Assembly: GCA_903813345.2 (NCBI GenBank)
Contig: CAIIXF020000008.1
Span: forward strand, 2,673,341-2,737,340
Reading direction: 5' to 3'
Length of the DNA stretch: 64,000 nt
Origin: Owenia fusiformis
Taxonomy: Eukaryota > Annelida > Polychaeta > Sabellida > Oweniidae
The position numbers and the translations under genes were made by a program. This document shows positions 1-64,000 of this stretch, piece by piece; the first letter of the stretch is position 1; each line of letters begins with the position of its first letter. The notes under the pieces were generated by a model. The model saw nothing but the letters and a program-made list of their open reading frames with translations. It did not search any database and was not told where the DNA came from.

Positions 1-487
1 GGTTCGATTCATATATTCTGGTAAAAATGCATATACAATACAGGCCCGAAGCCAGGATTTTCCAAGGGGTTCACTTTTTAAGATTCCAGGGAGGGGGCTC
101 ACTTTGGTAAATTTGGTCCAAAATCACATGAAAAATACTCAGAATGGTGAAAAACTCCACAGTGATAATGATTTAGCCATAAAGTATAGTAAAATTGTTG
201 AGCTCTCATGTTGCAGAACAATTGGCAGAGCAATGTAAAATATATAAGTAGGAAGTCAGTTAAGAACGTTTTTTGGACTGAGTCTGGTGTTTTACGTAAT
301 TTGAAAATTGAATTAATGTTTGAAAGAACTTGAATGCTTCATAGACATATGTATTGACAAAACAAATTTAGTTGTTGTTTTATATAAAATAGTATACAAT
401 TTTATTTATATTTAATAACTATTTACAATTTATAGTGTAACATGTATTTACAATTTGGCAATTCATTGGGAACTTTTTATCCAGTGT
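1..487. other. 3' flank of array copy 1
   Basis: No coding region is visible. On the minus strand this is the 3' untranslated region and downstream DNA of the gene ending at 488. An AATAAA polyadenylation signal on the minus strand lies at 401-406, about 80 bases after the stop codon. The same AT-rich tail, including the signal, recurs behind the other four gene copies, so it belongs to the repeated unit. Confidence 0.6.
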
Positions 488-1174
488 TTAAAATGCTGTA
501 TGTTTAACTCCATTTATAATCTTGGTTTTACCGAGACTTTGAGACTTTCCAGATTGTTGAGTGTTCATTCCACAGGAACAGTTTTCTTGAGAGTATTGGT
601 TCAGAATACAGAAAACCTTTGATGTTTCAAACTCACAGTAATCATTGTCTGTATTGTCCTCAAAATGTAGCTTCAAATCATCATCATCATACTGTGAAGA
701 AACAGTGTGAAGTTTATTTGGGTGAGATTCCTCTCTGATGATGTCATCATAGTTCGTGGTTGAAGCCCCGATAGGTGCGATGTATCCATTTTCACCTGGA
801 ACAATAAACTCATCTGCGAAGTCGAGGAGATCATTCAGTGTTCCATTGCTGACCTTGTTCTTTTTCGCAGGGTGTGCACATTTGCCATTGTTTGTGATGT
901 CATCATTGTCAGCATCTAAACTCTCCATTGATGATGAGATTCCACGTTGAACTATTTCCTCAATATTCTCACTTAGTTTCCTTATACCATCAGCTTGCAT
1001 TTTATTTTGAAGTCTGACTGCTGCATGTTTCATTACGTTAAACAGTTTCCCAATAGATGAACGGCGACTTTTAGCCCTTTTATTAACTTGTGGTGTTGGA
1101 TATTTTCCCTGGATTTGCATCCTCTTATCAGTTGTGTTTCCATCAAACATCTCCCAGGATACTTGTTTTGCCAT
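488..1174 (-). CDS. Array gene copy 1: unrecognised intronless protein, 228 aa, subtype A
   Basis: I do not recognise this family. The protein starts MAKQVSWEMF, has a basic segment with RRSSIGKLF near residue 37 (RRSS fits a PKA-type site), a helix-like stretch rich in K, R and Q, then acidic serine-rich and aspartate-rich parts, and ends GVKHTAF. There is no signal peptide or membrane segment, so a nuclear or cytosolic protein is the simplest inference. The reading frame extends upstream to a Met at 1303, but those 43 codons are not conserved as coding in the sister copies (ATG lost in copy 2, 1-base deletion in copy 4). I therefore start at 1174, where all five copies have an ATG. Copies differ by in-frame indels only, which argues for selection on the protein. 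Confidence 0.75.
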   Translation of the reverse strand: MAKQVSWEMFDGNTTDKRMQIQGKYPTPQVNKRAKSRRSSIGKLFNVMKHAAVRLQNKMQADGIRKLSENIEEIVQRGISSSMESLDADNDDITNNGKCAHPAKKNKVSNGTLNDLLDFADEFIVPGENGYIAPIGASTTNYDDIIREESHPNKLHTVSSQYDDDDLKLHFEDNTDNDYCEFETSKVFCILNQYSQENCSCGMNTQQSGKSQSLGKTKIINGVKHTAF

Positions 1175-1364
1175 GATATCTGTTGTTGTTAACTTGGAGA
1201 TACTGATGGTTGTTTTGTAAATAGACTGTTGACTGATGAGAGCTATCAGAAACTGATACTGATTTTGGACAGCACACAGCCTTTTATTTGAAACAGTTGA
1301 CATGTTTGTTTAGAAATGCCATTTGCACCTGATTCTCATTGTTTAAAACTTTGTCATGTTTAAG

Positions 1365-1402
1365 CTGCAAGGAAACAATTTTGACACCTGTTTGTTTGTT
1401 GT
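1365..1402 (-). promoter_or_regulatory. Promoter-proximal E-box/forkhead module, one copy
   Basis: About 190 bases 5' of the chosen start of copy 1 is one module with GACACCTG followed by TGTTTGTTTG. CACCTG is an E-box and TGTTTGTT is forkhead-like. The module is present in all five units but in different copy number. The regulatory role is inferred. Confidence 0.4.
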
Positions 1403-1678
1403 CATAATCTTCATGTTTAAAACTGGTTAAGTGATTTTAACTGATTTGACTATCAAAGGAATTTGTATATCTCACTGAACTTGTTTTAAGAATTCGAACA
1501 TTAACTGGTATTAAACTTTAATTTTTTTTAGAATTAAAAGTTGAATTGTAGAAACTATAATATATCAGGCATCAGACACTTTTAACTAAAGAACTAATAA
1601 GAGAATGGAAGTTACAAATTTCAAGGCTCAGTCAGTTAAATTCTTCTATATAATCTTAATATTAATAAACAATTTTAA

Positions 1679-2350
1679 CCTTCTGCATGCTAACTTAATT
1701 CAGCAAATATATCCCACGCGACTGACTTATTTTTCAAAGAGTGCAAAAAATGATATGCCTGGACTAAATAATTAATATCTCAATAACTACTGAATGAATC
1801 TGGATAAAATTTTCACAAAGAGAAGATACATTGGCCTGGCTCATGAAAAAAATGTTCTCATGAATTTTTTACATAAATAAACAGGACTGGGCATAAATAT
1901 ACCATGAATACTCCTCCGGAATCCGCCGCTTCACCCCTGTGGAGATTCAACGTCTGGTCAGAATCCAAAACTGAATTTGCAGCGATCGAATGTTCATTTT
2001 TCAGTTCAGAAAATATTCTAGTTTCTATTTTCGATGACCATTATCGGCTTCCAAGAGCCTAAAGAGCTCGAAATCGCAATCCATTTCCTCCACATGTTCG
2101 TTGTGATTGTATTTGGCCGCCATTTTGTACGATTTGTTCACTAAAAACGACTTAAACACTGTTTAAATCTGCTTTCTAGGTCAACAGGAAGTCCCCACGT
2201 AAGGACTAAATAAATCGGGCAATCTGATTGGATCATAAGACCGGCGGGAAAAAGTTAAGTTTTTGAAAGTTTAAATTCGACTGGAGTCGCGGGCAGTTGC
2301 CGGGGATTGTTAAGCACGGGCGACTACGCTTGCTGGTAGCATGCTAAAGG
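1679..2350. mobile_element. piggyBac-type non-autonomous element, 672 bp
   Basis: The sequence reads TTAA, then CCTTCTGCATGCTA, and at the far end TAGCATGCTAAAGG, then TTAA. The inverted ends are imperfect and the flanking TTAA (1675-1678 and 2351-2354) is the target duplication typical of piggyBac. Units 3, 4 and 5 carry the uninterrupted site around TTTTAACATTTC (unit 3 near 15268), so the insertion is specific to unit 1. The body has no coding capacity and is GC-richer than its surroundings. Confidence 0.75.
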
Positions 2351-2535
2351 TTAACATTTCAGAATATGTTTCACAGATACAATGTTTATAAACAATCTGT
2401 TTTTAATCACTGTGTCATTAAAAATTATTGAGTAATCCCAAGATAAAATGTTTGTTGGCACCTGTCTACCTGTTATTGTTTGTAAACAATGTCACCTGTG
2501 CAGTACCTTCAATAACAGGTGAAAAACATTTCAAA
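2351..2535 (-). promoter_or_regulatory. Distal conserved block of unit 1
   Basis: This block is conserved between units about 1.2 kb 5' of the gene (originally about 0.5 kb before the TTAA element inserted). It contains GTTTGTAAACAATG, whose core GTAAACA is a forkhead site, followed by GTCACCTG, an E-box. An 11-bp inverted pair ACCTGTTATTG / CAATAACAGGT brackets both. An enhancer role is inferred from conservation only. Confidence 0.4.
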
Positions 2536-2869
2536 CAAGATGACCTGCAAAAACTTTGGCTTCAGTTATTGTACAATTCAATATTATAAACTAAGTTATC
2601 CAAAAAAAGAATGATATATCAATAGTCTTTTCAATTTTATTACCTAGAAAACATCCAGGAATGATATTAATAAAATAAACTGAACAAGATTTGTAGGGAT
2701 ATAGAGAAGTCATCCATCAGTAATATCAAAAGAAGCACGAATAAGATCAGAATCAACAAGGAAATTTATAAGTTTTAATAATGAAGATGAAATGAACAGC
2801 ATTTAAAGAGATTTCTGTCTGTCTTTTCTTTTGTCTTGGTGACAACTAGAATACAAGTATTTAAGTAGA

Positions 2870-3940
2870 AAGATTTGATTCCAATTTTATGGCCTTGTGC
2901 CTTATGGGCATATAATCTCTACTTGAGGAGGAAATTTTAATATGGCTGCTGAATTCAAAATGGCCACCATTTTTTGTAGAACTGTAATACCAGTTGATGA
3001 ATTTGGTTCAGAATCAGATGTTATATATGCCCAGAGACATAGGAGTTCTGCCAAAGAAATAATTTTTAAACTAGCCACTGAATTTCAAAATGACCACCAT
3101 TTTCCATAAAAATGTGTAATTTTTGACAGCTTAGATATCATTTTTGGACAAAATTATGCAATTTAGTAAAAATTTTATAGGCTAGGACCTCTGCTCAAGG
3201 AAGCATTTACAATATGGCTGCTCGCTTACATCTAAACAACTGCATTTTTCATAAAGAAATGTTTTATAACTCAAATACCAGTTGACAGTTTGATACCAGT
3301 TTGGTTCATATTTTATATGCTGATGCTTTAAGGACATAAGGCTCTGCTTAAGAAGGAATTTTCTAGATGGCTGCTGAGTTAAAAATAGCTGCCATTTTCA
3401 TAAAAAATGTAATTTTAAATAATCTACACTGTAAGTACCATTTACAGGATTTAGTGCACATTTTGTAGTTAAAGGACCACCTCTCAAGAAGGAATTTGCA
3501 ATATGACCACATTGTTTTTTAAATGGCTACCATTTTTGTTAAAAAATATAATCTTTGATAACACAAACACCATAATTATAATTTGACAGATTTGGTTGAA
3601 ATTTTAGATGTTGACGCAATATGCACTAAAATCTGCTCAAGAAAGGAATTTTCAAATTTACACACAAATTCAAAATGGCCACCTTATTAAATAAAATTTA
3701 CCTTTTTTGATAACTCAAATTACATTTGCCAGATTTGGGTCAGATTAAATGTGCCTTTTAGTCTATATTGTGCCTATATCTTATTTGAATAGGATCAAGA
3801 AGAAAAGCTGTTCAATTCAAAATGGCTGCCATTTTTCAGGAAACTTATGATTTCTTCTGATAACACAAATACCTGTCCCCAGTTTTGATCCAAATTTTAT
3901 ATGTTAATGGTCATTAGACCTTTGCTTAAGAAAGAATTGA
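2870..3940. repeat. Degenerate ~145-bp tandem repeats (Helentron-type core)
   Basis: Successive degenerate units repeat the theme 'AACTCAAATACCAG ... GGTTCA.ATTTTATATGC ... CTGCTCAAGAA ... AAAATGGCCACCATTTT'. The same repeats form the core of the intact element at 21512. No terminal motifs remain here. The block is part of the tandem array unit, being found again at 12496-13080, 15600-16003 and 22920-23600. Confidence 0.7.
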
Positions 3941-4040
3941 ATACAATAAAACCTGTATGTTGAACTTTCTTTTCCAAGGAAAACATTCAGTCTTTGTAGG
4001 TGTTAACTACAGAGAGGGTAATTTATACAGAAGTCAATAG

Positions 4041-4528
4041 CACTGGTGATCCACTTGATTACGCTGGAACCGTTTCGGTAACAAAATGTGGGAATGTCCG
4101 AGGTACAATTTTTCTTTTTTCCTTATTTCACACGTTGTAGGCAGAATTCCCATTACATTTTTATCACAAACGTGTATCAGTATCATATGTTTAAGAAAAT
4201 GTACACATTTGCGAACAAATAGTTCAGAAGACAACGGAATCATAGATTCAGTTCCTCACGTAAGTTACATAAACGGTATTTTGAAAAACAGTTAAGATCT
4301 GCACTTTTAACCCCTACCGTTACATAACTTAAGTGAGGAATTCAAGCGACGATTCTGTTGTCTTCTGAGCTATTTTTTTCACAAACATGTACATGTCTAA
4401 AACATATGATACTGATACACGTTTGTGAGAAAAAATGTTGTGGGGATTCTACCTACGACGTGTGAAATAAGGAAAAAAGAAAAATCGTACCTTTTCGGTA
4501 ACCAGCGTAATCGAGCGGATCACCGGTG
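4041..4528. mobile_element. Foldback MITE, CAC-ended, full palindrome
   Basis: The ends are CACTGGTGATCC and GGATCACCGGTG, and the two halves are long inverted arms (about 4041-4250 against 4355-4528) around a loop. The flanks show the 5-bp duplication AATAG (4036-4040 and 4529-4533). CAC-initial ends with a 5-bp duplication resemble Transib-type elements, but no transposase is present and that assignment is an inference. Small open frames on both strands here are by-products of the palindrome. Confidence 0.7.
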
Positions 4529-4533
4529 AATAG

Positions 4534-4985
4534 AGTATATTTGGAGAAAGGTGTCAACTAGAGACAAATGTTCAGTAGATAAGGTTTTCACTAGAGAGAG
4601 GTGTTTATAAGACAGATTTTACTGTATATGACATCATCATGTCACATCATGGGTGTAGATTTTGCCAAATGGAGAGAATATATATATATATATTGAACAT
4701 TTCTTTACCAAGAAAAAACGTTCAGTGTTGGTAGGTGTTCACTTTAGAGAGGGTAATTTATATGTAGAAGTCAAGGGGGTCTACTAGAGACAGGTGTTCA
4801 CTATATAGACTTAGAAAGGGTAATTTACACAGAATTCAAAAGGGTATGTGTGGAGAAGTGTGTCTACTAGAGACAGCGTTCACTAGATAAGCTTTTCACA
4901 AGAGGGAGAGGTGTTTATAAGACAGGTTTTACCGTATATGACATCATGTCATATCATGGGTGTATATTTTGTTAAAAGGAGAGAA
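4534..4985. repeat. Tigger/pogo-end-derived repeat block
   Basis: Direct repeats of phrases such as GGTGTTCACTATAGA, GAGAGGGTAATTTA and AGACAGGTTTTACTGTA resemble the ends of the pogo/Tigger element at 42710-43937. Comparable blocks sit at the same place in the other units (13505-13990, 19130-19320, 23960-24430). There is no coding region. Confidence 0.5.
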
Positions 4986-5145
4986 AACACTTCATAAATG
5001 TACTTCTTAGACATTTGTAGAAACAAAACAAGTTGTTTTATATAAAATAGTATAAGATTTTATTTATATTTAATGACTATTTACAATTTATAGTGAAACA
5101 TGTATTTACAATTTGGCAATTCATTAGCAACTTTTAATCCAGTGT

Positions 5146-5847
5146 TTAAAATGCTGTATGTTTAACTCCATTCATAATCTTGGTTCTACCGAGACTTTGA
5201 GACTTTACTCTTCCAGATTGTTGAGTGTTCATTCCAAAGGAACAGTTTTCTTGAGAGTATTGATTCAGAATACAGAAAACCTTTGATGTTTCAAACTTGC
5301 AAAAATCGATGTCTGTATTGTTCTCAAAATGAAGCTTCAAATCATCATACTGCGAATAAACAGCATGAAGCTTATTTGGGTGAGATTCCGCTCTGATGAT
5401 GTCATCATATGCACAGTTCGTGTTTGAAGCCCTGATAGGTGCGATGTATCCATTTTCACCTGGTACAATAAACTCATCTGCGAAGTCGAGGAGATCATTC
5501 AGTGTTCCATTGCTGACCTTGTTCTTTTTCGCAGGTTGTGCACATTTACCATTGTTTGTGATGTCATCATTGTCAGCATCTAAACTCTCCATTGATGATG
5601 AGATTCCACGTTGAACTATATCCTCAATATTCTCACTTAGTTTCCTTATACCATCAGCTTGCATTTTATTTTGAAGTCTGACTGCTGCATGTTTCATTAC
5701 GTTAAACAGTTTCCCAATAGATGAACGGCGATTTTTAGCTCTTTTATTAACTCGTGGTGTCGGATATTTTTCCTTGATTTGCATCCTCTTGTCGATTGTG
5801 TTGTCATCAAACATCTTCCAAGAGACGAGTGATACTTGTGTTGCCAT
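5146..5847 (-). CDS. Array gene copy 2: unrecognised intronless protein, 233 aa, mosaic
   Basis: This is the second copy of the array family. It starts MATQVSLVSWKMF (subtype B, three codons longer than subtype A). The central part reads ENGYIAPI as in subtype A and then ASNTNCAYDD as in subtype B, so the gene looks like a recombinant of the two types. It has two extra residues (RV) in the C-terminal SGRVKSQ segment and lacks two of the four aspartates of the QYDDDD run; both changes are in frame. The upstream ATG used in the longest frame of other copies is ATA here, which supports the start at 5847. An AATAAA signal lies at 5058-5063 on the minus strand. Confidence 0.75.
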   Translation of the reverse strand: MATQVSLVSWKMFDDNTIDKRMQIKEKYPTPRVNKRAKNRRSSIGKLFNVMKHAAVRLQNKMQADGIRKLSENIEDIVQRGISSSMESLDADNDDITNNGKCAQPAKKNKVSNGTLNDLLDFADEFIVPGENGYIAPIRASNTNCAYDDIIRAESHPNKLHAVYSQYDDLKLHFENNTDIDFCKFETSKVFCILNQYSQENCSFGMNTQQSGRVKSQSLGRTKIMNGVKHTAF

Positions 5848-6038
5848 AGCTGCAGTAGTTGTCTTAGAGATATTGATAGTTGTTTTGTAAATAGACTGTT
5901 GACTGATGAGAGCTATCAGAAACTGATACTGATTTTGGACAGGACACAGCCTTTTATTTGAAACAGTTGATATGTTTGTTTAGAAATGCCATTTGCACCT
6001 GATTCTCATTGTTTAAAACTTTGTCATGTTTAAGCTGC

Positions 6039-6150
6039 AAGGAAACAATTTTGACACCTGGTTGTTTATTGCCATGGGAACAATTTTGACACCTGTTTGT
6101 TTATTGCCATGGAAACAATCTTGACACCTGTTTGTTTATTGCCATTGAAG
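6039..6150 (-). promoter_or_regulatory. Promoter-proximal module, three copies
   Basis: Three tandem copies of a ~36-bp module (GGAACAATTTTGACACCTG then TTTGTTTATTGCCATG) lie about 200 bases 5' of copy 2. Each has a CACCTG E-box and a TGTTTAT forkhead-like site. Units 1 and 3 have one module and units 4 and 5 have two. Confidence 0.45.
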
Positions 6151-6440
6151 TTAATGACATAATCTTCATGTTTAAAACTGGTTAACCGATTTTACTGATC
6201 TGGCAATCATAGGATTTTGTATAACTCCCAATACTGAACTTGTTTTAAGAAATTAAGAAATGTGTTGGAATTCTAACATTAACTGTTATTATGCTTTTAA
6301 TTTTTTGAAATTCAAAGTTGAATTATAGAAATTATACATCAGGCATTAGACACTTTTTAATTGAATAAATAATTAAAGGATTGAAGTTATAAATTTCAAG
6401 GCTCCTCAGTCAATCTTTATAGAGATAAACAATTTTGATA

Positions 6441-6620
6441 TTTCATTTTAACATGTGTCTCGCAGACACATTGTTTATAAACAATATGTTTTTAAATACT
6501 GTGCCATTAAAGATTATTGAGTAATCCCAAGAGAAACTGTTTGTTGCCACCTGTCTGCCTGTTATAAACAATGTCACCCGTATAGTACCTTCAATGACAG
6601 GTGGAAAACATTTCAAACAT
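6441..6620 (-). promoter_or_regulatory. Distal conserved block of unit 2
   Basis: This is the counterpart of 2351-2535. It has lost seven bases of the GTTTGTAAACAATG motif (it reads CTGTTATAAACAATG) and has CACCCG in place of the CACCTG next to it, so the distal forkhead and E-box sites are damaged in this unit, which is also the one with three proximal modules. Confidence 0.35.
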
Positions 6621-7113
6621 CATCACCTGAAAAAAAAACAATTGCATTTTGTTTGGAACTTTCTAGTTTACAGTGATGTTGATCTGCACAAAAATTGTAA
6701 AATACTTAAATGGCTTTATTAGACAAAGCCCATGATCAAACCAAAGAAATTCCACTTGTACAGTACTTAATAATTTTCTCAGTTTTGGTACAATTCAATA
6801 TTATTGATTAAAAAAGTTATCAAAAATATAGTTTTAATAATCTTTTCAATTTTATTACATGTTTGAATGAAAGTGTCCAGTAATGACTTAAATAATGACA
6901 AAAACATTCAAACCTTTGAAACACACATAGTTTGAACAATGGATACAGAACTATATATGGAAATGTGAGTTTTTTAAATCTTTTTCAGATTAATCTATTT
7001 AAGACTTATTTAATAAGTCATTAACTCAAATACCAGTTGGCGGATCTGGTTCAGATGTTATATCCTTATGCCAAGAGACATAGGAGTTCTTCCAAAGAAA
7101 TAATTTTCAAGCT
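6621..7113. other. Array unit spacer interrupted by the LINE
   Basis: Non-coding unit sequence, homologous to 21366-21511 plus 22676-23018 and to 26051-26420. It includes the empty site of the Helentron-like element (ACTTAATAATTTTCTCAG near 6764-6781). It stops at AATTTTCAAGCT, where the LINE is inserted. Confidence 0.6.
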
Positions 7114-7414
7114 TAGTGTAAAGTGTAAAGTCACACAATTTTTGCTCCAGACAAATTTACAAAAATCTCAAGAAGGACGCAAAGTCTGATCACATACTTT
7201 TGCAGAGACATTCATGAACATATGGAGAACGCATAGAGAAACTTTTAAAGAACAAACTTTAGTACCAAAAGAGTTTTTAGCACAAACTTTTCTGGATATT
7301 TTGAGAAAGTTCAGAACTAATAGTACAGGCTGATAAACACTTGGATTAATTGGCTTCAGTCAGTAGGCTAAGCTCATAAGGACAACCTTGCAGTAGACCA
7401 GTAATTGGCTTGAT

Positions 7415-8782
7415 ATGGCTACTAATATTGCTTCAGAGTCTGATTCTCCAACTGTAAGCCAACTATTGGGCTCACAATCACCAACACAATCAGAACATGG
7501 TGACATTTCAATGACCTCTGGCCTCACTACATCAGTCAATCTGATCCAAGAAACACAACTGGAATCTGAAGATGAGAGGGAGGGGGAAACTAGCAGTGTT
7601 GATGCTAGTGCCATACGAACTCTGAGACCACGTGCTATTATATCTAAGACCCCAAAAACCAAAGGGAGACCAAAGAAGTCACTTACAACAAAGAATGATG
7701 TAACAGCAGTCCTTAAAGCACTATCCACCATGCAGTCTAGTATAGATACAACAAATAAGCTGATGCAGGGCCTACAAACGACTAATGCGGACTTGGTCAG
7801 TCAGCTAGCTATGAAAACAGCACAATGTTGCGAACTAGACAAAGAATGCCGAGAGTTACGCTCACAGCTGTCAAAAACTCATAGCACTGAGTCTGGATTA
7901 CCAAAGACACTGGTTATCGGAAGCTCAATTATTCGAGACTTTGATACAAATAAACTGCATAACACAGAAGTTGAATGCATTCGAGGTGGAACAGTGGACG
8001 ATGTACATAAATCACTGACGGACAATAATGCTTCATATGACAGGGTCATTCTCCAAGTAGGTAGCAACGACTGCAGCAAAGATAACACCCCAGAAGATAT
8101 CGCTAAACAATACCAGCTGCTTATCAAAGGAGCCAAAAACATTGCTAATGAAGTAGTTGTGTCTAGTATATGCCCTCGCACAGATAAACCAGCAGCCCAA
8201 GAAAAGGTTGACACTGTCAATGCCACACTACAAGGCATCTGCTCTGATGAAGATGCAAGTGTCACTTTCATAAACAATGACCTCTCGTTTAAGCTCCAAG
8301 ACAATTCCATTAATGATGGGTTTTTACATGGTGATGGCCTCCACTTATCGAAACCAGGAACAAACCGATTGGCTATCAATATGAAGCTCAAAACGAAAGG
8401 CAAGGATATTACCAAACCGTACTATAACCGTAACAAGAATGCCTTCAACAAACAGAATCAACAGAACAAAGATAATAATAACAATAATGATGACCCCAAT
8501 CATGGAACCAATGACTGGACAACAGTGAACAAGAAACATAGAAATAACGCTCGCCAATCTCTCAATAATCAAACAGATGCGTCAACTCACGAACAATCTA
8601 AACCTCAACAAGGACACTCCTTAAGATGCATCAAATGTGGGGAGGCCAGCCACCTCACTAGCTCATGTTGGCACCCTGCCACCGTACGTTGCCGTGGGTG
8701 CAATCAGCTTGGACACAAAGTCTCAAGATGTCCTGCAAACAGGATGGTAGACCAAGGGCACCAAGATTTCAACCGTTTCTAG
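7415..8782 (+). CDS. LINE ORF1p with SGNH-hydrolase-like domain and two CCHC knuckles
   Basis: This 455-aa protein would bind the element RNA in the retrotransposition particle. Residues 95-155 look like a coiled coil. Residues 163-325 are an SGNH/GDSL esterase-like domain with block I VIGSS (169-171), block III VGSNDC (N218) and block V DGLH (D307, H310), so the catalytic residues are all present. An asparagine-rich linker (345-365) is followed by two CX2CX4HX4C zinc knuckles at 405-418 and 426-439. The TAG stop at 8780-8782 is in the same frame as ORF2. Esterase-containing ORF1 proteins are known from CR1/L2-type elements. Confidence 0.88.
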   Translation: MATNIASESDSPTVSQLLGSQSPTQSEHGDISMTSGLTTSVNLIQETQLESEDEREGETSSVDASAIRTLRPRAIISKTPKTKGRPKKSLTTKNDVTAVLKALSTMQSSIDTTNKLMQGLQTTNADLVSQLAMKTAQCCELDKECRELRSQLSKTHSTESGLPKTLVIGSSIIRDFDTNKLHNTEVECIRGGTVDDVHKSLTDNNASYDRVILQVGSNDCSKDNTPEDIAKQYQLLIKGAKNIANEVVVSSICPRTDKPAAQEKVDTVNATLQGICSDEDASVTFINNDLSFKLQDNSINDGFLHGDGLHLSKPGTNRLAINMKLKTKGKDITKPYYNRNKNAFNKQNQQNKDNNNNNDDPNHGTNDWTTVNKKHRNNARQSLNNQTDASTHEQSKPQQGHSLRCIKCGEASHLTSSCWHPATVRCRGCNQLGHKVSRCPANRMVDQGHQDFNRF

Positions 8783-11700
8783 ATTCTTGGTGAAGTTATC
8801 GCCCCATCCCCACAATGCAAAGATAATGTCCCTAGATCACACACAAAGCCTCGTAAATTACATAAACGTTCACGAAGGGGTGCACACAAACGCAAGAACA
8901 ATGCCAATTTTCCTTTAAGTATCGCATTCAACAATGTAGAATACTTAGGATTAGCAAAACAACACGAACTTGATAATCTTCTGTCAATGAAACAGTTTGA
9001 CATTGTAGGAGTGTGTGAAACATTTTTCAAAGACTCGAATACCCCTACTGTCAGTAATAAGGAATATGAATGGTTTGGTAAGAACAGAGTCAATAGATCT
9101 GGTGGTGGTGTTGGTTTTTTCATAAAAAGAGATAAAGTTACTATTTTAAAAGAAAACCACTTAGATTCACTTAATGATGAATTTGAAAGATATTGGTTAA
9201 AGGTAAAGATAGTCAATGCAATTCTTAATGTTGGAGTTGCATACTTTCCAAATGATGGGAAGAATCCTGCTCTTACAGAAGCCCTTACTGAGGAACTAAT
9301 CAAAGACATTTCTCAATTTGATAATAGCAACGAATGTACCCTCCTTATGGGTGACTTTAATGGACGCATAAAAGAATTCAATAGTGGTCAAAGCAGTCAC
9401 AATGGTAAATTCATAGAAGTCCTCAGTGAGGCAACCAATTGTACTATACTTAATTTAACTGAAGAATGTGAAGGTGAGGTAACATGGGCCCGCAACAACC
9501 AGTCATCCACACTTGATTATATTTTGGTCAATGACAGATTTATGAGTATTTATGATAAAATGGTTATTCATGAAAATCACGATGTGTCTATTGGCAGCAG
9601 CCACGCTTTTCTTGTTGTTGAAGGCTCTTGTTGCGGGTCAGATTCTAAATCCAAATCTAAAAATAAAATGTCAAATGAAGTAATTAAAACACCAAGTTGG
9701 AAAATCTCAGAAAATACAGACTGGACAAAGTTCCAGCAACTTATAACAAAACAATTTAATTCCTGGGATATTTCATTATACTCTAATATTGAGGAAGCAT
9801 GGGCAGTTTGGAAGGGTAAAGTCAAAGAGGCAGCCTATGAGTCCGTGGGAACTAAGGTAATCTCCCCCAACTATGTATCATTCTGGAATGAAGAAATCAA
9901 ACAATTAATCAAAAATAGAAGGGAAGCATGTCGTTTCTTTAGGTATTGGAAACGCGCCAAAACATGCGACCCCAATGTGCTGCAAGAAATGTGGGATTTA
10001 TATATTCAAAGAAAAGAGCAAGTTCGTGATAAGATTAAACAAGTACACATTCAAAACCATATTAAGACTATCACAAAGAATGCCTCAAAGAAATCTAATT
10101 CAAAATCTTTTTGGAAAACATTAAAAATGTTTAATGCAAAAGCAGGACACCCAATACAAATAAAAGACCCAGATGACCCAAAATGTATAATAACTGACCC
10201 TCGGAAAGTATCTCAGTCAATTGCTAAATACTGGAAAAATGTTGGTCCCAACAATGTAAATGATCGTTCAGTAAAAACAGACTTGTCTCAGCAACTTAGA
10301 GAGCTTCATATGTCATCTACATTTTCAGACAATGCTTTATTTGATGTTACATTTGATGAAGGTGAAGTTTCTGAATGTATCAAAGGGTTAAGTAATGGTA
10401 AAGCATGTGGAACAGATCAAATTCCAAATGAATTTCTGAAGCAAGGGGGGCCTATTATAATTAAATCAATATCTGAAATATTTTATCAAGTGAAGATCAG
10501 AGAACAAATGCCCAAAGAATGGAAAGAAGGTCTTTTATTTCCCATTCACAAGAATTCAGATAAGGAAATACTTGACAACTATAGAGGCATAACAATAAAC
10601 TCTAACATTTACAAGCTTTTCACCTCTATTATGGAATCTAAGATCTTGAAGTTTTTCGAAGTTAATAACGTTTTGGGTGACTTGCAAGGCGCCTTTAGAT
10701 CAGGTTTGAGATTAGAAAATCATATTTTTGCCCTCAAAGGTATCTGTAGCATGAGGAAAAACAACAACCTTAAGACCTATTTATCTTTTTTGGACATCTC
10801 TAAAGCCTTTGACGTGGTCAACAGGGACCTTTTATTTTTACGATTATGGGAAAAGGGGATTCAAGGCAAAGTCTGGCGCATTTTGAGGGAATTATATGTG
10901 GGAGTTAAAAGCAAAGTGATTTTTGGAACAATTTCAACAGAGTGGGAAGAGTGCAACCCTGTCTATAGCCTAAAACAGGGTTGCTGCCTCTCCCCGACTC
11001 TGTTTTCCCTTGTTATGAGTGACCTTGTTGAAATGTTCAACAATGAAGATATAGGGTTACCTTTTGAAAATGAAAAGGTCCCAGTTCTTATGTTCGCCGA
11101 TGATGTTGCTTTACTTGCCGAAAATGAATCTACAATGAACAGAATGTTAAAAATTGCTGACATCTTTTCTATTAAATGGGGGTTCAATTTTAGCCCTAAA
11201 AAATCAAAGGTTATGGTCATTGGGAAAAGAATTGACAAAAATAAAAAATGGATCTTAGGCAGCCATGAATTATTTGAGGTTAAAAGTTATAAGTATCTAG
11301 GGATATATTTTGATCGGTCTCTAAAAGACTCTGGCCACATTGACTTCCTTGCTGAAAAATCTAAACGAATTCAAGGTATGATAGTCTCCACTTTGACAAA
11401 ACACTGTAATGTCATGCGTCTCAAATTTGGGGAGAAAATGTACAACTCAATGTTTGTCCCTGCCATTCTTCATGGCTGTCCTATATTCACGTTAAACAAA
11501 ACTAACACGGATAAAATGAAATCAATGCAATATAATATTGGGAGATCAATTCTCCAAATTAGGTGTTGCCCAGCCAGAGAAGCACTTTTAGGTGATTTAG
11601 GCTGGAGACCTCTTGTTGATGTCATTGAAAAAAGGCAAATAGATTACTTTATATATCTAAAATGTAATATCAAAGAAGGGTCATTACACAAAAAGATATT

Positions 11701-12334
11701 TAATTCTATGTATGATGGCTTCTGTGCTAATGATGAAAGCAAAGCATTCCCTTACTTTTCAAACATAAAATCCATCCTAACAAAATATGGACTGGATGAT
11801 GTTATCTACAGAGATGATATTGACTGGTATCAGGCTCTTATCAAAATATCAGATCAAGAAAGGCTTAATAATTTTAAATCTGCATTGAATGAAAAGTCTT
11901 CACTCTCACTGTATCGATGTCTAAACCCCCATCCCTTCTTAAAAAACTACCTGACCACAGATTTTGACTTCTATGGGCAAAAATTAAAGTTCAAAGCTAG
12001 ATCAGGGTGTTTTGGCTTAAAAACAGAATACGAAAAATGGGGACAGGGAAATGGAATATGTACGTTATGTGATAAAAATGTAAAAGACACCATCCAACAT
12101 AGACTTTTTGTTTGCCCTTTCTTTGGTAATGATAGAAATACTTTTTATAAAAATGTTATTGAAAAATGTAATCCAGCACTATCGTCGGGTCTTCTATCAG
12201 CCAGTGTGCAAATTAAAACATGTTGGGCCTTAGGTGAGGACATTTTTACATTGTGGGGACAAGAAGAAGCTTTTAAGTTCGATAAATGTGTAAAGGGTCT
12301 TTTAAAATGTGTATATAAACCTCAGACCCAATAA
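8783..12334 (+). CDS. LINE ORF2p: endonuclease, reverse transcriptase, C-terminal zinc knuckle
   Basis: The open frame begins directly after the ORF1 TAG; the first Met is at 8987 (1115 aa from there). The APE-type endonuclease has CETFF, MGDFNGR and LDYILV; its last motif reads SSH where SDH is usual. The first strand of the endonuclease fold (SIAFNNVEYLG) appears to lie upstream of the first Met, so translation probably starts before 8987 or by readthrough. The RT has FLDISKAFD (about residue 602 from the Met), LKQGCCLSPTLFS and FADDVALLAE (about 702). The C-terminus has a CX2CX9HX4C knuckle near residue 1025. No frameshift or stop was found. Confidence 0.9.
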   Translation: MLGEVIAPSPQCKDNVPRSHTKPRKLHKRSRRGAHKRKNNANFPLSIAFNNVEYLGLAKQHELDNLLSMKQFDIVGVCETFFKDSNTPTVSNKEYEWFGKNRVNRSGGGVGFFIKRDKVTILKENHLDSLNDEFERYWLKVKIVNAILNVGVAYFPNDGKNPALTEALTEELIKDISQFDNSNECTLLMGDFNGRIKEFNSGQSSHNGKFIEVLSEATNCTILNLTEECEGEVTWARNNQSSTLDYILVNDRFMSIYDKMVIHENHDVSIGSSHAFLVVEGSCCGSDSKSKSKNKMSNEVIKTPSWKISENTDWTKFQQLITKQFNSWDISLYSNIEEAWAVWKGKVKEAAYESVGTKVISPNYVSFWNEEIKQLIKNRREACRFFRYWKRAKTCDPNVLQEMWDLYIQRKEQVRDKIKQVHIQNHIKTITKNASKKSNSKSFWKTLKMFNAKAGHPIQIKDPDDPKCIITDPRKVSQSIAKYWKNVGPNNVNDRSVKTDLSQQLRELHMSSTFSDNALFDVTFDEGEVSECIKGLSNGKACGTDQIPNEFLKQGGPIIIKSISEIFYQVKIREQMPKEWKEGLLFPIHKNSDKEILDNYRGITINSNIYKLFTSIMESKILKFFEVNNVLGDLQGAFRSGLRLENHIFALKGICSMRKNNNLKTYLSFLDISKAFDVVNRDLLFLRLWEKGIQGKVWRILRELYVGVKSKVIFGTISTEWEECNPVYSLKQGCCLSPTLFSLVMSDLVEMFNNEDIGLPFENEKVPVLMFADDVALLAENESTMNRMLKIADIFSIKWGFNFSPKKSKVMVIGKRIDKNKKWILGSHELFEVKSYKYLGIYFDRSLKDSGHIDFLAEKSKRIQGMIVSTLTKHCNVMRLKFGEKMYNSMFVPAILHGCPIFTLNKTNTDKMKSMQYNIGRSILQIRCCPAREALLGDLGWRPLVDVIEKRQIDYFIYLKCNIKEGSLHKKIFNSMYDGFCANDESKAFPYFSNIKSILTKYGLDDVIYRDDIDWYQALIKISDQERLNNFKSALNEKSSLSLYRCLNPHPFLKNYLTTDFDFYGQKLKFKARSGCFGLKTEYEKWGQGNGICTLCDKNVKDTIQHRLFVCPFFGNDRNTFYKNVIEKCNPALSSGLLSASVQIKTCWALGEDIFTLWGQEEAFKFDKCVKGLLKCVYKPQTQ

Positions 12335-12447
12335 CATGTTTTAGTTTCTTATATATAATGCCTGTAAACTGATATATGCTTTTAAATGTTTTGCCAATGT
12401 CTGGAAGAACCATTTGTGTTCCGCTGTAATAAAAGCGTTTCCAATAA

Positions 12448-12495
<48 letters not shown>

Positions 12496-12496
<1 letters not shown>

Positions 12497-13100
12497 CCAC
12501 TGAATTTCAAAATGACCACCATTTTCCATAAAAATGTGTAATTTTTGACAGCTTAGATACCATTTTTGGACGAAATTATGCAATTTTATAGGCTAGGACC
12601 TCTGCTCAAGGAAGCATTTACAATATGGCTGCTCGCTCACATCTAAACTGCATTTTTCATAAAGAAATGTTTTATAACTCAAATACTAGTTGACAGATTT
12701 GGTTCATATTTTATATGCTAATGCTTTCGGGACATAGGGCTCTGCTCAAGAAGGAATTTTCTAGATGGCCGCTCAGAGTTCAAAATAGGAATTTTCAAAA
12801 TTACTGGCAAACTCAATATGGCCACCTTATTAAATAGAATATACCTTTTTCAATAACTCAAATTACATGCGCCAGATTTGGTTCAGATTAAATGTGCCTA
12901 TTAGTCTATATTGTGCCTATATCTTATTGGAATAGGATCAAGAAGAAATGCTGTTCAATTCAAAATGGCTGCCATTTATCAGGAAACTTATGATTTCTTC
13001 TGATAACACAAATACCAGTCCCCAGTTTTGATCCAAATTTTATACGTTAATGGTCATTAGACCTTTGCTTAAGAAAGAATTTAATACGATAAAACCTGTG
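12496..13100. repeat. Degenerate ~145-bp repeats, unit continuation after LINE
   Basis: This is the right-hand continuation of the interrupted repeat block (GCCACTGAATTTCAAAATG and following), closely matching 23019-23620. There is no coding region. Confidence 0.65.
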
Positions 13101-13183
13101 TATTTAACTTTCTTTTGCAAAGAAAATATTCAGTCTTTGTAGGTGTTAACTACAGAGAGGGTAATTTATGCAGAAGTCAATAG

Positions 13184-13499
13184 CACTGGTGATCCACTCG
13201 ATTACGCTGGAACCGTTTCGGTAACAAAATGTGGGAACGTCGGAGGTACAATTTTTCTTTTTTCCTTATTTCACACGTTGTAGGCAGAATTCCCACGACA
13301 TTTTTATCACAAACGTGTATCAGTATCATATGTTTAAGAAAATGTACACATTTGCGAACAAATAGTTCAGAAGACAACAGAAAAAAATCGTACCTTTTCG
13401 GTAAGAAAATGTACACATTTGCGAACAAATAGTTCAGAAGACAACAGAAAAAAAATCGTACCTTTTCAGTAACCAGCGTGATCGAGCGGATCACCAGTG
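13184..13499. mobile_element. Foldback MITE, internally deleted copy
   Basis: It has the same ends (CACTGGTGATCC / GGATCACCAGTG) and the same AATAG flanks as the copy at 4041, as expected if the insertion predates the array duplication. Most of the second arm is missing, replaced by a short direct repeat around GTACACATTTGCGAACAA. Confidence 0.7.
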
Positions 13500-13504
13500 A
13501 ATAG

Positions 13505-13995
13505 AGTATATTTCGAGAAAGTGTCTACTAGAGACAAATGTTCACTAGATAAGGTTTTCACTAGAGAGAGGTGTTTATAAGACAGATTTTACTGTATATG
13601 ACATCATGTCACATCATGAGTAAATTTTGCCAAATGGAGAGAATATATAGATATATTGAACATTTTTTTACCAAGAAAAAACATTCATTGTTGGTAGGTG
13701 TTCACTTTAGAGAGGGTAATTTATATGTAGAAGTCAATAGGGTATGTGTGGAAGAAGGGGGTCTATTAGAGACAGGTGTTCACTATATAGACTTAGAGAG
13801 GGTAATTTACACAGAATTCAAAAGGGTATGTGTGGAGGAAGTGTGTCTACTAGAGACAGCATTCACTAGATAAGCTTTTCACAAGAGGGAGAGGTGTTTA
13901 TAATACAGGTTTTACTGTATATGACATCATGTCATATCATGGGTGTATATTTTGCCAAAAGGAGAGAATACACTTCATAAATGTACTTCTTAGAC
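13505..13995. repeat. Tigger/pogo-end-derived repeat block
   Basis: Same composition as 4534-4985. A 100-codon open frame here is only the translation of the repeats. Confidence 0.5.
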
Positions 13996-14126
13996 ATTTG
14001 TAGAAACAAAACAAGTTGTTTTATATAAAATAGTATAAGATTTTATTTATATTTAATGATTATTTACAATTTACAATGTAACATTTATTTACAATTTGGC
14101 AATTCATTAGCAGTTTTATCCAGTGT

Positions 14127-14813
14127 TTAAAATGCTGTATGTTTAACTCCATTCATAATCTTGGTTTTACCGAGACTTTGAGACTTTCCAGATTGTTGAG
14201 TGTTCATTCCACAGGAACAGTTTTCTTGAGTGTATTGGTTCAGAATACAGAAAACCTTTGATGTTTCAAACTCGCAAAAATCGATGTCTGTATTGTTCTC
14301 AAAATGAAGCTTCAAATCATCATCATCATACTGCAAATAAACAGCATGAAGCTTATTAGGGTGCGATTCCTCTCTGATGATGTCATCATAGTTCGTGGTT
14401 GGAGCCCCGATAGGTGCGATGTATCCATTTTCACCTGGTGCAATAAACTCATCTGCGAAATCGAGGAGATCATTCAGTGTTCCATTGCTGACCTTGTTCT
14501 TTTTCGCAGGGTGTGCACATTTGCCATTGTTTGTGATGTCATCATTGTCAGCATCTAAACTCTCCATTGATGATGAGATTCCACGTTGAACTATTTCCTC
14601 AATATTCTCACTTAGTTTCCTTATACCATCAGCTTGCATTTTATTTTGAAGTCTGACTGCTGCATGTTTCACTACGTTAAACAGTTTCCCAATAGATGAA
14701 CGGCGATTTTTAGCTCTTTTATTAACTTGTGGTGTTGGATATTTTTCCTGGATTTGCATCCTCTTGTCAGTTGTGTTGTCATCAAACATCTCCCAGGATA
14801 CTTGTTTTGCCAT
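14127..14813 (-). CDS. Array gene copy 3: unrecognised intronless protein, 228 aa, subtype A
   Basis: This is the third family member, closest to copy 1: it begins MAKQVSWEMF, has ENGYIAPI without the extra CA, and ends KHTAF. Substitutions include FNVVKH for FNVMKH and FIAPG for FIVPG. The frame is open further upstream to 14978, but that extension is not conserved in all copies, so the start at 14813 is preferred. The basic RRSSIGKLF segment and the acidic QYDDDDLKLHFE segment are kept. The AATAAA signal is conserved downstream (about 14041-14047 on the minus strand). Confidence 0.75.
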   Translation of the reverse strand: MAKQVSWEMFDDNTTDKRMQIQEKYPTPQVNKRAKNRRSSIGKLFNVVKHAAVRLQNKMQADGIRKLSENIEEIVQRGISSSMESLDADNDDITNNGKCAHPAKKNKVSNGTLNDLLDFADEFIAPGENGYIAPIGAPTTNYDDIIREESHPNKLHAVYLQYDDDDLKLHFENNTDIDFCEFETSKVFCILNQYTQENCSCGMNTQQSGKSQSLGKTKIMNGVKHTAF

Positions 14814-15000
14814 GATATCTGTTGTCGTTGCCTTGGAGATATTGATAGTTGTTTTGTAAATAGACTGTTGACTGATGAGAGGTATCAGAAACTGATACTG
14901 ATTTTGGACAGGACACAGCCTTTTATTTGAAACAGTTGACATGTTTGTTAAGATATGCCATTTGCACCTGATTCTCATTGTTTAAAACTTTGTCTTGTTA

Positions 15001-15041
15001 AGCTGCAAGGAAACAATTTTGACACCTGTTTGTTTGTTGCC
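15001..15041 (-). promoter_or_regulatory. Promoter-proximal module, one copy
   Basis: A single GACACCTG plus TGTTTGTTTG module, as in unit 1. Confidence 0.4.
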
Positions 15042-15275
15042 ATAATCTTCATGTTTAAAACTGGTAAAGTGATTTTAACTGATTTGATTAGAATTTGAAC
15101 ATTAACTGGTATTAAACTTTAATTTTTTCAAATTAAAAATTGAATTGTAGAAACTATATATCAGGCATCAGACACTTTTAACTAAAGAACTAATAAGAGG
15201 ATGGAAGTTTCAAATTTCAAGGCTCAATCAGTTCAATTCTTCCATATAATTTAATATAAATAAACAATTTTAACA

Positions 15276-15460
15276 TTTCAGAATATGTTTCACAGATACA
15301 ATGTTTATAAACAATCTGTTTTTAATCACTGTGTCATTAAAAATTATTGAGTAATCCCAAGAGAAAATGTTTGTTGGCAACTGTCTACCTGTTATTGTTT
15401 GTAAACAATGTCGCCTGTGCAATACCTTCAATAACAGGTGAAAAACATTTCAAACAAAAT
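15276..15460 (-). promoter_or_regulatory. Distal conserved block of unit 3
   Basis: It keeps GTTTGTAAACAATG and the inverted pair ACCTGTTATTG / CAATAACAGGT. The E-box after the forkhead site reads GTCGCCTG, one base off CACCTG. The uninterrupted TTTTAACATTTC near 15268 is the empty site of the unit 1 TTAA element. Confidence 0.4.
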
Positions 15461-15579
15461 TTGTAGGGATACAGAGAAGTCATCCATCAGTAATATCAAA
15501 AGAATATTTAATAATGAAGATGAAATGAACAGCATTTAAAAGAGATGTCTGTCTGTCTTTTCCTTTGTCTTGGTGACAA

Positions 15580-16003
15580 CTAGAATACAAGTAGAAGGAT
15601 TTGGTTCAAATTTTATGGCCTTATGGGCAAAGAATCTCTGCTTGAGGAGGTATTTTTAATATGGCTTCTAAATTCAAAATGGCCACCATTTTTGTAGAAC
15701 TGTAATCTTTGATAATAAGTCATTAACTCAAATACCAGTTGATGGATTTGGCTCAGATGTTATATAATTATGCCCAGAGACAGGAGTTCTGCCAAAGAAA
15801 TAATTTTCAAGCTAGCCACTGAATTTCAAAATGACCACAATTTCCCCAAAAATGTGCAATTTTTGACAGCTTAGATACCATTTTTGGACGAAATTATGCA
15901 ATTGAGTAAAAATGATATAGGCTAGGACCTATGCTCAAGGAATCATTTACAAAATGGCGGCTCGCTCACATCTAAACTGCATTTTTCATAAAGAAATGTT
16001 TTA
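15580..16003. repeat. Degenerate ~145-bp repeats
   Basis: Array-unit repeats as at 2870-3940, broken off at AAAGAAATGTTTTATA, where a unit-specific insertion begins. Confidence 0.6.
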
Positions 16004-17170
16004 TATTTATTTATTTATTCAGAACTACGCTTTTGTATCAGCGGCACACTTTCACAGGTGTGTCTTTACAATAAAACATAATACTGTATATCTAAAAATG
16101 AGTCTTAAGAATCTTTATGATTCACTGGTACTCACCTAACGAAACGTCAGCCTAACAAGATGAAAGAACTTCGGGCTTCGTTTTCGGTAAGATATTTTTA
16201 TTTCTCGATTCTACACCACTTATAAGACAAGTTGTAGACAATAATTTGGCTCAAAGTTAAGGAAGATAGTCTAGTTTGAGAATATGCAGCCGGTTCTATG
16301 TTTTGTATATTAAATAATATATAAGCACTAGTGCCAAAGGGAAAGGACCAAAAGTTGTAATGGAACTTAGCAAGAAAAAGCAAACTCTAAGTGCATACCA
16401 GTCAAGAAAAACAAACCCCATATAGCTCAAAACCATGATCTAACGTGAAAAGAAACAATATCTAATACCCCCTTTCCCCCTACCATTCAAGAATCAATAT
16501 CACAATCCAAGACCAGAAGACCAAGGGACATTTCATTCATACTGAAGTCATTACAATACATGTTGAAGAAAAAATTATAAATTTATAGCCAATTGATAGC
16601 CAATACTCATAACCTCAAAAATTGTTGTTGATATAAGTACTCATACAAGATAGAGCATTCAGTCTCAAATGATGTTGGATAGATAAAATCCAGTCTCCAA
16701 GTCGATAGGCATTTCAAAGGGTCAACATCCATTCACAAAAGCCGTCGCCATAATCCTTAAAACACAATAATTCACAATGGTCATCAGGAGAAAGCTATGG
16801 CTGGTTTCGATCCCTATTTCTCAACCATTAATGCCATAGCCGGGATCCACCTCAAAAGGTGCAACTCAAAGAAGACGCAATTTACATAATTAGTCTTTCA
16901 CTTTTGTTACTTTGACGATATTCATGAATATTGCCAAAGTGACAATTTTAGAGTGGTTATTCTGATGAGTACATGTATTGTATCTATGTATTAAATGGTT
17001 AAAAGAAATACACTTAATTTGTAGAACATTTAAATAATATAATAATAAAAAATATTTCATTCTATTTTCGGTGAATACATGTTCTTCTTTCCCTCAGGTA
17101 TATTTCCCTTGCCCTTTAGGCTGCGGGAAATATACTGAGGGAAAGATGAACATGTATTCACCTCAATAGA
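16004..17170. mobile_element. Unit 3-specific insertion with terminal hairpin and dispersed repeat
   Basis: This stretch is absent from the other units. The part from about 16330 to 16690 is a dispersed repeat found again at 51433-51735 and, in part, at 56485-56560. Its right edge is a hairpin, 17056-17169, in which GGTGAATACATGTTC and GAACATGTATTCACC pair around TTTCCCTCAG-type arms. No transposase is visible and the exact ends are uncertain. Confidence 0.45.
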
Positions 17171-17690
17171 ATGGAATATTTGGTATATATTGAACATTTT
17201 TTTACCAAGAAAAAACATTCAGTGTTTGTAGGTGTTCACTTTAGAGAGGGTAATTTATACAGAAGTCAATGGTTATATATATTTTACAAGTGGATCCAAG
17301 AGACCAAGTGGGCAAGTCCATTATTTTGCAGGGGTGGCAGGATATACACATATCAATTTCCACATACTCACATTTCCTTATTAAAAAAAACCTTCTAAAA
17401 GTTTAGTAGTCAATGAATATCAGATCTGTAAATTCCCAAATCAGAAGCGAATTCAATAAAAACCAGATTAGAATGCACAAATACCGGATCACAGACTTTT
17501 TCAATGAGGGACCTGTTAAATGTTACAACAATAGTCCATTTTCTCCACTTGGTCACTCTTAGATTGAGCCAAGTATTGGATGATTGGAGGCAGTTTTGAT
17601 CAATTTTGCAAAGGGTTAATTTTATTCTCATCTGTCTCAACAAAACAGGAATATCCCAGAATTCATACAGTCATACTTCTCTTATGTAAA

Positions 17691-18040
17691 CTAGAAAAAC
17701 AGCAACTCCACGGAGTAGCAAATCCCAATGAACAAAACATGTTTTGGTAAATAGGGGCCATATAAAATCCACTGGTATTTGAATTATCAAAGATTGTATT
17801 TTTATCAGCATATAGAATTTGAACCAAATCCATCAACTGGTATTTGAGTTATCAAAGGTTACATTCTTTTATGAAAATGGCGGCCATTTTGAAATTTAGC
17901 TGCCATCTTACAAATCCCTTCTCGAACAGAGCTCCTATGTTCCAAGGCATCAGCATGTAAAACAGACGGACGAACGGATGGACGGACGAACGGGCGGACG
18001 GCTTTTCTATATCCCCCTCGAACTTCATTGATCATTGATT
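17691..18040 (-). mobile_element. Nested Helentron-like fragment, reverse orientation
   Basis: Read on the minus strand it ends with the hairpin ACTCCGTGGAGT and CTAG, and its other end carries GAAGTTCGAGGGGGATATAG plus a run of GTCCGTCCGTTCGTCC-like triplets. Only about one to two internal repeat units remain. Confidence 0.65.
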
Positions 18041-18195
18041 GGCCAAGGGTTCATCTATAATCCTGGGAAATGACCTCTTCTGGACGTAAAGCGGGGGAAC
18101 ATCTGATATGACCAGTTCCCATGGCAGTGTGTCACCTGTCATTTCTCTGGAATGATGTACACTTTCCTCCAAAAGATTGGAAACAATTGTAGTAA

Positions 18196-18380
18196 AGTAA
18201 AACCTGTATATCTGAACACTTGGCTAATACGAACACCTCCCAATTTGAACATTTTTTGGTCCCGTTTTTCCTCCCATTGACTCAAATGTTAAAAAACCTT
18301 GAAATGTGAACACCGACCAATTTGAACAGTGAACAGTCATAGTTTGAAAAATGAACCTATCTAATCTGACCACTTTTCAT
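18196..18380. mobile_element. Tigger/pogo-type end fragment
   Basis: GTAAAACCTGTATATCTGAAC followed by CTAATACGAACACC and AATTTGAACA matches the left end of the Tigger element at 42710. The rest is degenerate. Confidence 0.5.
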
Positions 18381-18650
18381 AAAATATCACATGTTCCATA
18401 CAAAATTGCTCAAATATTTGAAAAAACCTTGAATGATCTCACTCATGGTGGGGCTTCGGGGATGGATAAATTCATTTGAATAGAATTTTCATGTCACTGT
18501 AATGCCATAAAGCTATGTAGTCAAAGGAACTATAAATATTTATTGAGAATTTGTTCCTATTTCTTCAAAATCCCAAATCTTGCAAATGCAAAACCTCAAA
18601 ATGAGAGCACCTCCTAATCCAAACGCTTGTCCAATCCCCTCTAAAAGTTA

Positions 18651-19030
18651 CTGAAATCACTGGCTGGGTGTTCGGTTACACACAGGTGTTCAATTTAAAG
18701 TAGACTCATATGTTCGCTGGGCACAGATCTTCACTAAAGAGATGTTCATTATGACAGTTTTACTGTGCTGAAATCACTGGCTGGGAATTAATGTTCACTA
18801 TACACAGGTGTTCAATAGAGTAGATGCATGTGTTCACTGGGCACTAATTTTCACTAAAGAGGTGTTCATTATGATATTTTTACTGTACTGAAATCACTGG
18901 CTGGGAATCGGTGTTCACTATATACAGGTGTTCAATAGAGTAGAGTCATGTGTACACTGAGCACAGATCTTCACTAAAGAGGTGTTCATTATGACAGTTT
19001 TACTGTACTGAAATCAATTGCTGGGAATTC
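18651..19030. repeat. ~120-bp minisatellite, three units and a partial
   Basis: Each unit begins CTGAAATCACTGGCTGGG and ends with a Tigger-like terminus (CATTATGACAGTTTTACTGT). Units start near 18651, 18768, 18889 and 19008. It appears to be amplified from a transposon end. Confidence 0.7.
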
Positions 19031-19324
19031 ACTATATACAAAATTGAAATGTGTGTATCATGCCACCCCTGCAAAATAATTGACTCGCCCACTTAGTCTC
19101 TTGGATCCACTTGCAAAATATATATAACCGAAGTCAATAGGGTATGTATGGAGGAAGGGTGTCTACTAGAGACAGGAGTTCACTATAGAGACTTAGAGAG
19201 GGTAATTAACACAGAATTCGAAAGGGTATGTGTGGAGGAAGTGTGTCTACTAGAGACAGCGTTCATTAGATAAGGTTTTCACTAGAGAGAGGTTTTGACT
19301 AAGACAGGTTTTACTGTATATAAG

Positions 19325-19735
19325 GGTTATGTACTGGGAGGTTTTGGATATTGGGTTTATCCAGAGGGAGATATGCATATCTACCTTAGGGACCGTAGGG
19401 ATCAAAGGTAGATGTGTATATCTCACGAGGGATGAACCCAATATCCAAACTGACCGTACATAACTGCTTTATCCTATACCAAGTAGAGTTTTCATGGGCA
19501 CATTGCCATTTCAATAGTACAAGGTGTAAAAATAAATAAATCATTCATATGCAAAGTCATTTTATTGCATTTCCACTACTTACCGGAAGCAGGAAGATAT
19601 GCACCGAAATGGGAATAAATGCACCGAAGCGGGAGATATGGAGGTTCTGGATATGGAAACCTCAAAATCAGGATACGGGACATATCTTACCAACTTATCT
19701 CCCTAAAACTCTACTTGGCATAGGATTCATATCAA
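19325..19735. repeat. Two small inverted-repeat elements
   Basis: One hairpin (about 19325-19470) pairs TTTTGGATATTGGGTT with AACCCAATATCCAAA. Another inverted pair is CCTATACCAAGTAGAGTTTT (19473) against AAAACTCTACTTGGCATAGG (19707). There is no coding region; these are likely MITE remnants. Confidence 0.45.
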
Positions 19736-19925
19736 TCATGGGTGTATATTTTGCGAAAAGGAGAGAATACGCTTCATAGATGTACTTCTTAGACATTTGT
19801 AGAAACAAAACAAGTTGTTTTATATAAAATAGAATAAGATTTTATTTATATTTAATGATTATTTACAATTTACAGTGTAACATTTATTTACAATTTGGCA
19901 ATTCATTAGCAGTTTTATCCAGTGT

Positions 19926-20618
19926 TTAAAATGCTGTATGTTTAACTCCATTCATAATCTTGGTTTTACCGAGACTTTGAGACTTTCCAGATTGTTGAGT
20001 GTTCATTCCACAGGAACAGTTTTCTTGAGTGTATTGGTTCAGAATACAGAAAACCTTTGATGTTTCAAACTCGCAAAAATCAATGTCTGCATTGTTCTCA
20101 AAATGAAGCTTCAAATCATCATCATCATACTGCGAAGAAACAGCATGAAGGTTATTTGGGTGAGATTCCTCTCTGATGATGTCATCATATGCACAATTCG
20201 TGTTTGAAGCCTCGATGTATCCAGTTTCACCTGATGCAACAAACTCATCTGCTAAGTCGAGGAGATCATTCGGTGTTCCATTGCTGACCTTGTTCTTTTT
20301 CGCAGGGTGTGCACATTTGCCATTGTTCGTGATGTCATCATTGTCAGCATCTAAACTCTCCATTGATGATGAGATTCCACGTTGAACTATTTCCTCAATA
20401 TTCTCACTTAGTTTCCTTATACCATCAGCTTGCATTTTATTTTGAAGTCTGACTGCTGCATGTTTCATTACGTTAAACAGTTTCCCAATAGATGAACGGC
20501 GATTTTTAGCTCTTTTATTAACTCGTGGTGTTGGATATTTTTCCTTGATTTGCATCCTTGTGTCGATTGTGTTGTCATCAAACATCTTCCAAGAGACGAG
20601 TGATACTTGTGTTGCCAT
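19926..20618 (-). CDS. Array gene copy 4: unrecognised intronless protein, 230 aa, subtype B
   Basis: This is the fourth copy. It starts MATQVSLVSWKMF and has the subtype B centre (FVASGETGYIEASNTNCAYDD), which is three codons shorter than subtype A at YIAPI and two longer at NCAYDD. A one-base deletion 5' of the ATG (near 20660) shifts the upstream frame relative to the other copies, which is the best evidence that the region before 20618 is untranslated. The protein ends KHTAF like the others. Confidence 0.75.
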   Translation of the reverse strand: MATQVSLVSWKMFDDNTIDTRMQIKEKYPTPRVNKRAKNRRSSIGKLFNVMKHAAVRLQNKMQADGIRKLSENIEEIVQRGISSSMESLDADNDDITNNGKCAHPAKKNKVSNGTPNDLLDLADEFVASGETGYIEASNTNCAYDDIIREESHPNNLHAVSSQYDDDDLKLHFENNADIDFCEFETSKVFCILNQYTQENCSCGMNTQQSGKSQSLGKTKIMNGVKHTAF

Positions 20619-20802
20619 AGCTGTAGTAGTTGTCTTACAGATATTGATAGTTGTTTTATAAATGATTGTTGACTGATGAGAGCTATCAGAAACTGATACT
20701 GATTTTGGACAGGACACAGCCTTTTATTTGAAAAAAGTTGACATGTTTGTTTAGAAATGTCATTTGCACCTGATTCTCATTGTTTAAAACTATGTCATGT
20801 TT

Positions 20803-20885
20803 AAGCTGCATGGGAACAATCTTGACATCTGTTTGTTTAAGCTGCATGGGAACAATCTTGACACCTGTTTGTTTATTGCCATTGA
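20803..20885 (-). promoter_or_regulatory. Promoter-proximal module, two copies
   Basis: Two tandem modules; the first has CATCTG and the second CACCTG as E-box, each followed by TGTTTGTTTA. The linker reads AAGCTGCATGGGAACAATC instead of TTGCCATGG, so this duplication arose separately from that in unit 2. Confidence 0.4.
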
Positions 20886-21179
20886 AGTTTATGACATAAT
20901 CTTCATGTTTAAAACTGGTTAACTGATTTTACTGATCTTGCAATCATAGGATTTTGTATATATAACTCTCTAGTGCTGAACTTGTTTTAAGAAATGTGTT
21001 GGAATTCTAACATTAACTGTTATTATGCTTTTAATTTTTTGAAATTAAAAGTTGAATTATAGAAATTATATATCAGGCATTAGACACTTTTATTTAAATA
21101 ACTATTATTATTAAAGGATTGAAGTTATAAATTTCAAGGCTCCGCAGTCATCTAATCTTTCTATAGATAAACAATTTTA

Positions 21180-21370
21180 ATATTTCATTTTAACATGTGT
21201 CTCGCAGACATATTGTTTATAAACAATATGTTTTTAAATACTGTGCCATTAAAGATTATTGAGTAATCCCAAGAGGAACTGTTTGTTGCCACCTGTCTGC
21301 CTGTTATTGTTTGTAAACAATGTCACCTGTACAGTACCTTCAATGACAGGTGGAAAACATTTCAACCATC
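21180..21370 (-). promoter_or_regulatory. Distal conserved block of unit 4
   Basis: It keeps GTTTGTAAACAATGTCACCTG and the imperfect pair CCTGTTATTG / CAATGACAGG. Confidence 0.4.
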
Positions 21371-21511
21371 ATCACCTGAAAAAAAACAATTGCATTTTTG
21401 TGTGGAACTTTCTAGTTTATAGTGATGGTGTCTAATAAAGCCATTTAAGTATTTTACAATTTTTGTGCAGATCAAACCAAAGAAATTCCACTTGTACAGT
21501 ACTTAATAATT

Positions 21512-22667
21512 ATCCCACCGAACGAAGTTCGAGGGGGATATAGAAAAGCCGTCCGTCCATCCGTTCGTCCGTCCGTTCGTGTGTCCGGGCAATAACTCAA
21601 ATACCGGTTGACAGATTTCATTCAAATTTTATAGGCTTATGCCTTATGGGTGTAGGACCTCTGCTCGAGAAGCAAATTTCAATATGGCCGCTTAATTCAA
21701 AATGGCGGCCATTTTTCGGAAAAAATATAATCTTAATAACTCAAATACTAGTAGATGGATTTGGTTCAAATTTTATATGCTGTTGCCTTGGTACAAAGGA
21801 GCCTTGCTCAAGAAGACATTTTCAAGATGGCCACCAAATTTCAAAATGGCGGCCATTTTTTGTAAAAAAACGTTATCTTTGATAACTCAAAGACCATTGA
21901 ATGGATTTGGTTCAAATTTTAGATGCTGATGCCTAGGGACATAGGAGCTCTGCTCGAGAAAGGATTTTCAAAATGGCACCAAATTTCAAAATGGCGGCCA
22001 TTTTTTGTAAAAAAACGTTATCTTTGATAACCCAAATACCATTGAATGGATTTGGTTTAAATTTTAGATGCTGATGCCTAGGGACATAGGAGCTCTGCTC
22101 AAGAAGGGATTTTCAAGGTGGTAGCTAAATTTCAAAATGGCCGCCATTTTTCATAAAAGAACGTAACCTTTGATAACTCAAATACCAGTTGACGGATTTG
22201 GTTCAAATTCTATATGCTGATGCCTAGAGACAAAGAAGTTCTGCTCAAAAATAAATTTTCAAGATGGCCACTGAATTTCAAAATGGCCGCCATTTTCGTA
22301 AAAAAACGTAATTAATGATAACTCAAATACTAGTGGATGGATTTGGTTCCAATTTTGTATGCTGATGTTTAGGGAAAAAGGAGATCTGCTTCAGAAGAAA
22401 TTTCAAAGGTGATAGCTGAATTTCAAAATGGCTGCCATTTTTCATTAAAATAGTAATCTTTGATAACCCAGATACCATTGGACGGACATTCTCTGCTAAA
22501 GAAGAAATCTAAAGATGATAGCTGAATTTCAAAATGGCAACCATGTTTCATAAAGACATAATCTTTGATAATTCAAATACCAGTGGATGAATTTGGCTCA
22601 ATTTTTTTTATCAAAACATGTTTTGTTCGGTGGGATTTGCTACTCCGTGGAGTTGCTGTTTTTCTAG
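21512..22667 (+). mobile_element. Helentron-associated (HINE/pearl-like) element, complete, ~1.16 kb
   Basis: The 5' end is ATCCCACCGAAC and its perfect 12-bp inverse GTTCGGTGGGAT lies at 22625-22636, near the 3' end. After it come the palindromic hairpin ACTCCGTGGAGT (22642-22653) and TTTTTCTAG. Between lie about seven tandem ~145-bp units with AAAATGGCGGCCATTTTT. Subterminal inverted repeats, internal tandem repeats, 3' hairpin and insertion into a T run fit non-autonomous Helentrons. Units 2 and 5 have the empty site AATAATTTTCTCAG. The last base is ambiguous because TTTTCTAG is duplicated (22667 or 22675). Confidence 0.8.
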
Positions 22668-22919
22668 TTTTCTAGTTTTCTCAGTTTTAGTACAATTCAA
22701 TATTATTGATTAAATAAGTTATCAAAAAATATAGTTTTAATAATCTTTTCAATTTTATAACATGTTTGAATGAAAGTGTCTAGTAATGACTTAAATAATG
22801 ACAAAAACATTCAAACCTTTGAAACACACATAGTTTGAACAATGGATACAGAACTATATATGGAAATGTGAGTTTTTTAATCTTTTTCAGATTGATCTAT
22901 TTAAGACTTATTTAATAAG

Positions 22920-23620
22920 TCATTAACTCAAATACCAGTTGGCAGATCTGGTTCAGATGTTATATCCTTATGCCAAGAGACATAGGAGTTCTTCCAAAGA
23001 AATAATTTTCAAGCTAGCCACTGAATTTCAAAATGACCACCATTTTCCATAAAAATGTGTAATTTTTGACAACTTAGATACCATTTTTGGACAAAATTAT
23101 GCAATTTTATAGGCTAGGACCTCTGCTCAAGGAAGCATTTACAATATGGCTGCTCGCTTACATCTAAACTGCATTTTTCATAAAGAAATGTTTTATAACT
23201 CAAATACTAGTTGACTGATTTGGTTCATATTTTATATGCTAATGCTTTCGGGACATAGGGCTCTGCTCAAGAAGGAATTTTCTAGATGGCCGCTCAGAGT
23301 TCAAAATAGGAATTTCCAAAATTACTCGCAAATTCAAAATGGCCACCTTATTAAATAGAATATACCTTTTTCAATAACTCAAATTACATGCGCCAGATTT
23401 GGTTCATATTAAATGTGCCTATTAGTCTATATTGTGCCAATATCTTATTGGAATAGGATCAAGAAGAAATGCTGTTCAATTCAAAATGGCTGCCATTGAT
23501 CAGGAAACTTATGATTTCTTCTGATAACACAAATACCAGTCCCCAGTTTTGATCCAAATTTTATACGTTAATGGTCATTAGACCTTTGCTTAAGAAAGAA
23601 TTTAATACAATAAAACCTGT
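22920..23620. repeat. Degenerate ~145-bp repeats of unit 4
   Basis: Counterpart of 12496-13100; it reads through the LINE insertion site (CAAGCTAGCCACTG at 23011). Confidence 0.65.
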
Positions 23621-23706
23621 GTATTTAACTTTCTTTTCCAAGGAAAATATTCAGTCTTTGTAGGTGTTAACTGCACAGAGAGGGTAATTTATACAGAAGT
23701 CAATAG

Positions 23707-23955
23707 CACTGGTGATCCACTCGATTACGCTGGAACCGTTTCGGTAACAAAATGTGGGAACGTCGGAGGTACAATTTTTCTTTTTTCCTTAATTCACACG
23801 TTGTAGGCAGAATTCCCACGACATTTTTAACACAAACGTGTATCAGTATCATATGTTTAAGAAAATGTACACATTTGCGAACAAATAGTTCAGAAGACAA
23901 CGGAAAAAAAATCGTACCTTTTTCGTAACCAGCGTGATCGAGCGGATCACCATTG
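23707..23955. mobile_element. Foldback MITE, truncated copy
   Basis: Third copy of the CAC-ended MITE. The left flank keeps AATAG and the right flank reads AATAC. One arm is almost entirely deleted, so it can no longer form the long hairpin. Confidence 0.65.
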
Positions 23956-23959
23956 AATA

Positions 23960-24430
23960 CAGTATATTTTCGAGAAAGGTGTCTACTAGAGACAAATGTT
24001 CACTAGATAAGGTTTTCACTAGAGAGAGGTGTTTATAAGACAGATTTTACTGTATATGACATCATGTCACATCATGAGTAGATTTTGCCAAATGGAGAGA
24101 ATATAGAGATCATGTCATATAGATATATTGAACATTTTTTTTACCAAGAAAAAACGTTCAGTGTTGGTAGGTGTTCACTTTAGAGAGGGTAATTTATATG
24201 TAGAAGTCAATAGGGTATGTGTGGAAGAAGGGGGTCTATTAGAGACAGGTGTTCACAATAGAGACTTAGAGAGGGTAATTACAGAATTCAAAAGGGTATG
24301 TGTGGAGGAAGTGTGTCTACTAGAGACAGCATTCACTAGATAAGCTTTTCACAAGAGGGAGAGGTGTTTATAAGACAGGTTTTACTGTATATGACATCAC
24401 GTCATATCATGGGTGTATATTTTGCCAAAA
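23960..24430. repeat. Tigger/pogo-end-derived repeat block
   Basis: Same block as 4534-4985 and 13505-13995. Confidence 0.5.
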
Positions 24431-24596
24431 GGAGAGAATACACTTCATAAATGTACTTCTTAGACATTTGTAGAAACAAAACAAGTTGTTTTATATAAAA
24501 TAGTATAAGATTTTATTTATATTTAATGATTATTTACAATTTACAGTGTAACATTTATTTACAATTTGGCAATTCATTAGCAGTTTTATCCAGTGT

Positions 24597-25289
24597 TTAA
24601 AATGCTGTATGTTTAACTCCATTCATAATCTTGGTTTTACCGAGACTTTGAGACTTTCCAGATTGTTGAGTGTTCATTCCATAGGAACAGTTTTCTTGAG
24701 TGTATTGGTTCAGAATACAGAAAACCTTTGATGTTTCAAACTCGCAAAAATCGATGTCTGTATTGTTCTCAAAATGAAGCTTCAAATCATCATCATCATA
24801 GTGCGAATAAACAGCATGAAGCTTATTAGGGTGAGATTCCTCTCTGATGATGTCATCATATGCACAGTTCGTGTATGAAGCCTCGATGTATCCAGTTTCA
24901 CCTGATACAACAAACTCATCTGCGAAGTCGAGGAGATCATTCGGTGTTCCATTGCTGACCTTGTTCTTTTTTGCAGGGTGTGCACATTTGCCATTGTTTG
25001 TGATGTCATCATTGTCAGCATCTAAACTCTCCATTGATGATGAGATTCCACGTTGAACTATTTCTTCAATATTCTCACTTAGTTTCCTTATACCATCAGC
25101 TTGCATTTTATTTTGAAGTCTGACTGCTGCATGTTTCATTACGTTAAACAGTTTCCCAATAGATGAACGGCGATTTTTAGCTCTTTTATTAACTCGTGGT
25201 GTTGGATATTTTTCCTTGATTTGCATCCTTGTGTCGATTGTGTTGTCATCAAACTTCTTCCAAGAGACGAGTGATACTTGTGTTGCCAT
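24597..25289 (-). CDS. Array gene copy 5: unrecognised intronless protein, 230 aa, subtype B
   Basis: This is the last copy of the array and the one next to KNTC1. It starts MATQVSLVSWKKF and has the subtype B centre (FVVSGETGYIEASYTNCAYDD). The open frame continues upstream to 25451 but is not conserved there. Differences from copy 4 are few and all keep the frame. The basic RRSSIGKLFNVMKH segment is identical to copy 4. The AATAAA signal is conserved downstream near 24512-24517 on the minus strand. Confidence 0.75.
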   Translation of the reverse strand: MATQVSLVSWKKFDDNTIDTRMQIKEKYPTPRVNKRAKNRRSSIGKLFNVMKHAAVRLQNKMQADGIRKLSENIEEIVQRGISSSMESLDADNDDITNNGKCAHPAKKNKVSNGTPNDLLDFADEFVVSGETGYIEASYTNCAYDDIIREESHPNKLHAVYSHYDDDDLKLHFENNTDIDFCEFETSKVFCILNQYTQENCSYGMNTQQSGKSQSLGKTKIMNGVKHTAF

Positions 25290-25476
25290 AGCTGTAGTAG
25301 TTGTCTTAGAGATATTGATAGTTGTTTTGTAAATAGACTGTTGACTCATGAGAGCTATCAGAAACTGATACTGATTTTGGACAGGACACAGCCTTTTATT
25401 TGAAACAGTTGACATGTTTGTTAAGATATGCCATTTGCACCTGATCCTCATTGTTTAAAACTTTGTCATGTTTAAG

Positions 25477-25555
25477 CTGCAAGGAAACAATTTTGACACC
25501 TGTTTGTTTATTGCCATGGGAACAATCTTGACACCTGTTTGTTTATTGCCATTGA
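25477..25555 (-). promoter_or_regulatory. Promoter-proximal module, two copies
   Basis: Two modules with CACCTG and TGTTTGTTTATTG, separated by CCATGGGAACAATC as in unit 2. Confidence 0.45.
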
Positions 25556-25859
25556 AGTTAATGACATAATTTCCATGTTTAAAACTGGTTAACCGATTTT
25601 TATTGATCTGGCAATGATAGAATTTTGTATAACTCAATACTGAACTTGTTTTAAGAAATTAAGAAATGTGTTGGAATTCTTACATTTACTGTTATTACAG
25701 TATTATGCTTTTAATTTTTTGCTTTTAAAAGTTGAATTATAGAAATTATATATCAGGCATTAGACACTTTTAATTAAATAACTAATTAAAGGATTGAAGT
25801 TATAAATTTCAAGGCTCAGTCAGTTCAATACTTCCATCTAATCTTATATAAATAAACAA

Positions 25860-26050
25860 TTTTAACATTTCATTTTGACATATGTCTCTCAGACACATTT
25901 TTATAAACAATATGTTTTTAATTACTGTGCCATTAAAGATTATTGAGTAATCCCAAGAGGAACTGTTTGTTGCCACCTGTCTGCCTGTTATTGTTTGTAA
26001 ACAATGTCACCTGTACAGTACCTTCAATGACAGGTGGAAAACATTTCAAA
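25860..26050 (-). promoter_or_regulatory. Distal conserved block of unit 5
   Basis: It keeps GTTTGTAAACAATGTCACCTG and CCTGTTATTG / CAATGACAGG. Confidence 0.4.
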
Positions 26051-26686
26051 CATCATGACCTGAAAAAACATTGGTATTTTTGTGTGAAACTCTAGTTTAC
26101 AGTGATTGGTGTCATAAAGCTGTTTAAGTATTTTTCAATTTTTGTGCAGATCAAACTTAAGTACAGTACATGTACTTAATAATTTTCTCAGTTATGGTTC
26201 AATTCAGTATTATTAATCAAAAAAGTTATAGAAAAATATAATGTAAATAATCTTTTCAATTTTGTAACATGTTTGTATGAAAGTGCCCAGTAATGACTTA
26301 AATAATGACAAAAACAGCCTTCAAACCTTTGAAATACACATAGTTTGAACAATTGATACATTACTATATATGGAAATGTGAGTTTTTTAATTGTTGTAAG
26401 ATTGATCTATTTAAGAAATAGAGGTTCTTGTATGAGTAACTGTGCAAGATCGTCCATTCTTGATGAGCTTTGATAATTCTTCTTTATCGAGTCGCAGACT
26501 GTTGCTATGTTGTTAATGTTTTTAGACCAGTGATGTCACAAGTAAATCTCATCTTGCATGTTAATGAAAGATGGCAATATCTTGCATGGGATAAAGATGG
26601 CCGTATCTTGGTTAGTCGTATGAGAAATGACTCTTCATTTCAGATGTAATACATATGTGAGATCTGGATGTGCCTATTAGCTTAAC
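26051..26686. other. End of the array and 5' region of KNTC1
   Basis: Homology to the array unit continues to about 26420 and then stops. The remaining ~260 bases up to the KNTC1 ATG are single-copy in the window and probably hold its promoter and 5' UTR. I see no TATA box and cannot place the transcription start. Confidence 0.45.
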
Positions 26687-29600
26687 ATGTGGAATGATGT
26701 GGATGTTGATTTTGGGGGAGATGAAACAGGGAATTTTGGTCCGAGGAAAGAGACAGGAAGTGCCTTGTATCAGATTGATACCATAGCAACAATTTCTTCT
26801 CAAGAAGAGGTAAGTGTCATTTTTTTCAATTCACCATTTTCGTGAGTGGGATTGGGAGGTGAATACGATTTTCATGAGGGATTGGGCTGGACAATACAAT
26901 GTTTTTTTTCAATATCAAAAATATTCCCGGATGTTATTCGCCGGGAACTGGTAGTATCATGAGATAAAACCATATCTTCATTGAGAATATTAGAGAAAGA
27001 GCTTAAATAAAGAAAAATGAAAGCATTTGGTTAGGAACTTTCTGATAAGGCTTCAAATGTGTACTTGTGTTGAATATATCCCTACAAGCTAAAAAGGAAT
27101 TTGTAATGTTATCAATTGAATATTGTAGTCATGGCAATATTGAATGAGAAAACATTAAAATATATACACTCAGAAATTTCATCATAATACATGTATTTCA
27201 ATTTTGTTGATCGACAGGTAGAGCACAATCCTAGAGTGTTTGCCACTGCAAGAGAAGATGGACTCTGTGTATCAGCGGGGAATAATCTATCTATATTTGG
27301 GCAATGTGGACATGACTTCTTGGTCACCATTGATTTTGGTATGTTAATGTGATATGATTGTTGTAAAAATAGTTTTATATGAATAAGAGCCTGTTTTAGA
27401 CAGTTAAAGGAAAGCTCAGCCCAAAACTAATTTTAAACTGTCTTTAATGCTGTATCTCTTATTATTGCATATACTAGCTGTGCAGTAATTAAGCTGCTAA
27501 AATCCAACATAGTTACATTTAATTTAGATGTGTTACATAATTACATTTAATTAAGATGTGTTCAGAGGGAAATATAAAAAAAATGTTAAGTATAATGTTG
27601 AATTAGGAGAAAGTTTTTCATTTAAGAATATAGCAACAATTATACGATCTAACATAGATCTTTTTTTGTCAATTAAAGCAAGATATGATTAGGTTTTAGG
27701 CATCCTGGGTAAATTACTTGGTAGCCATTTTGAAATTTTGATAAACAGCACCATATTCACCACTGGTGTTCTTGTAAATAAATGGAATAAAACTGAAAAA
27801 ATGCATAAATACATTCTCCATTTCAGGTGCAGACATCGATGTCTTAGAATGGAGCTGTGATTCTCAATTCATTGTGGCTGGTACAAGTAATGGAAGACTT
27901 CATTTTGTCGACATAGAGCGTCAGAAAATTCTATTCTCAAAGGTAAATGTTTTTGCTTCTGGGAATTATTCCATAAAATATCTCAGGATTATGTCAAATT
28001 AAAATAGATAACATCAGTTATCAGTTATTATGTTTACTAATTCTTTGTTCCTTTTTTAATATCATCAAGTCCCTTTATATATCTTCGTGGAACGACAATG
28101 GGTGGACGACAAAGGGGAATGATACAAGAGTAACACATGACAGTTTTTAAATTGAATTTAAAGTGCTTTTTATATTCACTTAGTTTGAAATGAACCATTA
28201 TTGATATTAACTGGTCGTGTATTTCATTTACATATCTTGTTGACTGACTATTTTGTACGAATGCTATTTGTTTTTAGGATCTCGTCCCAGCGAGTGAAAT
28301 AATTGAATCTAAAGCATTTCAGCGCATTGTTTTCACTTTGAGTACCACTCATACAAGCAGCAATTTGCTCATCCTGACCTCTAGTGGTAAAATTGTGCGA
28401 ATCACACACATTGATCTGACTGCGATTCGAGAAGGTTTGTACTGTTTTAATCAATAAGATTAGAATCAGCATCAGGTTTGCATCTTTGAGTCTTGCATTT
28501 TGTTGAACCTTATATTAGTTTTGATGTATTTTGCATGTTAGTTAACACTTTGCAATAACCTGGCATTGCTGTTGCAGCTAAGAGTGGAAAAGATGCTGCG
28601 ATTATTATGCAACAGTTGAAAATTGAGAAGGTTGACACAAGTGAGGCCCATGATGATAAAGTTTCAAGTGCAGATGTACTGGAGTCACATAGACTTGTCA
28701 TAACTGCAGTGAGTAATATTTAGTTATGTACAATTATTACATTGGGAGGTGTCTACCCATATCGGCCGCATCCCATATGACTCAGTGAGAGATGATAATA
28801 ACTGGACCCCTGGCCCCAAATGTATCTGGATTGGCGTAGTCATGTGGAGCACAGGCATTGCTGAATGGACATTATAAAGAAATTCCTGAATCATATTTTT
28901 GATCGAATTTATGTTCCAGGGAAGAGGTGATGCTGTATTGAGCTCATGGAGATTTGATGGAATAGAGGGCGCTATTCATCAGGCAGTCAGTGGCTTCATC
29001 ACAAATGGTATGCCTCCTGTATAATATATTGAAATGTCTCCTGTATTAAGTAACTATTCTGGGCTATTAATATTGATCTATAATGTCAGTGCTCTCCCCA
29101 TGCCAGCAGTTTCTGTATGAAGGATTATTTTAAGTGTAACATTCCAGGAGGCAAATTATCTGAATCCAGCATTTTGGTATCTGATTTTATTATTTTGTCA
29201 ACACCAGAAGTGGTGTTATACTCTTAAATTGTTGGTATCTTTAACAAATGGCAGGTAGTGACATTTTGCATGCTATAATTATTATTGTTTATCTTAATGC
29301 TGTTTTTGATATTCCAGGTGTTGGGGTTAAGAAATGCAGACTGACTCAAGGTGGAAAATATCTGATAACCTTGCAAAATGATGTGAGTTTCTAGCTTTAA
29401 TGTATGTTTATAAATTAATTTTTGCATGCACATGAAGTAACTCCTTGGAATAGGAATAGGATATATTTCCTGATATTATTTTAATCTACTTGTTGATATA
29501 AATATTTGCACTCATTTTCTATGCTCTCTCAGATATTGATATCAACTCGTGGATAAAAATGATATCAATCAAAATCATACGATAGTACTATGCATCATAT

Positions 29601-32600
29601 ACACCAGAACTATTTATTTATATTCCAGTACAGCGTTGGCATTTGGAATACAGGTTCTCTGTCCATGTTCATGCAATACTCAGATCTTCAAGTTGAAGAC
29701 TTTGCACTTATAGAAACTGGAGACAAAACCTACAGGTAAGATGTTGCAATGACAAAACATACAGGTGAGACACTACAATCACAAAACATACAGGTAGACA
29801 CTATATTACATAACATTGCTTAAAGTATGGCATCCATATGCAAACAATTGTGGAATGAGGAAGTTAATTTCATTAGACATAGGGGTAAAGAAATGGTGAT
29901 TTAATTGAATAATATGGATTTTTTTCTTCATCTATTCTTTATCTATTAATTGAATGAATGAAAATATTTTGCTTTTAATTCCCTTAACAACATTTAAATT
30001 ATTTTAGATTGTGTGACACAAAGATTGTGCTTTTGACATCAGCCAGTGCAGGAGGACAGCAACTTCATGTTTGTACAATGCCATCATTCAAGTCTGTTTA
30101 TTGCATTGAACTCTCAGAGAATACATACCTTGCAGAATTCCCATCAAATACTGAGAATATCTATGTAGTTGAAGGGGTCTCTGATGAGGAGGGCAAGTGA
30201 GTATATTTGGGAGTCTGTTAAATGAATGTTTTTTGAATAGTGCTTCCTGAGATTAGCTCAAGTACTGAAAATATATAAAGAGGAATAAGCTATTTAATAG
30301 GGTGTTTTCTTATTCTAGTTCAGACTTGATTTCTACACTAAGACTGAGATGCTTATCCGAGGCCATGCCAGATACAAGGTAAGCGCATTAAAAGTATACA
30401 TTTACATGTTAATATGCACATTTATAAGAGATGGCAAAATATTGAGACTCAAATATGGGACTAAGGTTCATATTTATAAGAAATGGAAAAGAGAATGTAA
30501 AAGTGTTTCTTTTGATAAAAATAAAGTCTCTCAGATAACATCAGTTTGCAGCCTCTGAATTATTATACATGTTATTATGTACTCTAAACAGTAATATATA
30601 ATCATCTAGTATACAATCATATATTTGTCAGATTTTTCAACAATAACGCTCTCTTAGAGTATTTTAACATTATTCCAGATTGAATCGTATCTTACACAAG
30701 AAACAGTTTAATGAAGCTGAGCAGTTTGCCAAGCAATTTGGGTTAGATGTAGAGGTAATTCAAGTTAAAGTACCATTCATATATTATAATCACCAATTAT
30801 TTAGAGGTCAAAGGTCAATTTACAGATATAATCATAGTCATTATACCCATTATTCACTGCCCTGTCAAGTTACATGTAGGAGCATATTAAAGACATTTTC
30901 ATTTCTTAATGAGACCAACATGATTGGTCTTAAACACTTAATGTTTTCAGCTTGTGTACAAAGTTCACACCAGTCACCTACTAGATGACCTTTCACCTTG
31001 GAATGTAGGTGACCTTGATGAAGGTGAAATTGAGGCCAAGCATGCCACATTGAAAACCTGCCTGGCACTGATCAGTGATGACAACCATGTGATCGATTGT
31101 TGCATAAAAGCTGCCATGCCAACATTCCAAGCTACACTGGAGCTGCTGAAATATGCAAGAGAACGATTAAATAAAAAGATTAATGCCAAGGATTATGATA
31201 TTGAGGAAGATGAGATCTCAAGGCCTGCACTACTTACAAAGGTAAACAACTTTGATATTCATAAATTTTATGATTCTTGCTCTGACCATGTTGTGATGTA
31301 TCAGTGAGGACTTGCAGTATGCCTTACCTATAGAATTTATTTCTGATAAGTGCATGTGCACTGAACTAAGGGCACCTCTGGGGAGTTTCCAACTGCCTGT
31401 GTAACAATTCAGATACAGACATGAAAGAGACTGCTAAACTCAACACCCCATGCGGGAATTAAACCAAGGATCTTCAGATTCAAAGTCTGATGCTCTACCC
31501 CTGACCCAAATGGCTTAAGCCACCACAGCTGAGCTACAGTTGCAACTTGCTGTCCAGGGTCATTACATAATTACTTTGTATTTATAAATCTTATATTTAA
31601 TTTTGTTTGTGGATTTAGATAATCAGTTGATATTTTATAACAACTTTCAAATAGAGACTATGTATTTTGAGTTGCTGTTAACCTCTTCTAGGTGCTAGAG
31701 ACAATTCATAGACTGACTACATATAAGATTGCGTTTGGAGAGGATGAGTTTACTGGTAGTGCCTGGGATCACTTTATGAAGGCCAACATGCTGCAGGAGT
31801 TATTGCAATGGCTCTCAAGGGGGGAGGCCCACATCGCATTCACGATCTGGCAGCATCACCAAGTGAGTATTTAATGTTTCTGAATTTGAGTGCAGTTTGA
31901 TAATACATGTGTTTTGTGGACATTTGATTGAATTCAAACAAGTTATTGTCTTTAGATTCATCTTGCTTGTACCTCAGTTGAAACACTCAATTCTGATTAG
32001 TTAATTAAAAGTAAACAATATGTACTCTTGATTGGTACTAGGTAATGTTGACAGCTACTTTTGAAAAAAAAGAAATTGAAAACATTTTGAAAAAATGAAA
32101 ACATGGATATACTGTGATCCTTTAGACTGCATCCTCAGTGAGCATCAATGCCTGATTATATGTATAATATATATTTGTAGAGTGAATTTATCCCAGTGCT
32201 AGATTGTGATGTCGTAGAGGATATACTGCGATGTATTCCTGAGACTGCATCGTCAGTGAGCATCAAGGCCTGGTTCACGTCTGACTTCATACCCTTTGTC
32301 ATCAGAAATCTTCCAAGTGCTCTTGTTAGTATTATATTCATACAGTGAATGTGAATAATAAATGTATAATGCCAAAGGGTATATCTACACATCCAAAAAG
32401 TATTGTGCTTTGTGAGTGACTGACTTAATGCATCCAGCAATATTATTTATGAGAGTAGCAGGCCTGTAAAAGCTGAATTCGAAAATAGGCAATCTAGTGC
32501 TCTGATGAACATTTGAACTACATATTAATTCAATATAATATTGAATTACTTAGAGTTTGATATTTTGAGTGAATAAAAACAATTTCAATGAAATCTTATG

Positions 32601-35600
32601 TTTCAGTATATTGTGGCCAAGTTTGTTGAAAAGAGAGCAAGAACAATGGAACTGAATGAGAAGGTAAGCACTGAAGGCCCTGGAGCTATATTCTGCCAGG
32701 TTCTTTATAGGATATATTTACAGGATATAATTGGCACATGAAACAAATTCTAGTTACACAGGTAGAGTAAACCATGCAAGTTCAAATTCATTTAAAATTA
32801 GTTTAATATTCAAGCCAAATACATTTGAGAAATGTCTTATTTTATAATTCAACATAGTTGTACACTGAACATGTACATGTCATCGCAATTGTTTGTTATT
32901 TTTTTGCAGAAAGACTGGCCACAGAATGCACTTTCAATGGCTGAATGCTTCCACAACACTTGCCTTGGTACATCAGAAGCCACTTCAATACAAGGTACTC
33001 TCTTAAAGCATTGTACTTTGAATTATGTATGGACTTTCTAATTTGTGAGTTATGCTTAATAACAGAGCACATCAGAGAAGGATAATTGGCTTCTGATTTT
33101 TATGTTGAATCGTTAGGATGGTATACTACAGAGACATATAGATAAGGAATCATTGGCTTGGGGTGATAGAAATTGTGTTTTAAGCCTTTATTGATACGGA
33201 TTGCTTGTATATTTATAACACATCTTATTGCAGGTCTTGCGACTATAGCGAGTTTGTCACTCAGATATGTAACATGTCCATTATGTATATAACATGTTAT
33301 TGCAGGTCTTGCAACTATAGGGGAGTTTGTCACTCAGATATGCAACATGTCCATTATGTATGTAACATGGTATTGCAGGTCTTGCAACTAATGGGAGTTT
33401 GTCACTCAGATATGTAACATGTCAATTATGTATATAACATGTTATTGCAGGTCTTGCGACTATAGGAGAGTTCGTCACTCGGATATGTAACATGTCAATT
33501 ATGTATATAACATGTTATTGCAGGTCTTGCGACTATAGGGGAGTTTGTCACTCAGATATGTAACATGTCAATTGGTTACACTGTATCTAAGACTGAGAAA
33601 TTGTTAGATTCAGCAAACAAAGAACGAACTGAGGAAGATGTAAGCATATTTTTCAACTGCATCTCAAGGAGCTTTCTTAAATGCATATTATATTTTAGCA
33701 TTTTTACTGTTTTTACAGACAGTATTATTATTTGGAAATACGCAAAGACATTGATTATGACTCATCAATTTATTCTAAATTTTGCATTTTCAATGAGTTA
33801 ATCCATTGTAATATGAGCATGCTGTAACAAATGAATAAATGAAAATCTTAATGCTCTCCAGAGTTTGAAGGTTGAATCCAAGGTTTTCCTGAGTCTGCAA
33901 AGACTGATAATGAACCTGAGGGACTTGCTAAGTCTCCATACCAAGTACAATTGTAAACTCTCCCTAGCAGAGTATATACAGGTATTGTTCATGTTATTTT
34001 GCCATATTTGAAATGCTTTGATTTCTTAGTTCATCTCCTGGTAGCATACATAAACCATAATATATTTTAAGTTCTTTGTAATGAAAACTAAGATTTGTTT
34101 GTTGTTCTTAAATCACTATCAAACATATTTTCATGTTTTCTGCCTGCAACAGTCTGCATTCATGATACATGTATGTTTACCAATCATAAATTTTGTTTTT
34201 GTCGTACTTAAAAAGGTATTATATGATATTATCAGATTTGTGGTTCTTGGGCAGTTGGTAGCCTATCACTAGAATTACTTTTACATTTATGTTATCTTAG
34301 GAGACAACAGAGTCCCTTACATACAGAATGCTTGACAGGGTGAATGCTATACAATTGATACCCAGTGCTTTGGAGAAAGTTGTTAAGCCATACATGAAGG
34401 AACACCATTTGGATGAGGATAAAATGCTCTATCAATACATACAGGTACGTCTAAGGCATCACCTTTCATTTTTATATCACAACCACAAGTGTGAGTGACG
34501 TATTCTTATAATCTCGAACTTTTTTGTGGGCGGTATTCAGCGGTTGACGTTTGGCGGTGTGTCTGTAAAAATGGCAGATTGTAACATTTTGCATTTTATG
34601 CCTTGTTATGATTCTTAGGAGTTCTGTGGTGACATTTTGTTCATTTTTGTTTGTTGTTTATTCTAGGCAAAATGTTATTATGAAAATCAATTATAGAACC
34701 AAAAAGAGCTAAAATATTTTGTTATGTAAAACAACTTTATTGTACATGTAGTGTAGCCATGACCTCTTAAATGTCACTTTATTCTATAAATTGGTCCCCT
34801 GAACTACAATGGAATATTACTATGTAATTCAGGACTTGCTGGAGAGATTCCGTACAGTATCTCTATATCGTGGTGACTCCCACTGGGAAGCCAAGGCCAT
34901 TGCAGTTATACATTGTATCAAAGAACCAGAGGTAAGTAAAACAGTGTTGCATATAAGATGACTTGTTTTATAGATGGATAAATAGATGGCAGTTATAGTT
35001 ATGGTCTGGCCACAATATCATTACATAATATGGAACCAATTGATCACAAAAAATAACTCTGCAAATCAGAGTTAGAAATTCCTTTCATACAATATAATGT
35101 CTCATGAATAAAAAGATTTCCACTTGTAAAAATCATATTTTTTCTGAAGTGATAGAACAGTCATTTGTCTTTGTGGTTATAGAGCATTGTGTTTTTGAAA
35201 ACACCATACATTTAATTTCAGTACAAGTGTTTGTCTATCCTCCTGGCCATGAAGCAAGCCTACATCCCTCTCAGCTCTGATATGGATGCATTGGTACAAG
35301 AGGGCCTGCAGTTGAATATTCCAAGGTAAGTTAAATCATTGGCCTGGTTAAACCCTTGGACCATTGACACTTTTTGAACAATTAAAATGTATCTCTCACT
35401 GAAATATAAACATTTAACACCAGGAATCAGAATACCTATTTGATAGCATATTAATAACATCATATCAGAGATATATATGTCTCTGGTCTTATACATATAT
35501 TGTCTTATTTAGAGTGGTAGAGTTGAAAGAGCAATGCAAACTGATGTCATTGCGTGAAATCCTAGCCAACTATGGTTTGAGAAACTATCCAATGGGGGAC

Positions 35601-38600
35601 GTGTCACGTTCAGAGGTATGTCACAATGTATTTTAATGCTATTATATAACTTGGAACACAAGAATATTCAGCTTTATCCCATACCTACTGAGGTGGAAGA
35701 AGTAACATGCAGAAATATACATTGTATCTTAGTAGTGACATCAGGGTCTGAGAAATACATAAATATCCATTCAAGTTAAGTTCCTCTTAAAATTAAAGTG
35801 AATTCAGTTCAATATTATTCAGTTCATATTAACCATGGTTTTCTTTTTTCATTGAACAACCCTATGGTCTTCAGAGATTGGTGATGTACATTCTGCACCA
35901 GGACAGACCAGAGTGCTTGAAAGATGCTTTAGAGGTTGTTAAAGCCTACAACAACCTCAGTGACATCACTGCTTACATCTTTAGACTGAACTTCCTAATC
36001 AAGAACAACAGGGTAGGTACACACATCGTCGCATGAGAATAACTTTGTACTAACTGCCATTTTCAAAAAAATTGAGATAGACATGGAATTTTACTATTTG
36101 AAACACAGGCTTTCATCTCAGATACATGCCCCATCTCAATTCCCTCTCATTAAGCTAGAATTCAGTGTGAAATTGTACCATCTCCAGACAAACAGCTTAC
36201 TTCTAATTTCAAATTGTCATATCTGATATCAACTGTTTCAACCAATCAACTCTCTAAGAATTGGTCATGTGACTTGCAAAACTTGGAGTTATAACAATCT
36301 TATATTAAAACGAAGTATGCCAATATGCATGTTATTGTATCTAGAATGAAATAATGTTTTGTAACACAATACCATGCCAGTTTGCATGCCTGGCCTTTCA
36401 TGTTTTAGTTTTAGAACTATTACAAGTAGATCAAAAAAATAAAATGATACAGTATGTGTAATCCCATGCATTTTCAAATTATATGCCCTCAATTACTCTT
36501 TGTATTATGGATGCTCATTGGATTATTCATGGCCACATGATATGAAATAGAATTACTAATTTCCTCGAAAACCTAAATCCTTGCTACCAGGGAAGATGAA
36601 AAGTACAAATGACCAGTTAATTAGATCATGTGAGCAGTCAAAAGTACCCTTTATCTTCCCTGCTACCAGGTCTTATAGGGGTTTGAATGGCCAAATGCAA
36701 TAGAAATGCATATAAGAAGCTGTCATCATTAAATGTTGAAAATGAAAGACTACTTATTTGTTTCTTCAAATAGAGTACATAATAATAGGTAATATACTAG
36801 ATATAGTAATCAAAACAAATAGTAACTGTCATATTTTGCACTACATTGCTCAAAGACAATCACTGTCTGTATACTATTGAAATCTCTTTCAAAATGATGT
36901 TTTATAGTTTGTGGAAAAAAGCTAAATCTATTTAAACTAGCTTTAACTTTTACTGACCATACACTATATCAATAAGGAGTTATCTTTATGTTAGTATAGT
37001 CCCTTAAAACACTTATTTTATTTTCTCTTCATCTATGATTTACTTTGCGCTTTTCACTGAACATCTGGGATCTTTTTAGTTATTTTATTACTAGTATGTT
37101 TTTCAGATTTGTCCTTTCTTTTGCATTTTTGGGATCATTGTTTTTAGATCATCTACATTTTATTTTGGAAAAGTAACAAATTGGTTCAATTTCTTTACAA
37201 AGAGCCACTCTTAGTCTCCACTTCTACAATTGCTTCAATTCCCAATTGTACTCCACAGAGTAGCAAACAACAGAAAATGAATGGATAATGATAGCTGCAT
37301 CCCAATGAACAAAATGTGATTACCTAAATCGAGGTTTCATCACTTTCATTAATCTAAAATGAATTAGAAATTATTTTTCTATTTTCAAATTTCTTCCATG
37401 TGCATGTAATAAAAATTGGTTATGTCTTAGGCCCTAAGGATCTGAAACCTGCTGGTCAAAATGGAATTACGGACCAGTTGCAATGTGGGGGACCGTATTG
37501 GCATCATTGGTTTCAATGCATTGTACTTCTGCCTTAGTTCTTTTTGAAGGGTGTCCTGAGATTCCAAAATTAAGAAATAATTGTACTTATTTGAGAAATT
37601 GATTTTAAAGGGTTCCGATTAGCATCCCGTATAAAAACAATATGGCGGCTCCAGGCGAATCAACTGGATCAGTCCATTTTTAAGAAATAAGGGGAGTTCT
37701 GTAAAATCCAGTTTATTGAAATTGTCTTTGAGATAAAGTAATCCGTTTATAATGATTTTGAAAACGTTACCCAAAGAGTGATTGCGCTCAAAGAATACAT
37801 GTACAACAGCCAATATAAATCCTTGTATTAGAAACCGGTTTGTCTTGCTTTGTTTCATTTGTAGGATATTTCATATGCCAAGCTGTGTGCTATTACCTTA
37901 TTGGGAAATTAAATGCCAATTTTTCCTTATTATACACAAATAGAAGATCCTGAAACTTCACCCATAAATGTGGAATTGATTTGTCAAAATAAAAATCACC
38001 CTTTTATAAATGTGTGACGATCTATAATATACTTATGCTATATAACAGTTAGAGGTGTTGACACAACGACCTCGAGCCTGTGAACCCTTGAGTATTATTC
38101 CGGGATCGGGCCTTTTATACTAAACGGTGAGCAACACCAGAAACGAGCGTTCGATTTGCTAAACGATATGCGTCACCCTTTAAAGTTTTATAAATTGAAT
38201 TTTATTTATTTTATTAAATAATATTCTTTGGTTTTTGAAGATTTTTTTACAAAGCAAAACATTATTTTTCATTCTACGAGATACAATAACATGCATTCTG
38301 TCCTAACAAAGCTTCTTCATTCTCAATAAAAAACCTAACACACATCCTCTTAGGTATGGTTCTGCACCAAGCGCCGAGAGTGGAGCTGCAGTAACCGTTT
38401 ATTCCAACTGACAAATACAATATCATCATCATCTTTCAACATTAATTAACATGATTACAATGCGATCTTTATCGATTATTATGTATTTAATTAGCGTCTA
38501 CAAACTATTTTGCTGATACAAGAGTTGCTATTTTGCACTTGAATAAAATGGTTTGTCTGTGACCAAAGTTGTTAACGATGCAACTGTTGCACCGGCTCCT

Positions 38601-41600
38601 GATCCGGGAACCCAACCCTTTATATAAAAACTGCAATACACCAGCGCGTACTTTACAGAAAATTCTATAGGGAGGTCCACCTCTCCATGAAAAGGAGCAG
38701 TGTGAGGATTTGAACTTCTACAAGTATTTACCTAATAACCATGGTAATTATTTTTTGAACATACAATAAACTAAATACATGTTATTCTAAAATAATGTAA
38801 AGTTTAGTCCACCCGCTTTGGCGTTTAGAACCGAGATGACGCCTACAAAACCTTTCAATACCCAAGAAAACAATCCACTCATACATGACCTCGTTCTATT
38901 ATTAAATCATTTCAAACCACCTTGACCGTACAGAAATTATTTATACACTAATTCATACTTCGTGATTCAACCGTGAATAAATACATTATTGGCATACTTT
39001 GTTTTAATATAAGATTGTTATAACTCCAAGTTTTGCAAGTCACATGACCAATTCTTAGAGAGTTGATTGGTTGAAATAGTTGATATCAGATATGACAATT
39101 TGAAATTAGAAATAAGCTGTTATTCCGGTGGGAAATTGTATCAACTCCATTTCCATAGTTTTAAAAAAGGATCTTGTAAATTGTTTCAAGGTATGATATT
39201 TCATATAAGATATCTCTAGGGTGAGACCAGGTGACATACAAAAAATCAAGTTTCACATAGCAATACTAAGTAAGATACAGACCTCTAAACTTTCAAACCT
39301 TGATTTCTCAGTTCCGTAAAAATGTGAGTTAGTACAAAGTTATTCTCATGCGACGACATGTTAACAGGCATTTTTAGTCTCAGTGTTTGATTTTGTACAA
39401 TTAATCCTTTTTGTTGACTGCTTTAATACTACCTACCAATGAAAAACTTTTGAAGTGAATTGTTTTGGATATTAAAGCATACTAAGGGTTTCACTAGAAT
39501 TTCTCACAACAGGCTAAATAAATGACGAGAACAGGCAAAATTAATGGAAATCATAAATTTAACATGGAAAAGTTGAAAAGTCCCCAAAAACAACCAGTGA
39601 AAATCGCCTGCTGCTAATGAAACCCCTGATACTTGAAAATAGTTTTTGTTCTGTTTTACAGCCATTGAATTAAATGATAACATGTAGATTATTGGTCTTT
39701 TACTCCCACCCAGATCGGATTTAAATGTTAACTTGTAGAAATCAATTATTCAGATTAAATTTAAATCTTTTAAGATTTTGGAAGCTATGGAGCTATTGAG
39801 GTCCCTCCCCACAGGGCAGGCCCTGATATGTGGAAGCAGGGTTGTAAGTGGCACCCTAATTCTCCTAAACACCCACTGGACTCTATATGAAGATGAGAAG
39901 CTGGAGAGGATTCTATTCATGGAGGCATCTATTAAGATCCTGAAGGCTTTATATACATTGGATAAAAGTATGACATTGTAGGGTCACCCTGTATTAACGC
40001 TAAGTTCACACCAACGGCGCTTTAAAGCGCTCTGCAAAGCCGCTTTGCACGCCGCTTTAAAGTGCCATCAAAGCGCCATTGGTGTGAACCTAGCTTAAAG
40101 ATTTTGCTTTATATCATAGATATATTTCTATGTCACCACAATTAGTGATATATTGTTATAGTCTCCAACTTTTTTTGTGGATGGTGTTTGGCAATTGGGA
40201 TTCGGCAGTTGGTTTTCGAAGTTCAGCATCTGCAACAAATGGTAGATGGTGACATTTTGCATATTAATGCCTTGTTAAATAATGTCTACACACATATATA
40301 CATTCATTCTTAAGATCTGATCCTGAAAGCAATACACTGGATATGAGTATGATGTTTTAGATGACATTATTTGAAAAATGTTCATTTAAATGTAAAGAAA
40401 ATATCCTGCAAGTCTTATTTGTAGACAATGATGTGGTGCAGGAGTACTACCAGTATCTACCTGATCTTCAAAGGATACTAGCCTTACAGGTGAGCAATGC
40501 CATCATCTTAAGCTTAATAAGTGAGATGTGGAATTCATTCATGTGATGTTTAAACATTTGGATGAACTATTGAATAGATGGAGCTGACATTGAACTTCAC
40601 ATGGTTTAATTTTTAAAATTGCAAACTTTCATCAAGCTTTATTATCTCATGACAATATTTTTTTTTGACATAACAGACAAAGGATGAGTCTGGGAATGAG
40701 TCTGGGTATCGACTTAGAAAATATTGAAAATTGTAATGTCTGAAAAACCAACTCAATTGCACATATTATTAAACTTCAATATCTTATCCTTCTTCTGAGA
40801 GTACAAAAATATCAATTTGTATCACAATTAATGAAGAATATTGGCATCAAAGACAGTGCATATCACTTTGTCAGAATTGAAAAAAAATCAATGGCAAATA
40901 TTAAATGAATTATTTATGCAAAAGGTTTGAAACATATCCTCCAAAACATTGCTTACTTTCTTTGTATAGACATTGAATGGCATTTCTGGATAAGTGAATT
41001 GGTGTTTATCTGGGTAATCAAGGGATTATAGTCACTCAAAGTTACTGAGCATCCAGTTTTGAGACTTCAATTGTGTTGGTGAAGTTACACATATTTCAGT
41101 CAAATTCATGCTGAGCACAACATTCCGGTTTCAATTTTATAATCTCTATACATGACCCTGGTGATGAAGAGTCAGAATCAGTCAAAAAACCTAAACAAGA
41201 AAACTGTGCTCATTGTGAAAACTAAAAGTGAAGCAACTTTTTTTCTGATATTTCTTACATCAAATGGCAGCCATCTTGTTTTTCCCCCTTCAAATTAAAC
41301 TGGCGGGAAATTCAAAAATTTGAAAAAAATCTTAATCCTTAAATATATTTCAAAAATATGATTTTCTTTTAAATTCTTCATGGGTCTTAAGTTATTTCTT
41401 CTTTGTAAGTCATACATGTTGCCATTGATGTTTTTTTTCTATGATAATGACTATTTGGTTTTGTTAAGATACTTATTCTGACTCTCAGCAGGGGGTTAAT
41501 TATGCATCAAAACTCGTGAAAAAGTAAATATACTTATGAAATATAACTAGGACAGTAATAAAAAACATATTTAACATACATTTGACTGAGGGACCAAAAG

Positions 41601-42253
41601 GGCATATACCCGGACACATTATTAGATTATTTAGATTATAGAATCATTCACATACACATCTATTAGTGATTAAGCAGCTTTTTATGATGTATGATTCATC
41701 TTTCATTTTGTAGGTTGAATTTGGAGAATTCATGAGACTCGAGGACTATTGTACAGAGGAGAATCGTAAATCTCTTCTCTTCAAACGTTTGCAGCTCCAC
41801 TTCAGTGGAAAACAAACACCCTTAGAAAAGGTACATTTTCACATCCCGTAAAATGTTATAGGATATATTGTTTGTTCGGATACATATTCTGATCCTTTCA
41901 TGTGTGAAAATATATTTTTCAGAATATATGCAAATTGACACATTTTTATTTTACACATTATAATCTGTTTTGAGGAAATAATCTATTTGTACTTAACATT
42001 CCTTTTACGAGCTTATTTATAAAACACACAATGGCCATGTATTTTCTCAGATGTTTTGCATGACATTTTTGATCACCGCACAGGCTCAACACATTGACAG
42101 CGATCGAAAATCTAGCAAAAGTAAGACGTCAGGATATGCGAAGATATTCCGCTTGGCCAACATTTTACGAGTCTCGAATGATGAATTGCGTGGGCAGTTA
42201 GCCATACACACAGCCAGGAATGAAGATGTACAGACTGCTCTCAAGTTTTGCAG
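26687..42253 (+). CDS. KNTC1: Kinetochore-associated protein 1 (Rod), first 27 exons
   Basis: Rod is the scaffold of the Rod-Zwilch-ZW10 complex, which recruits dynein and Mad1/Mad2 to unattached kinetochores. Exons: 26687-26809, 27218-27338, 27827-27942, 28278-28434, 28578-28708, 28920-29007, 29318-29382, 29629-29735, 30008-30196, 30319-30378, 30679-30754, 30951-31241, 31692-31862, 32181-32324, 32607-32663, 32910-32994, 33524-33639, 33862-33981, 34301-34444, 34833-34931, 35222-35325, 35513-35615, 35875-36012, 39775-39967, 40425-40489, 41714-41830, 42084-42253. All have AG/GT borders and compatible phases, giving 1116 codons plus two bases. The start MWNDVDVDF, then ETGSALYQID, FGLDVE, LVYKV and KYNCKL match vertebrate KNTC1. 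Exons 1-10 correspond to the beta-propeller and the rest to the alpha-solenoid. The family is about 2200 aa, so roughly half is here. Confidence 0.93.
31440..31540 (-). repeat. tRNA-derived SINE fragment
   Basis: On the minus strand it reads GGGGTAGAGCATCAGA, a TCAGA/TCTGA anticodon-like stem around CTTTGAA (TTG, glutamine-like), then GGTTTAATTCCCG as B box. The acceptor stem does not pair, so this is a tRNA-derived repeat in a KNTC1 intron rather than a tRNA gene. Confidence 0.55.
33226..33595 (+). repeat. Five tandem copies of a splice acceptor plus exon start
   Basis: A 72/73-bp unit (TATTGCAG, GTCTTGCGACTATAGG, TTTGTCACTCAGATATG, AACATGTC) repeats with exon-like starts at 33234, 33306, 33379, 33451 and 33524. 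The unit spans the acceptor and first ~45 bases of KNTC1 exon 17. Reading from acceptors 1-4 in the required phase meets a stop within the array; only the fifth leads into the conserved exon. Confidence 0.9.
36027..39355. mobile_element. 3.3-kb element with long inverted repeats in KNTC1 intron 23
   Basis: The ends CGTCGCATGAGAATAACTTT and its inverse are flanked by ACAT (36023-36026 and 39356-39359). Further inverted homology covers about 36180-36330 against 38990-39125, including TAAGAATTGGTCATGTGACT; the stretch between has diverged. The body shows no long ORF; near 37248 it carries a Helentron 3'-end remnant. A 4-bp duplication would suit Chapaev-like or related DNA transposons, but that is an inference. 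Confidence 0.65.
39998..40094. mobile_element. 97-bp palindromic MITE with TTAA flanks
   Basis: The arms AAGTTCACACCAACGGCGCTTT and AAAGCGCCATTGGTGTGAAC pair over nearly the whole length. TTAA stands on both sides (39994-39997 and 40095-40098). It lies 30 bases into the intron after KNTC1 exon 24. Confidence 0.7.
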
Positions 42254-42709
42254 GTAGGTGTCGCTCAAATCATTCCATTATAAAGCCCAATATTAATGAT
42301 TATAAGATATTGTAAACATTAAGAATAGGGCAAAATTCCTCTTAGTGTTATGTTCAATATTGTGTTCAATTTTGAACAAAATACTCAATTGGATGGGCGC
42401 CGTAGTGAAAATCGGAGCAAATGTGACCAAGGCAATAGGGATGTTGCAAAATAGAGGCATCTTACTTATAAGATGCTTCAAAAGTTATTAGTAAATCTTT
42501 ACAAATATGTTTAAACATATTTGTATAGTATTTATGAGATGTTTTACAGTTATACTTGACATGAAATGTCTTAAAAACATCAAAATGTTATTTTTAAGGC
42601 TTTTTAGCTCACATGGTGTGAGCTATTGTAATCATGCATTTGTTTATTACAGTGCCATTCAATAAAGTTTCTCACAGTTTAATACACTATATTATGTCAT
42701 TTTAAAATA

Positions 42710-43937
42710 CAGTAGAACCTGTATATCTGAACACCTGGCTAATCCGAACACCTTCCAATTTGAACACTTTTTTTCGGTCCCATTTTTTCCTCCCATTGAC
42801 TCCCATGTTAAAAAACCTTGAAATCTGAACACCTCCTAATTTGAACAGTGAACAACCAGATTTGAAAAAGTGACCTGTCTAATCTGAACATTTTTATTAG
42901 AAATCAAATGTCTGGACATTTTATTTAAAGCCACATATTGAGTCAATGTTATAGTTGTTATTTATCTTTACATATACAATGTAATCAAAGAACCAATTGT
43001 CCTAATTAACTTGTTTAGTCTCAGTGACATCCCTAATTTGTGGAAAACAACAGGATGTTTTGGAAAGGTGTGAATACAGGAGCTAATTGGTTTATCCTTT
43101 TTGAAAAGAACTGAATGTTTTATGTTTGGATTAAGAAAAAGGTGTGAATCAAGAAGACAATTGATTTATCATTATTAGAAATTACCTGGATGTTTTTGAT
43201 TTGGATTAAGAGAAAGGTAAGAATCTGGGAGATAATTGGTTTATCCTTATTGTAAATTAACCGGATGTGTTTGATTTGGATTATGAACAGGTCTTAACTG
43301 TTTGGTATCCCATGGGTCTGTTATGATAGCTAAGATTCAATCAGTAAAAGTTTTATAATCACAAAGACAACACAGACGCCATTTGCAGACAAGATTATAT
43401 CACGAGAAAGAGAAAGAATTCAACTTCGTAATATCCTAAAAAGGCATACATCTGATATTCTGAATGCCCTTGATATTTTGAAGGATTATACATCATCTCG
43501 AATGAACACTCATGAAAAATTATTTTTACTTGAAGAAGATATCTACTCAAATATTGCTAATGCTAAAAGTGCCAAGAAACAAACAACATTGAAGGACTTT
43601 TTCAAGCAAAAGCAAAGCAGTGCGATTTGGTACGAGACTATCATATACTTTTACAGTGTAGTACAAAGTTTTTGCCAAAATATAACAGTTATTTTTACTA
43701 AAATGATGAAATTGTTCAAAATATAAATAAAACATAGTATTTAGGCTATAGGCCTATTATAGAATTAACTCATCAACAACATGTATTGTTTTCTGACTTA
43801 GTATTAAGTGTTCAATATAGTGGACTGACCAAGAAAATCCCCCACCCCGACCAACAAAATCCTCGAAATTTGAACACCTGCCAATTTGAACGCTTTTGGC
43901 TGGTCCCATGGGTGTTCGAATTAGACAGGTTTTACTG
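42710..43937 (+). mobile_element. Tigger/pogo-type DNA transposon, decayed
   Basis: The ends CAGTAGAACCTGTATATCTG and (inverse) CAGTAAAACCTGTCTAATTC are flanked by TA (42708-42709, 43938-43939). Subterminal AATTTGAACACTTT and GGTCCCAT motifs occur in both halves in inverted order. It is 1.23 kb, much shorter than an autonomous copy, with only a transposase C-terminus left. Confidence 0.75.
43395..43632 (+). pseudogene. Tigger transposase C-terminal remnant
   Basis: The frame reads QLRNILKRHTSDILNALDIL, later FLLEEDIYSNIANA and KKQTTLKDFFKQKQ. The QTT-x-x-x-FFK ending is typical of Tigger/jerky-type transposases. The catalytic DDE domain and the N-terminal CENPB-type domain are absent. Confidence 0.6.
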
Positions 43938-45321
43938 TACAGTAATAAGATGTTATTATAATAAGATAGTATGCATTAATGTTTTCACAGACTTAAAAAC
44001 TCCTGCCAATATGATATGCATTAATTGGTACCTAGTGATTCAGCCATCAGTGTCTAGTTGAAGAATGAATGGCCAATCTACATTTGATTTGCGCTTGGGT
44101 TAAGGTGTAAATTCAGTCTACCGAGGGTGTATTGTGAGTACAGTTTATGTAAGTCATAGTTAAACAGGCAAATGCTAACGCTGCAAGGAAAACTAAAGCA
44201 TCAAAATCTTCAGGGTTTTTGATAATGTAATTTGAAATGCATTATGAAGCTCATTGATATCAATATTTGCACTCATTTGCTGCGCTCATGATACTGTGAG
44301 CTGTCGATCATCTAATGGTCACAGTATGTTGAGATCTGGTTAGAATCTGTGTTGTTAAAGAATAAGTTTTAATATGCACATAAAATGTTGCAATATTTTA
44401 AACATTAAAAAATTATTTAAAGGGCTGTAAATTGTTCTAAGTATCTTAATCCTTACTATCCAGTGAAAGATTTATATTCCCTTTGAGTATATAACTATCT
44501 CATTGAACGAAGTTTAGGGCTTATAAAGAACACCTCTGTTCACATTTCCATACTTCCATCCATTCAGCCAAGAACCTGAATAGCATTTGGTATAATACTG
44601 TTCAGTGTTCATACATCATACACTCATGTCCTATGGGAATAGAAGTCTGCTCTAAAGCCAATAATATTGTTGGTTCATTCCAAAATCCTAGAAAATATTT
44701 TTTAAAAATATGAATTAACAATATTATCTTGGTATTTTAAATGTAAGTACATGTATTTTGTAACATGTCACTCCATATTGGTGGAATCCAACCTGAAATC
44801 TGATAAGTTCATAAGTGTTAACCAATTTTATTTGAGACATTTTATTTTTTTGCCTGAAAAAAGATCAAACAAGTTTTGTTATATTATACTTCATTATCTC
44901 AGTGGCAATTTCAAGGAGTGTTGCTTTACATTTTTGCTATAACTTATAAAGAATAGAAAATTTTGTTGAAACAAAAGCAAACATGATCCATTATTATGTT
45001 TTGGCAGTCTATTTAGTATCATGCTGGTGGTCATTTTGAGAAGTGATGACTGGCAGTCTTGCCAGACACATGATGTTGAGTGGGATTTAAAATGCAATAC
45101 TTGGCATTGCCAGTATTCCTATTCAAAATAGTACACAGGAACACATCTTTATTGAACATTTGATTTGGTACCATTTGTAGAGTCTAGAAAGCTTCACTGT
45201 ATGAGTTATTACAAATGCTTGAAGATGAATTCACTTGTCTCAACCTATAAACTATATTACTGATTCCTATTAGGCTGTTTTATCACCCTTATGAAGGCTC
45301 ATTCATTTATGGCACTGGCAG

Positions 45322-45505
45322 TCAATGAACAGTCTTGTGGAATTAAGATTACTAGTGACACACAGTATTGAGGAAATTGCTAAAAGCATCTGTAGCAGTG
45401 ACAACTTTGTAAATGTATTTTCACTTTTACATCAAGATTTAGTGGGGTGGGCTGACATAAAGTTCAATGTAGGATCAAAGTGGGTGTCAGATTTGTATAC
45501 TTTTG
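45322..45505 (+). CDS. KNTC1: Tentative KNTC1 exon (SICSSDN)
   Basis: This stretch is open in phase 0 from an AG at 45320-45321 and ends at a GTATGA donor in phase 1. EEIAKSICSSDNFVNVFSLL resembles the KNTC1 segment with ATICSPDFLLDALELCKH. The acceptor has a weak pyrimidine tract. The exon that should connect 42253 (phase 2) with it was not found. Confidence 0.4.
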
Positions 45506-45719
45506 GTATGAGTCGTCAACCTGCATCATAATCATATTTAAAATAAATTGCTGGTGTATCATTTTATTATTTGCATTACATGTAATTTGATTGAAGAGAG
45601 TGAGATTGCTATTCACTGTAAATATATATCATTTCCATGCTTTTGTCTTTTTTCATATTATTTCATGCAGTATACCTGTTTTGTCCCTATTTCTCATTAT
45701 GGATTAGATGTCATGTCGT

Positions 45720-46820
45720 TTAAACAAAAGCAGTGCCACTGCTATCCGAAATCCTTTTCACTCTGTTTGAGGTATCAGATGTTTTTGATACCAAAATAGT
45801 TCTGTTTGAATAGAAACATTTTGCACAGACATTTTCGATAAAGTCTTTTCTAAAATCTTCTGACACAAAGTTATAGATGATGGGATTAATACAACTATTT
45901 GAGTATGCTAGTACCTCAGCCACAATACCAAATATGGCAAAAGCTTCACTGGTGTATATAACATGGATTGGTAAACAACTGCTTAAGATTACATATAGTT
46001 GAATCGGTAGCCAGCATACTGCAAAGCCTGTTGTCGTGGCGATGATGATTCTGTTTGCATTGCGCCTTCTCCTGATTGAACCTGGAGTGACATCAGCTGA
46101 GTTCTTGTTAATATGACGTACAATGAGAAAATGGGTGACGGAAACTATAGTAACTGGAAGAATGTAAGAGAACACAAGAAAACAAAGCATCTTTTTCTTA
46201 TTTGCCTCTGGATAAATTGACCCACATAATGTATATACTCTTCCATATAGATGTGGTCTAAATTTCTTTGTTCCAAAAATGAACAAATTAGGAATGTTCA
46301 CAAGAGGTACTATTACCCATAATCCCATATATACAAAAAGTGTGTACATCCTGTGCTGACTTGGTATATTGCCAGAAAATCGTGCCCTTACAATGGTGAA
46401 ATATCTTGTGACTGAAATTGCAACTAATGAATATATTGACATATATGCAGAAAATTCTTTGAGAAAATGTAATAATTTACACATAGCATCTCCAAATGGC
46501 CAGTTTTCCATAACTCTATATGCTGCAGCTACCGGAACACAAATGATTATGAACAATAGATCTGCTACAGCCAGGTTCACCAGCAAACCATTCAAGATCA
46601 TTTGTTTCTTTGAATTTTTCTTAAACACCAATGTGTAGATTACCAGGCAGCTTCCAATTGTTCCTATTACTGTTATTATTGTAAACAGTGTTGGTATTAT
46701 GATTTTGATTGCAGACACATCATACTCATCAGTTGTAAAGTCTTGGTCTGTGTTATTAAAGCTGCCATTCTCTTTCAAGACATAGGTTATCTGTTCAGTT
46801 GTAGTGTTCAGGCTTTCCAT
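45720..46820 (-). CDS. Class A GPCR, galanin/allatostatin-A receptor-like, 366 aa
   Basis: The coding region is intronless. The N-terminus has N-glycosylation sites at N5, N18 and N22. Seven hydrophobic segments follow, with D87 in LAVADLL (TM2), the C114-C199 pair for the TM3-ECL2 disulfide, C269-W-L-P in TM6, NPIIY at 312-316 in TM7, and C332/C335 for possible palmitoylation. WPFGDAMCK and the TM6-TM7 pattern fit the galanin/allatostatin-A (buccalin) receptor group. Two class hallmarks differ: TRY replaces DRY (T138) and TM1 has GSCLV where GNxLV is usual. A splice acceptor (TTTAATTTCAG on the minus strand, AG at 46850-46851) suggests a spliced 5' UTR. If the downstream KNTC1 exons are real, the gene is nested antisense in a KNTC1 intron. 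Confidence 0.88.
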   Translation of the reverse strand: MESLNTTTEQITYVLKENGSFNNTDQDFTTDEYDVSAIKIIIPTLFTIITVIGTIGSCLVIYTLVFKKNSKKQMILNGLLVNLAVADLLFIIICVPVAAAYRVMENWPFGDAMCKLLHFLKEFSAYMSIYSLVAISVTRYFTIVRARFSGNIPSQHRMYTLFVYMGLWVIVPLVNIPNLFIFGTKKFRPHLYGRVYTLCGSIYPEANKKKMLCFLVFSYILPVTIVSVTHFLIVRHINKNSADVTPGSIRRRRNANRIIIATTTGFAVCWLPIQLYVILSSCLPIHVIYTSEAFAIFGIVAEVLAYSNSCINPIIYNFVSEDFRKDFIENVCAKCFYSNRTILVSKTSDTSNRVKRISDSSGTAFV

Positions 46821-46922
46821 AATGTTTAGGCAGTATTCTGTCGCTTTACCTGAAATTAAAAAATATCATTCATCTTATTGACATTTGCAAAGATGTTTAA
46901 TGCTTCTTAACTTGTGGATCAT

Positions 46923-47771
46923 CACCCTATGCAGACAGAGCCTGTGGGAAATATTGGGTGCGGCGCAAATGAGCGGAGGGTGCGGAGCTAACGGTCATTT
47001 TTGAAATTAAAATTGGGATATTTCTGAAACTAAGCCGTTTTGGGACTTCAAATATACCAAGATATGTGTATTTGACACCAAATATCAATAAAATTGTGAA
47101 AATAGTAGTGAAATTCATTTTATAGCGACGCAGTATGCCTTAAACATTTCCCAGACCTATATATTTTGAGACTATCCTTTTAATACTGCGTCCCCAGCAT
47201 TCATAAAAAATGGTGTTCAAGATACACTACCCATGCAAATTATTTTTGCATCTTGGAAGCCAGGCAGTATCTGTGTGATTTTATAAAAATTCGGAAATGT
47301 TCTTCAGATATGAGCCCCTCTAAATATTGGGTGCGGAGCTACGTTTATGGAGCTGCTCCGCACCCAATATTTAGAGGGGGCTCATATCTGAAAAAATTTC
47401 CGAATTTTTATAAAATCACACAGGTACTGCCTGGCTTCCAAGATGCAAAAATAATTTGTATGGATAGTGCACCTTGAACACCATTTTTTATGAATGCTGG
47501 GGACTCAGTATTAAAAGGATAATTTCAAAATATATAGGTCTGGGAAAGGTTTAAGGCACACTGCGTCGCTATAGAATGAATTGCGCTACTATTTTCACAA
47601 TTGTATAGATATTTGGTGTCAAATACACATATCTTGGTATATTTGAAGTCCCAAAACGGCTTAGTTTCAGAAATATCCCAAATTTAAATTCAAAAATGAC
47701 CGTTAGCTCCGCACCCTCCGCTCATTTGCTCCGCACCCAATATTTCCCACAGGCTCTGTCTGCATAGGGTG
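46923..47771. mobile_element. 849-bp near-perfect palindrome (foldback element), CAC-ended
   Basis: The two arms of ~415 bases are almost exact inverse copies, meeting at about 47347 (GGGTGCGGAGCT ... AGCTGCTCCGCACCC). The ends are CACCCTATGCAGACAGAG and its inverse, and ATCAT stands on both sides (46918-46922, 47772-47776). There is no coding region. It lies about 100 bases 5' of the GPCR start, probably in its 5' UTR intron or promoter. Confidence 0.8.
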
Positions 47772-47776
47772 ATCAT

Positions 47777-49045
47777 ATGACTTCCGAAGTAATTGATAGA
47801 TGAGAAAAGGTGCTATCACAAATTGTATTAAAAACTCAATGATAATTTCCAAAAGTTGTGGTTTTAAAGTTTCAAAACTTGATATATGTCTTCCAATTTG
47901 AACAAAGTGTTTGTGTATTGCTCACATCTTAATATCTCATAAGATCTCTTTCCTTGTGACACAGTCAAATGCCTTGTCAGGGTAAGTGTATAGGCAGTTA
48001 TACTGTTAGCTTCCTGATTAAATGCAATCTGAAAACACTTAGAACATTGTTATCTACACTTAGAATGTCAATACGGCCTTCCTTTCTATTCTTTCCATCT
48101 GAATCTTGTTTGTTTTATTGTCAGTCTGATCGAGAATAAGATCTATTGAGACAATGATCAAGTGCAAAGCTCACTGGAAATTACAGACATTTATACCCAA
48201 CTAAATAAAAAATGTTGCCAATGGCTTCAGTTGTAACATCATAGATTTATGTCAATTTTGCAGGCATGACAACAACTTGAAGTCATTTCAAGTCATCAAT
48301 TACATCACAGGTTCACAATCATTTTCTTGTCAATCATATTGAAAAGGATTATGTTATCACTCTTGTTGCAGCTTTATGAACTTTATGGCAAAAGATTCCA
48401 GTTTACGAAGTCGGTCATCTAAGCTGATGGGAAATTTCCTCTGGACAGAATCCATGGAACAACATGTAAAAACTTAAAGCAACACCAACGAACGATACCA
48501 ATCCATAGAATCATTTCCACAATAAAATGCTTCATTTGATTTCAAAAACCCTATTAATTAATTAACTTCCCACACAACTTGTTTCAAAAGCATTGCATTC
48601 TATTCCATTTAGTCCATCACCTCTAAGTGACTTCTTCAGCTTCAGGTTCATAATTAGAAAAATGTATTTTACTGCTTCTTTTGTATGCTTGTTATTTTGT
48701 TGAGCCAAGAGACCACATATCCTCTTTAGGCACACTAAAATATATTGGTTATCTGATGATCCACTAATGTTGTATCTTTGTGTTTTATTGTATTCACCAC
48801 CTTGTAAGACTAATTTCCCAAGTTGATCATTTTGCCATGTCAGGACTACCTTTTCCTAAGCAGTCATATTGGGAGTGTTAATTTAAATTTGTCCTTTAAA
48901 GAAATTTATGTCAGAAAGTGCAAGAGGAAAGCTTTTGAGGAATATTAAAACAAAGAAAGTTCATTTAGGAATCAGGAAAGACATTAGATATTTTAGATAT
49001 TCAAAGTATATGATAGATTGATAGTGTATTATTTTTATCTTTCAG
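47777..49045. other. Non-coding, no recognised feature
   Basis: AT-rich sequence upstream of the GPCR or inside a KNTC1 intron. I see no conserved exon, RNA gene or mobile element. Confidence 0.4.
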
Positions 49046-49103
49046 ATATGTGTCATTTAAATTTCAACACAGCTGCCAAAATGCATGAGTCTGGTCTCAT
49101 GAA
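49046..49103 (+). CDS. KNTC1: Tentative KNTC1 exon (DMCH)
   Basis: A good acceptor (TTTTTATCTTTCAG) is followed by a frame that needs phase 1, matching the end of the tentative exon at 45505, and gives DMCHLNFNTAAKMHESGLM. A GTATGC donor follows at 49104. Similarity to the KNTC1 segment around VLESQMVLP is weak. Confidence 0.3.
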
Positions 49104-50844
49104 GTATGCTATCAATCAAATGAAATTGTTCAAAAATAAACCACAAATTTTCTTTTACTATTTGTTGCATGAAAATGGAAATAAAATGTCCATCATGACA
49201 ATTTTAAAAGATTTTTTTTTTTTTGAAATTAAATACTCCGTGTCATTTTTCCCTCCTTGTCGTTGACATTTTCTAATTGCAATCATTATTGAACAATTCT
49301 ACATATTAATTATTGCGGTGCACTTTCCACGTGTTATCTTGTACTTTTAGGCTTTTATATTTATCTGACACTTATATTAGAGATATATTACATTTCCATG
49401 TTAATCTTACTTATAGTATCAATGGGGCATAGCTTAATCATAAAACAGGAGTGGCAGTGCTTGAAAACACTAATAAATAAGAACTCTAATTCATCATCTT
49501 TCTATAAATCAAACAATCAAATTTATGGGGAGAAATATAAAAATTTGCATTTGACATAAAAAGTGTACTGAATTTATTTAATATTTTAATGATGCATCTG
49601 TGGTCATAATGGTGGTTTAGTATGTAAGCAGGTTTGATTAACTAATTAGTTTTTATTGTTTCATTGTCTTGTTTATAGAAGAATCCTGGCAAGTCTTTGT
49701 TTTACAATGAAGATATGTTATCAGGCCATGATATATAAGTGGTATTATTTTTATCTATAGGACTTGATAAAATCTTACCATGAACAGATCATGAAATGTT
49801 AGTAATGGGAATCAATTAAAACATTTATCTGTACATTTTCATTTCGAAATAATCATAATTTATGATAAAAATTCACAGATTAAGGCATGCATGGTACATT
49901 GTCATATCACATTTGCTTTGTGGCAAGAGACAAGCAACATATGAATAACTCAAAATATGATTCACATTGTGGCATTTTATTGCATGAAGACCATCCTTAA
50001 CATGAATTTCATTATTACAGATTTTCATTATCTTTTAATAATATGATAATATATAAGGCCAAGGCTATTCATATTGTGTTTAACGTCCTGTTGGACTGAA
50101 TCTTATATATATATATATTAATTGGAGTTTGGGAGGTGAAAAACCTTCATTTATATTATATGAAAAACCAGCAATTAAAACAGACAATTATTTATATACA
50201 ATTAAAGTACATGAATTAATATTATTTTGCTTATGCACATTGAACCACTTATGTATTAACTACATTTTTTCTCAATTAAAGTAAGTATACTAGTCTGCTT
50301 GAGATTGGTTATAATCAGTATTTTGCAAGCATCGGATATCCAATTATCTGAATACCATTCAGTAGTGTGTCAAAATTGATTTATTGGAACACTGAAAGTG
50401 TGAGTATATCATGAAACAGTGTTATAATCAGTTCTCTCTCATTTGTTGGGAGTGCTGTAATGAATGACGATTGGGATAATATGGCCTAATGGTTTTGATA
50501 CGAATCACAAGGGACTTTCAGGGGTACACCTTGTTCACCTATATACTTCACCTCAATTTCCCTCAGTGAGGTATGGTGTAGTGCATGGTACTGCTTATTG
50601 CGCAGTATTTATCTTTTACTGGAAGAAACTAATTGCACACTAGGTGAATATTAATTTTTTATAATATATTATTTAGTATTAAAAATAGTGTCAGATAACA
50701 CAATATGATTGGATAACTATTTATGTCCTACCCCACTCCATCATTCACTATTTGTTTGTTATCATAATCACCCTTTCACACATCATTGATTCAAGTCATA
50801 TTCACCTGATGAAAGACTGCGTGATATAACACAATGAATAAACT
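49104..50844. other. Non-coding, no recognised feature
   Basis: AT-rich with short homopolymer and TA runs (for example near 50107). Nothing else was recognised. Confidence 0.4.
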
Positions 50845-50935
50845 GTACAAGGAGGCCATGGGTCTCAAACTTGCAACCTTGTGGCTATGACACCCATACG
50901 CCTAGCTCAAACATGCTGGCACCCAGCCCTCTTGG
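50845..50935 (-). repeat. Possible tRNA-derived SINE fragment
   Basis: On the minus strand, GAGCTAGGCGTATGG resembles an A box and GCAAGTTTGAGACCC a B box. It is degenerate and lacks tRNA folding. Confidence 0.35.
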
Positions 50936-51432
50936 CCAACTTGACAATCCCCAATATTGACAACTAGTGGTATTCACAGCTCCCAAGAATTTTATAAGAA
51001 ATTATCTCTAAAATATAAAGTTATCCATTTAATTTTATAGCATGGATGCCTTACAAAGAAAGCAAAAACTTATGATTGCATGTATGTACAATTGAATAAC
51101 AATATAAGCCTAATACCAAGCCATATTAGTAGCACTTCATCTCAAAGATTAGGAAGACACCGTCCATCATTCATTCAAACAGATTAAAGGTACTTGTCAG
51201 GAAGATTGACAACCCTTCATTTCTTATTTTCTCTTTCGATGAATTACTTTTAGACTATTCATCTGCGATTGATCAGTTTGTGATTGTCTTGTTTTCAAAG
51301 TTTTCACTCTGCAATTATAGAGGTCAGAGGTTGATAAGTATTGATATCATTTTTTAGTGTCATTTTTTGGTCTTTCAAGTTTGTGATATTGACTGAAAAT
51401 ATTTACAAAAGTCAAATCTATACTCAAACTAA

Positions 51433-51736
51433 ATGTGCACCAGTCATAAGAAAAACAAACCCCATATATTCAAAACCATGATCTATCATAAAAATAAACA
51501 ATATCTAATATCCCCTTTCCCCCACCATTCAAGAATCAATATCACAATCAAACACCAGAACACCAAGGGGCATTTCATTTGCAAAACAAAAAATAGGAAG
51601 CTTATAGCCAATACTCATAACATCAAAGACAGTTGTAGATACAGGGTTGGGTATTCAGTCTCATATGATTTTAGAAAATATGTATGCACAAGGACCAAAG
51701 GGAAAAGACCTAAAATTGTAACAGAACACAGTAAAA
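51433..51736. repeat. Dispersed repeat, second copy
   Basis: It matches 16330-16690 over about 300 bases (for example ACAAACCCCATATA, CAATATCTAATA, CACCATTCAAGAATCAATAT). The 114-codon open frame here is not conserved in the other copy. Confidence 0.6.
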
Positions 51737-52170
51737 TAGAGTCAAGTCCCAAATTCTACAATTCAATCTTTATATAGTCAAGTCCCAAAATCTGCAATTC
51801 AATCGAGGTAGAGTCAAGTCCCAAAATCTACAATTCAGTCTTGATAGAGTCAAGTCCCAACATCCACAATTCAATCTTGATAGAGTCAAGTCCCAACATC
51901 TACAATTCAATCTTAATAGAGTCGGGTCCCAAAATTTACAATTCAATCTTGATATAGTCAAGTCCCAAATTCTACGATTCAATCGTGATAGAGTCAAGTC
52001 CCAAAATCTACAATTCAATCTTGATATAGTCAAGTCCCAAATTCTATGATTCAATCGTGATAGAGTCAAGTCCCAAAATCTACAATTCAATCTTAATAGA
52101 GTCGGGTCCCAAAATCTACAATTTAATCTAGAAGAGTTAAGTCCCCAAATCTACAATTCAATCTAGATCC
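51737..52170. repeat. 36-bp tandem array, about 12 units
   Basis: The unit is GAGTCAAGTCCCAAAATCTA plus CAATTCAATCTTGATA, with small variants. Because 36 is a multiple of 3 the minus strand stays open for 106 codons, but this is a property of the array, not a gene. Confidence 0.9.
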
Positions 52171-53199
52171 TTTTTGTTTGTGTCACTAATTGTGTAAATT
52201 ACAGTTGTTTCAATAATCCCTTGAGAGGGAGAATCTTGTGCATGCTTGAAGTGTAATCACACTAAATTGTATGCAGATGCTATTTTATTAAACATATGAG
52301 GCAGAAATTTGATTTATAAGCTTCCTTGCAAATCCTGTAATCCTTAGCAACAGGTTGTGATGATTTAAAAAATAGATTTTCCCATTGTTAATCTTTACCA
52401 CGGAATTAAAAAGAAATTTATGAGACAGTCAAAGTACTTTCCTGTCATACAAATCTATTTTCGAGCCTAAATTATAAAACATAACTTCAAAGTTTCTGTT
52501 CAGCTTCTTAAATTACAAACTAAATCAGAAAATATAAGACTGCAGATGATATTAATGCCATTTAATCTTAGGATTTACTCTCTAAGAAATGCAATTTGCC
52601 AGCATCACCAATACACCTAGTTGAATCCTGTTTCATGAATCTGCATTCATCAGATATTTATTTCATTAGGCATATCACTTATTTGCCATGTTAACAAGTT
52701 GAATATTACTGATTTCATAACCACTAAGATTGATCTGGAAGTTATTTTGCGATTAAGTGTGATTAATTTGATTTGGCTTAAGTTTTCTTATATCTTAATT
52801 AATAAGAATCTCCTCCAGCATGATTGTATATTACTTTTTAAAATGTCAGCAAGCACAAGCCATGTGATCGTTTGGCTTTTATGTAGCTGGATCATTCTGG
52901 TTTCTTGGGTACTCAAGCTTAGGCAAAAATATATAACTAGTTGACATAACAACTCATGTATTTGTTGGCAAATTATAATGATGATAATATGTATTTGTAT
53001 GATATAATATTACATAATCCTACACAATAGATAACAAGAGAGAGAATCATGCTAGCCCTGTGACTATGGCTTATATCTTCTTATATTTCTCATACTTTTT
53101 TTAGGATATGGAAAAATCTGATAATACAATGTTATTTTGCTGTTGCTGAATTTGTATTTGTGTTTTTATTGTGTATTTGTGTGTTGTATGTTTACTAAG
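52171..53199. other. Non-coding, no recognised feature
   Basis: AT-rich spacer or intron; nothing recognised. Confidence 0.4.
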
Positions 53200-53340
53200 G
53201 CAACCAAGGCAAACTTTTATAAATGTCTAAAAATGTGTTGTCAAGTCCTCCAGAACTATTTATTGTGTTTTCAACTAATGGCTGCCAGAAAATTCTTGAA
53301 CAGGCTTAGTTTGTGTGTGACCACAACTTTATGCCTAGTT
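53200..53340 (+). CDS. KNTC1: Tentative KNTC1 exon (VLQNY)
   Basis: After a plausible acceptor (TTGTATGTTTACTAAG) the frame gives CCQVLQNYLLCFQLMAARKF, resembling the KNTC1 stretch with ALLQNLQESSQWELALRF. The 3' border is unclear (possible GTTTGT donor near 53340). Order along the gene fits the other tentative exons. Confidence 0.3.
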
Positions 53341-53344
53341 TGTT

Positions 53345-54990
53345 CCTAAACAGTCTTCAATACATTTTATCTCATCTTTATTACTTCTGCAGTTTCTTGT
53401 AGTTTCATGTTCAGATATGGTAAACTTGCTGTTCACCTTATGTGGACAACATTTCCAAGCAGTTTGAGCCCATCCATAATCAATTTAAATTCTTTCTTGA
53501 CTATTAATCTACCTCATTCCCAATACATCCAAATACATTTCAACCAGTTCCAACCCTTCCACCTCATTCCGAGACACTTCATGTCATTCTAACCACAACC
53601 CCCTTTTATCCTCAGTGCATGCAGTGTAATTGCAATTGGTTCCTGGACTGATTGCTATAAATACCAAGTGCATATGATCTGCATTTGGACATGTCCTTTG
53701 TCAGATCAAAGAATGCCAATACCATTGTTAGTTTATGTCTATTGAGATGGCTGCCAGAGACTTTTGAGCATGCCCAAAATTCTGGAGTATGTTCCAGTCA
53801 GAGCAAATCCATGAAGTTTATAAAGAGGTCATAAAAAGTTCATACATCAACACATTCAAGAATGAAGTGAGAACTTGTGTGATGTTTTGGGTCATGCACT
53901 TCTTGAAAATGTGAATTAACATTTTTTTATATTCAATGCACATATAGTGCAGTTATTTTCAGTCGACCATAGCTAATTTATTTACTTACTATGACCATAG
54001 GTGTCTGATTAAAGGAACACGCAATCAATTAGTGTACTAAATATATAATATCATTGAAAAACAAATTGTTGGAAATCAAAAAGCATAGTATATTATCACA
54101 ATATTCTCCACATTGGTTTCCGGAGTATATCATGGGATTATCCTCCAGTTATTCATTTTGCCAATAGATATCAAATTTATTTTTTGATGTCATTTGGCCT
54201 ATATATTTAGTTCACTAAGTTTAGGAGAGAATATTATTATGAAGTATGCTTTCCTCAAATGTTGCCCTTGAGTTGACTTAGGCTTAAGTTGATGTAGAAA
54301 TTTATAGAAGTTCATCAAATTTATTGGTAGTTTATTTCAAACCCCCTGAGATTTTTGATTAAAAACCCAAGCTATCAAATAAACAAATTATTTTGATCAA
54401 ACTCTGTTTGAACATATTAAATAACTAAAAGTAATAAATCAAGCAATTATATTGGAATTAGTTGACATTAATTCAAAGAAGATAAGATAATTTAGGAAGA
54501 CCTTAGACACTGTAAAAATACCTCTTAGTTCTTGAAGGTCTTATGATCTTGAATTGATTGCCTTGTATTGGTTCATTTCATTCTACATGGTCTTGCTGCA
54601 ACAGTAAATCTTTGAAAGATAATCTTGAGCCCCAAAGGGTATCACAGCTTGAGATTTCCACTATTTCTTTAGGTTATTTGGCTTACATCACTGATATCAA
54701 CTTTGAATTTGAGAATGTGAGGACATGACTGAGCTATAACATAGTGAGTGTAGCATTTATAGTTAAAAAAAGACTGAAAAAATAAGTTCTCCATCTACAA
54801 AAAACAGCCATATCTTAACAAGGATCCCATTGTTTGTATTTATGAAATTGCATTTTTATCACATCTGAAAGTTTGAGCAGTATTGTAATAGCAATTTTCA
54901 TTTTCTTAACATAACCAGCCTATTATAGGTGCATGTAAATTCAGATAGCTTAAGAGCTACTTTGAAATTGAATAATTTAACCATGCAAAA
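53345..54990. other. Non-coding, no recognised feature
   Basis: AT-rich; short open frames look random. Confidence 0.4.
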
Positions 54991-55019
54991 TCCTCAAATG
55001 AATGGGACTAAATGTAACA

Positions 55020-55408
55020 AATTAAATTTTATAGGCTTATGCCTAATAGGAGAGAAGGACTTTTCAATATGGCCATGCACTCAATTCAAAAAAGGCTGCC
55101 ATTTTTCATAAAAATCTTATCTTTTAGAACTCAGTACTAGAACTCTATACTTTTGTATGCTGATGCCTAGGGACAAAGTTTTGATTTGAAAATAAATTTT
55201 CAAGATGGCTACTGAATTTCAAAATTGCCACCATTTTTCGAAAAAACATAATCTTTGATAACTCAAATACCAGTGGGTGAATTTGATTCTATATGCTAAT
55301 ACCTAGTGACAAAGGATCTCTGTTCAATGAAAAAATTTAGGATGGCTATTTATAAAAACATGCTTTTTTCATTGGGATTTGCTACTCTGTGGAGTTGCAG
55401 TTTTCTAG
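55020..55408 (+). mobile_element. Helentron-like fragment
   Basis: About two and a half ~145-bp units end in CATTGGGATTTGCTACTCTG, the GGAGT hairpin half and TTTTCTAG at 55408. The 5' end is missing. Confidence 0.65.
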
Positions 55409-56949
55409 TCGATGCATAGTGGAAACTTGTGGTGAAGAAAACTTAAAACCTCTATAGTAAGCTAACATAAATTCTAATTGTCAGATATGCAGATCAATAT
55501 GGCTATGTATTTCCCTCTTTCTCCATTGTGTTGACTATGCCACTTTTTATTTTAAATATGAACATTTTACAATTTGTTTACAGACTAGATGCTCTTTAAA
55601 GTAATAATTTGAAAGATGTTTTACCTGTTATTTCTGTCATCAGTTATTCAACTATTCCTTCCAGGTTAACCTACATCTTTGTATCCCAACTTACAAAACT
55701 GTAATAACTGAAGAGTACCTGGAAATTTAAAATTTCTGTCTAGAAGCATATCATATTACCATATGATTTGATGCAGCAGAACATCAGCTGCTATTTCTAT
55801 AGCTGTTTTATTGTAGTGGTTTTCTATATGGCAACGTAATAGCAGTGTAAGATATCTTATGCATTCCTCTCTGTGTACTACAGACCAAATATTAATCAAT
55901 CAAGGTACTACTTTACCAGGTTCAATAAAAGAGACATTGCAGAAACCGCAACTGATGCCATGCATTAAATAAAACATTAACCCAAGCTCAAGTTTAACAG
56001 CAAACATAGAAAACATGCTCAATCGAAAAGTTTCTCACCCATTGAATTTACATAATATACTAGATCAAGCCATAATTGTTCAAGTAAACACTTAGGATCT
56101 GATATGACAATATGATGGGCGTATGAATTGTAATTTTTATTGGAGTATCAGTATCAGCCAATAAACTTAAACTCCAATAAATAATATAATTGAATTGAAA
56201 CATATCTTTGAAACAAGAATTGATTTTGTTGTATTCCAAAACTGGTATCATTTGTTATGGTACTTTGATAATTGATTATCAGTGTATGAGCAAGTTATAG
56301 CTTGTTAATTTCATGGCATTCATAATTTTCTCTTTTTGTAGCACTCTCGGGTGCTTTAATGTGATAGGTTTACTTGACAAACTTTGTATATTTGCCTATA
56401 ATAATTAATATAGATCAATATATATAAAAAATGAACATAATGTGCAAAATAAAGTTTTTGGGCTTTACTGGAATATGAGTATAAGAATATCTAAGCACAA
56501 GTGCCAAAGGGAAATGACCAAAAAATGTAAAGAAACCTCACAAGAAAAGCAAACTCAAAGTATAACACAACATTATTGCTTTAAAAAAAACATGTTAATT
56601 TTTAAAACTATTGAAAATGGCTGATATTTTATACATGTCATTTATGGTTTTTTTTTCGTTTTTTTACAAAACACGAAATGTAATTAATAGAGCAATTTTG
56701 TTCATACCCTGATATATTTTAAAACTAATACAAATCTGTTACTTATTATCATGACACTAATTTTTCCGTTCAACAAACATATATTAATTACATCAAATCA
56801 GTTGTGATAATCTACACAATTGTTTTCTGAAGATTACACCTAGATAAGTACATGTGTCATGTTGAGCCAAATCTTTTACTGATCCAAACTTCTAGATTAT
56901 CAATGATATAAAATGGGGTTGATGAAACTTGAAATCAGTTCTTAGCAAC
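55409..56949. other. Mostly featureless, with a short dispersed-repeat match
   Basis: Positions 56485-56560 (AAGCACAAGTGCCAAAGGGAAATG and following) match part of the dispersed repeat at 16330. Otherwise nothing recognised. Confidence 0.4.
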
Positions 56950-57284
56950 ATATCTGTACACATCATTTCAATAATTACATCAACTAGACATCATCAGACA
57001 CCAGCATCAGTAGCTAAAATCAACAAAGAGAGAATGCTCCTTTCCCTCAGCCAATGGAGGGAGATGGGAGACCTTCATACATCTTGCAAGATGTTACAAC
57101 AAGGTCTAGCAACCAAGTATGGAGTCGGCATTGGTACAATCAATCAATGTCCATATATTTGCAAATATGCTTATTCGGCAAGTTTGAGTTTGCTGAAAGT
57201 GCAGCCCCTCTCTATAGGGAAAACCTCTGAACAAGGAAACTTTCCTCCAGTCCCAAGAGCATTCCCTGTTCGCAGGTTTTACTG
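56950..57284 (+). pseudogene. Tigger/pogo-type transposase N-terminal remnant
   Basis: The frame contains LATKYGVGIGTINQC, which resembles the helix-turn-helix of pogo/CENPB-type transposases. The segment ends with GCAGGTTTTACTG and TA, the right terminus of this transposon class. The left end was not found and the rest of the transposase is absent. Confidence 0.45.
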
Positions 57285-57297
57285 TATATGATGACTT

Positions 57298-57535
57298 ATA
57301 AGCATGTCACATTGTTTTAGGACACTTTGAAAATGGCCGCCATTTTTATGTGTGTTATTTTACATTTTCCACTATAACTCAAAAAGTAATTGAGCGATTT
57401 TGTTCATACTTTATATGTGAATACTATAAGCATGGCACACTGTCTAATGACACTTTGGGTAGTAGGCGGCCATTTTAAAAAATGGCTATCATTTTTATTA
57501 CATTTTCCACTATAACTCAAAAAGTAATAGAAAAA
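57298..57535. repeat. ~145-bp repeat dimer
   Basis: Two copies of a unit with ATTTTCCACTATAACTCAAA, TTTTGTTCATACTTTATATG and GACACTTTG, followed by an A run. It is a diverged relative of the Helentron core repeat. Confidence 0.55.
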
Positions 57536-59090
57536 AAAAATTAGAGTACACTTGTACAAAATACGTATTTTACAATTGTACACTATAAATGACTATTAAA
57601 AGCTAAAAATAATTGACCATTTGGTGTCAAATTTATGTCTATTAAGTGTTAAAACAGAATACAATAGTTCATGAATACAAAATATCGTTTAAAATTGTAC
57701 CTGTGGATTTCAAACCTTTGTATTGGCTCTAGATATGGTATATTTCATCCCATTTCTGAGATTTATGTAAAATAACATTCACTTGACTTTTGTAATCTGT
57801 TTCACTCTACTTTCTTTGAAAAACTGGTAATATATTACCACTTGTGTGGAAGTTTTATGATCAGTAGATTGTAATTGTTAGTAATGGGGTTACAATGACA
57901 GTAGTGCATAATATACAAGCAAGAGTAATTGAAACATTCAATAAGGATGCACTATGGTTAGAATGTTTATATATGAATGTTGATTGTTGTGATTCATGAA
58001 TCGCATTTGGCTGTTGTGTCGTCAATTTATAGGGTTTCCTGGTTTTTGCTTTTTAAAACTTCAAATGGTCCATTTTTGATCAGACATCTGAAATCCCTTT
58101 TCAGATGTTGTTTTTGAACATAGGGGTCATGATGATATGTGTATTGAAAATATTGATCAAACCATTTTGCACTTTCAACCCATGTTTGGCACTTTAACAT
58201 AGTAGAAATATAAACTTTACAGTGTGTCACATGTCACATTAATCTTCTGGTTTTCCCATATACCATTGCCAGTTTGTTTAGATCATGTGACCTTTTTCTC
58301 TTAAACCAGATTTGGAAGAATTTACACATTTTTTGCACTTTGAATATCAGATAACTGTTTATAGATCATTTGGTAAAGTGAATTATCACGAATACTCTAA
58401 AAGCAAAACCAGACTGTGTATGTGTAACCATTTTCAACTAATCTATACAGTTGGGGTCTGACCTAGAAGCCTTGCCATGTAAATTAGCTAATGCAATTGG
58501 AATACAAATTTACAATGACACCAATAAACCATAATACCAATCAATGAGATGCATAGAACGCAAGCCATTTCCAATGAATGGCCAGAACCAATTCAATGGA
58601 ATGTGAATCGTTAGTCTGATTGGGACCTTATACTTACTTCAAAAGTATTAAGAATATACACATATTTAGGAGAGCTTATACATGTATTATTATTACCTTC
58701 AGATATTTTTCTCCCCCTTCAGACAGGATTAACAACTATTTTCTTTGACTCAGTTGTACAAAACGGTCATGAAGAGGGAGAAAAAGACCTTAAACGAACC
58801 AAATTTATTGATTTTCATATTAAAATTCCTCAAAACATTAAGCTTAATTGACTTAACTGAAATCCCCTTCCACACCATATTTTTTCCCACAAAGATTTTG
58901 AGATAATTATAAAGATCACACATTTATAAGAAGCAATTTGAGGCTTAATATATAGATCTTTTTCAAATAAACGCGACACTTGTGGCAAAAAACTCTGGTA
59001 TTATCTGATATTGCACTTAATATCTTAAGATGTTTTAGTGTTATTCAAATGTAAAATATAATAACTCAATAGAGATATGTTTTATTGACT
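57536..59090. other. Non-coding, no recognised feature
   Basis: AT-rich; short minus-strand frames have no recognisable similarity. Confidence 0.4.
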
Positions 59091-59274
59091 CTTTAGATGT
59101 CATATCATGACATATTAGTCACTAAGGTAGAGCATTTCTTCCCATTGTCGAGTTGAAGAACTGGTATCTTTATCCTGGCTAGACCCATAGACAATTCTAG
59201 CCAGCGCCAGACTTTTATCGAGTTAGCAGCACTCTAGTAATCACCGGTATAGGTCAGCAGTCATAGGTCAAAGA

Positions 59275-59390
59275 CAAATCACAAGAAGTGCTGTGACCTG
59301 GGTTTGAACCCAAGACCTCTACTTTTCAGCTTGAAGCCAGACTTCCTGCTTTTCAGACCAATGCCTTAACCACTAGGCCAACCCGGCGAA
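59275..59390 (-). repeat. tRNA-derived SINE
   Basis: On the minus strand the A box is TGGCCTAGTGGTTAAGG and the B box GGTTCAAACCC, with normal spacing, preceded by CGCCGGGT. The acceptor stem is not closed. The body probably extends left to about 59100. It is inserted next to Helentron core repeats. Confidence 0.65.
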
Positions 59391-60794
59391 CGAGTAGACA
59401 GATTTGGTTCCAATTTTATCTGCTGATGCCTAGGGACAAAGGAGTTTTTATTGAAGAATACATTTTTAAGTTGCTCTGTTTGAGAAATAATTTTTAAGAT
59501 GGTAGCAGAATTTCAAAATGGTCACTGTAAAAAGCCGGCAAAAATGTAATATTTGAAAATGGTGTCTGAATTTCAAAATGGCCGCCTTATTTCCAAAAAA
59601 GCGTAATCTTTGATAACTGAAATACCAGTAAACGGATTTGGTTCAAATTTTATAGGCTAATGCCTAGGGACACAGTAGCCCTGTTTGAGTTAAACAATTT
59701 TCAAGATGGTGGCTGAATTACAAAATGGTTGCCATTTTCGGCTCACACAGTGAGCCTATGGGATTGACCATGTGACTGTCCATCCGTTGGTCCGTCCGTC
59801 CATTGAAACGCCCATCTGTTGGTCCGTCCGTCCATCAACATTCAGATTGAGTCATATCCACATTCATTTATGCATATCCATAATGCCTATTTGACCTATC
59901 ATCGCCATTTCCCAAGTTCGCCCAGTTTCCGAGAAATTGCTGATTTTGACGTCAAAAAGTCAAATTTTCTGTAAATACTAGACATTCTGTTCAAGTAGAA
60001 CTTTCAAATAACTTGTAGTAGTCGCTGTATATGCAACTTATGTCCTCTGAAGATTTCAAAGCTCTTGGAATTACAGTTTTTGGTGTTTACTGTATAAAAT
60101 TTGAGAAAAAGTAGGACGTCTTTTTCAGGAAACTTTCTCATGTATAAAGTCAATGGCAGGTTTTGTGATTGGCAAGTTTCTCAAAGTTTGCCTTATACTT
60201 GATCATTTCTTGCAATTTTGACCGTTTTTGAGATATTTGAAGTAAAAGAAACAGCAAAAATAAGTTATTTTTCAACTTGTTTCAATTTGACCACTTTTTT
60301 TTGAAAATCATCTACAAGTTGCCAGGAGTTCAAATCTGACATTAATTTTAGGGTTTGACCTTTACTTGACCTTCAGTGACCTTCGAAAGTTCCAAAAGTT
60401 GATTTTTCAAATTCATTTTTGGATGTAAATTTTGGTCAGCTTAATCACAAAATACCTTACTGAGCTCTGAATAAGTAAAATTTTCAAGGTCAAAGGTCAT
60501 GAAACTAGGTCACGCAACTGTGCTATCTAAGTTTCTCAAAGTTCGAGACTACAAATCCAAATCAATATTTTTGTTTGAAAGTCAGGTTATACATTCCTCT
60601 GAAGGTTCCAAACTGTGTGAGCACAGGACCGTCTGTCCTTTATTGTAAAAAACCTTATACCAGTGAATGGATTTGGTTCAAATTTTATATGCTGATATTC
60701 TCTGTTCAAGATGATAATTTCAAGATGGCCACTAATTATCAAAATGTGTTTTGTTCGGTCGGATTTGCTACTCTGTGGAGTTGCTGTTTTTCTA
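59391..60794 (+). mobile_element. Helentron-like element interrupted by another element
   Basis: Core repeats at 59391-59740 continue at 60655 (AATGGATTTGGTTCAAATTT) and end with GTTCGGTCGGAT, the hairpin ACTCTGTGGAGT and TTTTTCTA near 60794. The middle is a separate insertion. Confidence 0.65.
59741..60622. mobile_element. Nested element with GCTCACACAGT inverted ends
   Basis: GCTCACACAGT at 59741-59751 has its perfect inverse ACTGTGTGAGC at 60612-60622. Next to the left end is a GTCCGTCCGTCC-rich stretch as in the Helentron-like elements. No long ORF. A related end (GCTCACATGGTGTGAGC) stands at 42607. Confidence 0.55.
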
Positions 60795-61052
60795 TTAATT
60801 ATATATTTTTTTATTTATTATTTATTCTGCAGCATGTATTGTTATGGTCTTCAGTATGAATGGAATGTCCCAAGGTTTTTTGGTCTTGGATTGTGATAAA
60901 TGTCCCTGAATAGAGATGGAGGGATGTAAATCATTTTTTCTTTACATGTTAGATCATATTTTCGGATATTTCGAGTTTTATTATTAATGTCTGTATTGAT
61001 ATTAATTTTCTTGCTTTGTTTTGGTATTTTCCCATTGACATACTTGTACATA

Positions 61053-62813
61053 CAGGGTGGTCCAAAAAAAGTGAACCCCTGCAACAGGCTACAATTTTCT
61101 TAATACATGCATGAATTGGCTCATATTATCACATGTTGTAGAGAAAGGTCTAAAATTTTGGTTGATGCCATAATTTATTGTCAGTCTTAAATTTTGAAAA
61201 AATTACAAGCGTTTAACAAACATGCCTGGAAATTAGACATTGTACAAAATTTTACAAATGTGATTCACAGAAATTGTTGAAACACATTGGATAATCTTAA
61301 ACAGCTTTCAGGTAGAGATACAAGTTTAAAACCCTACCATATGACTAAAGGGACTCTATTCAAGCAGAAAACACATTTCACACTTTCATTGATCATTTTG
61401 AAGCATTTTTAACTGTTCAACAGTTCAGGGGTATGTTACCTACACCAACAGTTAGAGGGGGCCTCTTATGGAAGGAAGTTGCCCCCTGTGACCAGGAATC
61501 TGATAACCCCTTCATCAAATATCTTTAAAAAATCAAAAGAAAATCCAATATTCAATGTTTTGAGCCATATATCATTAGAATTGGTCCATGATTTATGAAG
61601 ATATTGACATTTCAAGATCATATAGGGGTATGTTCATGATTTCACTGAAAATGCTTTCGTGTTTGGAAGCTTAGCACATCTCTTTGGATCACAATAACTT
61701 TGCAACTAACAAATGTAGGATGCTAGTTTTAAGCCATAATGTGCAAGATTTAAAATTGAACAAAGTCAGAAAATATTAGTTTTTTAAGACCGCAGCTTAA
61801 AAAATTCTTGAAGAATCGGGGATATTGAAAATCACAATTTGTCCATTTTCAGTAATGTTTGGTTAGGGCTTATAATTTTTGCAAAGGACAAGGTGCAATT
61901 ATTGGCAAATATCCCTATGGTCAAAATGAATCATTCGTAGGTGTAACATGAAGAATAAAATGTCATATAATACTTTGGAAAATATTAAAGTGCTCGGACA
62001 CACATAAGCTGAGATAGGGATCATTTCGTTCAGTAAGGTTGTATTGACTTACATGGGGCTGTGCACCATTGACTTAACATGAGGATATCAGCAGATCCCA
62101 ATAGAGGCCATTGGTTTCAATTGATTATCACAGAAATACCAAAAATACACTTTGACCTGAATCGATTGCAAACTTAATAATTTCACAATACGACACAAAT
62201 GGTTTATCTCATCAAATGTGCAAATATGAAGTTTGCAATCGATTCAGGTCATACTTAAAATTAAAAGATTGTACATTTTTTCATCATTTTTTTCCCTACA
62301 AAATGGCTATAGAAAAATGCTCCAAAAACAACTTTTACACTTATCAAATATCATACAAGTTTGTAAAGCCAAAGATTATACTATTATATTTCATTATGTA
62401 GTAACATATTTGGATAAGATGCAGGGATGCGTAGGATGTAAATGGATTTTGACAGACACAAAAATACTTCCTGGTTTGGAATCTATGCCTCTACACTTCA
62501 TGATTGAATTATGACCCTAATAAGTGGCATATACATCAATACAGTGCTGAATATAGGTCAACAAGATACTAGTGTGCATATAAATGTAATAATTGAAGCA
62601 GAATACTCATTTTGAAAAATCAGATGAATTATTTTTTTCCCATGGGGAGATCCCAATGGCGGGTGTATAAGGTCCTTTCAAGACTAAGAAAAATGTATGG
62701 TACCAACATAAATTTTAGACCTTCCTCTACAACATGTGAAAATAAAAAATAATTCCTGCAAGTAATAAGGGAAATATGGCCAGTTGCAGTTGCACTTTTT
62801 TTGGACCACCCTG
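61053..62813. mobile_element. mariner-type element, 1.76 kb, no transposase visible
   Basis: The ends CAGGGTGGTCCAAAAAAAGTG and its inverse (CACTTTTTTTGGACCACCCTG) are flanked by TA (61051-61052, 62814-62815). The interior contains an inverted pair GACCTGAATCGATTGCAAAC (62153) / GTTTGCAATCGATTCAGGTC (62231). Only short ORFs are present and none shows a DDE/D transposase. Confidence 0.75.
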
Positions 62814-62815
62814 TA

Positions 62816-64000
62816 CATATTTATTTGTATAAATGAATACAAAATTTGTATAAATGAGTACAAAATGAAGTGTTTTGTTAGGCATAACCTATGTAAATCC
62901 ATAAGTAGTAATCTGTCACTTGTGATGACAATCTTAATGGGTGTGATCAGAAATCCTATTTAGATTCCATAGTGTCTGAGCCTTTAAATATGTCAATTAA
63001 CATTTTTCAAAGTCTTGAAATAAATATTTTTCCAGACCAATCTTTATTAATTCAACATTGCTTATCCATTTCTCATAAAGTATTGCAATGCAGGAAGTCA
63101 ATCATACATTGGTGAGACATCTGTGTCATCTTAACCTTTGAACATCAGCAATAATTCTCTTTTTTCCAGGAAAAGGCTTGTTTAATGAATTGCATAAAAG
63201 TAATTTATTATACAAGGATGATTAACCGATCAGAGGTCGCGCTAGCTGCGTTTTTTGCGTATTTTACGCTGATTTCTGGGAGAGGACGCAGAAAAATAAG
63301 CCCCCTGCGTTTCCTGGGACGCAAACTCAATTATGATATTTAAAATCAAAAGTTTATCGTGTTGCATCGATGAATTATTTGGCAAAATATACGTCGACAG
63401 TAAACTTACTTCCTGGTTTCAACCGGCCATTTTATAATTTCCGGAAATAGTCGAGTCTGATCGTTAACTTCCGGAAATTTAGGCCAGACAGTTTGCATGT
63501 CGATTTGAATATATCCATACGCCAAAAATATAAATCCATTACAAAACCTACGATTACTGCCGAGTGGCGCCAAAGTAGACTTTAAACGTAACCCAATATG
63601 CGATTATTTGGTATTGAATTGAATAAGAAGAATGCAACACTCATTTTAATTAGGAAAATAGCCATGTATCAAACATAGTTATCCTCGTGGACATTGTTTA
63701 TTACGCGGGTCTGTGAAAGTGAATGTTAGCAAACGCGAGTTATAATAAATGATTGGTGGTATCTCGTTAAGTAACTTTACTTCCTATTATTTGATATAGA
63801 ATACACAAACGTCTAAACAAACAGATATGTTATGATAATCAACAAAATAAAGGATAAAAACTACATGAATTGTCACGTGAGTGCTAAGTAGTGAGGAATA
63901 TTCAAATTTGTGTTTGATTACATCTTGGACCTAAAAGAACATGAAAACTACGAACGCAATAAACAAAAATGAAAATGAGTCCAAAGCCATAAATTTGTTT
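62816..64000. other. Non-coding, no recognised feature
   Basis: Ordinary AT-rich DNA up to ~63180, then a GC-richer stretch near 63235-63320 with repeated TGCGT words. No exon or RNA gene was recognised. Confidence 0.35.

Follow-up and report, generated by a model that had tools for sequence, protein, structure and literature searches.

A tandem array of five intronless genes with paired putative Nanos-Pumilio elements in each 3'UTR

Newly described here are paired AAAUUGUAAAUA elements, present in every 3'UTR of a tandem array of five intronless genes. The reading that we prefer, at a probability of about one half, is that of a recently expanded array of five functional genes encoding an intracellular, probably regulatory protein subject to PUF/Nanos control. 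Under this proposal each copy would be transcribed, and PUF proteins, joined by Nanos where Nanos is present, would hold the array mRNAs down; repression of this kind would thus restrict the protein to a certain cell type or time, such as the germline, the early embryo or neurons. The protein itself, judging by its predicted sequence, is most likely a small intracellular regulator that binds partner proteins, nucleic acid or a membrane, and multiplication of the gene probably raises its dosage and lets the promoters diverge in E-box number.

Organization of the array

The window, meaning the whole 64-kb stretch of DNA that was analysed, is A+T-rich (33.7% GC) and contains five minus-strand genes, in agreement with the original prediction of 228-233 codons each. 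Specifically, the coding sequences (CDS) lie at 488..1174 (copy 1, 228 aa), 5146..5847 (copy 2, 233 aa), 14127..14813 (copy 3, 228 aa), 19926..20618 (copy 4, 230 aa) and 24597..25289 (copy 5, 230 aa); all five are recorded as tblastn matches in the organism's own genome, copy 1 over query residues 6-233. Genes resembling KNTC1 and a galanin receptor neighbour the array. Homologous ATGGCA starts were used throughout; copy 5 has an additional in-frame ATG, which could serve as an alternative start, 60 nt further upstream. Longer open reading frames are listed for copies 1, 3 and 5, with their first ATG upstream of the TATA-initiator region. The intronless character ascribed to the genes is borne out for the CDS of the five copies, and a 5'UTR intron may exist. 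A tblastn search of the organism's genome (498 Mb) revealed no sixth copy, and no additional member of the family lies in the 10 kb that adjoin the window on its left; one 32-residue match there (E 3.1-5.8) was judged to be due to chance.

Flanking sequences recur alongside the genes, as had been proposed, up to about position 26416. The proposed unit of ~4.66 kb stood in part: start-to-start spacings of 4658 and 4671 bp agree with it, whereas those of 8981 and 5799 bp do not. Even the near-equal length of the two agreeing units is partly a coincidence, since only 3200 and 3020 bp of them align at an identity of at least 75%. Copies 2 and 3 are separated by a spacer that contains a LINE insertion outside the family (7114..12494, plus strand), made up of an ORF1 with a GDSL/OSK-type match, an endonuclease-reverse transcriptase ORF2 and a poly-A tail; the paralogous sequence at 23015/23016 is uninterrupted at the corresponding site. 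Between copies 4 and 5 lies a 145-bp tandem repeat array (21592..22486, plus strand), likewise outside the family and part of a genome-wide repeat.

Variation among the five CDS suggests that the copies have undergone a degree of gene conversion or unequal exchange. Within codons 3-32, eight of ten sites split copies 1 and 3 from copies 2, 4 and 5, while six of seven sites within codons 116-136 split copies 4 and 5 from copies 1, 2 and 3; other splits are backed by 5 of 22 sites. Exchange is suggested rather than proven, because the two main splits fit a single tree.

Reading frames and selection

The claim that all five copies remain open was confirmed, there being no stop codon in any of the five CDS, although this counts as weak evidence given that only about 2.6 stops are expected at a rate of 0.037 (3.55 at an assumed rate of 0.05). 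Length differences between the CDS, named in the original prediction by the residues LVS, API, CA, DD and RV, measure 9, 9, 6, 6 and 6 nt in a codon alignment; a nucleotide alignment shifts the first gap and lists 6, 6, 6, 6 and 9 nt, still five multiples of three out of five, against 2 of 34 in the flanks (P = 3.6e-5). A dN/dS ratio near 1 together with a lack of transcripts had been put forward as the outcome that would count against function, and omega proved to be below 1: codon maximum likelihood gave 0.47 (2dlnL 7.86 against omega 1), and a counting method, with 27 synonymous and 44 nonsynonymous changes, gave about 0.55 (P = 0.011). When segments were analysed separately by codon maximum likelihood none was significant (2dlnL 3.37, 2.2 and 3.13). 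A cruder count of 18 synonymous and 53 other changes appeared neutral because it scored all changes in amino-acid-changing codons as nonsynonymous. An omega near 0.5 corresponds to moderate constraint on the five CDS. Upstream of the ATG the CDS frame is free of stops for 35-56 codons in the five copies, and the leader of copy 4 carries a 1-nt deletion, so that coding upstream of the ATG is disfavoured.

Taken together, these comparisons show purifying selection on the reading frames, and the five copies look functional. That the array might instead consist of decaying or transposon-derived copies devoid of function, a notion to which the repeats and the LINE in the spacers lend some colour, is thereby largely refuted and retains the slightest of probabilities: CDS indels are exclusively in-frame, omega is below 1 and the promoter is conserved. 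Nor did the protein resemble one encoded by a transposon, the other outcome that had been named as adverse, as Pfam yielded no mobile-element match; the five copies sit together at one locus without dispersal, which is unlike a mobile element.

Promoters and leaders

Conservation of upstream motifs in each gene, also part of the original prediction, holds for a TATA/initiator core promoter found in all five copies. In copy 1 (1253..1288, minus strand) it comprises a TATA-like AATAAAAGG and an initiator TCAGTATCAG 26 nt apart, a spacing shared by all five; the counterparts, on the same strand, lie at 5923..5958 (copy 2), 14892..14927 (copy 3), 20693..20728 (copy 4) and 25365..25400 (copy 5). 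Across the five copies 36 of 37 columns of this region are invariant, and the mean pairwise difference is 0.011 versus 0.178 in distal upstream sequence. The leader would be short, at a predicted 82-86 nt. Further upstream, a 35-bp unit containing a CAGGTG E-box and TAAACAA varies in number from one to three among the copies, and is repeated 3.1 times in tandem in copy 2 (6041..6149, minus strand). Its 22-bp core, with up to two mismatches allowed, occurs at nine places in the genome, eight of them in the array.

The encoded protein

The original statement that the family could not be named holds against Pfam and PDB, neither of which gave a credible match. At E values up to 10, Pfam searches with the five members returned ARMH3_C (E 0.16) and DUF4223 (E 0.26), each for one member, and these and the other weak Pfam, PDB and profile matches were taken as chance. 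A match to MMS21_N in the long open reading frame of copy 5 (E 0.03) was also set aside, being below the Pfam cut-off and absent from the other copies. Two short peptide patterns searched in each of the viral and prokaryotic collections gave 44 and 50 pattern matches, none of which was confirmed, and no paper on the family was found among the literature matches listed.

No signal peptide or membrane span is present, the best 19-residue hydropathy being 0.35-0.47. The N-terminal third has a strongly basic stretch, its most basic 30-residue segment having a net charge of +9 to +10, and an NLS-like KRAKNRR; this basic stretch (residues 17-61) adjoins, and is distinct from, an amphipathic stretch (residues 60-84) whose best value of 0.62 is just above the 95% shuffle level of 0.59. 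Beyond the basic stretch the protein is more variable. A long helix is possible, and it is uncertain because AlphaFold2, run on five near-identical sequences, gave a mean pLDDT of 34.6; bZIP and BH3-like readings of this helix were dropped after inspection by eye. No RNA structure beyond that of shuffled sequences was detected in the conserved core of the CDS (z 1.31).

The charge of the N-terminal third and its KRAKNRR raise the question of whether the protein is a sperm or oocyte chromatin protein, or another nuclear structural protein, and a germline role would suit Nanos/Pumilio elements. We consider this improbable, as the remainder is mildly acidic (15 basic and 20 acidic residues past residue 80 in copy 2) and the composition is unlike that of a protamine or histone.

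Another reading would make the array a Bearded-like family, that is, small intronless clustered genes encoding basic-helix proteins that inhibit Neuralized in Notch signalling. Although a Bearded/E(spl)m4 model is included in Pfam, the search described above returned just the two single-member matches. A Neuralized-type motif, N-x-A-N-E-K/R-L, is absent from all five proteins, a looser NxxN occurring once, in copy 1. Likeness to the Drosophila family (Brd-C and E(spl)-C; m4, m-alpha, Tom), as portrayed in two published accounts, extends to small clustered genes and motifs in the 3'UTR, and perhaps to a basic region near the N-terminus that adjoins a possible helix (PMC1310631, PMC2760746); the lack of introns in the CDS, E-boxes conserved upstream and a short 3'UTR with conserved motifs likewise favour it. 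However, the array proteins show no sequence match to the family and lack both C-terminal motifs given in one of these accounts, VPVHFARTxxGTFFWT, searched by its start (VPVHF), and DRW(A/V)QA, searched whole (PMC2760746). Brd, GY and K boxes are absent from the 130 nt past the stop codon in all five copies, and the Bearded-like reading is accordingly very hard to credit.

Paired elements in the 3'UTRs

Each gene keeps the AATAAA attributed to it, which was found after the stop codon of every copy at about 80 nt in the 3'UTR. The hexamers occupy 401..406 (copy 1), 5059..5064 (copy 2), 14042..14047 (copy 3), 19841..19846 (copy 4) and 24512..24517 (copy 5), and a short 3'UTR, of about 110 nt, is common to all five. 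Within it lie two copies of AAATTGTAAATA, predicted Nanos-Pumilio sites, at 420..456 (copy 1), 5078..5114 (copy 2), 14061..14097 (copy 3), 19860..19896 (copy 4) and 24531..24567 (copy 5), all on the minus strand. The crystallised hunchback (hb) NRE2 RNA consists of AAAUUGUACAUA and a 3' flank, and the Pumilio core consensus is UGUAHAUA, according to the structural report (PMC4995099). AAAUUGUAAAUA matches this structurally defined site of Drosophila hunchback at 11 of 12 bases, differing at the variable fifth base of the core, where the array elements have A instead of C. The UGUAHAUA core occurs twice per 3'UTR in all five copies and is directly preceded by AAAU in 10 of 10 elements, as in hb NRE2; the array shares with it the A/U-rich Nanos-binding bases AAAU, the UGUAnAUA Pumilio core and the presence of two elements in a 3'UTR, while its mRNAs encode a protein unrelated to hunchback.

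How far do these elements exceed chance? All ten matches to AAATTGTAHATA in the window are the paired 3'UTR sites, 0.28 being expected, and two UGUAnAUA within one 110-nt piece were found in none of 680 array-free pieces of the window. Because the five 3'UTRs are related copies, the ten sites amount to some two independent events. Across the genome the paired element is not enriched, with 21 matches versus 48 for a backwards control pattern; five of the 21 places are in the array, nine in one tandem repeat on C10 and seven elsewhere. Three further paired-motif sites (L006-L008), inspected by eye from listed open reading frames and, for L006, from a full reading, are without a family gene. The pair alone is therefore no proof of PUF control.

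These genome-wide counts, the A+T-richness of the window and conservation of the 3'UTR throughout its length (99 of 117 columns) are the grounds for supposing that the array is a real coding array whose elements are there by chance, the tail being rich in A+T, with its copies serving dosage, for instance of a stress or larval gene, without PUF control. This is a serious possibility, albeit an unlikely one, and against it stand the two perfect 12-mers in each of the five copies, with none elsewhere in the 64 kb, and their 11-base agreement with the hb site. We infer a PUF/Nanos link of the array mRNAs from such sequence features, and in the organism's own genome a Nanos zinc-finger gene is present, as are PUF repeats.

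Implications

Lineage-restricted, tandemly duplicated single-exon genes are contained in invertebrate genomes, and the array resembles them in its recent local duplication, signs of exchange and lack of a known domain; it differs in being small (five genes), confined to a single locus and well conserved in core promoter and 3'UTR. A bolder form of the preferred reading, which we regard as doubtful, would have the genes encode new lineage-restricted intracellular regulators acting in the germline or early embryonic patterning, with doubled hunchback-type elements making each of the five mRNAs a direct target of Nanos and Pumilio; the array would then be a counterpart, evolved independently, of clustered intronless developmental complexes such as Bearded. 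To our knowledge, Nanos targets of such a kind are hardly known in an invertebrate like this one. Apart from possible PUF/Nanos control, an orphan family of this sort is of ordinary interest. If that control is real, the array would offer a concrete Nanos-Pumilio target beyond the classical models, and its five near-identical genes, alike in coding region and varying in E-box number, would make a compact system for the study of promoter divergence after duplication.

Organization of the Array and Its Surroundings

The original prediction of five intact coding sequences arranged in tandem on the minus strand was borne out, with intronless frames located at 488-1174 (copy 1), 5146-5847 (copy 2), 14127-14813 (copy 3), 19926-20618 (copy 4), and 24597-25289 (copy 5) in a window of 33.7% GC, and with proteins 90-93% identical to that of copy 2. 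Copy 5 contains an additional in-frame ATG 60 nt 5' of the common start (25290-25349), which would add 20 residues to this copy only. Searches of the species' own genome by tblastn (498,259,871 bases, 525 contigs), which weak relatives could escape, returned the five array copies only, both for the copy 2 protein, at an E limit of 1, and for a core of 68 residues, at a limit of 10; similarly, all eight genomic matches to the 773 bases upstream of copy 2 lie inside the array. The proposal of a single unit of about 4.66 kb held in part: among the start-to-start distances along the array (4658, 8981, 5799, and 4671 bases) the first and last are nearly equal, but alignment at 75% identity or more covers only 3200 of the 4658 bases of the first unit and 3020 of the 4671 bases of the last.

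The spacer between copies 2 and 3 houses a plus-strand LINE (about 7114-12494) composed of an open ORF1 of 455 aa with a GDSL/OSK-type match, an ORF2 of 1115 aa encoding an endonuclease and a reverse transcriptase, and a poly-A tail. The spacer between copies 4 and 5, paralogous to the LINE site, is continuous at 23015/23016 and contains 6.1 units of a 145-bp repeat (21592-22486), which may be an internal repeat of a mobile element. Scoring of 40 of 4146 first-look candidates gave at least 40 long genomic matches to this repeat at 89-100% identity, its own array counted. The repeat also occurs in the window at about 55.0-55.4 kb and 59.5-59.7 kb, and its arrays are found genome-wide, alike up to 97%.

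To the right of the array, two plus-strand frames, 30668-30985 and 30942-31304, show matches to the first ARM domain of KNTC1 (Rod), and the frames scanned include further KNTC1-type matches as well as weak WD40-type matches. A single-exon, rhodopsin-type GPCR lies at 45720-46820, its nearest PDB entries being galanin receptors. A large inverted repeat occupies 46918-47776; compared with its reverse complement, it shows about 94% identity across 860 bases.

Selection on, and Possible Exchange between, the Copies

A one-ratio codon model (best of 15 topologies) yielded an omega of 0.47, with a 2dlnL of 7.86 relative to an omega of 1, and a parsimony count of 27 synonymous and 44 nonsynonymous changes gave an omega of about 0.55 (one-sided P 0.011). 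A cruder count (18 versus 53) appears near neutral because every change in amino-acid-changing codons was scored as nonsynonymous. Pairwise NG86 values range from 0.25 to 0.56 across 10 pairs, while the three CDS segments gave 0.35, 0.33, and 0.55, none significant alone. All five CDS indels are divisible by three, versus 2 of 34 in the flanks, a count that includes the distal copy 1 alignment, partly of doubtful homology. Stop codons are absent from all five frames, where about 2.6 would be expected at the computed rate of 0.037, lending mild support for function.

Copies 1 and 3 are separated from copies 2, 4, and 5 at 8 of 10 informative two-state sites in codons 3-32, while copies 4 and 5 are separated from copies 1, 2, and 3 at 6 of 7 informative sites in codons 116-136. 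These two main splits are compatible with one tree; because they cluster along the gene (8:2 versus 0:6, P 0.007) and five of the 22 listed sites back conflicting splits, the sequences suggest gene conversion or unequal exchange among the copies. The copies hardly differ in the central part of the CDS (0-3 differences per 100 columns), and nucleotide-level constraint there is possible; no stable RNA structure was found in this conserved region, and synonymous changes per codon did not differ significantly between core and rest by the cruder count (P 0.44).

Conserved Promoter and 3'UTR Elements

Each copy carries a TATA-like AATAAAAGG and an initiator TCAGTATCAG at 26-nt spacing, with 36 of 37 columns invariant across this core promoter and a predicted leader of 82-86 nt. 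Two to four CAGGTG words per copy occur within 330 nt upstream, some of them lying in a 35-36-bp unit that occurs once in each of copies 1 and 3 and more than once in copies 2, 4, and 5. The unit also carries TAAACAAAC or TAAACAAC in copies 2, 4, and 5, and CAAACAAAC in copies 1 and 3; the upstream motifs read as candidate Forkhead, Sox, and E-box sites. Eight of the nine genomic places matching the unit's 22-base core (up to 2 mismatches) fall in the array.

In each 3'UTR, two AAATTGTAAATA elements, spaced 25 bases start to start, precede AATAAA. All 10 matches to AAATTGTAHATA in the window are these paired elements, versus 0.28 expected from shuffles. Among 680 array-free 110-nt pieces (cut from 26501-63900, both strands), 22 hold at least one UGUAnAUA and none holds two; two or more appear in 0.6% of Markov sequences modelled on the copy 2 3'UTR. 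In the study of the Nos-Pum-RNA complex (PMC4995099), the hunchback NRE2 RNA was crystallised as AAAUUGUACAUA together with flanking sequence, and UGUAHAUA is given as the consensus of the core; compared with NRE2, the elements differ solely at the fifth core base. Matches to a Nanos zinc finger and to PUF repeats (six, on C1) are present in the species' own genome. The exact pair is too common to prove function, since it occurs 21 times genome-wide versus 48 for the backwards pattern; the main support for the predicted Nanos-Pumilio role is conservation in all five 3'UTRs.

Nature of the Encoded Proteins

The family proteins gave no Pfam match over the cut-off and no PDB match under E 0.29, and hydropathy indicated no signal peptide or membrane span. 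Net charge reaches +9 to +10 in the best 30-residue stretches (inside residues 17-61), residues 60-84 are amphipathic (moment 0.62 versus a 95% shuffle level of 0.59), AlphaFold2 places a low-confidence helix at residues 41-87, and the C-terminal part shows greater variation among copies. A small intracellular regulatory protein is likely.

The array genes resemble in style those of Bearded, a Drosophila family of small clustered genes. Membership is not claimed: the proteins match neither the Bearded profile nor its two C-terminal motifs, and the three Bearded boxes were not found in the array 3'UTRs. As for a helix both basic and amphipathic, the basic stretch (residues 17-61) and the amphipathic one (60-84) are neighbours and do not coincide, and the helix drawn there is of low confidence.

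Taken together, the array is real: an unnamed family of tandem genes that look functional and are of an ordinary kind, but whose interest is raised by the doubled hunchback-type predicted Nanos-Pumilio elements retained in all five copies.
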